Source: a virus
Virus record (IMG/VR): IMGVR_UViG_3300020470_000016
Location: 1 to 50,592 of that record
Length of the DNA stretch: 50,592 nt
Direction: 5' to 3' (one strand)
Below are positions 1 to 50,592 of this stretch, piece after piece; the first letter of the stretch is position 1; every line of letters starts with the position of its first letter. A model generated the notes under the pieces. That model saw nothing but the letters and a program-made list of their open reading frames with translations. It made no database searches and had not been told where the DNA came from. The position numbers and the translations under genes were made by a program.

Positions 1-84
1 GCTGAGAGATTCACAAACGGTCCTTACAACATTCAGAACAACGGTGACCAAATTAAGATCACTCTAAACGTTGCTCTCGACTGA
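1..84 (+). CDS. C-terminal end of an upstream protein (partial)
   Basis: An open frame runs in from the left edge in frame 1 and ends at a TGA at 82-84, giving 27 residues that finish in ITLNVALD. The gene starts outside the window. A baseplate or tail structural protein is likely because it directly precedes the tail-fibre module, but nothing in these residues identifies a family. It is followed by a hairpin with a T-run, consistent with the end of a transcription unit. Confidence 0.6.
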   Translation, partial: AERFTNGPYNIQNNGDQIKITLNVALD

Positions 85-98
85 TACAACCAATACAA

Positions 99-106
99 AA
101 TAAATA
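99..106 (+). promoter_or_regulatory. Late-promoter-like motif AATAAATA
   Basis: This matches the T4-type late promoter core (TATAAATA in T4, NATAAATA in cyanophages) recognised by gp55-programmed RNA polymerase. It lies 59 bases before the ATG of the 1494-aa gene. A terminator-like hairpin lies between the motif and that gene, which makes its role uncertain. Confidence 0.4.
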
Positions 107-116
107 CATTTCATGT

Positions 117-155
117 GGGGGTTGCTTTATTATTAAGCATCCCCATTTTTATTTT
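117..155 (+). terminator. Rho-independent terminator-like hairpin
   Basis: A GC-rich left arm (GGGGGTTGCTT) pairs imperfectly with AAGCATCCCC across an AT-rich loop. It is followed by ATTTTTATTTTT. It ends the upstream unit just before the 1494-aa gene. Confidence 0.65.
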
Positions 156-164
156 TGAAATTAC

Positions 165-3100
165 ATGGCTAACGTCTTCGTCTACGATGAAACTCGAATA
201 GACTATTTCGTTACAGATACCCACGGAGATCTTTCTGGTACTGTAACGGGGACGGAAGACCTTGGCTCAATTACAGATGCAGATCCACCAATAGAGTATG
301 ATTCTCTGCAATTTAATATTAATAATTGGGGATTTGTAGCTAGAACAGAAGATTTCGCTCCATTTGGAACAGTTGCTGCACTCTCAGGCACGGTAGAGAA
401 GGTAGTATACTCTCCACAGGAGCCATACAACGCATTCTTACTCCAGTCCTCCGCAGGCATCGCCTGGTGTAGGACTACTTGGATTGGATCAGGAACCCTC
501 TTCGAGATCGGTGGAGGACTTGAGAGACTTGTTATACCTGATCTTGGCGCGGCAGGACCATCTCCTGTCCTCTCAGGACAATCCCACAATACTATAACAG
601 CTACCGAAGTCGGTTCTGGTACTGCATTAGCTCTTTCTGAAGCAGAAACATACGAGTTTAATGTTTATCCAGTAGACTCAACAATAGAATTTAAAATCTC
701 TGGTGGTACTACTCAAACCTATCCAAATGAGTGGATCCAGAGTATAGTAGAAGAAGAGCTTAACGGTACGGCTCTAGAAGCGAAGACCTTCTACTATGGT
801 CAGTCAGATACAGTACTTGAAGACGATAACTACGGATGGCTTGCTGGTACTAATGGCAACTCCTTCGATGATAGTACTGCTACATTTGATAGTAATATTT
901 CAAACCAGACCTCTTGGAGTGACGGAGTAGAGGTCGAACAATTCGATTATGGTAGTGTTGCTGCGAGTACAACACAACCAGAAGAGGATTACGGCGAGAT
1001 TGTCATTGGTAACAGATACGGAACTTTCTGGTCACAGAAACTTGCCGCATACGATACCAGTGCAGATTACCGCAAGGTATTCGAATATCATGGATCTGGA
1101 AGTCTTCCAACTTTCGATTCTGGTCGTACTATACCAGCACCACATATTACTGGTTCTGGTACAATTTCTATATCTGGACAACTTGGGTTGTCTCAGGCTC
1201 CTCAACACACAGTATTTGGAGGAGACTTTGGTTCTCTTGTTGGTACTGCAGAAGAGGCATTTGTTCCTGCACTTATCAGGGGTTCTGGTTTACAACTCCT
1301 TGGTGGTGCTGCATCCGAGGCAATTACATATCCAACCGATCCGTCCACAATGGACATCAATATCGGTGGATATGCAGAACAACTCAAACTTACTCATTAT
1401 CCTCCAACTGATACTGCTACACTTGTATACAGTGGTGGAATTACTAATGAGAGAGCAATTACCAAGGAAACTGGTAGTACTCTGTTCTCCTTTGTTGGTG
1501 AACTTACACATCCAGACATTGATTACACTCCACATTGGAAGTCGGCACTTGAAATTGATGGTTATGTAGAACCAGTTGATCTTGGTCTAATAACTGAGGC
1601 GGTTACTCCACCTATTGCTGATTATGGATGGGTTCGTGAAGTTGCTACAACTTCCGATACTTGGGGATATGTTCTTCCTCAATTCAACAATATTAGTGTT
1701 GTTGGTGTTGGTGGTGAGGCATTTGTTCGTGATGCTTATCAAGGATCTGGTATTCTTGCGAAGATTGGTATTGCAGACGTTTCTCGTCCATTCTTCTATA
1801 CAGCAAGTGGTCAGTCTGGCATTGCAACACACAATGCTGGTATCAATATCTTTGGATACTACTGGTTCAGTCAGGCTCCACAACATACAGTATTTGGTCT
1901 CGAAGGCGAATTTACAATACAGGGAAGCAAGGACGAATCCTTTACTCCTGCTCCTCTTACTGGTTCTGGTACTCTTGGTACTATCAGTGGTGCTGCTACA
2001 GATATTACTCTCACCTTCGGTGCTGGTGAGAGGACAATGCTCTTCGACACTGGTGGAACTGCTGGTGTTACATTCTCTGCAGCTCCTAAAGGTGAAGGTA
2101 CTGTTACCCTCAGTCAGGGTAGAGAGGCAGGTCAGACATATCGTAGAGTTATCTACACTGATACTGATATTGTCTTATTCAGACCTACCAATACTCCTGG
2201 CTCCATATTCGAGAAGAATACAGAGTCTTATAACGAATCTGCAATCTACATTCCTGGCGAGAATGCTGATTGGGGTGATCTTAGTGGTACGCCTGCTAGA
2301 GATAGTGGTAATCAGGGTGTCACTTACGATGATACTAATTACGACTTTAGTACTACTAACGTCTCCGAAGACTTCGGAGAAATGCTTAGTGGTCAAATAC
2401 CTGGCGGTCCTCCATACGACCGATTCTTATATCCATACTACACAGGATTCGAAGATCAGGATATTGATCGTGGTTATGCCGACTTTGGTTGGGTTGATGA
2501 TGATACCGTTGATGCTGTTAGAACTCCGTTCGGTAAGATTTCTATCGAACAACCTTCTACCCAGACAGTTACAAGGTACATTCCTCGCTATCCTGGCACA
2601 GGTACATTCCTTGCACTTTCTGGTGCTGCGGAAATACTCACCTTCGACCCACTGGAAGGAGCTCCACTCTTCTCTCCTCAAGGTCAAGGAAAATGGAGTC
2701 TTGTTTGGCAGTCTCCAGAAAATACAGCACAACTTTCTGTTGTTGGTATCTGTTCACATTCCTTCTCAAGAGTTACAGAAGGTTCTGGTCAGATCGATGT
2801 CAATCCTGGCGGTATTCAGACATACAGAAGAATTATCGATATTACCTCTACAGGTATTATCAATCTTACTGGATACAGTGGAGAGGAATTCGTTGCGAAT
2901 CCTCCAGAAGGTTCTGCACTATTCGACTTCTGGTCAACATACTCCAATCTCAATATTACACGGAAGTACTTTGGAGAAAAACCAAGACTTCGCTTGCAAG
3001 GGGAACTCAATCATCCTCAGATCGATTACACTCCTCATTATGGTATCGACAGAAACATCGGTATCGAAACAGGAATTACATTATCGCCTGGTGGTGGTAC

Positions 3101-4649
3101 AGACAGAATTACTGGTATTACAACTGCCAGCTTTATTCCGAAGTATCCAGGCGGTCAATCATCTGCCGATGGAAGAGGCGGTCATACTTGGGAAGTTCTC
3201 AAGCTCAGTGGCAAATCTATCTCTCGTACCAACGCTCCTATTGTTACGGATGGTACGATCTACATTCTTGGTATTGGTACTGCTGGAAACGGCAACATCG
3301 ATCCAATTACAGGAGTTGGAGATCTCGATGGAGTCGAATTTGGTGCAACTTGGGCATTTACACCTGCGACAGCTCGTGGTGGCCCTGGCCTGTATCAATT
3401 CAAGGGTACTGCTCCAAGCAGAGAGATCGCCGTCTATGGTTACTATGGAGACGACCGAGATCCTGGCACTTCAGGTCTTGTTACGATTTCCACAGAGAAA
3501 GACAAGACGGTCGATTACCTCATCAAGAAGTACTCAGGAGATACAGTTTCTCTATCCGTTACAGGAACTCTTACAGAGAGACAATCTTTTGCTTACGATG
3601 GTTCTGGTACATTCAATGGACTATCAGGAGCTGCAGAATCCACAACAGATGCTCTTCTCGCAGAAGGTACTTGGGAAGTTCGTGGATCTGCAAACGAGGC
3701 ATACTCCGCACAAACTCCAGAAGAAACTGCAACATTTACGGTTTCTGGTACAGGTCCAGCATTCAGACTTCGCCAATATGCTGGTTCTGGTACTGCAACT
3801 CTCAACAATACAGAGAAAGTTGTTACAGGAGTCAGATTCAACGTTGTTGTCGATGGTACATTCAGTTCCTTCGGTGGAGCTTCAATATCTCAGACAATTC
3901 CTGGCGCTGCAAGTGGAATTATATTCCATGTTGGTGGAACAGCAGATACCAGAGAAATTGCCAACTACGGTTACTACGGAGACGACAAAGATCCTGGCAC
4001 TTCAGGAACTATCACTATATCTGGAGAACTGCTCCACCCAGATATCGATTACACTCCTTCGCCAACAGGTACAGGCGATATTATCTTTGGTGGTGCTGCA
4101 CTCAAGAAATTCTCTCCAGTCCTTATCGGAAGTGGTTCTGCTACATTCGTTGGTATTGGAGTCGAGAAGTTTATTACTGCGGCTCAGAGAAGTACAATTC
4201 TCTTCGCAATTGCTGGAGATGCAGACGAATCTTTACAGCACGTATTTGGATACTACGGAGACGACAAAGATCCTGGCACGTCAGGAAGTATTACAATTCT
4301 TGGATCTGGAGATACTGCTCCAATTCAGAATTTTGGATATTATGGAGACGACAAGGATCCTGGCACTTCTGGAACAATTACGATTTCTGGAACTCCTCTT
4401 ATACACCCAGAAGTCGATTTCACTCCTTCTCCAGACGGTTCTGGTCTATTCGTTGTTACTGGTACAGTTGGGGTCAAGAGGGCTTGGGCACCAGTTTATG
4501 CAGAAGGAAGTCTATACGGATTCTCTTCTGGCGAAGAGGCATATGCAAGGACTTCTTACATTGGTATTGGTACTGCAAACTTCTTCTCCAACTCTCTCAC
4601 GGAAATTTCCAGATACGAAGAGCCAAGGACTTACGTTGTTATCATATAA
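165..4649 (+). CDS. Large repeat-rich virion structural protein (tail or baseplate fibre)
   Basis: The product is a 1494-aa protein dominated by Gly, Ser and Thr, with very many GSGT-like turns and short beta-strand-like stretches. No catalytic motif, signal peptide or membrane segment is visible. Two kinds of longer repeat are clear: GYYGDDKDPGTSG (four copies in the C-terminal third, one with R for K) and HPDIDYTP-like segments (four copies, each after a short strand). The long beta-repeat architecture and the position upstream of two fibre-like genes suggest an extended virion fibre or baseplate spike. Proteins of this kind occur in T4-like cyanophages as uncharacterised structural proteins. 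Two other forward frames are also open over the 3' half, but I read them as shadows. The exact role is unknown. Confidence 0.85.
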   Translation: MANVFVYDETRIDYFVTDTHGDLSGTVTGTEDLGSITDADPPIEYDSLQFNINNWGFVARTEDFAPFGTVAALSGTVEKVVYSPQEPYNAFLLQSSAGIAWCRTTWIGSGTLFEIGGGLERLVIPDLGAAGPSPVLSGQSHNTITATEVGSGTALALSEAETYEFNVYPVDSTIEFKISGGTTQTYPNEWIQSIVEEELNGTALEAKTFYYGQSDTVLEDDNYGWLAGTNGNSFDDSTATFDSNISNQTSWSDGVEVEQFDYGSVAASTTQPEEDYGEIVIGNRYGTFWSQKLAAYDTSADYRKVFEYHGSGSLPTFDSGRTIPAPHITGSGTISISGQLGLSQAPQHTVFGGDFGSLVGTAEEAFVPALIRGSGLQLLGGAASEAITYPTDPSTMDINIGGYAEQLKLTHYPPTDTATLVYSGGITNERAITKETGSTLFSFVGELTHPDIDYTPHWKSALEIDGYVEPVDLGLITEAVTPPIADYGWVREVATTSDTWGYVLPQFNNISVVGVGGEAFVRDAYQGSGILAKIGIADVSRPFFYTASGQSGIATHNAGINIFGYYWFSQAPQHTVFGLEGEFTIQGSKDESFTPAPLTGSGTLGTISGAATDITLTFGAGERTMLFDTGGTAGVTFSAAPKGEGTVTLSQGREAGQTYRRVIYTDTDIVLFRPTNTPGSIFEKNTESYNESAIYIPGENADWGDLSGTPARDSGNQGVTYDDTNYDFSTTNVSEDFGEMLSGQIPGGPPYDRFLYPYYTGFEDQDIDRGYADFGWVDDDTVDAVRTPFGKISIEQPSTQTVTRYIPRYPGTGTFLALSGAAEILTFDPLEGAPLFSPQGQGKWSLVWQSPENTAQLSVVGICSHSFSRVTEGSGQIDVNPGGIQTYRRIIDITSTGIINLTGYSGEEFVANPPEGSALFDFWSTYSNLNITRKYFGEKPRLRLQGELNHPQIDYTPHYGIDRNIGIETGITLSPGGGTDRITGITTASFIPKYPGGQSSADGRGGHTWEVLKLSGKSISRTNAPIVTDGTIYILGIGTAGNGNIDPITGVGDLDGVEFGATWAFTPATARGGPGLYQFKGTAPSREIAVYGYYGDDRDPGTSGLVTISTEKDKTVDYLIKKYSGDTVSLSVTGTLTERQSFAYDGSGTFNGLSGAAESTTDALLAEGTWEVRGSANEAYSAQTPEETATFTVSGTGPAFRLRQYAGSGTATLNNTEKVVTGVRFNVVVDGTFSSFGGASISQTIPGAASGIIFHVGGTADTREIANYGYYGDDKDPGTSGTITISGELLHPDIDYTPSPTGTGDIIFGGAALKKFSPVLIGSGSATFVGIGVEKFITAAQRSTILFAIAGDADESLQHVFGYYGDDKDPGTSGSITILGSGDTAPIQNFGYYGDDKDPGTSGTITISGTPLIHPEVDFTPSPDGSGLFVVTGTVGVKRAWAPVYAEGSLYGFSSGEEAYARTSYIGIGTANFFSNSLTEISRYEEPRTYVVII

Positions 4650-4656
4650 AGAAAGT

Positions 4657-4664
4657 TATAAATA
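4657..4664 (+). promoter_or_regulatory. Late promoter TATAAATA
   Basis: A perfect T4 late promoter core lies in the 49-base gap after the 1494-aa gene and 35 bases before the ATG at 4699. It probably drives the fibre genes at 4699-9690. Confidence 0.75.
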
Positions 4665-4698
4665 AATCAGAAGCAAGTCCGTTCAGAAGTTTTGAATC

Positions 4699-5157
4699 AT
4701 GACAAAGCAGGTTCAATTTAGGAAGGGTACTACGTCGGAGCATTTTAACTTCACTGGTGCGCTTGCTGAGATTACTGTTGATACTGATAAGAAAACAGCT
4801 GTTGTTCACGATGGTGTCACCGCTGGTGGTTTCGAGTTATCCAAATCAAGATGGACATTCGTAAACCAAGCTTCAGCACTTTCAACAAACCAAAAATATG
4901 CAGTAGATTCCCAGAACACGCCTGGGGGATTTACCCTTACATTGCCTACACCTAGAGGTGTTGGTGACTGGGTATGGTTAGAGGATTTTACAAACTTTTG
5001 GAGTCAACATCCAATAACTCTCACGTCTACTTTGCAGTTTGAAAACGGTCATTTGGTTACTGAAACATCTCCATTGATTTTAGATGTTTCGGGTGCTTCC
5101 GTGAGTTTGATTTATAATGGCACACTCTGGAAGATCTTCAACAATAGGGGAAGTTAA
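4699..5157 (+). CDS. Small tail-fibre protein with Mtd-N-like N-terminus
   Basis: This 152-aa protein has an N-terminal segment (QFRKGTT followed by EITVDTDKKTAVVHDG, residues 5-45). It resembles the N-terminal domain common to phage receptor-binding proteins of the major-tropism-determinant type. The C-terminal half has the pattern YAVDS..GG.TLTLP...GD, then a hydrophobic ending with YNGTLWKIF. The same pattern ends the 1368-aa fibre two genes downstream. It is probably a short fibre or receptor-binding component at the virion surface. It follows a late promoter and is separated by 2 bases from the next gene. Family assignment is by visible motif only. Confidence 0.8.
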   Translation: MTKQVQFRKGTTSEHFNFTGALAEITVDTDKKTAVVHDGVTAGGFELSKSRWTFVNQASALSTNQKYAVDSQNTPGGFTLTLPTPRGVGDWVWLEDFTNFWSQHPITLTSTLQFENGHLVTETSPLILDVSGASVSLIYNGTLWKIFNNRGS

Positions 5158-5159
5158 CT

Positions 5160-5564
5160 ATGGCATTAACGCTGAGTAATTCTATTTCAGGTGAATTCGT
5201 ACCATCGGAATCATCTGGTTTTTTCGTGTATGCTCTACGAAGAGATGCAGACAATATGCTGTATTTCTCTAAAGTTAGTGCCGCTTCTACGGAAGTTGGA
5301 GAATTTTACAGGAGCAACGGAACTGCTATCCCCGAATTCGGTGATGGTATTGACTATGGATGCTATGATGCTGGGGTTGGTAAAACTTCAGTCATCCGTA
5401 ACGATATCGCTACGGAGAAAAAATATCTAGATGATCCAAATGATAAATATCAACAGATCCGTTTTGATCGAAGAAATTTATATTATTACATTGACGATGA
5501 TGGTTTCTTTGTTATCCGTTTTAACGGACCAGATTATGACTATACCACTATAGGACCCAAATAA
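5160..5564 (+). CDS. Small virion structural protein
   Basis: The product is 134 aa, starts 2 bases after the preceding stop, and has a GGGGAAG ribosome-binding site inside the end of the upstream gene. It begins MALTLSNSISGEF and is rich in Asp and Tyr (YYYIDDDGFF, RFNGPDYDYT near the C-terminus), with no Cys-based or catalytic motif. Its place between two fibre genes, presumably in one transcript, suggests a fibre-associated or tail structural protein. I do not recognise a named domain. Confidence 0.75.
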   Translation: MALTLSNSISGEFVPSESSGFFVYALRRDADNMLYFSKVSAASTEVGEFYRSNGTAIPEFGDGIDYGCYDAGVGKTSVIRNDIATEKKYLDDPNDKYQQIRFDRRNLYYYIDDDGFFVIRFNGPDYDYTTIGPK

Positions 5565-5583
5565 TAATTAACCAGGAGAAACA

Positions 5584-8500
5584 ATGGCTGAGTTTAGACT
5601 TGGAAGAGTAAAATTCAACTGGACGGGCGAATGGCAACCATCCAAATCCTACTTGATTGACGACCTCATCAAGTTCGGTGGAAATAGCTATGTCGCTGTC
5701 ACGAATCATACCTCTGTAGCAACTACCGCAGACTTTTACACAACGGACCTTGCAAAATGGAACGTTCATGTAGAAGGTATCGCCAATAAGGGCGAATGGG
5801 TAACGAACACTTATTACAGAGTGAATGATATTGTCAAGTTCGGCAATGTCCAGTATAGAGTTACAACTGCTCACACTTCCGCAGGTACATTTATTGATCT
5901 AAGTAAATGTGCAGAGTACGTCGCAGGATTTAAAGCTGAGGGCGAGTGGAGTATATCCACCCAGTACCAAGCTGGTGACGTTGTTAACTACAATGGATCT
6001 TCTTACGTCGCTCTAACGACTTCTCTCGCTGGTAATATACCGCCCAACAACGTTGCAATCGGAACAGATATTGCAGGCAAACAATGGCAAGTTCTTGCTG
6101 ATGGTCTTGCTGGTGCTGCTGTCACCTACGTTGACGGAACGTATTACAGAGGTCAATTAGCACAATATGGTGGTAACATTTACCGTCATAAACTAGGTAT
6201 TACAACAAACGTTGCTCCTCTCGCTATCGGCGATACCAATAATCCTGGCGTTGGTATTGGTGCATCTGTTTGGGATCTCCTAGTACAAGGATTTAAATTC
6301 ACTGGTGGTTACGTAACTAGTTTCGATTACCATCCAGGCCACGTTGCAAGATGGGGATCTGATTCCTATGTTGCTATCGGTAACTCATTCAAAGGTATTC
6401 AGCCAAATACTGGTATAGGTACTCAGTGGGAAGTTCTCGCTTCTGGTGACTCCTCTGCTGCCTTAACAACGAAGGGTGATATTCTAACCTTCAATAGTGG
6501 TAACGTAAGAATCGGTATCGGTTCTACAGGTTATGCTCTTGCGGTTCAAGGAGATGGACTGCCTGGCTATGAGGTTGTGGGTGCTCAAACACGAGTCTAT
6601 TATGTTGACTCTGAATCTGGACATGACCAAAACAACGGTCTTGCACCTAACCTAGCGTTTAAGACAATTAAAAAGGCTTGCGACGCTGCTCGTCCTACTA
6701 CACCTGTAACTGGATGTCAATATACAGCTTCGACTGGTTTGGCAACTATTACGGCTCCTGGCCACGGACTACAAAACACTGGTACGTTCGTTCAGTTAGC
6801 AGGACTTAACTTTGAGTGTACATCTGGTGGTCGTATTTACGGCGTACTGGGATTCAACTATACTCAGACAACTGGTATCGCAACAGTAACCGCTATTAAC
6901 ATCGGTGCTGCTCCAGAAACAAGTATTGGTGCTACCGTTCGACTAAGAGATATCGCAGTTCAATATACAACAGGAGGTCAGTTCGACCACCAGTATGTAA
7001 GTTGTGTTACTGATGGTATTTCAGTCGTTGGTGGTGGTACAACAACTGCTACAAGTGCAACATATAATCAGGCAACTGGTGATTTCGTAGTTACAATTCC
7101 TAACCACGTCCTTACAACAAGTGATCAGGTTGGATTTAACACTAACGCATTCACAATGAAGTGTGCTAGAGACAACTATGCAACTAACCATAGTTATCCT
7201 CGTGTAACTGACCCTGCACACAACACAAACCTGAATATTACAGCAACAACTGGTGATACAATCACAGTTAACGTTGGTGCTTCACCTGCAAACACAACAT
7301 TCAACGCTCAGTTCGCTAACGACTTCGGTGAGTCTAACTTCAATGTTACCGCCGTTCCAAGTAACAACTCTGTTGCAGTTGATGTTGGTATTAAGACTTA
7401 CGGTATTACTTACACCTCTGGTGGTGTGATTATGGCTGGTATTACCACCACAATCTTCCCAAGTATTGCTTCTAAGTCCTTCTTCGAAGTTCTTTCAGTT
7501 CCTTCAACAAGTACATTCACATGTAACGTTGGTGTTTCTACAATGAACCACACATACGTTGACAGTGGTACTTTAACTGACTTGACTCCTTGTGTATTGA
7601 GACTATCTGCTTCGCAGTTCTATGAGCAACTGCCAATTACAGTTCCTCCTTACACCTCTATTGTTGGACACTCTCTAAGAGGTACTCAGGTTCTACCTGC
7701 TGCAGGTACATCTGACGACAACACAACTCCAAACAACAGAGCAACGATGTTCAGGTTGTCTGACTCTACAACGATTCAGGCGATGGCCTTCAAGGGTATG
7801 GAAGGATTCAAGTATGATGGTAATGCTCCATTCGTACTAGACAACACAAATATCAGAACTGGTATTGGTACGACTGCCGCTGGTGTATTCATGGCACTCA
7901 ACCCCAATTCACCAATTAATGATAAGTCACCTTACGTTAAGGATTGTACTGCTTTCTCTGACAACGCTACCGAGAACGGTCGTTGGGGAGGCGGCGGCGT
8001 CGGTGTCCTAATTGACGGTGGTGTTCACGATGAAGGTGCTCGTTCGATGGTGTTCGATGCCTTTACCCACGTAACATCTGATGGTGCAGGATATGTTCTA
8101 GATAAGAACGCAATCGCTGAGATTGTTTCCTGTTTCACATACTACGCCAAGTGGGGTTACTACTCAGGTGGTGGATCAAGAATCCGTGCTGTTGGTGGTA
8201 ACAACTCTTACGGTGAGTACGGTGTTATCTCTTCTGGATTCTCTACAGTTGAATCTATTAAGACTGCAAGATTATTTGGAGACATGATGACCATTCAGGC
8301 TGCTACCATCGCAGGTACAGTTGCTGTTGGTCAAACCATGAACGGTGAAACATCTACCTCTAAGGCATGGATCGTTAACGACCAAAGATCTGCTGATAAG
8401 TTATACTTCAAGTACTTCCCAGGCTACGGTGCAACTGCATCCGCAGCAACAGGTAACGTTGCGATTGGTACTTCTCCATTCGTTGATGGTGAAGTTATTT

Positions 8501-9690
8501 ACACCTATAACGATGCTTCTGGTGCTGGTTACGCTGGTTCATTCAGTGTTGGTGCTGCAGCAAGTTCTGTTAGTGGACAGAAAGGTACAATTGTTGAAGT
8601 TGACAACACTTCTACAACATTCTTGATTGGTGATGCAATCGGATTCTCAACCACATTCGGTGATGACGAGTTGTATTACATCATCAACACAGTTACAAAC
8701 GTTTCGACTGCTGTAACTTACACAGATAACGCTGGATTGGGTGTTACATTCAACAACCGTGCTACTCTGACAATTTCGCCAGAGAAAGCAAGGGCAACAC
8801 CTGATACAAGAAACACAACGGGCGCTGGTTCGACAATAAATGCAAGAACAAGATTCTCGCAGGTACGTCTAACAGGTCACGACTTCTTGAGTGTTGGTTG
8901 CGGTAACAAGACCCAAACTAACTATCCAGATGTTGACGAAACCAATATCATCCAAGGTAACGAAACAAATACTCTTGGGCCTGGTAAGGTGTTCTTCGTA
9001 TCAACCGACCAAGGTGGTAACTTCCGAGTTGGTGAATTCTTCTCGGTTGACCAGTTAACTGGACGTGCAACCTTGGATGCTTCCGCTTTCAACCTGTCTG
9101 GTTTGACAGAATTGAGACTGGGTGCTATCGGTGGTCAGATTGGTGAGTCTATTAACGAGTTCTCCTCCGATGAATTCCTCGCAGGTAACTCTAACAGCGC
9201 TTGCCCAACTGAGTACGCAGTTAAAGGTTTCCTAACCCGTGGTAAGATGGGTGTCGGTGCGATGGTTCCTCCAGTTGGTACAACTGGTCAGAGACCTTCA
9301 GGCTCAGATCCTTCCTTCGTTGTTGGTGCTATGAGATATAACACCACAATCGGTTCTCTTGAGTACTACGATGGAGTAGGTTGGACTCAGCCAGGTAAGT
9401 TAACTTACAACCAGACAACAGCTAACACAAACGGTGAAGTCAACAACGTATACTTCATTGATACTACTGGCGGTCAGGTAACAATTACTCTACCCGCTTC
9501 ACCAAGTATCGGTGATACCATTTACTTCTACGACGTTGCTAAGACGTTCGATAGTAACCAACTCAACGTTGCTAGAAATGGTAAGGTCATACAGGGTGAC
9601 TCTTCGGACTTAACAGTTAGTGTAGAGGGTGCCGCCTTCACGCTCTGCTTCTCTGGAGACACATATGGTTGGAGAATCTTCTCCATCTAA
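5584..9690 (+). CDS. Tail fibre with carbohydrate-binding repeats and beta-helix-like segment
   Basis: The product is a 1368-aa fibre protein. The first 270 residues contain about five repeats of a W..Y..GD.V.Y.G..Y.A pattern (near residues 15, 65, 120, 182 and 240), typical of CBM5/12-like chitin- and polysaccharide-binding modules. Around residue 340 there is a VDSESGHDQNNG..P..AFKTIKKA segment, the entry motif of right-handed beta-helix or pectate-lyase-like phage proteins. Long Thr/Gly/Val beta-rich stretches follow. The last 100 residues end in a compact domain shared with the 152-aa protein upstream. An AGGAGA site lies 7 bases before the ATG. Likely function is host-surface binding. 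The pectate-lyase-like fold does not prove enzymatic activity. Confidence 0.85.
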   Translation: MAEFRLGRVKFNWTGEWQPSKSYLIDDLIKFGGNSYVAVTNHTSVATTADFYTTDLAKWNVHVEGIANKGEWVTNTYYRVNDIVKFGNVQYRVTTAHTSAGTFIDLSKCAEYVAGFKAEGEWSISTQYQAGDVVNYNGSSYVALTTSLAGNIPPNNVAIGTDIAGKQWQVLADGLAGAAVTYVDGTYYRGQLAQYGGNIYRHKLGITTNVAPLAIGDTNNPGVGIGASVWDLLVQGFKFTGGYVTSFDYHPGHVARWGSDSYVAIGNSFKGIQPNTGIGTQWEVLASGDSSAALTTKGDILTFNSGNVRIGIGSTGYALAVQGDGLPGYEVVGAQTRVYYVDSESGHDQNNGLAPNLAFKTIKKACDAARPTTPVTGCQYTASTGLATITAPGHGLQNTGTFVQLAGLNFECTSGGRIYGVLGFNYTQTTGIATVTAINIGAAPETSIGATVRLRDIAVQYTTGGQFDHQYVSCVTDGISVVGGGTTTATSATYNQATGDFVVTIPNHVLTTSDQVGFNTNAFTMKCARDNYATNHSYPRVTDPAHNTNLNITATTGDTITVNVGASPANTTFNAQFANDFGESNFNVTAVPSNNSVAVDVGIKTYGITYTSGGVIMAGITTTIFPSIASKSFFEVLSVPSTSTFTCNVGVSTMNHTYVDSGTLTDLTPCVLRLSASQFYEQLPITVPPYTSIVGHSLRGTQVLPAAGTSDDNTTPNNRATMFRLSDSTTIQAMAFKGMEGFKYDGNAPFVLDNTNIRTGIGTTAAGVFMALNPNSPINDKSPYVKDCTAFSDNATENGRWGGGGVGVLIDGGVHDEGARSMVFDAFTHVTSDGAGYVLDKNAIAEIVSCFTYYAKWGYYSGGGSRIRAVGGNNSYGEYGVISSGFSTVESIKTARLFGDMMTIQAATIAGTVAVGQTMNGETSTSKAWIVNDQRSADKLYFKYFPGYGATASAATGNVAIGTSPFVDGEVIYTYNDASGAGYAGSFSVGAAASSVSGQKGTIVEVDNTSTTFLIGDAIGFSTTFGDDELYYIINTVTNVSTAVTYTDNAGLGVTFNNRATLTISPEKARATPDTRNTTGAGSTINARTRFSQVRLTGHDFLSVGCGNKTQTNYPDVDETNIIQGNETNTLGPGKVFFVSTDQGGNFRVGEFFSVDQLTGRATLDASAFNLSGLTELRLGAIGGQIGESINEFSSDEFLAGNSNSACPTEYAVKGFLTRGKMGVGAMVPPVGTTGQRPSGSDPSFVVGAMRYNTTIGSLEYYDGVGWTQPGKLTYNQTTANTNGEVNNVYFIDTTGGQVTITLPASPSIGDTIYFYDVAKTFDSNQLNVARNGKVIQGDSSDLTVSVEGAAFTLCFSGDTYGWRIFSI

Positions 9691-9700
9691 TAGAGATGAT

Positions 9701-9725
9701 AGGGGAGGAAATCCTCCCCTTTTTC
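9701..9725 (+). terminator. Rho-independent terminator
   Basis: A strong inverted repeat AGGGGAGGA / TCCTCCCCT with a two-base loop is followed by a run of five to six T. It lies directly after the 1368-aa fibre gene. Confidence 0.85.
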
Positions 9726-9765
9726 GTAATGATATACATTAACACCCCCTTCTATAGGATAACAA

Positions 9766-10548
9766 ATGGCAACTTACGGAAGTTATAAAAAAATAGTCGC
9801 ATCGCAGATTCTCGATAACTCAATTCCTGATAGTGCGTTTGCAGATGGTGCTGGTCCAAAATACAACGTAAAATGGATCCGAGGTCCTATTGGTGGAACC
9901 ACTAGTGGTTGCTGCTGTTATTGGACTGTACCAACAGGTGTGAAGAGAGTTACATTTGATGTTTGGGGTGCAGGTGGAAACGGACATGGATTCTGTTCAT
10001 GGGACCGTTGCCATCACTACTTCGGTGCTGGTGGTGGATATTATTCTACTAAAACAATCGCTGTTCAAGAAGGTTGGAACTATACAATATGTGCAGGTGG
10101 TACTTATCCTTGTTGCTCTTATGAGTGTACAGGATGTAGAGGATGTGCATCTTATGTAAATGGATGTAACCTTTCAAACTTCTGTGCATGGGGTGGAAAT
10201 AGAGGATGTGCAAACACCTCTTGGGCTGAGATGTGTTTCTCCGATTGGAACTGTTGCGTAAGTCCTACTTTTAATGGTTCTGATTTCGCAATGGGTAACA
10301 TGAGACCTGCAGGTACAGGTCCATATAACTGTCACTGCTATCGTCATACATGGTGTGCTGGTAACGCTCCATTCCTCGCTGCAGGAACCCACGGTGGTCA
10401 CCTAGCAGAGTGTTGGAAACGTTGTGCATGTTGGACTGTTCCATATGCATCTGGCGGTCCTGGCGGTATGACTACATATTGTGGTAACTGGGACAACGGT
10501 ACTGGTGGTATCGGTGGTTCTGGTGTTATTAAGATTACATACGTTTAA
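9766..10548 (+). CDS. Gly/Cys-rich adhesin-like protein, copy 1
   Basis: This is the first of three tandem paralogues (260 aa). It contains about 24 cysteines, including GCCC near residue 48, ECTGCRGC near 118 and CHCY near 197. Glycine-rich turns follow a W-TVP-GV-K-x-x-F-x-x-W-GAGGNG motif, which resembles the glycine-rich domain of phage tip adhesins. The chain closes with YCGNWDNG and a strand ending VIKITYV. HHY, CHC and other His/Cys clusters could bind metal or form disulfides. There is no signal peptide. The position directly after the long fibre gene fits a fibre-tip adhesin. Function is inferred from context and composition. Confidence 0.85.
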   Translation: MATYGSYKKIVASQILDNSIPDSAFADGAGPKYNVKWIRGPIGGTTSGCCCYWTVPTGVKRVTFDVWGAGGNGHGFCSWDRCHHYFGAGGGYYSTKTIAVQEGWNYTICAGGTYPCCSYECTGCRGCASYVNGCNLSNFCAWGGNRGCANTSWAEMCFSDWNCCVSPTFNGSDFAMGNMRPAGTGPYNCHCYRHTWCAGNAPFLAAGTHGGHLAECWKRCACWTVPYASGGPGGMTTYCGNWDNGTGGIGGSGVIKITYV

Positions 10549-10565
10549 AGGGGACACTTAAAGAA

Positions 10566-11363
10566 ATGGCAAGTTATTCTTCTTATAAATCAGTTACTAC
10601 TGAACAAATAGCAGATGGTCTAGTAACCGAACAGATGGTGGTGCCTGGTGCAAGGAAGAACTATGGTATTAAATGGTTCCACGGTTCACCAAACCCAACT
10701 GTAAGCGGATGTTGTTGCTTATGGACTGTTCCTTCTGGAGTATCTAAACTTCATATTGAAGCTTGGGGTTCTGGAGGTAATGGACACGGAAAATGTTCTT
10801 GGGATAGATGTCATCACTACAAAGGTGCTGGTGGTGGACAGTATAACTCCAAGATGATTACAACTAGTGGAGGTTGTCAGTATACAATTTGTGCAGGTGG
10901 GGTATATCCCTGCTGTAGTTACGAATGTACAGGTTGTGAAGGATGTGCTTCATACGTAAATGGTTACAACCTAAGTAACTTCTGTGCTATCGGAGGTTCT
11001 AGAGGTTGTGCAAACACCAGTTGGGCAGAGACTTGCTACTCAACATATGATTGTTGCTTAGCGCCTGGAAACAATGGTGGAGACTTTGGTTGGCAGGGTC
11101 ACGCTGGAAGATTTGGTTCTGTACAGTGGTGGTTCGGTGTTGGTTTTTGTCATTGTCATCTACAGAATACGAAACCATCTACAGCTCCTATAGTAGGAAC
11201 TACTGTTGAGGTTTCAATTAACTTCTGCTGGACTCGACATGGTTGCTGGACTGTTCCGTATACGAACGGTGCTCAAGGTGCTCAAACTAGTTACTGTGGT
11301 AACTGGGACAATGGTTATGGTAATACAGGGGGACCTGGCTTAGTGAAAATTACATACTTCTAA
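10566..11363 (+). CDS. Gly/Cys-rich adhesin-like protein, copy 2
   Basis: The second tandem paralogue has 265 aa and about 22 cysteines. It keeps the GCCCLWTVPSGV, CSWDRCHHY, PCCSYECTGC, NLSNFC and YCGNWDNG blocks of copy 1. The N-terminal 35 residues and a central loop (about residues 180-220, with a WW..GVGFCHCH patch) differ from both neighbours. Conserved framework plus divergent loop is the pattern expected of receptor-binding proteins. It starts 17 bases after copy 1 and has no promoter motif of its own, so it is probably cotranscribed. Confidence 0.85.
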   Translation: MASYSSYKSVTTEQIADGLVTEQMVVPGARKNYGIKWFHGSPNPTVSGCCCLWTVPSGVSKLHIEAWGSGGNGHGKCSWDRCHHYKGAGGGQYNSKMITTSGGCQYTICAGGVYPCCSYECTGCEGCASYVNGYNLSNFCAIGGSRGCANTSWAETCYSTYDCCLAPGNNGGDFGWQGHAGRFGSVQWWFGVGFCHCHLQNTKPSTAPIVGTTVEVSINFCWTRHGCWTVPYTNGAQGAQTSYCGNWDNGYGNTGGPGLVKITYF

Positions 11364-11369
11364 TAAATA
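11362..11369 (+). promoter_or_regulatory. Late-promoter-like motif AATAAATA
   Basis: A NATAAATA motif overlaps the stop codon of copy 2 and lies 21 bases before the ATG of copy 3. This is a plausible distance for a T4-type late promoter. Confidence 0.6.
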
Positions 11370-11390
11370 ACACCAAGGAATTAGATCCAA

Positions 11391-12173
11391 ATGGCACAGT
11401 ATACCGATTATAAAAAGATTGATGGGGCTTCATTACCTTCAGGGGTAATTACAGATGCTAAAATCGATCCGTCAGCATTTAACTCTTGGAACATTAAGTG
11501 GATTTATGGTTCACCTAACCCAGTTTCGAGTGGATGCTGCTGTTTGTGGACTGTACCAAGTGGTGTCAGAAAGATAACTTTCGAGATCTGGGGTTCTGGC
11601 GGTAATGGACATGGTAAGTGTTCATGGGACCGTTGCCATCATTACAGAGGTGCTGGTGGTGGATATTATAATATGAAGACTATTGATACCGTTCCTGGCT
11701 GTCAGTATACAGTTTGTGCTGCTGGTGTATATCCATGTTGCTCTTATGAGTGTGTAGGATGTAATGGTTGTTCCTCATACGTTAATGGTCATAACTTAAG
11801 TAACTTCTGTGCTATTGGTGGTTACAGAGGAGAGGCTAATACCTCTTGGAACGAGGCATGTAACTCAACATTTACATGTTGTTTAGCGCCTGGAAATAAT
11901 GGTGGAGACTTCGGTATGGGTAACCATGCTGGAAACTTTGGTTGGCACGCTTCTGAGTGTCACTGCCATTGTGTTGGAACTCATCCAAGTTCTGCTCCGT
12001 TTATTGGAACTGATGCTCAACAAAACCTAACTACATGTTGGACAAGACATGGTTGTTGGACTGTTCCTTATGGTAACGGTGCTATGGGCGGTATGACTAC
12101 TTACTGTGGTAACTGGGATAACGGTTATGGAAATACTGGTGGTCCTGGCCTAGTTAAGATAACATACGTCTAA
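11391..12173 (+). CDS. Gly/Cys-rich adhesin-like protein, copy 3
   Basis: The third tandem paralogue has 260 aa and about 22 cysteines. It shares the GCCCLWTVPSGV, CSWDRCHHY, PCCSYEC and YCGNWDNGYGNTGGPGLVKITY blocks with copy 2, to which it looks closest at the C-terminus. One cysteine conserved in copies 1 and 2 is Glu here (RGEAN instead of RGCAN). A CHCHC-containing stretch occupies the variable central region. It has its own late-promoter-like motif and is followed by a terminator. The role is inferred as a tail-fibre adhesin variant. Confidence 0.85.
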   Translation: MAQYTDYKKIDGASLPSGVITDAKIDPSAFNSWNIKWIYGSPNPVSSGCCCLWTVPSGVRKITFEIWGSGGNGHGKCSWDRCHHYRGAGGGYYNMKTIDTVPGCQYTVCAAGVYPCCSYECVGCNGCSSYVNGHNLSNFCAIGGYRGEANTSWNEACNSTFTCCLAPGNNGGDFGMGNHAGNFGWHASECHCHCVGTHPSSAPFIGTDAQQNLTTCWTRHGCWTVPYGNGAMGGMTTYCGNWDNGYGNTGGPGLVKITYV

Positions 12174-12198
12174 CAGAATTTTAAAAATTTATTCAAAG

Positions 12199-12220
12199 GA
12201 GGGTCACTACCCTCTTTTTT
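12199..12220 (+). terminator. Rho-independent terminator
   Basis: GAGGGT and ACCCTC pair around a CACT loop and are followed by TTTTTT, 25 bases after copy 3 of the Gly/Cys-rich genes. Confidence 0.8.
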
Positions 12221-12234
12221 AATGAGAAAAAATA

Positions 12235-12242
12235 TATAAATA
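12235..12242 (+). promoter_or_regulatory. Late promoter TATAAATA
   Basis: A perfect T4 late promoter core lies between the terminator and the ATG at 12286, about 43 bases upstream of that gene. Confidence 0.75.
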
Positions 12243-12285
12243 CTGCCGAAGGACGTAAACCTGAACAAAGTAACGGAAATCTATT

Positions 12286-13158
12286 ATGGCAAACACAATC
12301 ATCAAACACGAGTTTGATCTACCATTACCAGACACGTATTTGGTTGATCATGCGATGACCCAAGGTAAATCACGTAAGTATACATATCATGGACCTGACA
12401 AGATCTATCTTCAAATAGATGCATCAGGTAAGGAAAGATATGGCCCTCTTACAGAAGACGATAAGGCAGACGGACGACCAATGCCAAAGGATGTAAAAGA
12501 ATTCTTTGAAGTTGATTGCACCCAGTATCCTTTAATCTGTCAGTTGAGAGCTCCAATCGTTAATGAATCTCAAGAAGTATCTGGACCAGTAAAGGCAGAT
12601 AATAAGACTGCAAATACTCAAACAGGAGATGCTGCAGGTTCTATTGAAATTCATCCACAATCACCAGATCTTACTGGTTATACAAGATATAGATATAGTT
12701 TACCAATACTTCCTGACTTCATATATGATAAAGAAGGGGTTACTGTAACTAATAATGTTCCAAGTGCAAGAGTTAAAACAGTTAATGAGTGTATATTGGG
12801 TGCTAATGTTAGTCCTGATGTAACTGATCTCAGAATGGCAAGAGATAAGATGCTTGTAAGTTCTGATTCATCAATTACTTCTGATATGCCTACTACCTTA
12901 TCAGATAAGGTTAAAACATATCGTCAGAAGTTGAGAGATTGGCCAACATTGATTGAGACTAATGGTATCCCAGCTGCTGTTGCTCTTAAGATGGAGCCTA
13001 TACACCCTGATGTCGTATATGACGTAAATGGTGTTCCATCTATGACCAATGAGACTGCTGCTTATATTGCTAGAAGGGAACAGAAGGAGGCTGATCAAGT
13101 CGCCGCTGGTCTTGCTCAGATGGAAGCTGCTAAGCCTATTGAAGATCAATCTATCTGA
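12286..13158 (+). CDS. Probable tail-fibre assembly chaperone-like protein
   Basis: The product is 290 aa, with no signal peptide or membrane segment. Near residues 207-225 it reads KVKTYRQKLRDWPTLIETNGIP cut into its parts: YRQKLRDWP followed by a short Pro-ended linker. This is the signature of phage tail or fibre assembly chaperones (Tfa/XkdW-like C-terminal motif YRq.LRD.P). The Gln/Glu/Ala-rich C-terminus looks helical. The gene follows the fibre and adhesin genes under its own late promoter, where fibre chaperones are usually found. The assignment rests on one short motif plus position, so it is provisional. Confidence 0.65.
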   Translation: MANTIIKHEFDLPLPDTYLVDHAMTQGKSRKYTYHGPDKIYLQIDASGKERYGPLTEDDKADGRPMPKDVKEFFEVDCTQYPLICQLRAPIVNESQEVSGPVKADNKTANTQTGDAAGSIEIHPQSPDLTGYTRYRYSLPILPDFIYDKEGVTVTNNVPSARVKTVNECILGANVSPDVTDLRMARDKMLVSSDSSITSDMPTTLSDKVKTYRQKLRDWPTLIETNGIPAAVALKMEPIHPDVVYDVNGVPSMTNETAAYIARREQKEADQVAAGLAQMEAAKPIEDQSI

Positions 13159-13175
13159 TAAATTGATACAAAAAC

Positions 13176-13195
13176 AGGGGTCTGAAAAGACCCCT
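13176..13195 (+). terminator. Terminator-like hairpin
   Basis: AGGGGTCT and AGACCCCT form an 8-bp perfect stem around GAAA. The expected T-run is replaced by ATATACTATACT, so termination may be weak. It separates the tail module from the sugar island. Confidence 0.5.
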
Positions 13196-13220
13196 ATATA
13201 CTATACTACTTCGTAATTCC

Positions 13221-14378
13221 ATGAGATCTACAGCATTTTTTGTCAACGGTGGTGCAGGACGTATTATCTGTTCCATCCCTGCATTTGAAAAATATGCAGA
13301 AGCAAATCCTGACGATGACTTTATCATAGTCACAGAAGCAGGTACAGATTTTTTTAAAGGACATCCTACTCTACATAACAAGTGCTTTGATAATTGGCAC
13401 AAAGGATTGTTCGAAGAGAAACTTAAAGATAGAAATATTGTAAGTACAGAACCTTACAGAGTTTGGCATTACTACAATCAAGAATGTAGTCTTGCACAAG
13501 CATATGATATTCAAATTAATAAGTTAGAAGAACCAAGGGAACTGCCTGATCCTGAGATTGTTCTTAGTAAAATGGAAGTAGTTCAGGCACAAAATATCTT
13601 AGAAGAAATTAAGGGTGGTACTGGCAAAGCTAAAGTTGTAGTAATTCAACCATTTGGTAGGAGTGTTCAGACAGAAGGTGATTTTGTTGTTGATCCAGGC
13701 TCTAGAAGCATGAATATGGTCAACACAGTTGAGATCATCAATAATCTTAAGAAAGATTATTCCGTTGTTGTTATGAGTGAATTTCAATTTCCAGTAGAGG
13801 AAAATGAAGATCGTTCAAGACATAAAATCGCTCGCCCACAAATACAAGACATTCGTATTTGGGCTGGTGTTATTGAAGGTGCTGATCACTTTATCGGTTG
13901 TGATAGCGTTGGTCAACACTTAGCAAAAGCTTTAGATACTACTGCGACTGTAGTTCTTGGATCCACTTATCCAATTAATATTTCATATCCAGAGTTTAAT
14001 GGGTTTGATATTATTGATGTTGGCGCAGAAAACGGTAGGGTTTATGATCCTATTCGGTTAACTATGGACGATGAAAGAATGAGAGCCAATGATCAGGCTT
14101 GTGAAATGTCCAAAGAACAAGTTAAGCGTGTAATTGATTCTGCGAGAAAGAGGTTGGGTAAACCAACAACTTGTCCAAAGAAAACTCCAGAACAAGAACA
14201 ACAACAAATACAACAAATAAATCCAACACGTCCCCAAGTAAAGCCTGGTTCTGCACCTCAGATGCCTAGTTTACAACCACAGAAGTTGGATATTCCATCT
14301 AATGTAATAGGTGCAACTAAATCAAAACCCTCAAAGGGATTTAAGGATGAAGTTGAAAATTTGTTAAAGACTAAGTGA
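13221..14378 (+). CDS. GT9-like (heptosyltransferase-type) glycosyltransferase
   Basis: The product is 385 aa. The N-terminus has GGAGRIICSIPAFEKYAE (from residue 10), resembling the entry motif of family 9 glycosyltransferases (ADP-heptose:LPS heptosyltransferases). Around residues 220-250 it has ADHFIGCDSVGQHLAKAL followed by VVLGSTYP, matching the GT9 C-terminal nucleotide-sugar site (usually FIGNDSG..HLA.AL...LFGPT.P). The last 70 residues are a Gln/Pro-rich linker and a short Lys-rich tail not expected in GT9 enzymes. It heads the island, 9 bases before the carbamoyltransferase gene. Likely role is transfer of a sugar, possibly heptose-like, to an unknown acceptor. The donor is inferred. 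Confidence 0.65.
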   Translation: MRSTAFFVNGGAGRIICSIPAFEKYAEANPDDDFIIVTEAGTDFFKGHPTLHNKCFDNWHKGLFEEKLKDRNIVSTEPYRVWHYYNQECSLAQAYDIQINKLEEPRELPDPEIVLSKMEVVQAQNILEEIKGGTGKAKVVVIQPFGRSVQTEGDFVVDPGSRSMNMVNTVEIINNLKKDYSVVVMSEFQFPVEENEDRSRHKIARPQIQDIRIWAGVIEGADHFIGCDSVGQHLAKALDTTATVVLGSTYPINISYPEFNGFDIIDVGAENGRVYDPIRLTMDDERMRANDQACEMSKEQVKRVIDSARKRLGKPTTCPKKTPEQEQQQIQQINPTRPQVKPGSAPQMPSLQPQKLDIPSNVIGATKSKPSKGFKDEVENLLKTK

Positions 14379-14387
14379 GGTTAGATT

Positions 14388-16211
14388 ATGTCACAATGGA
14401 TTGCTGGTGTCACTAGAGGGCATAATGGCGGGGTATGTTTACTTAAAGATGGTGAGATAGTCTTTACTTTAGAAGAAGAAAGATTATCAAGACAGAAGTA
14501 TGATGGTGGTCCCTATGCCACCATGATGAAAATCAAAGAATATACTGATAGATTAGATCTTCTTGTTATTGCACATACTCAGGATCTCTCACAAGCAGGT
14601 AAAGTAGATTTTGCTGGGGATGATATCTATACGGGTTTAGCCCGAAAGATGAGGTTAATAGATAGAGATTATGATATGCGTGATGGTAAACACCATCATC
14701 AAGTTCTTGATCTTTCTCGTACTCATCATAAACTTCATGCTGCATGTGCATTTTATCGTTCTGGATTTGAAGAAGCAGTTGCATTAATTGTTGATGGTGC
14801 TGGTACTTTTATTCCAATGAGGATAGAAGGTACTGGAACTGCTGATGATGTTCATATAACATGGGAATTAGAAACTATCTTTAAGTGCAGTTATCCTGCT
14901 GGATTTAAAACATTATACAAACATCAAGGTGGTAGAGGTCCTTGGGGTACTTGTCGTTTGCCTGAATGGTCTAGTGAAGGTGAAGGTGAAGAAGGAACTC
15001 ATGAATTTATTCTTGATGAAAATGCAGGTATTGTTAAAGCATATGAAGCAGTAACTCAATATTGTGGATGGCAACCAATTGAAGCAGGTAAGACTATGGG
15101 ATTATTTCCCTATGGTAAACCAAACGATAAGATTCCACCTATCTTTACAAACCATAATGGAAACTCTCCTTGGTGGGCATGTAATAGAGATGTTATTGTT
15201 CCAACTTATCCTAATGGAGCCCTTGTAAATGAAGGTAGATTTCCAGAACTAACAACACCACCAGATTTCAATGGTGATGCCACTGAACTTGAGAATCGTA
15301 GAGATATGGCATATGCGATTCAAACAGAATCTCAAGAAATGGTATTGAAACTAATTCGAAAATCAGTTGAATTGAGTGGAACAAAGAATGTAGTTCTTTC
15401 TGGTGGATATGCATTAAATTGTGTTGCAAATTATTGGTATCTTGATCAACTTAAGGATGAAGGAATCAATCTGTACGTAGAACCCGTCTCTAATGACGCT
15501 GGCACCGCAATGGGCGCTGCTTTAATGGCATATTATAAGATGTCTGAGAAGAACGAGATTAGGGGTCATGTGAAGGACTTATACGATGGTCCAGAATATA
15601 CCTATACGAAAGATGAGATATTAAAAATTGCTGATAAGTATAATGCTTCGAGAGTTTTTGAGGCTACAAATAAAGATGTTGTTGATCTAATCACCGATAA
15701 AAATATAGTTGCTTTATGGCAAGGAAGGTCTGAGAATGGACCTCGTGCATTAGGTAATCGTTCTATTATGTACGATCCTCGTGATAAAGATGGAAAAGAT
15801 CATGTCAATACAGTAAAACGTCGTGAGTATTTCAGACCATTTGCAGGTTCTATTTTAAAAGAACATGTACATGAGTGGTTTGATCTTCGTGGTATGGATG
15901 AAACTCCATTTATGATGTATGCTGTTGAGTGTCAAGAAGGTATTCAAGAGAAGATACCTGCAATTATTCATATAGATGGTACATGTAGAATACAAACCGT
16001 AACAGAGGAACAAAATGAAACGTACTACCAAATCATCAGGGAATTCTTTGAACAGACTGGTTGCCCTATCATCTTTAATACTTCCTTTAATTTGGGCGGA
16101 GAGCCTTTGGTTGAAACTGTGGACGACGGGATCAGAACGTTAGCTAACAGTTTAATTGAATATATGTATTTGCCTGAATATGGCTTGATGGTTGAAGTAA
16201 AAAATGATTAA
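14388..16211 (+). CDS. NodU/CmcH-family carbamoyltransferase
   Basis: This 607-aa protein matches the full length of O-carbamoyltransferases. It opens with GVTRGHNGGVCLLKDGEIVF and LEEERLSRQKYDGG, the family's Kae1-like N-terminal start, and carries SRTHHKLHAACAFY near residue 108 and DAGTAMGAALMAYYK near 370. The C-terminal domain has EYFRPFAGSIL and FNTSFNLGGEPLVET, typical of NodU C-terminal domains that make or transfer the carbamoyl group from carbamoyl phosphate. Such genes occur in T4-like cyanophages. In this island it may carbamoylate a sugar or metabolite. The substrate is unknown. A GAGG site lies about 9 bases before the ATG. Confidence 0.9.
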   Translation: MSQWIAGVTRGHNGGVCLLKDGEIVFTLEEERLSRQKYDGGPYATMMKIKEYTDRLDLLVIAHTQDLSQAGKVDFAGDDIYTGLARKMRLIDRDYDMRDGKHHHQVLDLSRTHHKLHAACAFYRSGFEEAVALIVDGAGTFIPMRIEGTGTADDVHITWELETIFKCSYPAGFKTLYKHQGGRGPWGTCRLPEWSSEGEGEEGTHEFILDENAGIVKAYEAVTQYCGWQPIEAGKTMGLFPYGKPNDKIPPIFTNHNGNSPWWACNRDVIVPTYPNGALVNEGRFPELTTPPDFNGDATELENRRDMAYAIQTESQEMVLKLIRKSVELSGTKNVVLSGGYALNCVANYWYLDQLKDEGINLYVEPVSNDAGTAMGAALMAYYKMSEKNEIRGHVKDLYDGPEYTYTKDEILKIADKYNASRVFEATNKDVVDLITDKNIVALWQGRSENGPRALGNRSIMYDPRDKDGKDHVNTVKRREYFRPFAGSILKEHVHEWFDLRGMDETPFMMYAVECQEGIQEKIPAIIHIDGTCRIQTVTEEQNETYYQIIREFFEQTGCPIIFNTSFNLGGEPLVETVDDGIRTLANSLIEYMYLPEYGLMVEVKND

Positions 16212-16231
16212 ACTATGGAGGATTTGGAAGT

Positions 16232-16354
16232 ATGCATTGGGCAGTTTTGCAGATGAAAAAACCAAAAGATACGACAATCACATTGTATTGGTCCGTAGTA
16301 TTATCTTTATTACTTACTTTACCACCAATTGTTTTATTGTTGCTGGTGTTTTGA
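16232..16354 (+). CDS. Small membrane peptide (40 aa)
   Basis: An open frame of 40 codons starts at ATG 16232, ten bases after a GGAGG site, and fills the gap between the carbamoyltransferase and halogenase genes. Residues 1-15 are polar with a KKPKD patch. Residues 17-40 form one hydrophobic helix rich in Leu and Val, ending in VLLLLVF. It is a plausible single-pass inner-membrane peptide with its positive N-terminus inside. I cannot assign a family. The good ribosome-binding site and close packing support it as a real gene. Confidence 0.6.
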   Translation: MHWAVLQMKKPKDTTITLYWSVVLSLLLTLPPIVLLLLVF

Positions 16355-16363
16355 GGCATTGGA

Positions 16364-17863
16364 ATGATTAAAAAAGTTGAGAAGATTGCAATAATTGGTG
16401 GAGGTACTTCTGCTTGGTTAACTGCTGCCTATCTTAAAAAGAACATAATAGACTATAAAGAAATTGTTGTTATTGATAAAGAAAATTCAAATCCTGTTGG
16501 AGTTGGAGAAGCAACTATTTTAAACTTCAAGACCTTTATGGATGATTGTGGTTTTAATATTACAGATTGGTTTTCAAAAATTGGTTCTGTATTTAAAGGT
16601 GGTATATTATTTCCTAACTGGGGTACTGGAGAAGTTTGGCATCCATTTGCTTTTCCAGATTATAGTTATAATGGCAATCCTACTACTTTAGTTGGCTGTT
16701 GGACTAAGTTTCAAGAAAAAACATTTAAAGAAAATGGACTCATACATTATGATGTTTGTAAACATCAAATGAGAGTAGATCCAGATAACTTATCCATATA
16801 TGCTTTTCATATAGATGCATTAAATTTGGTTGAATTTATAAAGGATCAAATTATTGGTAATGATGTGCATTTTATACAATCTGAGGTTGTTGGGATTCAG
16901 TATGATACTGATGAGTATGTTTCCTTTTTAGACTTAAAGGATGGTTCAAAAATAGAAGCGGATCTATATGTAGATTGTACGGGATTTAATGGATTAATAT
17001 ATGATAGCGATAAGGTTGATTTGAGTGATAGGTTGTATTGTGATACTGCTGTTGCTACTCAAGTTCCATATGAAAATCAAAATGAAGAATTAAATCCATA
17101 TGTTAATTGTCCAGCAGTAGAGAGTGGATGGATATGGGAGATACCCTTACAAACAAGAATTGGATCTGGACTTGTATTCAACAGGAATATAACTTCTCCA
17201 GATGATGCTAAAGTAGAATTATCTAATCATTGGAATGGAAGGGTAAGTCCTAGTGATATGAAAGTTCTCGATTGGACTCCATATTATAATAAAAATTTTT
17301 GGAAGAAGAATGTAGTAAATATTGGATTATCTGCAGGGTTTATTGAACCTCTGGAGAGTACAGGCATTGCATTAATATGTGCAGGTATTTCTGGTATGTT
17401 TGATAGAATACAAACGATGGAATATACGGATAATGATATAAACTTATACAATGCAGAGATGACTTGTAAGTTTGAGGATTGTATTGATTTTGTTAATATG
17501 CACTACTCATATTCTGAGGCTAAAGGTAAGTTTTGGGATTGGATTAGAGAGGTTTATAAACCATCAGAAAAATTACTTTATTTTAAAGAACAACTTGAAA
17601 ATAATCCTAAGTTTCAACTGAGTGGGTTCACAGGTAAAGATATTTTTTCTGGTAATAATTGGATAGCATGGATGATCCAATTAGGTAATAAAGTAATTAA
17701 AAGAGATGATAATATTCCTGATGAAGTTTCTTATTTGATGATGTCAGATTTTGTTAAAAATGAAATGAATAAGTACGATTATTTGCCTAACGTTAATGTG
17801 TATTGTAAGTACTTCAATACTTTAAGTCATTTAAATGAACAGTCTATAAATCCATATCGATGA
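16364..17863 (+). CDS. Flavin-dependent tryptophan halogenase family protein
   Basis: The product is 499 aa and carries the family's diagnostic residues. The FAD-binding GGGTSAW is at residues 12-18, VGVGEAT at 45-51, and FKGG with the presumed catalytic Lys78 (PrnA Lys79) follows. The halogenase WxWxIP motif is present as WIWEIP at 256-261, and EPLESTG at 329-335 holds the Glu matching PrnA Glu346. All key residues are intact, so an active FADH2-dependent halogenase is plausible. The substrate may be free or protein-bound tryptophan, or another aromatic. Halogenase-like genes are known in cyanophages without assigned function. The next gene overlaps by ATGA, so coupled expression with the DUF6445 pair is likely. 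Flavin reductase would come from the host. Confidence 0.9.
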   Translation: MIKKVEKIAIIGGGTSAWLTAAYLKKNIIDYKEIVVIDKENSNPVGVGEATILNFKTFMDDCGFNITDWFSKIGSVFKGGILFPNWGTGEVWHPFAFPDYSYNGNPTTLVGCWTKFQEKTFKENGLIHYDVCKHQMRVDPDNLSIYAFHIDALNLVEFIKDQIIGNDVHFIQSEVVGIQYDTDEYVSFLDLKDGSKIEADLYVDCTGFNGLIYDSDKVDLSDRLYCDTAVATQVPYENQNEELNPYVNCPAVESGWIWEIPLQTRIGSGLVFNRNITSPDDAKVELSNHWNGRVSPSDMKVLDWTPYYNKNFWKKNVVNIGLSAGFIEPLESTGIALICAGISGMFDRIQTMEYTDNDINLYNAEMTCKFEDCIDFVNMHYSYSEAKGKFWDWIREVYKPSEKLLYFKEQLENNPKFQLSGFTGKDIFSGNNWIAWMIQLGNKVIKRDDNIPDEVSYLMMSDFVKNEMNKYDYLPNVNVYCKYFNTLSHLNEQSINPYR

Positions 17864-18597
17864 AAAGACCTAATTTTATAGATGAAGAAGAAGTCTTTGC
17901 TGTTAATCCTGATGTGGAAGCAAATGTCCATGTTATAGGACCAGAAGGGATTAAAGTTGTAGTATTGGATAATTTTTATAAGAATCCTGATGCGGTAAGA
18001 GATGTTGCTTTAACTATTCCTCCTACGGAAAATGTTAGGATTATGGCTGGAACGCCTGGAACGAGAGTGTTTGGTCATTATAATTTTGAATGTTTATATC
18101 CAATATTAAGTCATGTATTCAGGAATGTTTATACAGAAGAAACAAAGGATGTTCCTGATGATGTAATGAGAGAGGCTATTGTTAATTGTCCTTTCTGCGT
18201 TAACATTAATCAATCTGTTAATTTACCTCCCGTTACTCCACATATTGACGATAGACAGTTTATGATGTATGCTGCAGGGATTTATTTAAATCTCCCAGAG
18301 GAATGTACGGGTGGTACATCTTTCTATTCATTGAATGGTAAACAATCAATAAGCAATGAAGATATAGGTGATTGGTTAAAAAGTAAAGGTAAAGAGAAGT
18401 TCTACGATCATTATATAACTGACAGTGTTGAGGAATGGGAACTTTTAAATATTGCTACTATGAAGTATAATAGATTAATAATGTATCCAGGCAATGTGGC
18501 TCATACTGCTTATATGAAACCAGATGATTTTACTGGTGATGTGTATAGGTTAATTCAGATGATGTTTATTCCTCTTAATCCAGAAGCAGATGCATAA
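17860..18597 (+). CDS. DUF6445-like protein with 2-oxoglutarate oxygenase-type residues, copy 1
   Basis: The product is 245 aa and begins FIDEEEVFAVNP, followed by VVLDNFYKNPDAVRD near residue 35, the opening typical of DUF6445-like proteins. Further on, the residues fit a jelly-roll Fe(II)/2-oxoglutarate oxygenase: His128 and Asp130 in PHIDD, GGTSFY at 151-156, His215 in GNVAHTAY, and Arg230 fourteen or so residues later. The start overlaps the halogenase stop by 4 bases and the end overlaps copy 2 by 8 bases. DUF6445 genes also occur near tryptophan halogenases in some proteobacteria, suggesting joint action on one substrate. Enzymatic activity is an inference. Confidence 0.75.
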   Translation: MKRPNFIDEEEVFAVNPDVEANVHVIGPEGIKVVVLDNFYKNPDAVRDVALTIPPTENVRIMAGTPGTRVFGHYNFECLYPILSHVFRNVYTEETKDVPDDVMREAIVNCPFCVNINQSVNLPPVTPHIDDRQFMMYAAGIYLNLPEECTGGTSFYSLNGKQSISNEDIGDWLKSKGKEKFYDHYITDSVEEWELLNIATMKYNRLIMYPGNVAHTAYMKPDDFTGDVYRLIQMMFIPLNPEADA

Positions 18598-19384
18598 AAC
18601 TTTTATTGACGAACAAGAAGTATTTGCTTTAAATGATAATTTGGAAGCAAAGGTTTTTACAGTAGGTCCCGAAAAGGCTAGGATAACCTATGTTGATAAC
18701 TTCTATAAAAATCCAGATGCAGTAAGAGATCTTGCTATATCTATTCCACCAACTCGTAATCCAATGATTATGGCTGGAGCGCCTGGATCAAGGGTAGATG
18801 TTTTTTATAATTTACAACATATGACACCCTTCTTTGGATATATCTTTAGGAGTGTTTATGGAGATATTAATGAGGAAGTCACTGATGCCAGAATACAAGA
18901 TGCAATAAAAGGAATAACTTTCTGTGTTAATGTTACCCAATCCGAAGACTTAAAACCTATCGTTCCCCATGTAGATGATACTTCTACAGATCTATTTGCT
19001 GCAACAGTTTATTTGAATAAACCAGAAGAATGTATGGGTGGTACTTCATTTTATACATTAGATGGTAAACAGACGGGAAATGCAGATGATATTGATGCTT
19101 GGTTAAAGTCGAAGGGTAAATATCCGTACTACGATCATTACATTACTGATAGTGAAGAAGAGTGGGATATGATACATCTGGCAGAAATGAAGTATAATAG
19201 GTTTGTAATATATCCTGCAAACATCTTCCATACTGGTTATATCAAACCAGGCATGTTTACTGGAGATGTACATAGGCTTGTCCAAATGTTCTTTGTTTTC
19301 CTTGGTGGAAAGGGAACTTTTATGCCTATAAATCACAATGAATACAAGAAATGGTTAGACGAAAATGAAAACGGTATTTGTTAA
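18590..19384 (+). CDS. DUF6445-like protein with 2-oxoglutarate oxygenase-type residues, copy 2
   Basis: This 264-aa protein is a tandem paralogue of the preceding gene: FIDEQEVFALN, VDNFYKNPDAVRD, GGTSFYTLDGKQ and DHYITDS are shared. The presumed iron and 2-oxoglutarate residues are kept (His127, Asp129, His214, Arg229). It carries about 25 extra C-terminal residues ending in NENGIC. It overlaps copy 1 by 8 bases and the nucleotidyltransferase by 20 bases, so it is part of the same translationally coupled run. Whether the two copies form a heterodimer or act on different positions cannot be told. Confidence 0.75.
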   Translation: MHKTFIDEQEVFALNDNLEAKVFTVGPEKARITYVDNFYKNPDAVRDLAISIPPTRNPMIMAGAPGSRVDVFYNLQHMTPFFGYIFRSVYGDINEEVTDARIQDAIKGITFCVNVTQSEDLKPIVPHVDDTSTDLFAATVYLNKPEECMGGTSFYTLDGKQTGNADDIDAWLKSKGKYPYYDHYITDSEEEWDMIHLAEMKYNRFVIYPANIFHTGYIKPGMFTGDVHRLVQMFFVFLGGKGTFMPINHNEYKKWLDENENGIC

Positions 19385-19796
19385 TGGAACCTTTGATATT
19401 CTTCATCCAGGCCACATGCAACTCTTCAAGGTTGCAAGGTCTTTAGGTGATAGAGTTATCTGTGCAACTGATAGTGATCAGAAGATAAGAGAAGATAAAC
19501 CAGATACGGGAAAACCGATCAATAATCTTCCTTACAGGATTACTATGCTTGAATCTATCAAATACATAGATACAGTCTTGTGGTTTAATACCATGCAAGA
19601 GTTATCTGATTTGATTCAGTTATACCGTCCAGATATTCTTTTGCTTGGAGATGATTGGAGAAATGGTGTTGTAATTGGTGCAGAGTTTGCTCAAGAAGTT
19701 AGATTCTTTCCAAGAATAGAAATGTATTCTAGTAGTAAAGTTATTAGTCAAATAAAAAGTCTTGTTGATCCAGTAGATCCTTCCACCTATGAGTAA
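19365..19796 (+). CDS. RfaE2-like nucleotidyltransferase (HldE C-domain type)
   Basis: This 143-aa protein opens NGTFDILHPGH, the HxGH nucleotidyltransferase motif (His14, His17). It continues with DSDQKIREDKPDTGKPINNLPYR and the ending LLLGDDWRNGVVIGAEFA...YSSSKVI. Length and order match the ADP-heptose synthase nucleotidyltransferase domain of HldE, which adenylylates heptose-1-phosphate. Glycerol-3-phosphate cytidylyltransferase is the main alternative. The RfaE1-like kinase follows directly with an 8-base overlap. That pairing, and an HldD-like epimerase downstream, favours a heptose-type sugar nucleotide over glycerol. Confidence 0.75.
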   Translation: MKTVFVNGTFDILHPGHMQLFKVARSLGDRVICATDSDQKIREDKPDTGKPINNLPYRITMLESIKYIDTVLWFNTMQELSDLIQLYRPDILLLGDDWRNGVVIGAEFAQEVRFFPRIEMYSSSKVISQIKSLVDPVDPSTYE

Positions 19797-20628
19797 ATTT
19801 TCAATTCTAGTAATAGGCGATTCATGTGATGATGAATATATTTTTGGTACTGTACATCGTATCAGTCCAGAAGTTCCTGTACCTGTATTGAAATATGAGT
19901 TTGTTGAAAAGTCTAAGGGTATGGCAGCAAATGTGGAGAGGAATGTTGCTGCTTTTGATGTTGCAACAAATCTAATAACGCAGAAAGAACAGATTGTAAA
20001 AAGTAGATTTATTGATAGAGGTAGTGGCCAACAGTTAATGAGGATGGATGAAGAGAAAGTTTCCAGTCCTTGTACTGCCGCTCAAGTAAGAATTGCATTT
20101 ATTCATGCAAATTATGATGCATTAATAATATCTGATTATGATAAGGGTTTTTTAGATAGACATGCTCTTGGAGATTTATGTGAGACCTTTCAAGGTCCTA
20201 TATTCATAGACACTAAGAAAACTCAATTATTCCAAAAGGAGAATGTATTCTGGAAGATTAATAAAAAAGAATTTGACCTTTTAGATAGGGATTATTTGCC
20301 AGAATTAACACATCTTGTTGTCACTTTAGGTGCAGATGGTGTAAAATGGAGAGATATACATTACCCTTCAGAAAAAGTTGAGGTTCATGATGTTTGTGGT
20401 GCAGGGGATACTTTCCTTGCTACTATGGCTTATGAATATCTTAACACTAAGGGTGATATGGAAAAGGCTATTGATCTTGCAAATAGAGCAGCAGCCATCG
20501 CAGTCCAACACTCTGGGACTTATACTCTAACGGAGGATGACATTGAGGTATTGTATAGACATAGACGGGACAATATGCTCCCCAACCTTGGGAAGGGATT
20601 ACCAGTCGGCAAAACCCTGGCAGGGTAG
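19789..20628 (+). CDS. PfkB-family sugar kinase, RfaE1-like
   Basis: The product is 279 aa. It begins ILVIGDSCDDEYIFGTVHRISPEVPVPVLK cut into its features: GDSCDDEYIFG followed by RISPEVPVPV, which closely follows the start of heptose-7-phosphate kinase (HldE N-domain). Later come GMAANVERNV (residues 44-53), ISDYDKG (114-120) and the catalytic GAGD at 204-207. It would phosphorylate a sugar phosphate at C1 with ATP. The kinase fold appears complete by about residue 255. The final 30 residues are encoded in the 92-base overlap with the HAD gene and look like a read-through tail. Substrate is inferred from the nucleotidyltransferase next to it. Confidence 0.75.
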   Translation: MSKFSILVIGDSCDDEYIFGTVHRISPEVPVPVLKYEFVEKSKGMAANVERNVAAFDVATNLITQKEQIVKSRFIDRGSGQQLMRMDEEKVSSPCTAAQVRIAFIHANYDALIISDYDKGFLDRHALGDLCETFQGPIFIDTKKTQLFQKENVFWKINKKEFDLLDRDYLPELTHLVVTLGADGVKWRDIHYPSEKVEVHDVCGAGDTFLATMAYEYLNTKGDMEKAIDLANRAAAIAVQHSGTYTLTEDDIEVLYRHRRDNMLPNLGKGLPVGKTLAG

Positions 20629-20887
20629 GATTAAGGTAATAAATAAGTTGTATGATGAAGGAAATTATATTATTTACTTCACCGCTCGTGCAATGGGTAG
20701 GTTCTCAGAAGAGGAACATCAAATTGCACAAGCAAAGGCTTCAGCAGTTCTATTCGAACTAACTCAAGAGCAACTTAAAGAATGGGGTTGTAAGTACCAT
20801 GAATTAATCATGGGTAAACCTCATGCTGATTACTTTATTGACGATAAAGCTTGGCCTGACACGGTATTTTTTAATGACAAACGTTAA
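20537..20887 (+). CDS. Small HAD-superfamily phosphatase (capsule-biosynthesis type)
   Basis: This 116-aa protein starts RYCIDIDGTIC, the DxDGT nucleophile motif of HAD phosphatases (Asp8 and Asp10). It continues with NYIIYFTARAMGR, the second Ser/Thr motif, and ends in KPHADYFIDDKAW with the acidic metal motif. This architecture matches small HAD enzymes in capsule and sugar-nucleotide clusters. In the heptose pathway a HAD enzyme (GmhB) removes the C7 phosphate between kinase and nucleotidyltransferase steps, so this one could take that role. It overlaps the kinase by 92 bases, an unusually long overlap. The assignment to the pathway is inferred. Confidence 0.75.
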   Translation: MTLRYCIDIDGTICSPTLGRDYQSAKPWQGRIKVINKLYDEGNYIIYFTARAMGRFSEEEHQIAQAKASAVLFELTQEQLKEWGCKYHELIMGKPHADYFIDDKAWPDTVFFNDKR

Positions 20888-21326
20888 AGAATACTTAGAA
20901 TTTATTGGTATGGATAACGTACCTCATGGTAGTTCTAATCTTTTAGAACACTCTGAGAGAGTATCTAAACTACTCTTAAAGTATGGTAGATCTAAGGATT
21001 TGCAGAATGCAGGCCTTTTTCATTCAATACATGGAACAGAGTTTCAGCAATACCAATTAAATACAAGGAAGATAGATGAAGACCATATTAAATCTCTAAT
21101 TGGAGAATATGCGTATAGTCTTGTAACTACATTCTGTACATTGCCAGATAGAACTAATACAATTCTATATGGAAAGGGACTTAAAGATCCCGAAAAAACT
21201 GATCTAAGGTGGTTAGAGTACTGCAATTTAATAGATCAATATCCTACTCCAAAAGATGTTGTTAAATGTGTCTTGAGGGAATTTAAAATGGTACTGCGGA
21301 GAGAGTATGACTTTAAACACAGTTAA
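20874..21326 (+). CDS. DUF6817-like HD-type protein
   Basis: The product is 150 aa. I chose the ATG at 20874, which overlaps the HAD gene by 14 bases, because the longer alternative start at 20823 adds only a low-quality extension. The protein has EHSERV (His26) and GLFHSIHGTEF (His50, His53), resembling DUF6817, a small HD-domain-like family. The His residues could bind a divalent metal. The family is uncharacterised, so its contribution to the island is unknown. It overlaps the cupin gene by 20 bases. Confidence 0.65.
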   Translation: MTNVKEYLEFIGMDNVPHGSSNLLEHSERVSKLLLKYGRSKDLQNAGLFHSIHGTEFQQYQLNTRKIDEDHIKSLIGEYAYSLVTTFCTLPDRTNTILYGKGLKDPEKTDLRWLEYCNLIDQYPTPKDVVKCVLREFKMVLRREYDFKHS

Positions 21327-21663
21327 GTTTGTATCTAAAGGTTGGGGATTCGAAAAGTGGATTGCCAATAATAAACAGTATTGTGGTAAGTTACTCTTTA
21401 TCGCAAAAGATAAGAGATGTTCATGGCATTATCATAAATTAAAGAGAGAAACATTTTATATTCAGTCTGGAAGAATTAAACTTTGGTATGGTAAGACAGA
21501 CGATAGAGATTCAGCAAACACTACAATACTAGAACCTGGCGACAATTTTCATGTCCCAAGAGGACTAAGACATCAGATGTTAGCTATAGAGGATACAGAA
21601 CTATTTGAATTCTCTACACAACATTTTGATGAAGATAGTAATAGAATTATTCCTGGCGACTAA
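21307..21663 (+). CDS. Cupin protein, sugar-isomerase-like
   Basis: This 118-aa protein is a single-domain cupin. The metal-binding HYH pair (His41, His43), Glu48 in KRETFY, PGDNFHVPRG at 77-86 and His89 match the two cupin motifs. The start GWGFEKW resembles the opening of phosphomannose-isomerase-like cupins found in nucleotide-sugar gene clusters. It could be a sugar isomerase, epimerase or dehydratase helper, or simply a binding protein. It ends on TAATG, sharing one base with the next start. Confidence 0.75.
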   Translation: MTLNTVKFVSKGWGFEKWIANNKQYCGKLLFIAKDKRCSWHYHKLKRETFYIQSGRIKLWYGKTDDRDSANTTILEPGDNFHVPRGLRHQMLAIEDTELFEFSTQHFDEDSNRIIPGD

Positions 21664-22286
21664 TGGTTGGACAACTCCTTAAAGATCATATAGGTACTTA
21701 CAAAGTACTTACTGATGAAGAATCTGATTCCGTTATAAAATGGTTTCATGATAATGAAGATCTTCATATGGAAGGAATGGTTTATGCTTCAACAGAAGAT
21801 GGAAAGGTATCTGAAGTACAAACTACTAGGGATAGAAAGAAAACCACACAGGCATATCCAGATCCAGATGATCCAATATCACATCTATTAAGTCATGCTA
21901 TAATGAATGCCTATCAGGCATATAAAGATGATCCAGAACATTTATATCCTCTTGGGCAACCTTTAGTATTACAAGATTTATCTGTTAGACGTTATCATAA
22001 AGGTGATGGATATTTTAAAAAACATGCTGATCAATCACATGGTCCAACTTCTACTCGTCAATATGGAGTTTTAATCTATTTGAATGATGTTGAGGAAGGT
22101 GGAGAAACAAATTTTGATGAACTATTTTGCAAAATAAAACCAGAAAAGGGTAAGTTACTTATATTTCCTTGTAATTTTCTTTATAACCATTGTGGAGAAG
22201 TTCCTATCTCTGGAGATAAGTATGCTGTAACTTGTTTCATCTGTTATCCATTGTGGCTTCCTGAAGATAAACCAAAAAGTTTATGA
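21663..22286 (+). CDS. 2-oxoglutarate/Fe(II) oxygenase, prolyl 4-hydroxylase type
   Basis: The product is 207 aa. The catalytic set of prolyl 4-hydroxylase-like oxygenases is present: His121 and Asp123 in KKHADQS, GGETNF at 146-151, His176 in LYNHCGE, and Lys186 for 2-oxoglutarate in PISGDKYAVTCF. Such genes are common in T4-like cyanophages. Targets may be proteins or small molecules, and none can be read from the sequence. It is the last + strand gene of the island and its last 6 bases overlap, tail to tail, with the minus-strand epimerase gene. Confidence 0.85.
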   Translation: MVGQLLKDHIGTYKVLTDEESDSVIKWFHDNEDLHMEGMVYASTEDGKVSEVQTTRDRKKTTQAYPDPDDPISHLLSHAIMNAYQAYKDDPEHLYPLGQPLVLQDLSVRRYHKGDGYFKKHADQSHGPTSTRQYGVLIYLNDVEEGGETNFDELFCKIKPEKGKLLIFPCNFLYNHCGEVPISGDKYAVTCFICYPLWLPEDKPKSL

Positions 22287-23090
22287 TAGATATTCTTCTA
22301 CGGACTTGTAATCATACTTGTACCATGAAGGATCAGCACAAGTATAGTCTTGATACTTACCAATAAGATGTTCGGGGAATGGAATCATTTCGATTTCAGC
22401 CCCTTCTTTTTCGGCAACTAGTTCTGCAACTTTTAAGAACGATATTGGTTTTCCAGTTCCAACATCATAGATGCCACTTGGAGCATTATTATTGAGGACT
22501 ACCTTTACTATATCCTCTACACAAACAAAATCTCTTAAAAATTTATCTGATCCTTTGAATACCCTTATCTTTCCTGTTTCACGAGCTTGTTGTGTAAATT
22601 TTGATATAGGACTTGCTTGATCTACTTTAAGTTTATCGTCTTCACCTGAACCATATACATTGAAATATCTAAATCCTTGAATACTCTTACTGAATCTATC
22701 AATATGATCTAGTACATAATAATCTATTATTAATTTAGATATAGCATATTGATTTAAGGGGTTTATAAGTTTTCTGTTTTTCTTTTGATTTCCATATACA
22801 GAAGCAGATGATGCATACTTTACAGGAATATCATATTCAATTGCTTTGCCAAAAAGATGGGCAGTAAAATCTTGATTGTAATGTGCAATAGACATCCAAT
22901 TTCTTTCTACTGTGGATGACATTGCTCCATTATGAATGATCATGGATATTTTTTCCCATTCATCAAACTTGGCAAGGAACTTCCAACAGTCGTCTTTATC
23001 GATAGAAATTACTGGTAATCTCATTTCTTCTTCAATGACACGAAGAAAATGAGATCCAATAAAACCTTTATAACCAGTGAGGAGTATCAT
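22281..23090 (-). CDS. NAD-dependent epimerase, HldD-like (ADP-heptose 6-epimerase type)
   Basis: This 269-aa extended short-chain dehydrogenase has the NAD-binding TGYKGFIGS at residues 5-13, HNGAMSSTVE at 53-62, YASSASVYG at 92-100, and the catalytic pair Tyr115-Lys119. It also has GFRYFNVYG, FKGSDKFLRDF, and IPFPEHLIGKYQDYTCAD near the C-terminus. This last stretch and HNGAMSST are HldD-like rather than general epimerase features. HldD converts ADP-D-glycero- to ADP-L-glycero-manno-heptose. It is shorter than the usual 310 aa. It is the only gene on this strand and would be transcribed toward the island. Confidence 0.8.
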   Translation of the reverse strand: MILLTGYKGFIGSHFLRVIEEEMRLPVISIDKDDCWKFLAKFDEWEKISMIIHNGAMSSTVERNWMSIAHYNQDFTAHLFGKAIEYDIPVKYASSASVYGNQKKNRKLINPLNQYAISKLIIDYYVLDHIDRFSKSIQGFRYFNVYGSGEDDKLKVDQASPISKFTQQARETGKIRVFKGSDKFLRDFVCVEDIVKVVLNNNAPSGIYDVGTGKPISFLKVAELVAEKEGAEIEMIPFPEHLIGKYQDYTCADPSWYKYDYKSVEEYLS

Positions 23091-23110
23091 AATAAAATAT
23101 ACCTGATCGT

Positions 23111-23116
23111 ATTATA
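23111..23116 (-). promoter_or_regulatory. Possible -10 box TATAAT for the epimerase gene
   Basis: On the minus strand a perfect TATAAT lies 20 bases before the epimerase ATG. No clear TTGACA-like -35 is visible upstream, so this is a tentative host sigma70-type promoter. It sits next to the forward late promoter. Confidence 0.4.
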
Positions 23117-23117
23117 A

Positions 23118-23125
23118 CATAAATA
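23118..23125 (+). promoter_or_regulatory. Late-promoter motif CATAAATA
   Basis: A NATAAATA motif 27 bases before the gp13 ATG at 23152 probably starts the neck and terminase operon. A GGAG ribosome-binding site follows at 23140-23143. Confidence 0.7.
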
Positions 23126-23151
23126 AGGGCATAGAAATAGGAGTGTTGTGA

Positions 23152-23973
23152 ATGGCGAAACCTTCTAGCAGAGAAGAATTGAAAGAATACTGCCTGAGAA
23201 AGTTAGGTAAGCCTGTTCTGGAAATTAACGTAGACGACGATCAGATCGAAGATCTGATTGACGAAGGAATTCAGTACTTTCACGAAAGACATTCTGAAGG
23301 TATAGAAAGAGTATACCTTAAGCATAAGATCTCTGAAGTAGATCTTGAACTTGCTAAAACTGGTGTTGCTTCAACTAGTACTGCAACAAGTACTTATGGG
23401 GGACCCAATTCAGTGGCATGGGAAGAAGGTGCTGGTTATCTACCACTACCAGATCATGTCCTAAGTGTAAATAAAGTATTTAAAGTTGACTCCACATCTA
23501 TATCTAGTGGACTTTTCAACATTAAATATCAGTTGTTCCTGAATGATTTATATTACTATGGTGCAATTGATCTATTAAATTATGCTATGGTTAAAACTTA
23601 TCTGGAGGACTTAGATTTTTTAATAAATCCAGAAGTTCAAATAAGGTTTAACGTTAAGAATAGAAGAATGTATTTGGATTGGGATTGGCAGGAAGTTAGT
23701 TCTAATCACTATGTTTTGATTGATTGTTACAGGGTTTTAGATCCAGAGAGTAACACTGCTGTCTATAATGATTTTTGGTTAAAGAGATATGTCACTGCTC
23801 TTATTAAGAAACAGTGGGGACAAAACCTAACGAAGTTCCAAGGGGTAAAACTTCCAGGCGGTTTAGAATTGAATGGTAGACAGACTTTTGACGATGCCGT
23901 AATGGAAATTGAGGCATTAGAAGAGAAGATGATGGAAGAGTATGCAATGCCCCCATTAGACATGATAGGATAA
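23152..23973 (+). CDS. 13: Neck protein gp13 (head completion)
   Basis: This 273-aa protein is the first gene of the neck-terminase block 13-14-15-16-17. It starts MAKPSSREELKEYCLRKLG and continues ...NVDDDQIEDLIDEGIQYF, the hallmark of T4-like gp13 in cyanophages. T4 gp13 is 309 aa. It acts with gp14 to seal the DNA-filled head and accept the tail. The downstream gene starts at its stop codon, consistent with tight coupling. Confidence 0.85.
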   Translation: MAKPSSREELKEYCLRKLGKPVLEINVDDDQIEDLIDEGIQYFHERHSEGIERVYLKHKISEVDLELAKTGVASTSTATSTYGGPNSVAWEEGAGYLPLPDHVLSVNKVFKVDSTSISSGLFNIKYQLFLNDLYYYGAIDLLNYAMVKTYLEDLDFLINPEVQIRFNVKNRRMYLDWDWQEVSSNHYVLIDCYRVLDPESNTAVYNDFWLKRYVTALIKKQWGQNLTKFQGVKLPGGLELNGRQTFDDAVMEIEALEEKMMEEYAMPPLDMIG

Positions 23974-26249
23974 TGCCAGTAACTCCGTTTTTTCTACATG
24001 GTTCGCCAAGCGAACAAAGGTTGGTACAGGATCTTGTCAATGAACATTTGAAAATGTTCGGACAGGATGTTCTTTATTTGCCAAGAAAAATCATTGATGA
24101 AAATACGGTAATAAAAGAGATTGCTGCATCTAGGTTTGATGATAGTTTTAGAATAGAGGCATACCTATCTAACTTTGATGGATTTGGTACACCATCTGAT
24201 ATTCTAACTAAGTTTGGAGTAAGATCACAAGACGAAGTTACTCTTGTTATTTCCAAAGAAAGATATGATGATTTTATTAGTCCTTTCTTAGAATTATATT
24301 CTGCAGATGCTACTGTAAAAGTAACTAATAGACCACAAGAAGGAGATTTAATCTATCTTCCACTTGATAATACATTATTCGAGATCAAATACGTTGAAGG
24401 TAAAGTACCTTTCTATCAGTTAAATGATTTGTTTATGTATGAACTCAGGTGTGAAATCTTTGAGGCTTCAACTGCTGAGGTTATTGATATCTCTGATGTA
24501 GAAACTGGTATGACTGGAGAGGAGATTACAGAACCTCTTACTGGTGGTGCAGTCGCTATGATACTAACTATGGTATCAGCTGCTGCTACAAGTGCTACTG
24601 CAACAGTTTCTTATGCTTCTACTACTCCAGGCGTAATGGGTCTTCATTATGTCGATTTGATTAATGATGGTAATTATGAAGCTACACCTTCTGTCACTAT
24701 AAGTAAACCAGTTAAAGGTAATGCTGCTAGTGCTGATGCAACTGTTGTTGCAGGAGAAGTTACTGCATTAACACTTACCAATGCAGGTACAAATTTCTTA
24801 TCTACTCCTAGTGTAACATTTACTCCACCAAATAGGGTGGTTGCAAGTCAAATTAAGTTTGGAAATAACTCCTTATACCACGATACAACAACTAAGACAC
24901 AAGAAGCACTTTGGAACTTTGCCTCTAATATTGATGCAAGAAATGGTAGAGTTGTAATAAGTTTCTGGTTCTATCCAACAGATTTAAATCCTAGTGCAAA
25001 TGGTGGTGCAATAATTTGGTCTGATCATATTAAGATCTATCATTTACCAGATGGTAAGATACGTTTCGCTTCTGCTCAAACAACTCAAGGTTCTAGTGAA
25101 GCACTCAATCTTAATGCATGGAACTTTATTAGAATTGTTCAAGTAGGAACTGATGCAAGAATTTCTGTTAATGGTGTAAGTGGTGGTCCATATTCAAACG
25201 TTGATCCTATCCCGTTTGCTTCTGGAGATACAGTTTATATTGGTGCTGATGCAGCAGGTGCAGGACGTTACCCAACTGTAACTTCTAGTTATTTGGGATA
25301 TGTTGATCACTTTACAGTGAACTTTACTACAGACACTCAGTTTAGAACTACTGTAGAGACTCAAATTCCAGGCACAATAACAGAACAAGAAGTAGATTTA
25401 CAGACTAGTGAGACTGCTGGATTCATTCAGAACTGTGATAATGAATATCCAACTGTTACTGCTACTATTGATACTAATAGACAAGTAACTGGATTCACTA
25501 TTGTTGATGGTGGACAAGGATATGATACTGTTCCAAACGTAATAATATCTGAACCACAACAAGGAACACAGGCAACTGCGGTTGCTATTATGACCAGTAG
25601 AGGTACTATTCCTGGCCAGGGAATTGATAGGATTGTGATGATTGATCCTGGCGTTGGTTATGATGCTCCTCCGACTGTTACTATTACTGGTGGTGGCGGT
25701 GGTGGTGCTATCGCAACTGCTGTTATTGCAGAGAATGGTTTTGGACCTGTTGCCATATCCAGTGGAGGTGTGGGATACTCAACGGTTCCGAACATTTACG
25801 TAGACAGAATATTCATCCCAACTTCTTCTGGTACTACAACCGCTATTAATAATGTACAAGCAGAGGCAGTACTAGATACTACTGGAACTGTAGTTCAGGT
25901 AAGATTAGCCAATGCTGGTGCAGCATATACATTTACACCTACAGTTACTTTCGATCCAGTAGAAGATCCATCCTTCGGAGATTATTCAGTCAACGAAGTT
26001 ATTCAAGGACTTGAGAGTGGCACTAAGGGATATGTAAGATCTTGGAATTTACCAAATAGAAGACTAGAACTATATTCAGTCGATGGTAAATTTAGACAAG
26101 GAGAGTCTGTTGTTGGTATTGGTGCAAGTTATACTATCTCAAATATCTCTTATAATGAGGAGTCTGGATTCCCAGATAACGAAACAATTGAGTTAGAAGC
26201 AGATGGTATCTTAGATTTTTCTGAGAGAAACCCTTTTGGTGAGTTCTAA
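23973..26249 (+). CDS. 14: Neck protein gp14 with inserted LamG-like domain
   Basis: The product is 758 aa, about three times T4 gp14 (256 aa). Residues 1-170 are gp14-like: LYLPRKIIDE, GVRSQDEVTLVIS, EGDLIYLPLDNTLFEIKYVE and a FYQLND segment. The last residues FSERNPFGEF resemble a gp14 end. Between them lies a large insert of Gly/Thr/Val-rich repeats with GYDTVPNVIISEPQQG-like units. A LamG/concanavalin-like stretch around residues 290-440 has FWFYPTDLNP, WNFIRIVQVG and YIGADAAG. The insert could decorate the neck and bind polysaccharide. It forms the head-tail joint with gp13. Confidence 0.85.
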   Translation: MPVTPFFLHGSPSEQRLVQDLVNEHLKMFGQDVLYLPRKIIDENTVIKEIAASRFDDSFRIEAYLSNFDGFGTPSDILTKFGVRSQDEVTLVISKERYDDFISPFLELYSADATVKVTNRPQEGDLIYLPLDNTLFEIKYVEGKVPFYQLNDLFMYELRCEIFEASTAEVIDISDVETGMTGEEITEPLTGGAVAMILTMVSAAATSATATVSYASTTPGVMGLHYVDLINDGNYEATPSVTISKPVKGNAASADATVVAGEVTALTLTNAGTNFLSTPSVTFTPPNRVVASQIKFGNNSLYHDTTTKTQEALWNFASNIDARNGRVVISFWFYPTDLNPSANGGAIIWSDHIKIYHLPDGKIRFASAQTTQGSSEALNLNAWNFIRIVQVGTDARISVNGVSGGPYSNVDPIPFASGDTVYIGADAAGAGRYPTVTSSYLGYVDHFTVNFTTDTQFRTTVETQIPGTITEQEVDLQTSETAGFIQNCDNEYPTVTATIDTNRQVTGFTIVDGGQGYDTVPNVIISEPQQGTQATAVAIMTSRGTIPGQGIDRIVMIDPGVGYDAPPTVTITGGGGGGAIATAVIAENGFGPVAISSGGVGYSTVPNIYVDRIFIPTSSGTTTAINNVQAEAVLDTTGTVVQVRLANAGAAYTFTPTVTFDPVEDPSFGDYSVNEVIQGLESGTKGYVRSWNLPNRRLELYSVDGKFRQGESVVGIGASYTISNISYNEESGFPDNETIELEADGILDFSERNPFGEF

Positions 26250-26273
26250 ATAGTTTTATAAATTGGTGTTATT

Positions 26274-27332
26274 ATGCTGACGAGTCATTTTTACCACGAG
26301 ATAGTTAGAAAGACTATCATCGCCTTTGGTACTCTATTCAATAATATGGAGATCAGAACCAGAGATGCTTCTGGGAAGGATCTTAGTGTAACTAGAGTTC
26401 CTATTGCATATGGCCCTGTTCAGAAATTCTTGGCAAGGTTAGAACAAAGACCCGATTTGAGAGGTAATGTTTCTACTCTTACTTTACCAAGAATGTCATT
26501 TGAGATGACGGGTATTTCATATGATGCACAGAGAAAGATTACTAATATGCAGTCTTTCAATTCTAAGTTGACTACATCAGGCAAATTAAGTAGAAACTTT
26601 ATGCCTGTTCCATATAACATCAATATGCAATTAAACATTCTTGCAAAGTTGAATGAAGATGCCTTGCAGATTGTTGAACAGATTTTACCTTACTTCCAAC
26701 CAAGTTTTAATATTACTGTTAATTTGGTTGAATCTTTAGGAGAGAAGAGAGATATTCCTATCGTATTGGAGAATTTAAGTTTTGATGATAATTATGAAGA
26801 GGATTATTTAACTAGAAGGAATATAACATATACACTTAATTTTGTTTGTAAGACTTATCTATTTGGTCCTATTACTAATACCAGTGAAGGCCTTATCAAA
26901 CAAGTACAAGTTGACTATCAGACCCAGACTAAGAATCTTAAGACAGGATCTAGACAACTTAGGTATGTTGCCACACCAGTTGCAGTTAAGGATTATGATA
27001 ATGATCAAACTACAACAACAGGTGAGACTATCAATGATAAGGTAACTGCATTTAAGTTATCTGATAATGCTCAGTTGCCACTTAATAGTTTCATCGAGAT
27101 AGATGAAGAGATTATGAAGGTTAAATCTAAGGATGGAAATCAAACAATTACTGTTCTTAGAGGTCAATATGGCACCTCTATAGTTCCTCATGATATTGGA
27201 ATACCTGTTAATGCAATTACTGTACAGGATAATTCAATGATAGATCTTGGTGATGACTTTGGATTTAGTGAGTCTACCTTCGATTTTGATGATGGTAAGA
27301 TTTATAGTACTACTAAGGGTACAGATGTATGA
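26274..27332 (+). CDS. 15: Tail completion / proximal sheath stabiliser gp15
   Basis: This 352-aa protein begins SHFYHEIVRKTIIAFGTLFNN and has VPIAYGP, LPRMSFEMTGISYDAQRK and FNITVNLVESLGEKRDIPI, the pattern of T4 gp15 (272 aa). gp15 caps the tail tube and sheath so the tail can join the head. The C-terminal 80 residues hold an extra domain with FIEIDEEIMKVKS and VLRGQYGTSIVPHDIG, a unit seen in other phage structural proteins. The gene follows gp14 by 24 bases and overlaps gp16 by ATGA. Confidence 0.85.
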   Translation: MLTSHFYHEIVRKTIIAFGTLFNNMEIRTRDASGKDLSVTRVPIAYGPVQKFLARLEQRPDLRGNVSTLTLPRMSFEMTGISYDAQRKITNMQSFNSKLTTSGKLSRNFMPVPYNINMQLNILAKLNEDALQIVEQILPYFQPSFNITVNLVESLGEKRDIPIVLENLSFDDNYEEDYLTRRNITYTLNFVCKTYLFGPITNTSEGLIKQVQVDYQTQTKNLKTGSRQLRYVATPVAVKDYDNDQTTTTGETINDKVTAFKLSDNAQLPLNSFIEIDEEIMKVKSKDGNQTITVLRGQYGTSIVPHDIGIPVNAITVQDNSMIDLGDDFGFSESTFDFDDGKIYSTTKGTDV

Positions 27333-27754
27333 CCTCAAAATTTGATGATATCAATGACGCATTAGATATTGAGGCTACTGAAGTATCTTCGGATATTGTA
27401 CAGAGTCAAAGAAAGGCTAAGGCGGAAAGGGATAAACCTGAAGAAGATAAGGACTACGAATATTCTAGAGCCCAATTATATTCTTTAATAGAAAAGGGTC
27501 AGGATGCAGTTAATGGGATCCTTGATGTTGCTGATCAAAGTCAGTCTGCAAGATCTTATGAAGTTGCTGGTCAATTAATTAAACATGTTGCAGATACTAC
27601 AGATAAGTTGATAGATCTACAACAGAAGATGAAAGATCTTAAAAAAGAAGATCCAAAAGGACCATCTAGTGTTACTAATAATGCTTTGTTTATCGGATCT
27701 ACTTCTGATTTACAAAAATTCTTGAAGCAGAGTGGAAATGAAAAAAAGAAATAG
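27329..27754 (+). CDS. 16: Terminase small subunit gp16
   Basis: The product is 141 aa (T4 gp16 is 164). It has an acidic N-terminus, a helical core with AVNGILDVADQSQSARSYEVAGQLIKHV in parts, and the ending NNALFIGSTSDLQKFL. This corresponds to the T4 gp16 end (ATVFMGSPTEL). The small subunit recognises DNA and regulates the gp17 ATPase and nuclease. It lies directly upstream of the large subunit, with one small gene between them. Confidence 0.8.
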   Translation: MTSKFDDINDALDIEATEVSSDIVQSQRKAKAERDKPEEDKDYEYSRAQLYSLIEKGQDAVNGILDVADQSQSARSYEVAGQLIKHVADTTDKLIDLQQKMKDLKKEDPKGPSSVTNNALFIGSTSDLQKFLKQSGNEKKK

Positions 27755-27920
27755 TCCACAAAAAGAACAAGAACTTTCAATGAAAGCAATGTTATCAAAG
27801 GGGACTTTTGATAAATTGCAGAGTAAACCTACATTGCTTCCAAAAAGAAAGGATAAAAATGAATTAAAGATGATTCTATATTTGATTAAGAAACAGATAG
27901 AGAAGCGAAATGCCAAATAA
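27738..27920 (+). CDS. Small basic protein between terminase genes
   Basis: An open frame of 60 aa from ATG 27738 (62 aa if the GTG at 27732 is used) overlaps gp16 by 17 bases and gp17 by 11 bases. It is strongly basic, with MKKRN, LLPKRKDKNELK and KKQIEKRNAK, and looks helical. No family is recognised. The overlaps and lack of other coding in the gap support a real gene. The weak ribosome-binding site is a caution. Confidence 0.5.
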   Translation: MKKRNSPQKEQELSMKAMLSKGTFDKLQSKPTLLPKRKDKNELKMILYLIKKQIEKRNAK

Positions 27921-29568
27921 TAATGCAGATGTCTATCTTGGTAATCCCAATCTAAAGAGAGCCAATGTTCCTATTGAGTTCACTAAGGATCAGATTGAGG
28001 AATATTTAAAGTGTAAAGATGATCCTGTTTACTTTGCTGAGAATTATGTAAAGATCATCAACTTGGATGAAGGTCTTGTACCTTTTGACATGTATCCCTT
28101 TCAAAGAAAGTTAATCAATAATTTCCATAGTAGTAGATTTAATATATGTAAGATGCCTCGACAGTCAGGTAAGTCAACGACTGTGGTATCTTATCTTTTA
28201 CATTATGCACTCTTTAACGATAGTGTAACCATAGGTATTCTTGCAAACAAAGCTGCAACTGCAAGAGATCTGTTAGGTAGACTTCAAATTGCATACGAAG
28301 CATTACCTACTTGGTTACAACAAGGTATTATTGCATGGAACAAAGGTTCTATGGAATTAGAGAATAAGTCTAAGATCATTGCTGCATCTACCTCTGCATC
28401 TGCTGTTCGGGGTATGTCATTCAACATTATATTCTTGGACGAATTTGCGTTCATTCCCAACCATATTGCAGATGATTTCTTTAGTAGTGTATATCCTACT
28501 ATTAGTTCTGGTAAGTCTACTAAGGTAATTATTGTTTCTACCCCTCGTGGTATGAATCATTTTTACCGATTGTGGCATGATGCAGAACTTGATAGAAACG
28601 AATACGTCACCACGGACGTTCACTGGTCAGAAGTGCCAGGAAGAGACGCTAAGTGGCGAGAACAAACTATTAAAAACACATCAGAAGCTCAGTTCCGAGT
28701 TGAGTTTGAGTGTGAGTTCTTAGGATCTATTGATACTCTTATTGCTCCTGCTAAGTTGAAAACTATGGTTTATAATGAACCATTAGAAAGGACAAAGGGT
28801 GTTGATCTATATCAAAGACCTATAAAGGATCACAATTATGTTATAACTGTTGATGTGGCAAGAGGTGTAGAAAAAGATTATTCTGCTTTTACTATATGCG
28901 ATGTCACTACATTTCCTTATAAGTTGGTTGGAAAGTTTAGAGACAATCATATAAAACCTATGTTGTTCCCTAATGTAATATATGAGTTTGCTAGGGGATA
29001 TAATAATGCGTATGTTCTATGTGAAGTAAATGATATTGGAGATCAAGTAGCATCTATTTTAAATTATGATCTAGAGTATGAGAATCTTCTCATGGCATCT
29101 ATGAGAGGTAGAGCAGGTCAAGTTGTAGGTCAGGGATTCTCTGGTAAGAAAACACAGTTTGGTGTAAAAATGTCCAAGACTGTGAAGAAAGTTGGATCAT
29201 TGAATCTAAAGACTATGATTGAGTCTGACAAACTAATCATAGAAGATTATGATACTATTGCTGAATTAACTACATTCATTCAGAAGGCTAATTCATTCGA
29301 GGCAGAGGAAGGATGTAATGATGACCTTGCAATGTGCCTTGTTATATTTGCATGGTTAGTCGCTCAGGATTACTTTAAGGAGATGACTGACGATGACATT
29401 AGAAAAAGAATTTATGACGAACAGAAAAATCAGATAGAACAGGATATTGCTCCATTTGGTTTTATGGATGATGGTTTAACTGATCAGTCTTCTTTTGTTG
29501 ATCCAGAGGGTGAACGTTGGCATCTGGATGAGTATGGAGACAGATCTTATATGTGGGATTATATGTGA
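27910..29568 (+). CDS. 17: Terminase large subunit gp17
   Basis: The product is 552 aa (T4 gp17 is 610). The ATPase domain has Walker A MPRQSGKST at about residues 82-90 and Walker B IIFLDEFAF with the catalytic Glu near 178. The nuclease domain starts at VDVARGVEKDYSAF near residue 315 and carries further acidic residues (EVNDIGD, then DDLAMCLVIFAW). It packages DNA into the prohead and makes the terminal cuts. It follows gp16 and precedes the tail genes, as in T4. Confidence 0.95.
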   Translation: MPNNNADVYLGNPNLKRANVPIEFTKDQIEEYLKCKDDPVYFAENYVKIINLDEGLVPFDMYPFQRKLINNFHSSRFNICKMPRQSGKSTTVVSYLLHYALFNDSVTIGILANKAATARDLLGRLQIAYEALPTWLQQGIIAWNKGSMELENKSKIIAASTSASAVRGMSFNIIFLDEFAFIPNHIADDFFSSVYPTISSGKSTKVIIVSTPRGMNHFYRLWHDAELDRNEYVTTDVHWSEVPGRDAKWREQTIKNTSEAQFRVEFECEFLGSIDTLIAPAKLKTMVYNEPLERTKGVDLYQRPIKDHNYVITVDVARGVEKDYSAFTICDVTTFPYKLVGKFRDNHIKPMLFPNVIYEFARGYNNAYVLCEVNDIGDQVASILNYDLEYENLLMASMRGRAGQVVGQGFSGKKTQFGVKMSKTVKKVGSLNLKTMIESDKLIIEDYDTIAELTTFIQKANSFEAEEGCNDDLAMCLVIFAWLVAQDYFKEMTDDDIRKRIYDEQKNQIEQDIAPFGFMDDGLTDQSSFVDPEGERWHLDEYGDRSYMWDYM

Positions 29569-29571
29569 TGT

Positions 29572-29808
29572 ATGGATTTGGATCTTGATCAACAATTTGA
29601 TTTAAATCATTTACTTCTTCAGGAACGGAAGTGTAGAACCTGTGGACAATTAAAAGATTTAACGAGTGATTTTTATTTAATTCGTAAGAGTAGAGGGGCT
29701 TTACCATCATCATATTCTTATGAATGTAAAATTTGTACGGTTAGACGTATAGTTAAAAACAGAAGAAAAACTAAAGTTCTACCAGAAGAGATATATCCAG
29801 ATTGGTAG
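29572..29808 (+). CDS. Small CxxC...CxxC zinc-finger-like protein
   Basis: This 78-aa protein has two Cys pairs, CRTCGQLKDLTSDFY and ECKICTVRR, 32 residues apart, plus a basic C-terminus. This fits a treble-clef or zinc-ribbon fold like the N-terminus of phage HNH endonucleases, but no HNH catalytic motif is present. It may bind nucleic acid. It starts 3 bases after the gp17 stop, so it is probably cotranscribed with the terminase. Confidence 0.65.
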   Translation: MDLDLDQQFDLNHLLLQERKCRTCGQLKDLTSDFYLIRKSRGALPSSYSYECKICTVRRIVKNRRKTKVLPEEIYPDW

Positions 29809-29847
29809 AGTGTTCATGCATTGTTTCCCCACTGAAAAGCTTCAATC

Positions 29848-29855
29848 AATAAATA
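29848..29855 (+). promoter_or_regulatory. Late-promoter motif AATAAATA
   Basis: A NATAAATA motif lies 39 bases before the tail-sheath ATG. It sits in an otherwise empty 85-base gap and probably drives gp18 and gp19. Confidence 0.7.
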
Positions 29856-29893
29856 AGTTTAGGGAAAAATGAACTCGCTCTAGGGGAATTAAC

Positions 29894-32308
29894 ATGACGT
29901 TAAACTTAGTATCACCAGGCGTCAAGACAAGGGAAGTAGACTTGACACTCGGCAGAGCCGACGCCGTTAATGATCAGGTAGGTGCAATTGCTGGACCATT
30001 TGCTAAAGGTCCTGTAAACGAACCAGTCTTGATAGAAACGGAACAAGACCTACTCGACACGTTTGGAGCTCCTAGTTCCGAAGATGGTCAGTATGAGTAT
30101 TGGATGACTGCATCCGCATATCTATCATACGGTGGAATCCTCAGAGTAATTCGTTCTGATGGAATTTATCTTTCTAACGCTAACTCAGCAGTTGGTGTTG
30201 GTGTAACAGATTTAAAAATCACCTCAAGCGAAGATTATTACAACAATCATACAACAAATACCGATTGGCATTATGCTGCAAGAGATCCTGGCTCTTGGGC
30301 AAACAACCTTAAGGTATGCGTCATAGACGGTTTTGCAGATCAAAGACTTGCAATTGGTACAGACGGAATTGCAGTTGGATACGCTATCACCGCAGGTTTC
30401 TCTACTAGTGTTGCATTAACAGACGGAACAGTTGGAGTTCAGACTGGTTTCGTTAAAGGTATCATTTCTGCTGTTGGTGCTGGTTATGTTGATGTCAAAC
30501 TAACCGCAAACTATAATGATACAACTGCTACATGGGGAAATCCTGAGTACGAGGAAGGTTCAAGTACTAAGTCCTTCCAAGGATATGACACCAAGTTTAA
30601 CTTAGGTGCTGGTTCTCAAGGTAGTGAGAACTATGCAAACAGGTATAGAATTTATAACGATAGTGGAGTAGAACAAAGAATTGAAAGGTATCGCTTCGGT
30701 GGAGATGTCGGTGCTGGTTCTACTATTGTTACATTCACAAGTTTCGACAACCGTTATGTAACCTTTGGTGATCAAATCAAGTCACTAAATGGAACATTTA
30801 CTGCAAACGTAATTGGTTTTACAACTGCAGCAAACCCTGGCGTTATTGTTGACTCTGCAGCTTCTGTTGCATTTGCAAACACAAGTTTCATTATTAAGAG
30901 TGGAATTGGAACAGGTTTAGAACTTTCTAATGTTAACACTGCTAAAGACTGGTACAACGAACAGACTCTTGGTTTAACCAACAGTACAGTTTATTGGAAG
31001 AGTCTTGCTCCTAAGCCTTCAACTTCTAGTTTCGCAGCAGAAAGAAATGCAAAACATGATGAAATTCATGTTGTTGTAGTTGATGACAATGGTTCAGTAA
31101 CAGGTTCAGCTGGTAATATTCTAGAGAAGTGGACTGGATTGTCCAAGGCTTTAGATGCTAAGGTTACACCTGCAACTAACATTTACTACAAAGATTACGT
31201 TGCTAACTACTCTGAGTATATCTTTGTTGGTGCTGGTCATACAGGAAGTGCAATTGCCTTTACTACTAATGAGGGTTATACCTCAGACACTAGTGGTTCA
31301 TGGGGAAGTAAAGCACAAGGTACTACATTTAATGGATTAGGTTCACAGAATTTCACACTATCCAATGGACTTGATTATAGTCCTGTTGTTGGAAACATGG
31401 GTGTGACACTCGCAGATGTTGTTAGTTCCTATGCGGTTCTTGATAACCCTGCTGAGTATTCAGTTAATTACCTACTTCAAGGTCCTTCTGGTGGAACATC
31501 TATCTACGAATCACAAGCTAAGGCTAACAAACTGATTCAGATTGCTACCACACGTAAGGATTGCATCGCATGTATTTCACCTCACAGAAGTGGAGTTGTT
31601 AATGTAACTAACCCAGATACACAGACTTCAAACATTATTACATACTATGATGCTTTGACTTCTAGTTCTTATGCAGTATTTGACTCTGGTTACAAGTATA
31701 CATTCGATAGGTTTAATAATACATTCCGTTATATCCCTCTGAATGGTGATGTTGCTGGATTGATGGCAAGAACATCTATTAATAACTATCCTTGGTTCTC
31801 ACCTGCTGGTGCTTCAAGAGGTAATATTAATAATGCGATCAAACTCGCATATAATCCTTCACAGGCACAGAGAGATCTCCTCTATCCTAAGAGAATTAAC
31901 CCAGTTATTTTCTCACCTGGCGCTGGAGTAGTACTCTTTGGTGACAGAACAGGTCTTAAAGTTGCTTCTGCTTTCGATAGAATTAACGTTCGTCGTTTGT
32001 TCCTTACAATCGAAGGTACAATCGAGAGAGCTGCTAAGGCACAACTCTTTGAATTCAATGATGTTCTTACAAGAACTAACTTCTTGAACATTGTTGAACC
32101 ATATCTTCGTGATGTTAAGGCTAAGAGAGGTATCACTGACTTCGTAGTTATCTGCGATGAGTCTAATAACACACCTGATGTTATTGACGCTAATCAGTTC
32201 AAGGCAGACATATTCGTGAAGCCTGCCAGGTCGATTAACTTCATTGGTCTTACCTTTGTTGCAACTAGAACTGGTATTAGCTTCGATGAAGTTATAGGTT
32301 CTGTCTAA
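29894..32308 (+). CDS. 18: Tail sheath protein gp18
   Basis: The product is 804 aa (T4 gp18 is 659). It begins LVSPGVKTREVDLTLG and has GPVNEPVLIETEQDLLDTFG and YLSYGGILRVIR near the N-terminus. The C-terminal part has ARTSINNYPWFSPAGASRG and NVRRLFLTIEGTIERAAK, followed by the ATRTGISFDEVIGSV end. These are the conserved features of contractile sheath proteins. Extra length is in the middle, as Gly/Thr-rich surface domains. It forms the contractile sheath around the gp19 tube. Confidence 0.95.
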   Translation: MTLNLVSPGVKTREVDLTLGRADAVNDQVGAIAGPFAKGPVNEPVLIETEQDLLDTFGAPSSEDGQYEYWMTASAYLSYGGILRVIRSDGIYLSNANSAVGVGVTDLKITSSEDYYNNHTTNTDWHYAARDPGSWANNLKVCVIDGFADQRLAIGTDGIAVGYAITAGFSTSVALTDGTVGVQTGFVKGIISAVGAGYVDVKLTANYNDTTATWGNPEYEEGSSTKSFQGYDTKFNLGAGSQGSENYANRYRIYNDSGVEQRIERYRFGGDVGAGSTIVTFTSFDNRYVTFGDQIKSLNGTFTANVIGFTTAANPGVIVDSAASVAFANTSFIIKSGIGTGLELSNVNTAKDWYNEQTLGLTNSTVYWKSLAPKPSTSSFAAERNAKHDEIHVVVVDDNGSVTGSAGNILEKWTGLSKALDAKVTPATNIYYKDYVANYSEYIFVGAGHTGSAIAFTTNEGYTSDTSGSWGSKAQGTTFNGLGSQNFTLSNGLDYSPVVGNMGVTLADVVSSYAVLDNPAEYSVNYLLQGPSGGTSIYESQAKANKLIQIATTRKDCIACISPHRSGVVNVTNPDTQTSNIITYYDALTSSSYAVFDSGYKYTFDRFNNTFRYIPLNGDVAGLMARTSINNYPWFSPAGASRGNINNAIKLAYNPSQAQRDLLYPKRINPVIFSPGAGVVLFGDRTGLKVASAFDRINVRRLFLTIEGTIERAAKAQLFEFNDVLTRTNFLNIVEPYLRDVKAKRGITDFVVICDESNNTPDVIDANQFKADIFVKPARSINFIGLTFVATRTGISFDEVIGSV

Positions 32309-32353
32309 ATTTAAATTCATTCAAACAATAAACAATTAACGGAGAGGTTAACA

Positions 32354-33043
32354 ATGGCTAGTTTTGAAAACGCCCCAAGCGTTGCATCCAGAACAATTGA
32401 GGATTTTAAAGCTACTTTAATTGGTGGTGCTGCAAGGCCGAATTTATTTGAAGTCCAAATAAATTTCCCTACAGTTATCTCAATTGCTGATCAGGTCAAA
32501 AAGGATATTAGATTCTTAGTTAAAGCGGCTGCTTTACCTGCGTCTAATATTAATGTGATCGAAGTTCCTTTTAGGGGTAGAAATTTCAAGATTGCTGGAG
32601 ATAGGACATTCGATGTTTGGACTATCACTGTAATTAACGATCAAAATTTCCAAATTAGAAATTCATTCGAACAATGGATGAATGTAATCAACAAGCATGA
32701 CAATGCTACTGGTGTTGTTGATCCTACAGAGTATCAAACAAACGCTAGAGTAATGCAATTAGGTAGATCAAGACCTAAGTTGGCTGCAGGTAAAGGAACA
32801 GAAGACAATACTGGTTCTCAAGTTCCAGTTCTTAAAGCTTATGATCTGTTTGGTGTATTCCCAACAAATGTAAGTTCTATAGAATTGTCTTACGATAGTT
32901 CAGATACAATTGAAGAATTCACAGTTGATCTACAGGTCCAGTGGTGGGATGCTCTCGATGCCGAGGCAAATTCAATCTTGGATACTAACGAGAACGCTGC
33001 TACATTTGCTGGTGACGACACTGGAAATCCATTCCAAGTATAA
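32354..33043 (+). CDS. 19: Tail tube protein gp19
   Basis: This 229-aa protein has GAARPNLFEVQINFP, AALPASNINVIEVPFRGR and GDRTFDVWTITVINDQNFQIRN in its parts, all typical of myovirus tail tubes. T4 gp19 is 163 aa, and the extra length is at the C-terminus. A GGAGAGG ribosome-binding site lies about 9 bases before the ATG. It follows the sheath gene by 45 bases. Confidence 0.9.
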   Translation: MASFENAPSVASRTIEDFKATLIGGAARPNLFEVQINFPTVISIADQVKKDIRFLVKAAALPASNINVIEVPFRGRNFKIAGDRTFDVWTITVINDQNFQIRNSFEQWMNVINKHDNATGVVDPTEYQTNARVMQLGRSRPKLAAGKGTEDNTGSQVPVLKAYDLFGVFPTNVSSIELSYDSSDTIEEFTVDLQVQWWDALDAEANSILDTNENAATFAGDDTGNPFQV

Positions 33044-33057
33044 CGCACATGATTTTT

Positions 33058-33077
33058 ACTCGACTAAATAGTTGAGT
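33058..33077 (+). promoter_or_regulatory. Late-promoter-like CTAAATA inside a palindrome
   Basis: The motif CTAAATA at 33064-33070 lies inside an imperfect palindrome: ACTCGACTA and TAGTTGAGT can pair around two central A residues, with one G-T wobble. It precedes the portal ATG at 33097. CTAAATA is a variant of the late core, and the palindrome is unusual here. Confidence 0.5.
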
Positions 33078-33096
33078 ACCAGTCCAGATGTGAGTA

Positions 33097-34797
33097 ATGG
33101 CTAAATTATTTGGTTTCAAAATAGAGAATGAATCTGATTCAAACGCAAAGGGTGTAGTCTCTCCGATACCCAAGTCGAATGAAGATGGTTCTGACTATTT
33201 TGTATCCAGTGGATTCTACGGACAGTATGTAGATATTGATGGTGTATATAAGTCCGAACAGGACTTAATGAAGAGATATCGAGAAATGGCACTTCACCCA
33301 GAAGTGGATAGTGCCATTGAAGATATTATAAACGAAGCAATTGTTTCAGATCAGAATGATTCTCCAGTGCAGATAGATTTGGAGAATGTTCCTGCATCAG
33401 ATACATTAAAGAAATTAATTAGAGATGAATTCAAGAAGATAAAAGAACTTCTTGACTTCGACAAGAAATGTCATGAGATCCTACGCAACTGGTACGTTGA
33501 CGGTAGGATTTTTTATCATAAAGTAATTGATATTAATAAGCCTGAAGATGGATTAAAAGAGGTTAGATATATTGATCCTCTTAAGATTAAACTCATCAGG
33601 AAATTAAAGGATGAGAAAACTTTAGGTGGTGCTATTGCCAGATCTGTTGCAAATGGTGCTGTTAATGGTGCTAATGCAGTAGCAAATACACCAGAGATTG
33701 AAGAGTATTATCTTTTTGATCCTAGTAAAGGAACTGCAAAAGATAGTCTTGGTGGTATAGGACAAGGACCATTTAAGAATGCATTAAAGTCTGTAAGGAT
33801 TGCTCCTGATTCTATTACAATGGTTCATTCTGGACTAGTAGATAGAAACAAACAGACTATTCTTTCTTATCTTCACAAGGCAATCAAGGCACTTAATCAA
33901 CTTAGAATGATTGAGGACTCTCTTGTTATCTACAGGTTGAGTCGTGCTCCTGAAAGAAGGATCTTTTATATCGATGTAGGTAATCTTCCGAAAATTAAGG
34001 CGGAACAGTACCTTAAAGATGTTATGAACCGTTATCGTAACAAGTTGGTTTATAACGCATCTACTGGTGAAATACGGGATGATAAGAAGTACATGGCTAT
34101 GCTGGAGGATTTCTGGCTTCCAAGAAGAGAAGGTGGTAGAGGAACTGAGATCACTACACTTCCTGGCGGACAAAATCTTGGAGAACTTTCTGACATAGAG
34201 TACTTCCAGAAGAAACTTTATAGAGCTCTTGCTATTCCAGAATCACGTATCGCTGGATCTGGAGAAGGGTTTAATCTTGGAAGATCTTCAGAGATCTTAA
34301 GAGATGAGATCAAGTTTACTAAGTTTGTAGGTCGTTTAAGGAAGAGATTCTCTTTCTTATTCAATGACATGCTGAAGACTCAGTTGATCTTAAAGAATAT
34401 CGTTAGTCCAGATGATTGGGATAATCTCTCAGATCACATTCAATATGATTACGTTTATGACAATCATTTTGCAGAACTGAAAGAGACCGAATTAATGAAT
34501 GAAAGACTTGCAGTAGTTGCTGCAACTGAGCCTTATGTTGGTAAGTACTTCTCACTCGATTATGTTAAGAGAAAGATCTTAAAACAGAAAGATGAGGAGA
34601 TCGAAGAACTAGAAGCTCAGATGGCACAAGAGATCGAGGACGGTAAGGTCATTGATCCAATGGAAGTTGCTACTATGGAAATGATGCCTGAACCTGGCAT
34701 GAATGGTGAGATGGGAGACCCTATGGGAGCTCCTGATATGGGTGCAGATCCAGGCGCCTCAAAGGCGGCTCAAATGCCCAAAGGAGGCGAAATATAA
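33097..34797 (+). CDS. 20: Portal protein gp20
   Basis: The product is 566 aa (T4 gp20 is 524). It has the T4-like portal order: ALHPEVDSAIEDIINEAIV near residue 66, LDFDKKCHEILRNWYVDGRIFYHKVID near 123, ALNQLRMIEDSLVIYRLSRAPERRIFYIDVGNLPK near 265, and LPGGQNLGELSDIEYFQKKLYRALAIP near 350. All are given in their recognisable parts. A Met/Gly/Pro-rich C-terminus follows. The portal is the DNA entry ring and the packaging-motor docking site. Confidence 0.95.
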   Translation: MAKLFGFKIENESDSNAKGVVSPIPKSNEDGSDYFVSSGFYGQYVDIDGVYKSEQDLMKRYREMALHPEVDSAIEDIINEAIVSDQNDSPVQIDLENVPASDTLKKLIRDEFKKIKELLDFDKKCHEILRNWYVDGRIFYHKVIDINKPEDGLKEVRYIDPLKIKLIRKLKDEKTLGGAIARSVANGAVNGANAVANTPEIEEYYLFDPSKGTAKDSLGGIGQGPFKNALKSVRIAPDSITMVHSGLVDRNKQTILSYLHKAIKALNQLRMIEDSLVIYRLSRAPERRIFYIDVGNLPKIKAEQYLKDVMNRYRNKLVYNASTGEIRDDKKYMAMLEDFWLPRREGGRGTEITTLPGGQNLGELSDIEYFQKKLYRALAIPESRIAGSGEGFNLGRSSEILRDEIKFTKFVGRLRKRFSFLFNDMLKTQLILKNIVSPDDWDNLSDHIQYDYVYDNHFAELKETELMNERLAVVAATEPYVGKYFSLDYVKRKILKQKDEEIEELEAQMAQEIEDGKVIDPMEVATMEMMPEPGMNGEMGDPMGAPDMGADPGASKAAQMPKGGEI

Positions 34798-34800
34798 ATA
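34793..34800 (+). promoter_or_regulatory. Late promoter TATAAATA
   Basis: A perfect late core overlaps the portal stop codon and lies 26 bases before the prohead-core ATG at 34826. Confidence 0.75.
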
Positions 34801-34825
34801 ATCTGTAGTCCCATATATTATTACA

Positions 34826-35128
34826 ATGGATTCTGATTTAATTGACATGATTGTGAAGAATGAATCTCCTGCCGAGGTTCATACTAAAATTAAAGATATT
34901 CTTTATGCTAAGTCACATGATAACATTGAAACAATTACACCAGCTGTAAGTGCTTCGTTGTTTGGTGGACCCAATCCATATCTTGATGAACCTGAAACAG
35001 ATGCTGAGGTAGAGGCTCCTGAAGCTGAAACTGAAGTCGAGGTTAGTGATGAAGAACCAGCTGAAGTAGAAGCGGAAGCAGAAGTTCAAGTTGGTGATAA
35101 CACGGAAGAAGAACAACCTGAGGCTTAA
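34826..35128 (+). CDS. Prohead core protein (gp67-like)
   Basis: This 100-aa protein has a helical N-terminus (DSDLIDMIVKNESPAEVH, with ITPAVSASLFGG at about 38-49). A very acidic C-terminal half made of Glu/Ala/Val repeats follows. The position between gp20 and gp21 and the acidity fit the T4 prohead core proteins gp67 and gp68, which are minor scaffold parts cut by gp21. The sequence alone does not decide between the two. Confidence 0.65.
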   Translation: MDSDLIDMIVKNESPAEVHTKIKDILYAKSHDNIETITPAVSASLFGGPNPYLDEPETDAEVEAPEAETEVEVSDEEPAEVEAEAEVQVGDNTEEEQPEA

Positions 35129-35131
35129 AAA

Positions 35132-35854
35132 ATGAAACTGATTAAGGAAGAGATCGAAACCTGTAAAGTTCTTGTAGAAGAAAAGGAAGGTAAGAAATCT
35201 ATGTTCATTGAGGGTATCTTTTTACAAGGAAACCTTAAGAACAGGAATGGTCGTTTTTATCCTGTTGAAGTTCTTGAAAGAGAAGTCAATAGGTATAATG
35301 AATCCTTAGTTTGTAAAGGACGAGCTCTTGGAGAGCTTGGCCATCCAGATGGTCCAACTGTAAATTTGGACAGAGTATCTCATAAGATTGTTGACCTTCA
35401 TAAAGAAGGAACCAATTTTGTGGGTAAAGCAAAGCTTTTAGAAACCCCTATGGGTGTTATTGCTAAGAATCTTTTAGATGAAGGTGTAACATTAGGAGTT
35501 TCTTCTAGAGGCATGGGTAGTCTTAGAGACACTAACGAAGGATACAAGGTCGTTGGTGAAGACTTCATGCTTTCAACTGCTGCTGATATAGTAGCAGATC
35601 CCTCTGCCCCAGATGCTTTCGTAAACGGCATCATGGAGGGAGTTGACTGGGTTTGGGAAGCTGGCCTTCTTAAGGCTCGTGGCGCTACGTTTGTTGAAGA
35701 GAAGTCTGAAACGACCGTTGCAGTCGCTGAGCCAGAAGAAGTAGTTGAAGCTGCTATTGAGAAAACACAGGAAACTATAAATAAATTAGTGACACAAAAA
35801 GAACTTGATGAGAAGAAGATGGAAATGTTCCAAAACTTCCTATCAAATCTCTGA
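35132..35854 (+). CDS. 21: Prohead core scaffold and protease gp21
   Basis: The product is 240 aa (T4 gp21 is 212). It has IFLQGNLKNRNGRFYP, GELGHPDGPTVNLDRVSH with the catalytic-type His near residue 71, and GVTLGVSSRGMGSL with the Ser near 129. These are the hallmarks of the T4/herpes-type prohead protease. It cleaves scaffold and capsid proteins after L/I-x-E. The C-terminal 50 residues are acidic and helical. Confidence 0.9.
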   Translation: MKLIKEEIETCKVLVEEKEGKKSMFIEGIFLQGNLKNRNGRFYPVEVLEREVNRYNESLVCKGRALGELGHPDGPTVNLDRVSHKIVDLHKEGTNFVGKAKLLETPMGVIAKNLLDEGVTLGVSSRGMGSLRDTNEGYKVVGEDFMLSTAADIVADPSAPDAFVNGIMEGVDWVWEAGLLKARGATFVEEKSETTVAVAEPEEVVEAAIEKTQETINKLVTQKELDEKKMEMFQNFLSNL

Positions 35855-35856
35855 TT

Positions 35857-35868
35857 TATAAATAAATA
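35857..35868 (+). promoter_or_regulatory. Late promoter, overlapping TATAAATA and AATAAATA
   Basis: A perfect late core at 35857-35864 overlaps a second copy at 35861-35868. This doubled motif lies 40-50 bases before the scaffold gene gp22 and the capsid gene. A GGAGAG ribosome-binding site lies about 6 bases before the gp22 ATG. Confidence 0.75.
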
Positions 35869-35906
35869 CAGATTACGATATCAACAACGTATAGAAGGAG
35901 AGTCCA

Positions 35907-37019
35907 ATGTCTCGTGGAGATTTACAAGAAATGGAAGTAGGCACAAAGCAATCCAAAACTGCTGTAAACAGTGGGGCTGCTGCAGGGGATCCCATGCAGA
36001 AGACTCCCAACTACGTTCCCGATAACGCGGCTATAGAAGATCTAGGTGGACCAACACCTCAGAACTCAAAGCCTGACGATAATTCCAATGCCCTTAAAAC
36101 GCCGACTCGCACGATGAAGCAAGTTAAGGATGTTGTAAATAAGGGTGCTGGCGCAGCAGATCCGATGCCATCTAAACCCGCAGTTCTCAACCAAGGAGAT
36201 GACGTGGAAATTAAAGACGAGCAAGAGGTTGTTGCTGAAGAGCCAACTAAAGAGGAAACTCCTGTAGTCTCTGAAGAAGAGAAAGTTGACATCGAATCTA
36301 AAATCGAAGAGGACGTAACTGCCCTCCTCGGAACAGAAGAACTCTCTGAAGAATTTAAGAGTAAGGCTAAGGTAGTTTTCGAAGCCGCTATTAATTCTAA
36401 AGTAGAAGAGTTTAAGAAAGAACTCGCTGAAGAGAATGACAAGAAGCTTACCGAAGAGATCGAATCTCATAAGGTAGAACTTACAGAGCGTCTTGATTCA
36501 TATCTTGAGTACGTCGCAGAGGAATGGTTGGAGGAGAACAGCCTCGCCATTGAGAACGGCATCAAGACAGAGATGACCGAATCATTCCTTGACGGCATGA
36601 AGAAGCTTTTTGAAGAACATTATGTAGCACTCCCTGAAGAAAAATATGATGTCCTTGAGAGCATGGTAGACAAGCTTGATGAAATGGAGACAAAACTCAA
36701 TGAGCAAATAGAAAGAAACGTTTCTCTTAATAAGAGACTCGGTGAATCTACTGCCCAGACAATATTAAACGATGTCGCCGAAGGATTGGCTGTTTCTCAG
36801 AAGGAGAAACTCGCTTCCCTAGCGGAAAGTGTTGAGTTTGAAAGTGAAGATAACTATCGTGAGAAACTAGGTACACTGAAGGAAGCATACTTCCCAAGTA
36901 AGTCTGGTACTCCGAAAGAAACTGCGCCTGAGGAGTTAAATGAAGAGAGTAAGCCTGCACCAGTTACATCTGATGCAATGAGCTCTTACCTCAATGCACT
37001 CGGCACAGTTGTTAAGTGA
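35907..37019 (+). CDS. 22: Prohead scaffold protein gp22
   Basis: This 370-aa protein is acidic and helix-rich. Its central part (about 115-290) is coiled-coil-like, with EEFKSKAKVVFEAAI, LPEEKYDVLESMVDKLDEM and NVSLNKRLGES. The N-terminal 100 residues are low in order, with repeated GAAAGDPM and GAGAADPM units. The end LNALGTVVK is short and hydrophobic. This matches the T4 major scaffold protein that fills the prohead core and is degraded by gp21. The genes on either side are gp21 and gp23. Confidence 0.85.
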   Translation: MSRGDLQEMEVGTKQSKTAVNSGAAAGDPMQKTPNYVPDNAAIEDLGGPTPQNSKPDDNSNALKTPTRTMKQVKDVVNKGAGAADPMPSKPAVLNQGDDVEIKDEQEVVAEEPTKEETPVVSEEEKVDIESKIEEDVTALLGTEELSEEFKSKAKVVFEAAINSKVEEFKKELAEENDKKLTEEIESHKVELTERLDSYLEYVAEEWLEENSLAIENGIKTEMTESFLDGMKKLFEEHYVALPEEKYDVLESMVDKLDEMETKLNEQIERNVSLNKRLGESTAQTILNDVAEGLAVSQKEKLASLAESVEFESEDNYREKLGTLKEAYFPSKSGTPKETAPEELNEESKPAPVTSDAMSSYLNALGTVVK

Positions 37020-37060
37020 TTTTAAACAAACAACACTATTCCAAATAAGGAACAAAAGAA

Positions 37061-38449
37061 ATGCAAACAGTCAATTATTCTCAGCTCACTGAGAAGTGGG
37101 CGCCTCTCCTAGATTACGAGGGGATAGACCCAATACAAGATTCACACCGCAGAAACGTAACTGCAGCCCTTCTTGAGAACCAAGAAGTAATGCTTCGTGA
37201 GAACGCTGAGTTCCTCGGAGAGGCTTCACCTACTAACTCTGCAGGTACAGCAGGTTTTAGCGGATCTTCTGCTGAAGCAGGTCCAGTTGCAGGTTTCGAC
37301 CCTGTACTGATTAGTCTTATCCGTCGTGCAATGCCTAACTTGGTCGCTTATGACCTTGCTGGTGTTCAGCCAATGGGTGGACCTACAGGCTTGATCTTCG
37401 CAATGAGATCACGTTACACCAACCAGAGTGGAACAGAGGCCCTCTTCAATGAGCCTGATTCCGCATTCTCTGGACAGAATGATGGTGAGACCCTCACTGG
37501 TGGTTTCTCCGATACCGCTGCTGGTTTCGGTACAACTTCACAGTCTGGTTCGAACCCCGCCGTTCTTAACCCAGTTGGTTCTGCCACAACATCCGCATAT
37601 GATGTTGGTCAAGGTATGAGAACAGGTGATGCCGAAGCTTTAGGTGATGGTTCTGGTAACCATTTCCAAGAGATGGCATTCAGCATCGAGAAGGTTACTG
37701 TGACTGCGAAGTCAAGAGCCCTCAAAGCTGAGTACAGTTTGGAACTCGCTCAAGATCTTAAGGCGATCCACGGATTAAACGCCGAGTCTGAACTCGCAAA
37801 TATCCTCTCAACAGAGATACTTGCTGAGATCAACCGTGAAGTTATCCGTACAATCTATAAGATCGCTGAGCAAGGCGCTACTCTTAATACCGCAACCGCT
37901 GGTGCGTTCGACCTCGACGTAGACAGTAATGGTCGTTGGTCAGTTGAGAAGTTCAAGGGTCTTCTGTTCCAGATCGAAAGAGATGCGAACCAAATCGCAC
38001 AAAGAACTCGTCGTGGAAAAGGCAACACAGTCCTTTGCTCTGCTGACGTTGCTTCTGCCCTTACAATGGCTGGTCTTCTAGACTACACTCCTGCACTCAA
38101 CGCTAACCTTAACGTTGATGACACAGGTAATACCTTCGCTGGTACATTGGCTGGTAAGTTCAAAGTTTACATCGATCCATTCGCTGCAAACAACGCTGCT
38201 GATCAGTACTATGTCTGCGGTTACAAAGGTACTTCACCTTATGACGCTGGATTGTTCTACTGCCCATACGTTCCGCTACAGATGGTTCGTGCAGTTGGTC
38301 AGGACACCTTCCAACCAAAAATTGGCTTCAAGACTCGTTATGGTATCGTCGCAAACCCATTTGCTGAAGGTACTGATCAAGGTCTTGGTCGCCTACGTGC
38401 AAACACAAACCGTTATTACAGAAGGGTCAAAGTTCAGAACCTTATGTAA
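37061..38449 (+). CDS. 23: Major capsid protein gp23
   Basis: The product is 462 aa (T4 gp23 is 521). It has the HK97-fold phage features PVLISLIRRAMPNLVAYDLAGVQPM and GLIFAMRSRY, then KSRALKAEYSLELAQDLKAIHGL and GFKTRYGIVANPF near the end, all typical of T4-like cyanophage capsids. The likely gp21 cleavage site L52-G53-E54 matches the L/I-x-E rule and would remove the first 54 residues. A terminator follows. Confidence 0.95.
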   Translation: MQTVNYSQLTEKWAPLLDYEGIDPIQDSHRRNVTAALLENQEVMLRENAEFLGEASPTNSAGTAGFSGSSAEAGPVAGFDPVLISLIRRAMPNLVAYDLAGVQPMGGPTGLIFAMRSRYTNQSGTEALFNEPDSAFSGQNDGETLTGGFSDTAAGFGTTSQSGSNPAVLNPVGSATTSAYDVGQGMRTGDAEALGDGSGNHFQEMAFSIEKVTVTAKSRALKAEYSLELAQDLKAIHGLNAESELANILSTEILAEINREVIRTIYKIAEQGATLNTATAGAFDLDVDSNGRWSVEKFKGLLFQIERDANQIAQRTRRGKGNTVLCSADVASALTMAGLLDYTPALNANLNVDDTGNTFAGTLAGKFKVYIDPFAANNAADQYYVCGYKGTSPYDAGLFYCPYVPLQMVRAVGQDTFQPKIGFKTRYGIVANPFAEGTDQGLGRLRANTNRYYRRVKVQNLM

Positions 38450-38471
38450 ATCGAGTTACAACTCAATCAAG

Positions 38472-38497
38472 AAGGGGTCCCACGGGATCCCTTTTTT
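38472..38497 (+). terminator. Rho-independent terminator after the capsid gene
   Basis: AAGGGGTCC and GGATCCCTT pair around CACG and are followed by a T-run. It closes the scaffold-capsid unit. Confidence 0.85.
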
Positions 38498-38516
38498 ATT
38501 CTCTATACACAGGAAC

Positions 38517-38732
38517 ATGTCAAACGAAGAACCACAAAAGGACTTGGAATGGTACTGTGAAATGAGGATGGGTATTGATGAAACACGTATGTTGCACAAT
38601 ATAGCACAACAGATTATGTCACGTATGAAAGATACTGCAGAAGATACTGTTGAATACAAATATCTTGAACATTTGAGAACTAAATTATTTGCCATGATCA
38701 TGGAATATAACCTACATAAAGAAGACCAATAA
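38517..38732 (+). CDS. Small acidic helical protein
   Basis: This 71-aa protein starts at ATG 38517, just after the capsid terminator. The longer in-frame opening inside gp23 is not used. It is helix-rich and acidic, with two His-containing segments and a Met-rich middle (MRMGIDETRMLHNIAQQIMSRM in parts). No family is recognised. It ends just before the late promoter of the next gene. Confidence 0.65.
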   Translation: MSNEEPQKDLEWYCEMRMGIDETRMLHNIAQQIMSRMKDTAEDTVEYKYLEHLRTKLFAMIMEYNLHKEDQ

Positions 38733-38735
38733 ATA
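38728..38735 (+). promoter_or_regulatory. Late-promoter motif AATAAATA
   Basis: A NATAAATA motif overlaps the stop of the 71-aa gene and lies 21 bases before the ATG at 38756, which is a typical late-promoter distance. Confidence 0.65.
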
Positions 38736-38755
38736 GTCAATAAACCATAGAGTCC

Positions 38756-38998
38756 ATGAAGTCATATAAACAATTCGCTGAGGAACGAAAAGGATGTCCT
38801 CCTGGCAGTTATTGGTGCTATGAATCTGGTAAATGCAAAAAGATTCCTCGTGGTTATCACGTAGGGTTTAGAGGTCGTTTAGAACGGGATGATGACGATG
38901 ATGGGGAAGGATCCAAAGGAAATGGTGGTTCAGGTAATGGTGGCTCTAATGGCAATGGGCATAGTAATGGTGGGGGTAACGGAGGCGGAGGTGAATAA
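38756..38998 (+). CDS. Cys-containing, Gly/Asn-rich small structural-type protein
   Basis: This 80-aa protein begins MKSYKQFAEERKGCPPG and has three Cys in the pattern C..(7)..C..(5)..C (CPPGSYWCYESGKC). It continues into a short Asp run and a C-terminal Gly/Asn/Ser tail of about 28 residues. The Cys motif resembles small modules found at the ends of cyanophage structural proteins. It is preceded by a late promoter, so it is likely to be in the virion. It shares one base with the next start. Confidence 0.65.
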   Translation: MKSYKQFAEERKGCPPGSYWCYESGKCKKIPRGYHVGFRGRLERDDDDDGEGSKGNGGSGNGGSNGNGHSNGGGNGGGGE

Positions 38999-39552
38999 TG
39001 ACAGCGACACCAGCAGGTAAACAGAACGCCTGGCAAAAACAGCTTTCTAATAGAAACTTCTTATCACCTGTTGGATTTAAGTTTAACTTAAAGAAGGCAC
39101 CAAAGGTAGATTTCTTCTCAACAGCTGCAAATATTCCTAGTATTAATCTAGGAGTTGCAATCCAATCAACGTATCTTAAAGATCTCCCAACGCCAGGAGA
39201 TAAGATGGCATACGATGATTTTAGTTTGAGATTTGCTGTCGATGAGAATCTTGAAAACTATCTAGAAATCCATGATTGGATGAGAGGACTTGGTTTTCCA
39301 GAATCCATTAAAGAAAGTATGGATCTAATTTCAAAGGATCCTATAAATCCAGGCAATCCATTCTCGATATATTCTGATGGAACATTGTTGATATATAACA
39401 GTAGTTACAATGTTATTGCCAAGGCTACATTTAAAGACATGTTCCCAACATCACTTACTCAAATTGAGTTTGATGCACAGGACACTTCCATTGAATATGT
39501 TATGGCAGAAGTCTCTTTCAAATACACAATTTATGAAATAACTAAAGTATGA
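38998..39552 (+). CDS. 3: Tail completion / tube-like protein gp3
   Basis: The product is 184 aa (T4 gp3 is 176). It has NRNFLSPVGFKFNLKKAPKVDFF, ANIPSINLGV and GDKMAYDDFSLRFAVDENLENYLEIHDWMRGLGFPE, cited in parts. These form a tail-tube-like beta-barrel pattern. In T4-like cyanophages the gene between gp23 and uvsY is annotated gp3, which terminates the tail tube. The exact identity rests partly on gene order. Confidence 0.7.
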   Translation: MTATPAGKQNAWQKQLSNRNFLSPVGFKFNLKKAPKVDFFSTAANIPSINLGVAIQSTYLKDLPTPGDKMAYDDFSLRFAVDENLENYLEIHDWMRGLGFPESIKESMDLISKDPINPGNPFSIYSDGTLLIYNSSYNVIAKATFKDMFPTSLTQIEFDAQDTSIEYVMAEVSFKYTIYEITKV

Positions 39553-39974
39553 ATCTTGATGAACTCCAGTCGTTATGGGACGAGGATTCAGTAATAGATA
39601 ATGATCTTCTACATCATGAATCAACAAAAATACCATCCCTACACGCAAAATATTATCGAATCTACAACGAATTATTAATCCTCCAAAAAGGACAAGAGAA
39701 TAAGTATAAAATTCTCAAAAAGGAAAAATGGGAATATTACTCTGGTAGATCGAAACCAGAAATATATGCCGAAAAACCTTTTGATTTCAAAGTTTTAAAA
39801 GCAGATCTAGACAAGTATCTTAGTGCAGATGAAGATCTCATTAAGTGCAAGACCAAAGTTGAGTATTATCAAATAATGCTTGAGTTTATTGAAAGTATAC
39901 TCAAGGTTATTCAAAACAGGACCTACCAAATAAAGAATGCCATCGAATGGCAAAGATTTACGAGCGGGGTATGA
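39549..39974 (+). CDS. uvsY: Recombination mediator UvsY
   Basis: This 141-aa protein (T4 UvsY is 137) has the family order: MNLDELQSLWDEDSVID start, a YSGR motif in WEYYSGRSKPE, LDKYLSADEDLIK near residue 90 and the closing helix NRTYQIKNAIEWQRF. UvsY loads the UvsX recombinase on gp32-covered single strands. It overlaps gp3 by ATGA and uvsW by 28 bases. Confidence 0.85.
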   Translation: MNLDELQSLWDEDSVIDNDLLHHESTKIPSLHAKYYRIYNELLILQKGQENKYKILKKEKWEYYSGRSKPEIYAEKPFDFKVLKADLDKYLSADEDLIKCKTKVEYYQIMLEFIESILKVIQNRTYQIKNAIEWQRFTSGV

Positions 39975-41437
39975 CTGACATTACTATTGCCAAGAAGAAT
40001 GAGGTCTATCTCACGGTAGATGCACAACCTCATATCCAACAGGAACTATCTGATCATTTTACTTTCGATGTGCCTGGGGCTAAGTTTATGCCTCAGTATA
40101 GAAGGAGACATTGGGATGGAAAGGTAAGATTATTTTCTCCTGCTACTGGAGAGATATATGTTGGTCTTCTTGATAAAATAGTTGGATGGTCTAAGAAGTC
40201 AGAATATACAGTAAAATTTTTAGATAATGAATATTATGGTACTCCCTTCGAATTTAATGATACTATTTCGAGGGCTGGTGTAAAGGATTATATGGGAATA
40301 ATCTCTAAGCATAAACCGAGAGATTATCAAATAGAAGGTGTCTATGATGCATTAAGACACAATAGAAGATTACTTATATCACCTACTGCATCTGGTAAGT
40401 CATTAATGATTTACTCGATTGTCAGATATCATATAGAACATCAACGTAAGATTCTGTTAGTTGTGCCAACTACATCTTTAGTTGAACAGATGTTCAAAGA
40501 TTTTACTGACTATGGTTGGAACGCAGAATTTTATTGTAATAGAGTTTATTCTGGTAAAGAAAGAGATACCGACCACCCAGTAACAATAACCACATGGCAA
40601 TCAGTTTATAAGTTAGATAAAAAGTGGTTTAGAAGATTTGATGTTATAATAGGAGATGAGGCACATCAATTCAAATCCAAGTCTCTAGTTGGTATTATGA
40701 CGAAACTTAAAGATACCAAGTATAGATATGGATTCACTGGAACACTTGATGGAACTCAGACTCATAAGTGGGTATTAGAAGGACTATTTGGCCCCAGTTA
40801 TAAGATCACTAAAACAAAGGAGTTAATTGATAGAGGATTCCTTTCACAACTAGACATTCATGTACTATTGTTAAAACATCCACCAAGAACTTTTGAAACT
40901 TATAATGAAGAGATTGAGTATATAATTTCTCATGAACAAAGGAACAATTTTATTAAGAATCTAGCCTTAAGTTTAACAGGTAATACTCTTATTTTGTTCG
41001 GTAGAGTAGAGTCTCACGGGGAAATATTATATAATTCTATAAATACTTCTGTAACAAATCAAAGAAAAGTATTTTTTGTTCACGGTGGAATCGCCACGGA
41101 AGAACGTGAATCTATAAGATACATCACAGAGGAACAAGAAAATGCAATTATCGTCGCTAGCTACGGCACTTTTAGTACTGGGATTAACATTAAGCGGTTG
41201 CACAACGTCATCTTCGCAGCCCCCAGCAAGTCCAGAATTAGAAATCTCCAGTCCATCGGTAGAGTCCTTAGAAAAGGAAGAGAAAAAGTAAAGGCTGTTT
41301 TATACGATATATCTGATGATATATCTTATAAGAGTCAACGTAATTATACTTTAAATCATTTGGTCGAAAGAATCAAAATCTACAACGAAGAAAAATTCAA
41401 GTATGAGTTCAAACAAATAAAACTAAGAGAAGATTAG
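39947..41437 (+). CDS. uvsW: UvsW helicase
   Basis: The product is 496 aa (T4 UvsW is 587). It has Walker A SPTASGKS near residue 145, the DEAH box IIGDEAHQF near 235, GFTGTL and the C-terminal QSIGRVLRKGREK motif VI of superfamily 2. The N-terminus has DVPGAKFMPQYRRRHWDGK, typical of UvsW. The enzyme unwinds R-loops and branches and helps replication restart. The start at 39947 overlaps uvsY, and a shorter start at 39971 is possible. Confidence 0.9.
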   Translation: MAKIYERGMTDITIAKKNEVYLTVDAQPHIQQELSDHFTFDVPGAKFMPQYRRRHWDGKVRLFSPATGEIYVGLLDKIVGWSKKSEYTVKFLDNEYYGTPFEFNDTISRAGVKDYMGIISKHKPRDYQIEGVYDALRHNRRLLISPTASGKSLMIYSIVRYHIEHQRKILLVVPTTSLVEQMFKDFTDYGWNAEFYCNRVYSGKERDTDHPVTITTWQSVYKLDKKWFRRFDVIIGDEAHQFKSKSLVGIMTKLKDTKYRYGFTGTLDGTQTHKWVLEGLFGPSYKITKTKELIDRGFLSQLDIHVLLLKHPPRTFETYNEEIEYIISHEQRNNFIKNLALSLTGNTLILFGRVESHGEILYNSINTSVTNQRKVFFVHGGIATEERESIRYITEEQENAIIVASYGTFSTGINIKRLHNVIFAAPSKSRIRNLQSIGRVLRKGREKVKAVLYDISDDISYKSQRNYTLNHLVERIKIYNEEKFKYEFKQIKLRED

Positions 41438-41438
41438 T

Positions 41439-41855
41439 ATGGAAGAAGAATTTTATGGAACAGTAAAGCTAATATCAGGAGAGGAAATCTTCGCTGAAAT
41501 TCTTCCTGTGAAGGAAGATAATAGGACTTTATTGTTATTGACAGAACCAGTTCAAGTTCAGACAGTATCAGTAGGATCAGATGGTTTGGAGGGAGTTAAG
41601 ATAGATCCTTGGATTAAAACTCAATCTGATAGTATGATTGTTATTGATATGGATAAAGTTATTACAGTCTTAGAAGCAGAAGAGACTGGTGATATGGTTA
41701 AAGCTTATCGAAAATATTTACGCGCCAGGGGTAAGGTTCCAAATAGAACCCAAGTAACTAAAAAAATGGGTTTAGCTGGTTCCGTACAGAAACATAGATT
41801 ACTCTTAGAAAAAATCTATAATAACTCAGCAGCTTCGAATACAGAATCCGACTGA
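41439..41855 (+). CDS. Uncharacterised cyanophage protein, possibly Sm-like
   Basis: This 138-aa protein begins FYGTVKLISGEEIFAEIL, a strand-turn-strand pattern like an Sm/LSm core. It has a helical C-terminus with VKAYRKYLRARGKV and KKMGLAGSVQKHRLLLEKIY. The position between uvsW and gene 55 recurs in cyanophages. An RNA-binding role is possible but unproven. It follows uvsW by 1 base. Confidence 0.6.
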   Translation: MEEEFYGTVKLISGEEIFAEILPVKEDNRTLLLLTEPVQVQTVSVGSDGLEGVKIDPWIKTQSDSMIVIDMDKVITVLEAEETGDMVKAYRKYLRARGKVPNRTQVTKKMGLAGSVQKHRLLLEKIYNNSAASNTESD

Positions 41856-41884
41856 ACTCTGACAGAGTTATTATATCCATATTC

Positions 41885-41920
41885 ACTAGCGTTGTCAACT
41901 AGCGCTGAGTATGATATACT
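41885..41920 (+). promoter_or_regulatory. Near-consensus sigma70 promoter of gene 55
   Basis: A -35 TTGTCA (41892-41897), an exact 17-base spacer and a -10 TATACT (41915-41920) precede the late-sigma gene by about 45 bases. The -35 is flanked by two direct copies of ACTAGCG (41885-41891 and 41898-41904). These could be an operator. Reading by host sigma70 would make gp55 before the late phase. Confidence 0.7.
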
Positions 41921-41964
41921 ATTATCATGCAAAAGAAGACAAATAGATTAAGGAAAATCATGGT

Positions 41965-42504
41965 ATGGCAATCAAAACGAGAAAACGATCAGAACATTAT
42001 GTAAATAACAAACAGTTTTTGGCTGCTGTTATAGAATTGAGAGATTTCTTTAACCAAGGTAAAGATCTCGGTCATGAAACTCATAGGGTTTCAATTAAGT
42101 ATTTCAGAGATCATAAGGATCGTGACACTGCTCAAAAATTTAGAAGGTGTTATGAGTATCTTGGTAATTGTTTTTCCAAGATTGGTAATCATTTGGCATA
42201 CAAACCAAATTTTGTAAACTATATGTATCGTGAGGATATGGTCTCCGATGGCATAGAGAATTGCATACAATATATTTGCAACTTTAATCCAGAAAAGTCT
42301 TCAAATCCCTTTGCATATTTTACTCAGATTATACATTATGCTTTTCTTAGAAGGATACAGAAAGAAAAGAAACAGATGGAGATTAGAACCAAGATCATTG
42401 AGAGATCTGGTTATGATGAAGTATTCAGTGTAGATGATGATTTTGGCAATTCTGCCGACTATAATTCTATTAAAGACGCCGTACAATCTAAATTATATCA
42501 ATGA
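41965..42504 (+). CDS. 55: Late-transcription sigma factor gp55
   Basis: The product is 179 aa (T4 gp55 is 185). It has NNKQFLAAVIELRDFF near the N-terminus. The central EDMVSDGIENCIQYICNFNPEKSSNPFAYFTQIIHYAFLRRIQKEKKQ is typical of the conserved core (sigma region 2) of gp55-type factors, quoted here as EDMVSDGIENCIQ and NPFAYFTQIIHYAFLRRI. gp55 directs RNA polymerase to TATAAATA-type late promoters, which are abundant in this window. A sigma70 promoter precedes it. Confidence 0.9.
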   Translation: MAIKTRKRSEHYVNNKQFLAAVIELRDFFNQGKDLGHETHRVSIKYFRDHKDRDTAQKFRRCYEYLGNCFSKIGNHLAYKPNFVNYMYREDMVSDGIENCIQYICNFNPEKSSNPFAYFTQIIHYAFLRRIQKEKKQMEIRTKIIERSGYDEVFSVDDDFGNSADYNSIKDAVQSKLYQ

Positions 42505-43814
42505 AATTTGCAATTATAGGTAAGGGAACAAGTGCTCTTGTCTCTTCAATGATCGTTCTCCGTAGAGGACACCAAGTTGAACACTTCTATGATCCAGATA
42601 CACCATTCCTTAGAGTAGGTGAATCAACTACACCACATGTTTCTTGCTTGATGCGAGATGTACTGGGTATGTGTATTGGTACATTCGTTGATGATGGCAT
42701 TGTATCATATAAAAACGGTGTTCATTTTGTTGATTGGGGTGTAGGAGGAGAATTTACTCACCCATTTAACAGTAACCATAATGCCTTTCACCTTGATAAT
42801 AAGAGGTGGAATGATTATGTAATAGGTATTCTAGAATCAAAGAGGGGTGTTAAGTTTCACCCAGAAAGGTATGAGGGATATGAAGTAACAGATCATGATA
42901 CCATCATGATTAATGGTAAAGAGTTTGATTTTATTATTAATTGTAGTGGTTGGCAGGATGATGATTCCTATGATGAACCACTTATTGAGACTGTAAACTC
43001 TGCTTTACTTCATCATATACCAGAGATGAAGGAGTATCATCATACTATTCACCTTGCGACAAAACATGGATGGCAATTCCAACTTCCATTCCCAGAACTG
43101 AATGGTGGTGAGAGTCATTGTGGATATCTATATAATAATAAGTTAACCTCTGATGAAGAAGCTGTTGCTGATCTGAAGAGAATGTATGGTGAAGATCATC
43201 AATTCAAGATGATCAAATGGAAGCCTAGGTTTGCAAGGCAAATGATTAAGGATAGGTTTGAAGCCTTCCAAGGTAACAGACTATTCTTCCTAGAACCCTT
43301 ACAGGCACTATCACTTGATTACTATAAACTTCTTTGTGAAGACATTACTGACTTCGCTGAAAGAAGAGATTATGCAACTTTCTGTCAGGTAAACCAAAAG
43401 TACCGCAGCGAGATGATTGACTATCAGTATGCTCTTGCGTTACACTATCAATTCGGTTCTGTCTATGGCGGAAACGGTCAAGGTGATAGTAAGTTCTGGA
43501 ATTGGGTTACTCCTCGTGCCAGACATAATCTAAAGTTCCATCCAGTTACCTGTGATGATAAACTGTTCTTTGATTTCATGAACGTAGATACTCAGACTTC
43601 TGATGATCTATCTACCCCATATCAATGGAAAGAACAAATTCGTCCAGAAGACTATACGGCAAAGGGAAGACCCAATGTTGGTCATACTTTAACCACATGT
43701 CTTCAGATTGCTGGATTCAATTACTTCGATACTAAGACCTTATACTGTGGATTCAACCAGATCCGATTCCTTGAATTTGAAGATAAGTACAAAGGTTTAC
43801 CTAGAAACGAATGA
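42501..43814 (+). CDS. Divergent flavin-dependent halogenase-like oxidoreductase
   Basis: The product is 437 aa. FAIIGKGTSAL near residue 3, RVGESTTPH at 38-46 and YKNGVHFVDWG with Lys71 match the halogenase fold and the catalytic-type Lys. The usual WxWxIP motif is replaced by WQFQLP (191-196) and the EPLES Glu is Gln268 in EPLQALSLD. It is therefore either inactive as a halogenase or has a different chemistry, such as a monooxygenase. It overlaps gene 55 by 4 bases and gp47 by 4 bases, so it is embedded in the replication-recombination block. Confidence 0.8.
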   Translation: MKFAIIGKGTSALVSSMIVLRRGHQVEHFYDPDTPFLRVGESTTPHVSCLMRDVLGMCIGTFVDDGIVSYKNGVHFVDWGVGGEFTHPFNSNHNAFHLDNKRWNDYVIGILESKRGVKFHPERYEGYEVTDHDTIMINGKEFDFIINCSGWQDDDSYDEPLIETVNSALLHHIPEMKEYHHTIHLATKHGWQFQLPFPELNGGESHCGYLYNNKLTSDEEAVADLKRMYGEDHQFKMIKWKPRFARQMIKDRFEAFQGNRLFFLEPLQALSLDYYKLLCEDITDFAERRDYATFCQVNQKYRSEMIDYQYALALHYQFGSVYGGNGQGDSKFWNWVTPRARHNLKFHPVTCDDKLFFDFMNVDTQTSDDLSTPYQWKEQIRPEDYTAKGRPNVGHTLTTCLQIAGFNYFDTKTLYCGFNQIRFLEFEDKYKGLPRNE

Positions 43815-44863
43815 AAATCGCAGTTATAACTGACACTCATTTCGGCGCAAGACGTGGGAATAAGATTTTTCATGATTATTTTCAACAGTTTTATGACAAT
43901 ATATTCTTTCCTGAATTAAAAAAGAGAGGCATTACTACATGCGTACACATGGGTGATGCCTTTGATAATAGGAAGAGTATTGATTTTTGGGCCTTAAGTT
44001 GGGCAAAGGAACATGTGTATGATAAGTTCAAAGAGTTAGGTGTTAAGGTTTATCAGTTAGTTGGTAACCATGACATCTATTATAAGAATACCAATGAGAT
44101 CAATTCTATTGATTCTCTTTTAGAAGCATATGATAATATTGTTCCCATCTCATCTTCTGGTGATTATAAGATTGGGGATCTTAATGCTTTTATGGTTCCT
44201 TGGATCTGTGTAGATAACTATGATGAGACTAAGGAGAAGATAGACAAGACAAAATCTAAGGTGGCATTTGGTCACTTAGAATTAAATGGATTCAAACTTC
44301 ATAGAGGATACATCCAAGAAACTGCCTTTAGAGGTATGGATTGTACGATGTTTGAAAATTTTGATCTAGTATTCTCAGGACATTATCATACTCGTAGTAA
44401 TGATGGTAAGATATTTTATCTTGGCAATCCATATCAGTTGTATTGGAATGATGTAAATGATATAAGAGGATTCCATTTCTTTGATACCGAGACTCTTGAG
44501 TGGGAGTTTGTTGAGAACCCCTATAGTATCTTTGAACATGTTTATTATGAGGATACTAATGTTGATCTATTCAATGCATTGCCATATGCAAATAAGATCG
44601 TTAAGATCATCGTAAGAAAGAAGACAGACCAACATCAGTTTGAAAGATTCGTTGACAAGTTTCAGAAAGCTGGTGTTTATGATTTAAAAATTGTAGAGAA
44701 TCTTGGGATCAATGACCTAGAGGTAGATTTCGAGGGCGAGAAGATCGAAGATACCGTCACATTATTGGATAAATATGTTGACGACTCTGATTTCGAACTC
44801 GACAAAGCCCGAGTTAAGGAATTGTTACGGGAAGTCTATCAGGAGGCTTGCGAATTGGAGTGA
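43811..44863 (+). CDS. 47: Recombination nuclease subunit gp47 (Mre11-like)
   Basis: The product is 350 aa (T4 gp47 is 339). The phosphoesterase motifs are in order: DTHFG (residues 8-12), HMGDAFDNR, GNHD and GHYHTRS, each coordinating the two metals of an Mre11/SbcD-type nuclease. It works with gp46 in end resection and host DNA breakdown. It overlaps the halogenase-like gene, and the DUF3110 gene follows at 1 base. Confidence 0.95.
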   Translation: MKIAVITDTHFGARRGNKIFHDYFQQFYDNIFFPELKKRGITTCVHMGDAFDNRKSIDFWALSWAKEHVYDKFKELGVKVYQLVGNHDIYYKNTNEINSIDSLLEAYDNIVPISSSGDYKIGDLNAFMVPWICVDNYDETKEKIDKTKSKVAFGHLELNGFKLHRGYIQETAFRGMDCTMFENFDLVFSGHYHTRSNDGKIFYLGNPYQLYWNDVNDIRGFHFFDTETLEWEFVENPYSIFEHVYYEDTNVDLFNALPYANKIVKIIVRKKTDQHQFERFVDKFQKAGVYDLKIVENLGINDLEVDFEGEKIEDTVTLLDKYVDDSDFELDKARVKELLREVYQEACELE

Positions 44864-44864
44864 C

Positions 44865-45137
44865 ATGTACATCCTTTCTCTACAAGGACAAGAAGGAGAA
44901 GGCGCCTATGCAGTCGATGACGACGATGGTGACAAGGCTCTGTACATCTTTGAACAGGAAGATGATGCCGTAAGGTATGTTGGATTGTTAGCAGCAGATG
45001 ATTATCCAGAATTAGCTGTGGTTGAGGTTGACCCAGAGGTCGCCATAAAGACCTGTGAGGCGTATAATTATAAGTATGTGGTCATCTCTGCGGATGAAAT
45101 GGTTATTCCCCCTTTAAAAAAGGATGATAAACTTTGA
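44865..45137 (+). CDS. DUF3110 protein
   Basis: The product is 90 aa from ATG 44865, 1 base after the gp47 stop. It begins MYILSLQGQEGEGAYAV and has LYIFEQEDDAVRYVGLLAADDYPEL, split here, which matches DUF3110, a family almost confined to cyanobacteria, plastids and their phages. Function is unknown. It overlaps gp46 by 14 bases. Confidence 0.8.
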   Translation: MYILSLQGQEGEGAYAVDDDDGDKALYIFEQEDDAVRYVGLLAADDYPELAVVEVDPEVAIKTCEAYNYKYVVISADEMVIPPLKKDDKL

Positions 45138-46851
45138 ATTGATTCGGTGGCGTAATTTTCTTTCTACTGGTAACCAGTTTACAGAGATCGATCTTACAAA
45201 ATCTAGGACAAATTTAATAGTAGGGGCGAATGGTGCTGGGAAGAGTACCATATTGGATGCTCTTACTTTTTCTTTATATAATAAGCCTTTTCGTAAAATC
45301 ACAAAGTCACAGTTAGTTAATACAACTAATGAAAGAGACTGTACTGTAGAGATAGAATTTAGTATTAATAGTAGAGAATATAAAGTAATCCGTGGGATGA
45401 GACCTACGGTTTTTGAGATATGGGTTGATGATAAGTTGCAAAATCAATTTGCTTCTGCGATAGATCAACAGAAGTATCTTGAAGAGAACGTTTTAAAGTT
45501 AAACTATAAGTCTTTCACACAGACAATCATATTAGGATCTGCAACTTTTGTTCCTTTCATGCAGTTGTCTGCTACAAATCGTAGAGATATTGTCGAAGAC
45601 ATACTTGATATAAAGATCTTTTCTGCCATGAGTAGTATTCTCAAGGACAGGAAGAGAGGCATAGATGAATCTATCCGAGAACTGACTCTTAGGAAAGAGA
45701 TGGTGGAGGATAAGATCTCCATGCAAAAGAGTTTTATTAAGGATCTTGATAAGAAAGGTAAGGAGAAGATAGAAGAAAAGCAACAAAAAGTGGAAGAGCT
45801 ATGGAATATCACAGAAAAACTCGTTGACGATAACCAAAAACAAAATTTAATTATATCTCAAGAATTAAATCCTGAGTTGGAAAAGTTGTCTAATGCTAGT
45901 TCTTCTCTTAAGAAGATGAACACAATTAAGGCAAAACTGGAACAACGGATACAGAATATAACATCCGATCATAAATTCTTTGTGGATAATGTATCATGCC
46001 CTACATGTACGCAGTCTATAGAAGAATCGTTTCGTGTAAATAAACTTGGAGAAATTGAGGCGAAAGCCAAAGAACTTAATAATGCTTACACTGAATTGAA
46101 GTCCACGATTGTTGTAGAACAGGATAGGGACAAAGAGTTTATTCGTATCTCCGAGCAGATCACCAAATTAACGCATGGCATTTCTAAGAACAATACTAGA
46201 GTTTCTGAGTACCAAAGACAATCAAGAGAATTGGAACAGGAAATTCAAGACATTACCACACAAATTGCAAACAGAAATACTGAGCGGAATGCATTAAAGA
46301 AATTACAGAAGGAGTTGATTACGACTGAGAAGTCGAAGTCACAACAGACAGAAAACATATCATATCTTGAATTTGCCCACTCCCTAATGAGGGATGGTGG
46401 CGTTAAATCTAAACTCATCAAAAGGTATCTACCTTTAATGAATAAGCAGATAAACCATTATCTGCAGAAGATGGACTTCTATATTAACTTCACTCTTGAT
46501 GAGGAGTTCAAGGAGAATATCAAATCTCCTATTCATGAGAAGTTTAGTTATGAGTCTTTCTCTGAAGGAGAGAAGATGAGGATTGATCTTGCTTTGTTGT
46601 TTACTTGGAGAGACATTGCTAGAATGAGGAATTCTTCTTCGACCAACCTCCTCATTCTTGATGAAGTATTTGACAGTTCTCTTGATGCCACAGGTACAGA
46701 CTTCTTTACTGTGATCATTAGGTACTTGCTTGAAGACGTTAATGTCTTTGTAATATCCCATAAACAGGAGGAGTTGACTGATAAGTTTGATAACCTGATT
46801 AATTTTGAGAAGGTTAATGGATTCAGTAAGGCGATAAGGGGGACAGTCTAG
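45124..46851 (+). CDS. 46: Recombination nuclease ATPase subunit gp46 (Rad50-like)
   Basis: The product is 575 aa (T4 gp46 is 560). Walker A GANGAGKST at residues 35-43, long coiled coils, the zinc-hook CPTC in VSCPTCTQSIE near residue 293, the signature FSEGEKMRIDLALLF and Walker B NLLILDEVFDSSLD are all present. With gp47 it forms an Mre11/Rad50-type complex for DNA end processing. Confidence 0.95.
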   Translation: MINFELIRWRNFLSTGNQFTEIDLTKSRTNLIVGANGAGKSTILDALTFSLYNKPFRKITKSQLVNTTNERDCTVEIEFSINSREYKVIRGMRPTVFEIWVDDKLQNQFASAIDQQKYLEENVLKLNYKSFTQTIILGSATFVPFMQLSATNRRDIVEDILDIKIFSAMSSILKDRKRGIDESIRELTLRKEMVEDKISMQKSFIKDLDKKGKEKIEEKQQKVEELWNITEKLVDDNQKQNLIISQELNPELEKLSNASSSLKKMNTIKAKLEQRIQNITSDHKFFVDNVSCPTCTQSIEESFRVNKLGEIEAKAKELNNAYTELKSTIVVEQDRDKEFIRISEQITKLTHGISKNNTRVSEYQRQSRELEQEIQDITTQIANRNTERNALKKLQKELITTEKSKSQQTENISYLEFAHSLMRDGGVKSKLIKRYLPLMNKQINHYLQKMDFYINFTLDEEFKENIKSPIHEKFSYESFSEGEKMRIDLALLFTWRDIARMRNSSSTNLLILDEVFDSSLDATGTDFFTVIIRYLLEDVNVFVISHKQEELTDKFDNLINFEKVNGFSKAIRGTV

Positions 46852-46876
46852 AAACTGTACACTCTCTCCTTTTTTC
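46843..46876 (+). terminator. Possible weak terminator after gp46
   Basis: ACAGT and ACTGT pair around CTAGAA, followed after about 11 unpaired bases by CTCCTTTTTTC. The stem is short, so this is a tentative terminator. Confidence 0.4.
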
Positions 46877-46890
46877 GTAATGATTCTGTG

Positions 46891-46896
46891 TATAAT
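46891..46896 (+). promoter_or_regulatory. -10 box TATAAT of the CobT-like gene
   Basis: A perfect TATAAT lies 22 bases before the ATG at 46919. No good -35 is seen, so this is a tentative early or host-type promoter. Confidence 0.45.
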
Positions 46897-46918
46897 AGGT
46901 TCATACGAAACAAACTGA

Positions 46919-49156
46919 ATGTCTACAGTCAACTTTGAAGTTAAAGGTCAGTTAGCAAAGTTACTTGCTACAGAAGATCTTATCATTGAGAACAGAAACG
47001 TCTCTACTGCGTCCTTTGATGTTGTTAAGAGAGTTCTTACCCTTCCATTATGGGAGAAGGCTTCTGGGACCGTATATGACATGCTGGTGGGTCATGAGGT
47101 TGGTCATGCATTGTTCACCCCTCCTGATAATTGGAAAGAAAGATATCCTGACGTGCCTAAATCCTTTGTGAATGTCCTTGAGGATGTTCGTATTGAACGA
47201 TTAATGAAGAGAAAGTATCCAGGCATAAACAAGAGTTTTTACAGTGGATACTCTGAGATGTTAGATCAGGATTTCTTTGGTATTGAAGGGGATGATCCAG
47301 AAGATTTAAAACTTATTGACAGAATCAATCTATATTACAAGGTAGGAAATCTTATAGATATACCGTTCACAGTTGGTGAATCCATTTACGTTAGAAGGGC
47401 TGCAGAAGCAGAAACCTTTGAAGATATTCTTAACCTTGCAAAAGACGTTGCGGAGTATAGTAAAGCCCATGATAACACTAACACCAAAAATACTCACACC
47501 CCTGTCCCAGTTGACTCTTCCCAAGATTCCGAGGGTGAAGGTGAACAGGAAGAAGATAACAGCTTTTCTGATTCTGAGTTGGAAAATTCTTCTATTGAAA
47601 ATGAAGCTGAGAGACCAGATCCACAGGAACAGACTGCTATTGATGATACCGAAGATCAGTTTGAACCACAGGGAGGTGAGACTGGAGATGATTTCGAATC
47701 TCTCACAGATAAAAACCTTGAAGAAAATATCGAGAAACTTGCAGGAGACAGTCAACACTCAGACTTTGCATATGTTGAAGTCCCTCAAATAAATTTAGAT
47801 ACAGTTATTGGTAAGAATGAAGAGATTCATGAATACTTAGAGAATCATTATGTTGACACTCTAAAACAGTGGAACGAACCTGAGAGTAAGTATGGATACT
47901 ACTCTACTCAGACTGATGATCCATTCCGTGAAGTTGATAGTGAGTATGCTGATTTTAGGAAGTCTGCTCAGAAGGAAGTTAATTATCTCGTAAAAGAATT
48001 TGAATGTAAGAAATCTGCAGATGCTTATGCTCGTTCTGCTACTGCTAGAACTGGTGTTTTAGATACTTCTGTTCTTCATCAATATAAGTTTAGTGAAGAT
48101 ATTTTTAAAAAGATAACTGTTGTCCCTGATGGCAAGAATCATGGATTAATATTCATCCTTGATTGGTCTGGATCTATGTCCGAGGTCCTCTTGGATACGG
48201 TTAAACAACTTTATAACTTGGTATGGTTTTGTAAGAAAGTTAGTATTCCATTTGAGGTATATGCCTTTAGTAATCAATGGAATTGCCCCCTACCTGACTG
48301 GGATAATTTACTGGAGAGTGGATATCCAAAGACCATATATCCTAAACCACATGTTGAAAGAAAATCTCATGAGTTGTTTATTGATGATGATTTTTCTTTA
48401 ATGAATCTTTTAACCAGTAGAGTCAAGGGTAAGAAGTTGGAGAACCAACTCGCAAATCTTTATAGACTTGCTTACTCAATGGATATGTCTAAGAGATATA
48501 CCTGTCATTATCAGTATCCTACAAGGTTGTCTCTTTCTGGTACTCCTTTAAATGAGGCTTTGATCTGTTTAAATCAAGTACTTCCAAAATTTCAAAAGGA
48601 AAACAATCTTCAGAAGGTACAATGTATTGTATTAACTGATGGTGAAGCAGCACCAGCAAGATATAGTGTTGATCTTAAACATCGTTATAATCCTGATGAG
48701 GTATACAGTGGTATGCGTCAATGCACATGGAAAAGAACTTTCTTGAGAGATCGTCCTACTGGTAAGGTGTATCAATTTGGAGGTCCAGATTATAGTGGAA
48801 TTACAGAAACATTATTGAGGCAACTTAGAGGTAGGTTCCCTTATAGTAACTTTGTTGGAATAAGGGTACTTGCTCCTAAAGAAGTTAACAATTTTATTCG
48901 TAGATCTACTAATTGGGACTATGATAAGATTGGTAAATATACTGCACAATGGAAGAAAGACAAGACCATATCTCTACTAGATACTGGTTATCATACTTAC
49001 TTTGGATTGTCTTCCAATAATTTGAACAGTGATACTGAATTTGAGGTTAAGGAGGATGCCACCAAGGCACAGATCCGTAGTGCTTTTAAGAAGTCTCTTA
49101 GGAGTAAGAAGATGAACAAGAAAGTCTTAGGAGAGTTCGTTAGTCTCATTGTTTAA
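46919..49156 (+). CDS. CobT-like VWA protein with HExGH motif
   Basis: The product is 745 aa. Near the N-terminus is HEVGHALF (His59, Glu60, His63), a zincin-like motif, followed by a helix with VLEDVRIERLMK. A central acidic, Ser/Glu/Asp-rich stretch spans roughly residues 195-265. A von Willebrand A domain begins with FILDWSGSMSE near residue 411, keeping the DxSxS metal site. The overall layout resembles the CobT subunit of the cobaltochelatase, next to a CobS-like ATPase. The pair resembles MoxR/VWA chaperone systems. The HExGH motif suggests possible peptidase function, unconfirmed. Confidence 0.75.
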   Translation: MSTVNFEVKGQLAKLLATEDLIIENRNVSTASFDVVKRVLTLPLWEKASGTVYDMLVGHEVGHALFTPPDNWKERYPDVPKSFVNVLEDVRIERLMKRKYPGINKSFYSGYSEMLDQDFFGIEGDDPEDLKLIDRINLYYKVGNLIDIPFTVGESIYVRRAAEAETFEDILNLAKDVAEYSKAHDNTNTKNTHTPVPVDSSQDSEGEGEQEEDNSFSDSELENSSIENEAERPDPQEQTAIDDTEDQFEPQGGETGDDFESLTDKNLEENIEKLAGDSQHSDFAYVEVPQINLDTVIGKNEEIHEYLENHYVDTLKQWNEPESKYGYYSTQTDDPFREVDSEYADFRKSAQKEVNYLVKEFECKKSADAYARSATARTGVLDTSVLHQYKFSEDIFKKITVVPDGKNHGLIFILDWSGSMSEVLLDTVKQLYNLVWFCKKVSIPFEVYAFSNQWNCPLPDWDNLLESGYPKTIYPKPHVERKSHELFIDDDFSLMNLLTSRVKGKKLENQLANLYRLAYSMDMSKRYTCHYQYPTRLSLSGTPLNEALICLNQVLPKFQKENNLQKVQCIVLTDGEAAPARYSVDLKHRYNPDEVYSGMRQCTWKRTFLRDRPTGKVYQFGGPDYSGITETLLRQLRGRFPYSNFVGIRVLAPKEVNNFIRRSTNWDYDKIGKYTAQWKKDKTISLLDTGYHTYFGLSSNNLNSDTEFEVKEDATKAQIRSAFKKSLRSKKMNKKVLGEFVSLIV

Positions 49157-49178
49157 CCACTCAAATAAGTGTCACAAT

Positions 49179-49201
49179 GCCTCGTTTAATCGGGGCTTTT
49201 T
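49179..49201 (+). terminator. Rho-independent terminator
   Basis: GCCTCG and CGGGGC pair around TTTAAT and are followed by TTTTT, 22 bases after the CobT-like gene. Confidence 0.75.
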
Positions 49202-49205
49202 ACTT

Positions 49206-49211
49206 TATAAT
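49206..49211 (+). promoter_or_regulatory. Possible -10 box TATAAT of the CobS gene
   Basis: A TATAAT lies directly behind the terminator and 23 bases before the ATG at 49235. No clear -35 is present. Confidence 0.4.
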
Positions 49212-49234
49212 GTATACATACAAACGAACACATC

Positions 49235-50341
49235 ATGCCTTTTGCAACTAAAGTGAATCGGGATTCAATCGCCGACACATTGAGAAACCTTTTTGGAACC
49301 AAACTTACAGCAGCGGACGTAAGGGGTTACTGTAATTCTCAAGGTGTAGCATATCAAACCGTTACCAGAAAACTCGATGCCTACAAGACAGGTCGTGGAA
49401 CATGGGATCTAACTATTGCTCAGAGGCTAGAGAGAACTCTTAATGCTCCTGCTGCTGTTCCTGCTCCCCCAGTTATAGAACAACAGAGTTTAATTCCAGA
49501 GAAGGATGACACCTTCATCAAGTTTGGTAATTTTAGTGACGTTAAGAAGATTATTCAATCTCGTCAATTTTATCCTACCTTTATCACTGGACTTTCTGGT
49601 AATGGTAAGACGTTCAGTGTAGAACAAGCTTGTGCTCAATTGGGTAGAGAACTTGTTCGAGTAAACATTACAATAGAAACAGATGAAGACGACCTTATTG
49701 GTGGGTTTCGCCTTGCTAATGGCGAGACAGTATGGCATAACGGTCCAGTCATCGAAGCATTACAACGTGGTGCAATCTTACTTCTGGATGAAGTGGACCT
49801 TGCATCTAATAAGATACTTTGCTTACAGTCTATCCTAGAAGGTAAAGGAGTATTTCTTAAGAAGATTGGCCAGTATGTTCAACCTGCAGCAGGATTTAAT
49901 ATCATCGCTACTGCAAATACAAAAGGTAAAGGATCTGACGATGGTAGATTCATAGGAACTAATGTTCTTAATGAAGCATTCTTAGAAAGATTCTGTGTTA
50001 CCTTTGAACAACAGTATCCAACACCTCAGTCAGAACAGAAGATTTTGGGAAGAGTTGCTGCTCATTTGGGAGTTACTGATACCGAGTTCTGCAAACGTTT
50101 GGTAGACTGGGCAGACATCATCCGTAGAACCTTCTATGATGGAGGAGTTGAGGAAGTTATCAGTACACGTAGATTGGTACACATTGTACGTGCTTATTCC
50201 ATATGGGGTAATAAGGAGAAGTCAATCGAAGTTTGTGTAAACAGATTTGATGATGAGACCAAACAGGCTTTCTTAGATCTCTATGATAAGGTAGATGGAG
50301 ATGTTGACTTTAATCAGGTGGAGGAAAATGAGGAAAATTGA
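49235..50341 (+). CDS. cobS: CobS-like AAA+ ATPase
   Basis: The product is 368 aa. Walker A GLSGNGKT near residues 119-126, Walker B ILLLDEVDLA near 180 and NIIATANTKGKGSDDGRF with sensor 1 match the CobS family of MoxR AAA+ ATPases. The N-terminal 60 residues have a helix-turn-helix-like AYQTVTRKLDAYKTG. CobS homologues are a hallmark of T4-like cyanophages. In bacteria CobS with CobT and CobN inserts cobalt in cobalamin synthesis. The phage role is unknown. Confidence 0.9.
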   Translation: MPFATKVNRDSIADTLRNLFGTKLTAADVRGYCNSQGVAYQTVTRKLDAYKTGRGTWDLTIAQRLERTLNAPAAVPAPPVIEQQSLIPEKDDTFIKFGNFSDVKKIIQSRQFYPTFITGLSGNGKTFSVEQACAQLGRELVRVNITIETDEDDLIGGFRLANGETVWHNGPVIEALQRGAILLLDEVDLASNKILCLQSILEGKGVFLKKIGQYVQPAAGFNIIATANTKGKGSDDGRFIGTNVLNEAFLERFCVTFEQQYPTPQSEQKILGRVAAHLGVTDTEFCKRLVDWADIIRRTFYDGGVEEVISTRRLVHIVRAYSIWGNKEKSIEVCVNRFDDETKQAFLDLYDKVDGDVDFNQVEENEEN

Positions 50342-50507
50342 TCCGAGTGAGTATATGGTAGATGGATGGGATAGTGCCCCATACCATGTCCATCCATATG
50401 TGAGAGGATCCCGTCACAATAAAATTGGGATGTGGATTATGTGGACATACTATGTTTTGTTTGCTGGTATGTTCATTAGAGGCCTTATTATCTTTTTAAA
50501 TCGATGA
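50328..50507 (+). CDS. Small single-pass membrane protein
   Basis: The product is 59 aa from ATG 50328, which has a GGAGG site 4 bases before it and overlaps cobS by 14 bases. The first 33 residues are polar (DPSEYMVDGWDSAPYHVHPY). Residues 34-57 are a hydrophobic helix with MWTYYVLFAGMF. No family is recognised. It overlaps the next start (ATGA). Confidence 0.65.
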   Translation: MRKIDPSEYMVDGWDSAPYHVHPYVRGSRHNKIGMWIMWTYYVLFAGMFIRGLIIFLNR

Positions 50508-50592
50508 AAAATCTCTGGGATAATTACAAAGCTCTTCTGTTTGAAACGTTTCCTGATCTTGTCCATGATTCAACTTGGGCAGATTGGGAAGC
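50504..50592 (+). CDS. Start of a gene truncated at the right edge
   Basis: An open frame starts at ATG 50504, overlapping the preceding stop, and runs off the window. It begins MKNLWDNYKALLFETFPD. Twenty-nine complete codons do not identify a family. The overlap suggests cotranslation with the membrane peptide. Confidence 0.6.
   Translation, partial: MKNLWDNYKALLFETFPDLVHDSTWADWE

Follow-up and report, generated by a model that had tools for sequence, protein, structure and literature searches.

Why does one cyanophage keep the palindrome CCWGG almost exclusively as GCCWGG or CCWGGC? The question is raised by a contig from a T4-like cyanophage akin to Synechococcus phage S-SSM7 (IMG/VR record IMGVR_UViG_3300020470_000016), analysed over its full 50,592 nucleotides and called the window below.

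CCWGG sites in the window

A first-pass annotation of the letters alone had found about 62 CCWGG sites by eye, 61 with a 5′ G, a 3′ C or both, and a single exception in a ribosome-binding site. Exact counting returned the same 61/62 and the same exception, which is intergenic; GCC on one strand or the other overlaps 61 of the 62 sites. Within genes, 60/60 sites are flanked and none is unflanked. Synonymous codon shuffles of these genes (n = 500) gave 13.7 ± 3.2 flanked and 55.7 ± 4.6 unflanked sites, with a minimum of 44 unflanked. The flanked share under this null is about 20%; the earlier estimate that chance leaves about 60% with neither flank was too low, the shuffles giving about 80%. The flank bias is far beyond chance. 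Most sites are Pro-Gly codons at a choice of GGC versus GGT, and 54 of the 60 coding sites begin at codon position 1; the rule is valid in all three codon phases, as the annotation had claimed for other reading frames. CCGG, and hence CCSGG, is missing from the window (about 32 CCGG expected), and GGTACC and CCATGG do not occur. Representative sites and genes used for placement are listed in Table 1.

Table 1. Coordinates of sites and genes in the window
Feature	Position	Strand	Source or use
Whole contig	1–50592		CCWGG site list and shuffle counts
ACCAGGA, sole unprotected CCWGG; non-coding, ribosome-binding region of gene starting at 5584	5571–5577		Site list, ORF list
CGCCTGGT, representative site with 5′ G protection	463–467		Site list
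TCCTGGC, representative 3′ C protection (GCC on minus strand)	2196–2200		Site list
TCCTGGC, representative site	10459–10463		Site list
CCTGGCCAGG, CCWGG pair with common protecting GGCC	25611–25620		Site list
TCCTGGC, representative site within portal gene	34162–34166		Site list
GCCAGGG, representative site	41725–41729		Site list
Terminase large subunit (gp17)	27910–29568	+	Finding relatives, placing the phage
cobS-like gene, right end of contig	49235–50341	+	Comparison with S-SSM7

Relatives, other phages and hosts

Tabulation of CCWGG flanks in related phages found the rule again in S-SSM7 (196/206 flanked), in the 230.7-kb relative G001 (208/215) and across nine IMG/VR neighbours (125/126). 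It was not present in other cyanophages (152/830 flanked), and the close relatives L001–L003 and Sf-FS3 do not follow it at CCWGG. Prochlorococcus DNA did not show it (0.38 observed, 0.35 expected). A bias derived from the host genome was ruled out: DNA of Prochlorococcus, Synechococcus RCC307 and Cyanobium showed no effect.

Extension to other palindromes

Counting extends the flank rule to six palindromes, which persist in the clade almost only where GCY (GCC or GCT) overlaps them. GCY overlaps 639/660 CCWGG sites, and the same rescue context is found at 5/5 CCGG, 40/46 CCATGG, 26/30 CCTAGG, 94/102 CTGCAG (all 8 exceptions lie in the window) and 8/8 CTCGAG sites, compared with about 13–32% in comparison phages. 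Most CCWGG, CCATGG and CCTAGG exceptions in the clade overlap GGWCC. GCA or GCG as a flank gives no rescue. A similar bias at unrelated words, named at the outset as grounds for rejecting the rule, was not found at non-palindromic CCNNGG words such as CCAAGG and CCACGG. Aggregated over purged palindromes, a 5′ G is enriched 3.8-fold at those starting with CC, 4.8-fold with CT, 1.3-fold with CA and 0.5-fold with CG. Type II sites are avoided in the clade, including CCGG (5 versus 402 expected), GGTACC (0 versus 146) and GTGCAC (0 versus 116). In S-SSM7, CCGG is missing even where GCY overlaps.

Two readings had been offered for CCWGG. Avoidance of HCCWGGD is insufficient, because five other palindromes share the flank rule and GGWCC overlap rescues nearly all CCWGG, CCATGG and CCTAGG exceptions, beyond what a single 7-bp nuclease site could account for. 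Modification of overlapping GCC/GGC is strongly supported and extends to GCY. The GCY pattern resembles the trace left by a DNA modification that conceals sites from restriction enzymes.

A DruA/DUF4338 gene accompanies the rule

The candidate modifier is a 380-aa DruA/DUF4338 (PF14236) protein with a predicted GNAT fold, whose gene adjoins the clamp-loader gene gp62; annotated neighbours of the phage DUF4338 gene are gp44, gp62 and regA. The S-SSM7 protein scores 44 bits against the DUF4338/DruA profile (curated cut-off 27), the family match covers the central 100 residues (Pfam E 1e-11; PADLOC 5e-6), and PF14236 is above cut-off in 11/20 genomes searched. The DUF4338 protein contains an invariant GGKLL stretch. 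In S-SSM7, cobS lies at 141057–142172 and the DUF4338 gene at 147240–148382. Since the latter starts about 5 kb past cobS, the gene is expected just past the right end of the window, where the contig stops short; kinship suggests that the window's phage carries it.

Counting associates the rule with this gene. In a prospective test, not fully corrected for shared ancestry, 116/118 surviving CCGG sites in six CCGG-purging carriers were G-flanked (FS3 12/12, S-SCSM2R 12/12, DSL-LC02 16/16, S-CAM9 37/37, S-PRM1 28/28 and S-T4 11/13), against an expected fraction of 0.17–0.28. Five CCGG-purging non-carriers have 0 CCGG left, versus 38–128 expected each. Palindromes with an internal GCY have observed/expected ratios of 0.61–1.16 in eight carriers versus 0.28–0.52 in six non-carriers (p = 3e-4), ranges that do not overlap, in a test likewise not fully corrected for shared ancestry. 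GCA/GCG palindromes show no difference between carriers and non-carriers, and GCT and GCC are the top trinucleotide classes among those with at least six palindromes. Repetition of the trinucleotide test on metagenomic loci gave 0.80 versus 0.40 and 0.87 versus 0.53, with GCA at 0.71 versus 0.68.

On a core-gene tree, rule-positive carriers occupy three or more separate positions. Phages isolated on WH7803 split by presence of the gene: S-SCSM2R, S-PRM1 and S-T4 obey the rule, and S-SCSM1 and S-PM2 do not. Among 302 S-SSM7 and 204 S-CAM9 ORFs, only DUF4338 was found in 7/7 rule-positive and 0/5 rule-negative genomes, a partly circular result because these genomes were picked by DUF4338 presence; the CCGG and internal-GCY tests are not circular. 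A shorter DUF4338 form (S-SM2, S-SRM01 and S-B68) brings no GCY relief, and the metagenomic carrier group L436–449 has CCGG partly purged without G enrichment. The non-carriers P-SSM4 and P-SSM2 retain CCATGG only with a 5′ G (5/5 and 3/3). S-SM1, like S-PM2, is also a non-carrier.

Predicted fold and a second subfamily

DUF4338 has been described as GNAT (PMC10853773), and a structure model built with metagenomic homologues (pLDDT 68.6, moderate confidence) likewise predicts this fold. Top Foldseek matches of the model are mostly GNAT enzymes, none at E ≤ 0.001, and VIA-align 2 against GNAT gave Z up to 8.2 over 143–173 residues, a Z near 8 not being decisive for one family. Against Mom of phage Mu (PDB 8bv8), described as a GNAT DNA-base acyltransferase (PMC7824862), Z was 7.6. 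Profile comparison of the DUF4338 and Mom alignments revealed no kinship (hhalign probability 3.3%), and a Pfam scan of the protein matched DruA, not Mom (PF25680).

A second DUF4338 subfamily tracks another rule, under which GATC survives only with a 5′ G: surviving sites of purged GATC are 5′ G-flanked in 214/231 cases with this subfamily and in 12/48 without it. There may be an even chance that DUF4338/DruA proteins form another family of GNAT enzymes, separate from Mom, that modify DNA bases and whose short-motif specificity can evolve (GCY in cyanophages, a 5′ G context at GATC/GANTC in Pelagibacter-like phages); their probable reaction would be acylation of an exocyclic amine on cytosine or guanine.

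Proposed mechanism and alternatives

We consider it likely that GCY in the phage's DNA is marked by its own DruA/DUF4338 enzyme, overlapped palindromes being shielded and the others purged. The enzyme, encoded in the clamp-loader gene cluster, would mark GCY, most simply at the cytosine after G. Where GCY overlaps a restriction palindrome, on whichever strand, the site would go uncut; palindromes lacking this overlap would be cut in some hosts and purged by selection, often through a synonymous flank change (GGT to GGC) that keeps the site. We infer from sequence that the DUF4338 protein is the DNA modifier, as well as the base marked, the chemical group and cutting by host type II enzymes; an EcoRII/Dcm-like host enzyme is plausible as the cutter. 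Protection by GGWCC is unexplained by the DUF4338 enzyme.

It is unlikely that host methyltransferases lay the GCY (and GGWCC) mark during phage replication and the phage passes it on. Overlapping GGWCC, which also protects, resembles the work of an AvaII-type methylase, and canonical C5 or N4/N6 DNA methyltransferases were looked for in S-SSM7 and not found; C5 (PF00145) and N4/N6 (PF01555) domains were absent from both S-SSM7 and G001, and FS3, searched for PF01555 and for the PCQ and [DNS]PP[YF] motifs, had no match. However, the rule co-varies with the gene, and a host enzyme is unlikely because the single isolation host WH7803 yields both rule-positive and rule-negative phages. Host methylation as the source of the GGWCC part alone is likely enough.

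Another phage gene linked to DUF4338 is an improbable source of the mark. Association is not proof and many hypothetical genes have no annotation, but only DUF4338 fits the seven rule-positive versus five rule-negative genomes (chosen by the gene), and its second subfamily follows a second rule. SSSM7_035, limited among phage records to S-SSM7, S-SSM6a and FS3, was rejected as modifier: it has an HNH domain, is nuclease-like and has no match in other rule-positive carriers.

The Mom-family protein SSSM7_282 (PF25680) is very unlikely to be the modifier. S-SSM7 and G001 both encode it (96% identical), and metagenomic cyanophage loci whose Mom reaches 87% identity or more all follow the CCWGG rule except L166, apart from one stray site in L156. 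Mom was nevertheless set aside as the cause: FS3 has no Mom but follows the rule at CCGG; several carriers of Mom with other hosts do not show the rule; and Mom targets adenine, whereas the protected contexts include CCGG and have no adenine in common.

A phage or host nuclease recognising HCCWGGD, a 7-bp site avoided without modification, would account for CCWGG alone and is effectively refuted by the same flank rule at CCATGG, CCTAGG, CTGCAG, CTCGAG and CCGG, by GGWCC rescue and by relief of internal-GCY palindromes. Codon usage, mutation bias or chance, suggested by the many Pro-Gly sites at a GGC versus GGT choice, is a negligible explanation given at least 44 unprotected sites in every shuffle versus 0 seen, a rule valid in other codon phases and on the opposite flank, and close kin without it at CCWGG.

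Marking of GCY by the DUF4338 enzyme would account for some marine cyanophages tolerating sites that relatives must wholly purge. The restriction sites that a genome retains can reveal the sequence specificity of a DNA modification not yet characterised, and this site-retention method is applicable to any phage collection, where it may expose other hidden modifications and their genes. It also offers a concrete, testable role for the DruA/DUF4338 proteins, which are widespread but known mostly as a name from Druantia. DNA protection would be a new use for this family, and if its members are indeed DNA-base modifiers, DruA of Druantia systems may be a DNA-modifying component.

Comparison with known systems

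Mom of bacteriophage Mu marks adenine within a five-base context. Like Mom, which modifies bases and shields DNA from restriction enzymes, the candidate is a phage protein with a predicted GNAT fold; unlike Mom, it has no profile similarity to that family and its protected context is GCY, with no constant adenine. DruA of Druantia belongs to the same Pfam family (DUF4338, PF14236), but the phage gene appears to stand alone in a replication gene cluster, and the data suggest protection of phage DNA rather than anti-phage attack. In phage hypermodification (GpC C5-methyltransferase plus TET; 7-deazaguanine at GA/GGC, CAjan), short motif-specific marks guard many sites. Unlike the GpC C5-methyltransferase/TET route, the rule-positive genomes searched have no C5 methyltransferase; TET/JBP (PF12851) was unmatched in them, a weak result as the control was silent too.

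Type II palindromes are wholly purged here as in phage restriction-site avoidance (e.g. Rusinov 2018, PMC6286503), but here the loss of a site depends on the base next to it, which reveals the motif of a modification; that paper's text contains none of the words flank, overlap or cyanophage. In the literature searched, there was no direct report of site avoidance that depends on context, of DNA modification by DUF4338 or of DNA acylation. MetaGPA (PMC8670742) uses association over phage contigs to connect genes with a DNA-modification phenotype. The present analysis likewise associates phenotype with gene, but where MetaGPA measures the phenotype on DNA, avoided sequences are its sole readout here.

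The first-pass annotation's claim that CCWGG is nearly confined to sites flanked by 5' G, 3' C, or both holds for 61 of the 62 sites in the window, and the sole unflanked site is non-coding. Synonymous codon shuffling within genes gave an expected 69 CCWGG sites, 56 of them with neither flank (minimum, 44). The genes contain 60 sites and none is unflanked. The total is hardly lowered, so sites were converted and not merely lost. The window was also compared with phage Sf-FS3 at 43 gap-free homologous positions where Sf-FS3 has an unprotected HCCWGGD site. The window retains the core with a protected flank at 22 positions, typically by a change such as TCCTGGT to TCCTGGC, has lost the core at 21, and retains no unprotected site.

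The IMG/VR record is complete in the window (50,592 bases), whose content is the structural region of a T4-like cyanophage. Synechococcus phage S-SSM7 is the nearest isolate, and S-SSM7, the 230.7-kb relative G001, and Sf-FS3 adjoin the window in a concatenated core-gene tree. The window has the flank rule in common with S-SSM7, G001, and its own closest terminase relatives except loci L001-L003. It was not seen in these three or in any remoter cyanophage of the terminase-relative sample, save a partial case (L028). Host DNA has neither comparable palindrome purging nor flank bias. ATGCAT, CAATTG, TTCGAA, and CTGCAG without 5' G are fully purged in S-SSM7 and present in the window; CCATGG occurs in S-SSM7, and the window lacks it. 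Thus, the list of purged sites shifts between relatives. This clade and other cyanophages alike have few or no copies of GGTACC, GTGCAC, TGCGCA, GACGTC, and GTCGAC (pooled genome sets). S-SM2 (L107, L139-L145) has no CTAG (278 expected) and no G-flank rescue.

The rule concerns a triplet rather than CCWGG. CTGCAG follows the 5' G rule in S-SSM7 (27/27) and G001 (30/30), as does CTCGAG in the clade (8/8). The first-pass annotation had named the same bias in unrelated pentamers or all CC-N-GG as contrary evidence; non-palindromes, among them CCAAGG and CCACGG, show no such rule. Rescue is seen at sites starting with CC or CT and none at CAATTG, CACGTG, or CGCG, so GCC and GCT (GCY) protect and GCA and GCG do not. 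Protection of one strand suffices. Most simply, the marked base would be the cytosine of GCY or the opposite guanine, because CCGG lacks adenine and the other sites have no adenine in common a constant number of bases away from the flank. GCCGG is absent from S-SSM7 despite GCY overlap, which a GCY mark leaves unaccounted for.

The S-SSM7 exceptions (CCWGG, 10/206; CCATGG, 3/21; CCTAGG, 3/13) all overlap GGWCC. Pooled across the clade, 29 of 31 exceptions do so, whereas in other phages the overlap is seen at 42 of 702 HCCWGGD sites, which implies a second, putative AvaII-like protecting mark. Across the S-SSM7, G001, and G002 loci (L081, L083-L086, L087-L103), nearly all CCWGG, CCATGG, and CCTAGG sites without GCY overlap do overlap GGWCC. 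S-SSM7 has 150 GGWCC and 0 GGSCC sites. P-SSM2 (L105, L108-L118) encodes two PF01555 methyltransferases, and 80 of its 313 CCWGG sites overlap GGWCC, several-fold the usual rate and possibly reflecting a Gly-Pro-Gly repeat. In P-SSM2 (3/3) and P-SSM4 (L395-L402; 5/5), every remaining CCATGG has a 5' G even though neither phage has DUF4338.

S-SSM7 has no match to a C5 or N4/N6 DNA methyltransferase. Its Mom-family protein (SSSM7_282) has no counterpart in Sf-FS3, yet Sf-FS3 obeys the rule at CCGG (12/12). The candidate is a DUF4338/DruA gene present in S-SSM7, G001, Sf-FS3, and S-SM2, absent from P-SSM2 and S-SCSM1, and found in 31 records of the phage collection. The window contig ends about 5 kb short of its position in S-SSM7. 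The S-SCSM2R record names its homologue methylcarbamoylase mom; in the literature searched, DNA modification by DUF4338 is nowhere reported. SSSM7_035 resembles DUF262 by eye in its N-terminal region and is possibly GmrSD-like; its matches among 50,697 phage records are in S-SSM7, S-SSM6a, and Sf-FS3 only.

Candidate and accompanying genes
Gene	Coordinates	Description
SSSM7_173 (S-SSM7)		DUF4338/DruA, 380 residues, directly upstream of clamp-loader gene gp62
Second, diverged DUF4338 gene (Pelagibacter phage HTVC008M)	L356:6116-7255	Relatives in L498-L577
SSSM7_035 (S-SSM7)	L083:33641-35158	505 aa, C-terminal HNH domain
Counterpart of SSSM7_035 (Sf-FS3)	L129:14055-15542	
Mom-like gene (phage DSL-LC03)	L213:19469-20639	Overlaps gene annotated type II restriction endonuclease

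CCGG was compared in newly fetched, previously unexamined carriers and non-carriers of the gene; genomes were picked by gene presence, so the comparison tests the rule and not the uniqueness of the gene, with kinship reduced but not eliminated. Surviving CCGG sites are G-flanked in the purging carriers S-SCSM2R (12/12), DSL-LC02 (16/16), S-CAM9 (37/37), S-PRM1 (28/28), and S-T4 (11/13). The purging non-carriers P-SSM4, S-SM1, and S-PM2, like P-SSM2 and S-SCSM1 from the earlier comparison, lost CCGG wholly, including the roughly one-fifth expected to be G-flanked. P-TIM68 is unpurged and falls outside this comparison. That a host enzyme makes the mark is argued against by strain WH7803, on which carriers (S-SCSM2R, S-PRM1, S-T4) and non-carriers (S-SCSM1, S-PM2) alike were isolated.

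Marking of GCY independently predicts relief of GCY-containing palindromes in carriers. Their observed/expected ratios were 0.61-1.16 in eight carriers versus 0.28-0.52 in six non-carriers, with disjoint ranges, and GCA and GCG palindromes did not differ. GCT and GCC topped the well-populated classes in a scan of all trinucleotides, and the contrast was repeated in two metagenomic sets. A shorter DUF4338 form (S-SM2, S-SRM01, S-B68) resembles non-carriers. Rule-positive carriers occupy at least three places in the core tree, amid non-carriers and short-form carriers. The gene occurs in 80 IMG/VR loci examined, of which only the CCWGG-purging ones are informative; in about 19 that contain at least four CCWGG sites, every such site is G-flanked, and these loci are scattered over 55-90% protein identity. 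Loci L436-449, in which CCGG is partly purged without G enrichment, are the clearest evidence against the GCY/DUF4338 reading.

In HTVC008M, all surviving GATC (70/70), GANTC (37/37), and GTATAC (11/11) sites are 5' G-flanked. Its relatives likewise keep GATC and GANTC only with a 5' G where these are purged. In GATC-purged metagenomic loci, G-flanked survivors number 214/231 with the second subfamily (41 loci) versus 12/48 without (10 loci). This pattern supports DUF4338 proteins as putative markers of DNA in subfamily-specific contexts.

Unrelated viral contigs with a Mom-like gene (L172, L173, L207-L211) also have G-flank rules, at CCWGG (12/12 in L173) or CCGG (16/16 in L207-L211). The DSL-LC03 gene pair is a possible phage-borne modification and restriction system. 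From sequence, we infer that the DUF4338 protein would modify DNA, as well as the base marked and the group added. DUF4338 has been described as a GNAT domain (PMC10853773), and Mom as a GNAT enzyme acylating DNA adenine, at times fused to nucleases (PMC7824862). With 26 metagenomic homologues as input, the DUF4338 protein was modelled at pLDDT 68.6; the structural matches are GNAT acyltransferases, the best at Z 8.2, and phage Mu Mom (Z 7.6) is one among many.

Follow-up and report, generated by a model that had tools for sequence, protein, structure and literature searches.

Three tandem cysteine-rich genes form a real, widespread and so far unannotated module, probably a fibre tip, which recurs in dozens of related phages and which would be a cysteine-rich, three-paralogue form of a known kind of adhesin, that of the Pam3 gp24 type. 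We describe it in a viral sequence of 50,592 nucleotides (IMG/VR record IMGVR_UViG_3300020470_000016, hereafter the window). Judged from its genes, the window virus is a T4-like myovirus of the Kyanoviridae type, a marine phage that infects cyanobacteria; further on, the window encodes the T4-type neck, gp15, terminase, sheath, tube, portal, scaffold and major head protein. Among annotated phages, those with the most closely related trios belong to Kyanoviridae (e.g., S-SSM7). The locus is organized as follows:

5584–9690, + strand: long tail fibre, 1368 aa (phrog_9851 tail fibre, E = 1.3e-299), with three CBM_5_12-like stretches
9701–9720, + strand: terminator-like hairpin with a T run, in the gap between the fibre gene and the trio (−15.7 kcal/mol)
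9766–10548, + strand: subunit A (position 1), ORF of 260 aa with 24 cysteines (phrog_4205, E = 1.2e-41)
10566–11363, + strand: subunit B (position 2), ORF of 265 aa with 22 cysteines (phrog_4205, E = 6e-50)
11391–12173, + strand: subunit C (position 3), ORF of 260 aa with 22 cysteines (phrog_4205, E = 2.4e-53)
about 12195–12220, + strand: terminator-like hairpin with a T run, at the end of the trio (−12.3 kcal/mol, z −3.6)
12235–12242, + strand: TATAAATA, T4-late-promoter-like box preceding the chaperone-like gene
12286–13158, + strand: tail-fibre-assembly chaperone-like gene (PF16778 Phage_tail_APC, E = 2.6e-6, above gathering; phrog_4912)

The first-pass annotation had recognized three tandem cysteine-rich genes sharing about 20 cysteines, and both points were borne out, since the ORFs lie on the + strand at exactly the coordinates that it gave and 20 cysteine columns are common to A, B and C of the window. 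Cysteine makes up 9.2% of A, 8.3% of B and 8.5% of C, glycine accounting for 16–17% in the trio, while the other proteins of the window contain 124 cysteines in 14,812 residues (0.84%), none exceeding 2.4%; the enrichment of the trio relative to them is highly significant (binomial p 1e-15 to 1e-17). All three proteins match the PHROG 4205 profile over their full length, and the PF21722 Gly_rich_2 score is 26.6 for C and 24.0 for A, with a gathering cut-off of 24.3 and no score listed for B. In both families, the annotation is restricted to unknown function or a glycine-rich domain. At the comparable locus, Syn9 carries glycine-rich but cysteine-poor proteins (gp36 with 8 cysteines and gp38 with 2); hence, the cysteine enrichment is a feature of the lineage and is not required by the fold.

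The fold itself was approached by structure prediction, using an AF2 alignment for C of 112 sequences from which rows from annotated phages were left out. The resulting model (pLDDT 83.3, pTM 0.79) has a Pam3 gp24-like fold, TNF-like and glycine-rich: its residues 31–260 superpose on residues 76–275 of Pam3 gp24 (7ypx_A) with a Z score of 16.6 and an rmsd of 3.2 over 195 aligned residues, at 16% identity. The next matches are the Bxb1 tail tip (Z 11.5) and the TNF-like/glycine-rich region of ALK/LTK (Z 8–10), and, among viral predicted structures, the model matches its relatives in S-CAM3, P-SSM2 and Syn9. A profile search against PDB sequences gave no match. The Pam3 tip is trimeric and distal and is the proposed receptor reader; a chaperone encoded next to it assembles it (PMC9608196). 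The trio resembles this gp24/gp25 system (PDB 7YPX, 7YFW) in its TNF-like sandwich with a glycine-rich lattice, its putative fibre role, the chaperone-like gene behind it and the cyanobacterial host. However, Pam3 uses one gene, whose product trimerizes with its own helical shaft, whereas the window encodes three paralogues that have just a short tag and a linker in place of a shaft, contain about 8–9% cysteine and lie behind a separate 1368-aa fibre gene. Indeed, residues 1–30 of the C model are of low confidence, contain two 3-residue helices and lack the N-terminal alpha-helical shaft by which the Pam3 type docks to the baseplate.

From this fold, from the place of the trio between a tail-fibre gene and a tail-fibre-assembly-like gene, and from its phrog_4205/PF21722 membership, we infer, with good support, that the trio is a receptor-binding tip, as had been suggested from the sequence at first reading, and its proteins would be located in the virion. 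We found no virion proteome of a trio-bearing phage in the literature, the reported ones being those of S-SM1, S-PM2, Syn9 and S-CREM2, none of which has been shown to have a trio; likewise, the literature on cysteine-rich or disulfide-bearing cyanophage tips held nothing on the trio family. The gp38 adhesins of Salmonella phage S16 and of T-even phages (PDB 6F45) share with the trio the arrangement of a small separate glycine-rich adhesin gene after a long fibre gene, and in such adhesins an N-terminal part made of short helices docks on the fibre (PMC9608196). Nevertheless, 6F45 is not among the fold matches listed for the C model, and the trio has no Pfam gp38 match. We know of no cysteine enrichment in gp38, which is moreover encoded by a single gene.

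The 1368-aa tail fibre is likely the arm bearing the tip. The end of its gene matches phrog_9648, as does an Mtd_N-domain tail protein encoded at 4699–5157 of the window, which could reflect a repeated fibre module. Of 82 triplets, 47 have a terminator-like hairpin upstream of A and 52 have one downstream of C; none has one between the trio genes (0/82), which are separated by short stretches only (medians 17 and 18 nt in these triplets). With hairpins on either side of A, B and C but none among them, the trio probably constitutes one discrete unit, whose borders are known as sequence signals. Past its end, TATAAATA lies beyond C in 68 of the 82 triplets (47 of the 60 distinct ones), mostly 50–79 nt away; a separate late promoter probably drives the chaperone-like gene. 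In 82 of 87 loci, this gene comes directly after the third copy, and it has weak matches to tail-fibre-assembly families (phrog_4912 among them). Its predicted product (pLDDT 92) is beta-rich and then helical, an order which is also that of the two domains of the Pam3 chaperone gp25 (beta-rich N-terminal, helical C-terminal); however, a fold search with this model against the PDB returned no significant match, gp25 included.

Several other genes were observed around these loci. In Sf-FS3, a prolyl 4-hydroxylase-like 2OG-Fe(II) dioxygenase gene (L017, 9345–9977) lies directly after the chaperone-like gene, and the window encodes a 2OG-Fe(II) oxygenase at 21663–22286. It also carries two tryptophan-halogenase-like genes (16364–17863 and 42501–43814), the first of which adjoins two DUF6445 genes (17860–19384), and a 758-aa ORF (23973–26249) in which the T4 neck protein (PF11649) is fused to a laminin-G/concanavalin-like lectin domain.

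A scan of IMG/VR with the family profile revealed 257 relatives, and the best 80 loci were fetched. Counted by profile, exactly three copies are present in 84 of 87 loci, a number in which deep diversity is undersampled, 80 of the loci being the best-scoring among the 257 relatives. The three others correspond to a contig end (L032) and to remote relatives, and complete loci of the window-type lineage show no gene loss or expansion. The order is equally constant: each of 192 unique proteins has its closest relative from the other loci at its own position (192/192), subunit A being orthologous to the position-1 genes of other loci, and this holds by segment for the central loop (192/192), residues 9–36 (190/192) and the rest (189/192). 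We therefore regard a fixed trio of constant order as well supported across these sequences. The trios of the Synechococcus phages S-SSM7, S-SSM6a, Sf-FS3 and, remotely, S-CAM1 and S-CAM3 agree with that of the window in their three-gene array, in gene order and in having a chaperone-like gene as neighbour, and all their proteins are annotated as hypothetical. The same design occurs in the remote lineages S-CAM1, S-CAM3, L011 and the phage-like contigs L096 and L097, each remote trio having its own N-terminal tag, common to its three copies. The S-CAM-type trio is only distantly related to that of the window and reaches 36 cysteines per chain (24–36 in the six proteins of S-CAM1 and S-CAM3). 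On the other hand, P-SSM2 and P-SSM5 have two copies and not three, with the chaperone-like gene between them. Monophyly by position was not rejected against the free tree (AU test, p = 0.16); the data are thus compatible with a single ancestral triplication followed by stable positions, and gene conversion among the three copies was dropped as an explanation.

Two observations concern the remote loci themselves. In L096 (2941–6000) and L097 (2489–5548), a remote fibre gene is accompanied by three cysteine-rich paralogues, with the chaperone-like gene after the first copy; both contigs are binned in a Neomarinimicrobiota MAG, and they are probably phage assembled or binned with it. In S-CAM1, gene C030809_107 (L018, 6798–7697) is probably annotated with a start that lies too far downstream; its frame starts with MPNTNLRDLLG, the tag common to its two neighbours.

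We favour, with moderate confidence, a model in which the trio is the distal receptor-binding tip of the tail fibre, made of three fixed partners that most likely build one hetero-oligomer with chaperone help. Each chain would begin with an N-terminal docking tag, MAxYxSYK, common to all three, followed by a variable linker and then by a TNF-like beta-sandwich bearing a lattice of glycine-rich loops, the part proposed to read the receptor in Pam3 gp24. A, B and C would be fixed paralogues kept as a set, not alternatives, and would be made at equal gene dose from one discrete transcription unit, the adjacent chaperone-like protein helping to assemble them into one hetero-oligomeric tip. Because the same trio recurs in constant order in dozens of related phages, the three proteins probably work together and are not spare tips. 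If the trimeric Pam3 tip is a guide, the most likely arrangement is a putative A:B:C heterotrimer, in which the position-specific centre would distinguish the subunits or give each a different binding face, and the cysteines would rigidify the glycine-rich loops.

Alternatively, each gene could encode a homotrimeric adhesin of its own, all three alike in fold but each with its own receptor; one virion would carry them on different fibres, or on several fibres that offer the same docking site. We consider this tentatively, as something for which a real but lesser case exists: the Pam3 relative is a homotrimer (PMC9608196), each position has a conserved type that differs from the others and has a characteristic loop length, and the docking tag is common to all three. 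However, the count stays at three over wide divergence, whereas independent adhesins are usually gained and lost, and one chaperone-like gene serves all three.

Whatever the assembly, the conserved cysteines could be disulfides or metal ligands. Among 193 unique homologues (in reference-position numbering), cysteine occupies 14 positions without exception (49, 50, 51, 77, 82, 109, 116, 127, 140, 164, 190, 192, 216 and 239). Disulfides formed after lysis in oxic seawater, which would harden the glycine-rich loops, have in our view somewhat less than even prospects; they would account for these 14 invariant residues, would suit an exposed, extracellular working site and have a parallel in the fold relatives ALK/LTK, which are extracellular proteins. 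Secreted domains of this sort are known to carry disulfides. On the contrary, the total number of cysteines is odd in 89 of the 193 chains and in 38 of 66 distinct trios, and 67 of the 121 branches with a cysteine change have a single change (by parsimony, an approximate count). The variable cysteines, gained and lost mostly one at a time, thus cannot all be disulfide-paired. Positions 104 and 134 also speak against pairing: they are never both cysteine, Cys104 being found with Tyr, His or Phe (rarely Gln) at 134 and Trp104 with Cys134, and the ten simultaneous opposite Cys/aromatic switches between them (p = 3e-12, approximate as are all branch p-values here) mark, as far as sequences can tell, a packed contact with a lone thiol and not a bond.

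The first-pass annotation preferred metal, pointing to CHC and HHY clusters. According to this view, which we find plausible but short of even, the conserved cysteines would be ligands of Zn or Fe, some of them intersubunit, giving a metal-clipped tip like the iron-binding T4 gp37 tip. The CHC motif (190–192) is indeed kept, with its histidine in 191 of 193 homologues, whereas HHY is not fixed (H83 in 94/193, with Q in 84; H84 in 155/193). Positions 220 (C176/H16/G1) and 243 (C121/H32/D26/N7) accept almost only ligand residues, and 15 of the 17 Cys–His exchanges on the tree, by approximate parsimony, fall on these two (p = 5e-15); such an exchange takes two nucleotide substitutions, and replacements that a single step would allow are almost never seen there. 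The single gains and losses of variable cysteines point in the same direction. However, Cys–His exchange is not enriched over all sites (17/248 versus 342/5795), and we therefore keep metal for the two sites only: their exchanges suggest one C-terminal metal site, for which the cluster C216, C/H220, C222, C239 and C/H/D243 would be a candidate. The T4 gp37 tip, linked with the "Ferrojan horse" idea (PMC11705849), has in common with the trio a fibre tip with candidate metal ligands, but it binds through HxH, and no conserved HxH exists in the trio (H191 is conserved, while residue 193 is His in only 55/193), whose candidate ligands are mainly cysteines. The preference for metal thus stands in part, at these two sites and in the single changes. 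The more elaborate proposal of an obligate A:B:C heterotrimer of TNF-like subunits, with a C1q-like logic, clipped by Cys/His metal sites within or between subunits and presenting three receptor-reading faces at once, appears to us rather unlikely.

The pattern of a conserved frame with a differing N-terminus and centre had been ascribed to swappable tips. The N-terminal 35 residues do differ from about residue 9 to 36, but residues 1–8 (MAxYxSYK) are conserved. The centre (about 178–216) is what differs most between positions, and so between A, B and C, but its length is nearly fixed per position: 11 in 62 of 63 first genes, 17 in 59 of 64 second genes (including the longer, 17-residue loop of B) and 12–13 in 57 of 65 third genes. 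In close pairs, dN/dS is 0.19 for residues 9–36, 0.15 for the core, 0.17 for the centre and 0.09 for the C-terminus, i.e., purifying selection throughout. Exchange of centre and N-terminus as recombining cassettes to switch host is therefore very improbable and is contradicted in the present sample: although these are the least conserved parts and nine close pairs differ in residues 9–36 (rest >85%, N-terminus <55%), a swapped centre (<55% identity) was seen in 0 of 199 same-position pairs with >85% identity outside it, the identities of centre and rest correlate at 0.77–0.83, and position and centre are inherited together. The centre marks subunit identity, and the swap-like pattern reflects three fixed subunit types.

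In conclusion, little is known of how the tips of T4-like cyanophages recognize Synechococcus and Prochlorococcus, and the trio provides a likely tip with a given fold, which we suggest to be a three-part machine. If the heterotrimer is true, specificity for the receptor could arise from a combination of genes instead of from a single one. Moreover, the dense conserved cysteines of the trio offer a concrete starting point for testing marine phage tails for metal.

Follow-up and report, generated by a model that had tools for sequence, protein, structure and literature searches.

A fragment of a T4-like cyanophage genome encodes a cassette of sugar enzymes, and there is good support for reading it as a nucleotide-heptose pathway carried by the phage. 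The fragment, referred to here as the window, is the whole stretch of DNA analyzed and spans 50.6 kb. The canonical ADP-heptose pathway and the cassette share clustered RfaE1-, RfaE2- and HldD-like enzymes, a HAD phosphatase and the same predicted product. However, the cassette lacks GmhA and carries a cupin instead, its phosphatase comes from the EcbF-BcbF HAD family rather than GmhB, its RfaE1 and RfaE2 are separate proteins, and it occurs in phages of hosts that reportedly have no LPS heptose. Its modeled structure and conserved active-site residues make this metal cupin the leading candidate for the "missing" isomerase, and it would replace GmhA with an unrelated fold. With a D-lyxose-isomerase-like cupin in the right place, the pathway is probably not incomplete for want of GmhA. 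Gene identity, conservation, synteny and the absence of GmhA from complete relatives are established directly, as are, for the cupin, the predicted fold and the residues of its active site.

The genes have been noted before. T4-GC 302-308 were described as "LPS genes" of P-SSM2, S-SSM7 and S-SM2, among which 304, 305, 307 and 308 co-occur (Sullivan et al., 2010; PMC3037559). They are orthologous with the genes of the window cassette, and were left without a pathway or function in 2010; the present analysis adds the assignment of the cupin and the pathway as a whole. Heptose genes have also been named in another cyanophage (PMC7378029), and viral heptose enzymes have been shown to make ADP-heptose (Tang et al., 2024, Science 385:678, as relayed in PMC11461863 and PMC11573728). 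Heptose enzymes occur in viruses in both that system and ours. Commentary on that work describes the phosphatase as absent in viruses, whereas the window cassette contains a HAD phosphatase, contig L054 (discussed below) has a GmhB-like one, and the predicted isomerase is a cupin. If this assignment is true, the cyanophage "LPS genes" become one defined pathway whose product can be tested, and the step that first commits a cell to heptose has a second type of enzyme. GmhA-based searches for heptose makers, whether organisms or viruses, would then miss every genome that uses the cupin.

A first-pass annotation of this DNA had proposed an ADP-heptose-like pathway encoded by four neighboring genes, with a GT9-type gene at the head of the island. 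All five genes (GT9-, RfaE2-, RfaE1-, HAD- and HldD-like) are real and in position, and the proposal is supported in part, with good support for a nucleotide-heptose pathway. The run of four genes is interrupted, as a DUF6817 gene, the cupin and a 2OG-Fe(II) oxygenase gene lie between HAD and HldD, and the cupin, which tells more than any other gene of the island, had been overlooked. Nor is the set peculiar to the window phage: the cassette is widespread.

Proposed pathway

In the following scheme, a self-sufficient viral route, we infer each enzymatic activity, and likewise which nucleotide is used, when carbamoylation takes place and what accepts the sugar. The cupin would take on the job of GmhA and isomerize sedoheptulose-7-phosphate to D-glycero-D-manno-heptose-7-P. 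The supply of sedoheptulose-7-phosphate may be raised by the phage transaldolase (talC), which the pathway, if true, would tie to a possible sink for this metabolite. The PfkB kinase would convert heptose-7-P to the 1,7-bisphosphate, the EcbF-type HAD enzyme would take off the 7-phosphate, and the RfaE2-type enzyme would turn heptose-1-P into ADP-heptose. Inversion at C6 by HldD would then yield nucleotide-activated L-glycero-D-manno-heptose. That these five steps make nucleotide-heptose, with the cupin as the isomerase, is in our judgment likely.

Predicted heptose transfer and possible acceptor

The GT9-fold glycosyltransferase-like protein (13221..14378, + strand; T4-GC 302; phrog_8954) would transfer the heptose, and its modeled structure makes it a candidate heptosyltransferase. 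Sequence gives only weak backing (PF01075, E=0.037) to the GT9 label attached to this gene at the outset, but the fold is clear. The sequence has no useful match in the PDB, so a fold search was needed. The top Foldseek PDB matches of its AF2 model (pLDDT 82) are a GT9 protein (3tov, 9e-9), TibC (4rap, 3e-8), WaaC (2h1h, 8e-8) and WaaF (1psw, 4e-7), and hhalign of the family against cellular GT9 gives E=7e-11 with the phage homologue L159 left out of the template set. The protein shares its overall fold with the GT9 heptosyltransferases WaaC and WaaF and the autotransporter heptosyltransferase TibC, and its C-terminal D-S-x-G-x-H motif is similar to that of GT9. Identity to these enzymes is, however, only ~11-15%, and the N-terminal catalytic-Asp position is occupied by Arg (Arg14 in 37/37 phage proteins), while the eight cellular GT9 sequences compared all have G-D.

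The adjacent gene encodes a Nol/NodU-type O-carbamoyltransferase (14388..16211, + strand; T4-GC 303; PF16861 6e-58, PF02543 2e-27), a candidate heptose carbamoyltransferase that would O-carbamoylate the sugar. It neighbors the GT9-like gene likewise in P-SSM2, S-SSM7, S-CAM1, S-CAM3 and Sf-FS3. In Pseudomonas, 7-O-carbamoyl heptose is known and is attributed to the carbamoyltransferase WapO (PMC8005017).

The most likely acceptor would be a virion component, a proposal in which our confidence falls just short of even, and the tail fibers encoded next door are the first candidate. Tail fiber genes flank the cassette, whose version in the window is part of a tail-fiber/neck region. Cyanobacterial LPS is stated to lack heptose (PMC4390846), in agreement with the background on which the first-pass annotation had drawn. 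The predicted sugar, if made, would be foreign to the host, and its acceptor should therefore be findable by mass spectrometry. Another end use compatible with the pathway is addition of heptose to LPS or the outer surface of the infected host cell, for superinfection exclusion or receptor masking, and not to the virion. The LPS-acting GT9 enzymes WaaC and WaaF match about equally to TibC, "LPS genes" is the standing annotation, and in S-SM2, P-TIM68, S-T4 and Sf-CH8 the core enzymes are encoded within sugar islands, three of which have glycosyltransferases and hli genes close by. The tail-fiber/neck setting of the window's cassette argues against a host-surface role, as does a jumbo-phage cassette beside virion genes, and we lean moderately away from such a role while regarding it as a real possibility. 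The full scenario, in which a cupin-type sedoheptulose-7-phosphate isomerase arose in, or was taken up by, marine T4-like phages and a complete pathway puts carbamoylated heptose on the phages' own tail fibers in heptose-less hosts, is tentative and, taken whole, rather unlikely.

A cupin predicted to replace GmhA

GmhA had not been seen in the window, and the same holds for nine complete cyanophage relatives. PF13580 (SIS/GmhA) has no match in 12 cyanophage records that include these nine genomes, TIGR00441 (GmhA) has none in 13 records, and no SIS/GmhA match lies above cut-off in 34 further virus contigs. A GmhA hidden elsewhere in the phage is rejected on these whole-record searches, in which a single 15-bit match (in the record of locus L108) was sub-cut-off.

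The cupin (21307..21663, + strand; T4-GC 307) is predicted to be a sedoheptulose-7-phosphate isomerase from its AF2 model, Foldseek matches, active-site residues and synteny. When the model (pLDDT 96) was searched against 350,542 PDB chains, the top matches were the D-lyxose isomerases 7nzp, 2y0o and 7nzo (5e-9 to 9e-9). D-lyxose isomerases hold ranks 1-6, the E. coli sugar isomerase 3kmh rank 9 and the phosphomannose isomerase 7zvy rank 35. The cupin profile HMM also retrieves 2y0o, 7nzo and L-ribose isomerase. Other metal cupins, namely KdgF, CapF, oxalate decarboxylase and quercetinase, are also high-scoring by fold, and PF07385 reaches 18.9 bits, under its gathering score of 20.8. The current annotation of T4-GC 307 as "cysteine dioxygenase" is rejected, as the nearest folds are sugar isomerases.

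The sugar and metal contacts of the Thermofilum D-lyxose isomerase TsLI are K62, H75, H77, K86, E88, H143, E156 and D163 (PMC8378251), which align with K28, H41, H43, K46, E48, H89, E101 and D108 of the cupin. The His-His-Glu-His metal site is kept (H41 in 55/56; H43, E48 and H89 in 56/56), and so are the substrate residues (K28, K46 and E101 in 56/56; D108 in 53/56). The phage cupin has the fold and metal site of the D-lyxose/D-mannose isomerases and the cupin phosphomannose isomerases, along with every active-site contact published for them. Compared with these isomerases, the phage protein is shorter (118 aa) and only ~23% identical, and its predicted substrate is a heptose phosphate. Like GmhA, D-lyxose-isomerase-type enzymes convert between a 2-ketose and an aldose of the manno type.

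Alternatively, the same NDP-heptose pathway could draw on a host isomerase, either GmhA or a promiscuous phosphosugar isomerase, for the first step, with the cupin acting further along, for instance on the sugar once it has been activated or transferred. RmlC-type cupins modify heptose nucleotides in Campylobacter. In addition, 4 of the 72 cupin loci with at least 4 kb of flank on both sides (L047, L048, L050 and L128) have the cupin without RfaE2, kinase or HAD, so another use of the cupin is possible. However, the RmlC-type epimerases, to our knowledge, have no HxH..E..H metal site, which the phage cupin has kept, and the nearest folds and residues of the cupin are those of ketol-isomerases. 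RfaE2, kinase and HAD accompany the cupin both where HldD comes next and where a 4,6-dehydratase-like gene does, which fits an early-step enzyme, and Synechococcus elongatus, in the control list, has no TIGR00441 match. This alternative is thus improbable, and assignment of the cupin as the isomerase is preferred.

Predicted enzymes of nucleotide-heptose synthesis

Families were assigned by NCBIfam profile search, with scores compared with curated equivalog cut-offs. The RfaE2/HldE-C-like nucleotidyltransferase (19365..19796, + strand; T4-GC 304; phrog_7878 8e-46) matches TIGR02199 first (E=8e-26, 91 bits; cut-off 181.5 bits), the next other function being glycerol-3-P cytidylyltransferase (8e-19), and its HxGH motif is invariant across the family. 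The RfaE1/HldE-N-like PfkB kinase (19789..20628, + strand; T4-GC 305) matches TIGR02198 first (E=4e-44, 151 bits; cut-off 345 bits), followed by ribokinase (2e-12); its top PDB match is the heptose-7-P kinase 4e84 (6e-19), and the GAGD motif is invariant. The HldD-like ADP-heptose 6-epimerase (22281..23090, - strand; T4-GC 308) matches TIGR02197 first (E=7e-58, 196 bits; cut-off 274.6 bits), with galE next (8e-13) and E. coli HldD 1eq2 as top PDB match (1e-37). Its invariant Y115, K119 and K155 align with the catalytic Y140, K144 and K178 of the E. coli enzyme. Judged by sequence, all three family matches are far from chance and agree with the resemblances first proposed. Best homology to unrelated nucleotidyltransferase or kinase families, which the first-pass annotation had named as a counterargument, was not seen by family profiles; the closest solved structures of the nucleotidyltransferase in the PDB are glycerol-3-P cytidylyltransferases.

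Every heptose-family score lies under its equivalog cut-off, so a shifted substrate is possible. The enzymes could have been retooled for another sugar, such as a pentose, hexose or glycerol phosphate, with a product other than heptose. The structural neighbors of the nucleotidyltransferase point the same way, as do the pentose substrates of D-lyxose isomerases. Against this, three enzymes independently place heptose families first by wide margins, and the HldE, HldD and GmhB-like proteins of jumbo phages score higher. There is accordingly only a small chance of a different sugar, and heptose remains the favored product.

The HAD phosphatase gene (20537..20887, + strand; T4-GC 306) overlaps the kinase gene by 92 nt. 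A GmhB-like role had been suggested for it and is plausible, but the protein belongs to another HAD family, that of the EcbF-BcbF capsule phosphatases (TIGR01689, 5e-6), and not to GmhB. Among known structures it matches 9iqw (E=1e-11), labeled a "capsule biosynthesis protein"; D8, D10, T49, K94 and D103 are invariant and D102 nearly so. Its current annotation as "phosphoheptose isomerase" is ruled out by the HAD motifs and the HAD capsule phosphatase matches. Together with the "cysteine dioxygenase" label of the cupin, this makes two widely copied annotations that look wrong.

Distribution among phages

RfaE2 is found in 67, the kinase in 67 and HAD in 68 of the 72 cupin loci, in several gene orders. 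The cupin is present as exactly one copy in every one of nine complete cyanophage genomes, and likewise in a 231-kb contig; talC is found in 10/10. GT9 occurs in 38/42 loci with HldD and in 0/25 without it. As evidence of coupling, this association was set aside: once relatedness is counted, four contrasts remain, two concordant and none discordant, which is not significant.

An independent, distant lineage of the cassette is found on the jumbo-phage contigs L054 and L055, which encode an HldE fusion, HldD, a related cupin and a GmhB-like phosphatase (NF006506, 4e-39) found only on these contigs. SIS has no match on either contig, and a GT9-like homologue lies ~11 kb from the cassette, which adjoins virion genes, with gp15 next door. 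Sullivan et al. (2010; PMC3037559) raised the possibility of non-functional "stuffer" DNA, which, like decaying host genes, is very hard to reconcile with open frames and intact catalytic residues in diverse phages and several gene orders.

Accessory genes and expression signals

The window cassette also encodes a flavin-dependent (tryptophan) halogenase (16364..17863, + strand; PF04820 2e-89), an accessory gene not found at the cassette loci of P-SSM2, S-CAM1, S-CAM3 and Sf-FS3. The DUF6817/HD-like protein (20823..21326, + strand; PF20680 3e-15) has no counterpart at other cassette loci among the relatives fetched. The prolyl-4-hydroxylase-type 2OG-Fe(II) oxygenase (21663..22286, + strand; phrog_61 3e-33) is a frequent accessory gene that many of the cassette loci share. 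Between the island and the preceding gene stands a terminator-like hairpin (13177-13194), which weighs against taking late expression of the cassette as given. The late-promoter motif TATAAATA occurs at chance level in total count and is kept as a hint only. Four of its six copies touch intergenic DNA, which makes up 4.5%.

Heptose-family enzymes of the island

The enzymes of the island at 13221-23090 most probably make up a full heptose pathway, with the first step assigned to a predicted new kind of isomerase. All five genes named in the first-pass annotation are present: GT9-like (13221-14378), RfaE2-like nucleotidyltransferase (19365-19796), RfaE1-like kinase (19789-20628) and HAD phosphatase (20537-20887) on the plus strand, and HldD-like epimerase (22281-23090) on the minus strand. 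As that annotation proposed, the nucleotidyltransferase, kinase and epimerase all match heptose families best. The margin spans many orders of magnitude, yet the scores fall under curated cut-offs. The nearest solved structure to the HldD-like protein is E. coli HldD (E=1e-37), whose catalytic Tyr and both Lys are present, and the closest solved relative of the kinase is heptose-7-phosphate kinase 4e84. The HAD protein falls in the EcbF-BcbF group and retains the HAD catalytic residues. Two public family names look wrong: phrog_1238 (20537-20887), named 'phosphoheptose isomerase', is this phosphatase, and phrog_7851 (21307-21663), named 'cysteine dioxygenase', is a sugar-isomerase-like cupin. 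Both doubtful names now also appear in RefSeq cyanophage records.

A cupin as the predicted isomerase

The ADP-D,D-heptose route comprises four chemical steps, catalyzed by an isomerase, a kinase, a phosphatase and a nucleotidyltransferase. Since three of these are assigned among the four core genes, the isomerase step is left to the cupin (21307-21663). Its AlphaFold2 model (pLDDT 96) retrieves D-lyxose isomerases at ranks 1-6 in Foldseek against the PDB, and its profile also matches type II phosphomannose-isomerase domains and other cupin ketol-isomerases. Cupins of the D-lyxose-isomerase type convert a 2-ketose to a manno-type aldose and back, which is also the chemistry of GmhA. Alignment with D-lyxose isomerase reveals the common motifs N..YC.K, C..H.H, K.ETF and E.S, and 8/8 published active-site contacts are conserved (PMC8378251). 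The earlier failure to see GmhA extends beyond the window: GmhA/SIS proteins are absent also from nine complete cyanophages, and 34 other virus contigs gave one sub-threshold match. No paper tying a cupin to sedoheptulose-7-phosphate isomerization was found in the open-access literature. Transaldolase is encoded by 10/10 cyanophages tested, so this precursor is plausibly abundant.

An independent lineage is found in contigs L054 (335 kb) and L055 (153 kb), filed under a Neomarinimicrobiota MAG. Because they carry T4-like gp15/tail and virion genes, they are very probably phage, and they look like mis-binned jumbo-phage contigs. They encode fused HldE, HldD, a 2OG oxygenase, a GmhB-like phosphatase and a cupin ~35-38% identical to that of the window, with a GT9-like homologue ~11 kb off. 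The two SIS matches in the MAG are both on other contigs. The other steps are clear in this locus, and the cupin is again the sole isomerase candidate.

Conservation of the cassette

The heptose cassette is widespread rather than unique to the window phage. The P-SSM2 orthologues constitute T4-GC 302-308 (GT9-like, carbamoyltransferase, RfaE2, kinase, HAD, cupin and reverse-strand HldD), a plan repeated, with insertions, in S-CAM1, S-CAM3, S-SSM7 and Sf-FS3. In P-TIM68, S-SM2, S-T4 and Sf-CH8, RfaE2, kinase, HAD and cupin sit in another sugar island, accompanied by HldD in P-TIM68 and S-SM2 only. T4-GCs 304, 305, 307 and 308 were previously noted to co-occur and termed LPS genes, possibly functional, possibly stuffer (Sullivan et al., 2010, PMC3037559), and heptose genes are listed in the SynMITS9220M01 genome announcement (PMC7378029). 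Tang et al. (2024) described active viral heptose enzymes, reportedly without a viral phosphatase (PMC11461863).

Scans of viral contigs yielded 32 kinase loci. They also gave at least 555 relatives of the cupin, and the 80 best loci from this set were retained. Among 72 loci comprising the cupin and 4 kb on each side, RfaE2 (67), kinase (67) and HAD (68) accompany it more often than HldD (47), marking the RfaE2-kinase-HAD-cupin tetrad as the core and HldD as optional. These loci share kinship and the counts are not independent, so the several gene orders are the stronger argument. In several HldD-less loci (L119, L126, L074, L105, L051), a dTDP-glucose-4,6-dehydratase-like protein is encoded shortly downstream of the cupin, which suggests that the activated sugar is the same but tailored differently. 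L051, a Thaumarchaeota MAG contig, carries HAD-cupin-kinase-RfaE2 with glycosyltransferases and epimerases; the cupin route may therefore occur in archaea. Close cupin relatives at L047, L048, L050 and L128 have no other heptose genes nearby.

The GT9-like protein and possible heptose acceptors

The GT9-like model (pLDDT 82, disordered C-terminal tail) finds its structural matches among GT9 enzymes, TibC and WaaC included, and hhalign against a set of eight cellular GT9 proteins returns E=7e-11. In 37/37 phage GT9-like proteins, the G-D motif has Arg in place of its catalytic Asp; these proteins may use another base or serve another function. The gene is present in 38/42 loci with HldD and 0/25 without; with only four independent contrasts, two of them informative, this pairing proves nothing alone. 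Protein heptosylation has a precedent in TibC (PMC4358343), and Pseudomonas LPS cores provide a known example of heptose carbamoylation (PMC8005017).

The window is a viral contig of 50.6 kb. Its right half is 76-78% identical in DNA to Synechococcus phages S-SSM6a/S-SSM7 and Sf-FS3, and T4-like structural genes (gp13-like neck, terminase, sheath, portal, major head protein) are present. The island is bounded by fibre-like genes on one side and the neck gene at 23152 on the other. In P-TIM68, S-SM2 and S-T4, the alternative islands favor a surface polysaccharide as acceptor, but the position of the cassette inside the fibre module points to the virion, and we lean slightly toward a virion component. 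Marine Synechococcus LPS was said in the first-pass annotation to lack heptose, in agreement with descriptions of cyanobacterial LPS as free of heptose and KDO (PMC4390846). Between the tail fibre (5584-9690) and the island lie three tandem phrog_4205 paralogues (9766-12173; the third Gly/Cys-rich), possible candidates for fibre-tip adhesins or acceptors.

Accessory genes

A hairpin immediately ahead of the island (13177-13194; perfect 6-bp stem, GGGGTC-TGAAAA-GACCCC) may be a terminator between the island and the gene before it. The flavin halogenase (16364-17863) looks intact, with GxGxxG and GWIWEIP motifs, and its substrate is possibly a virion protein residue. Between it and the carbamoyltransferase (14388-16211), an unlisted 40-codon ORF (16232-16354) reads as a single-span membrane peptide. 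The DUF6817 HD-like protein (20823-21326) lies between HAD and cupin, overlapping both, and was not seen in related cassettes. Two DUF6445 paralogues stand in tandem at 17860-19384; in S-SSM7 and Sf-FS3, related minus-strand genes, named 'minor coat protein' or 2OG dioxygenase, flank HldD.
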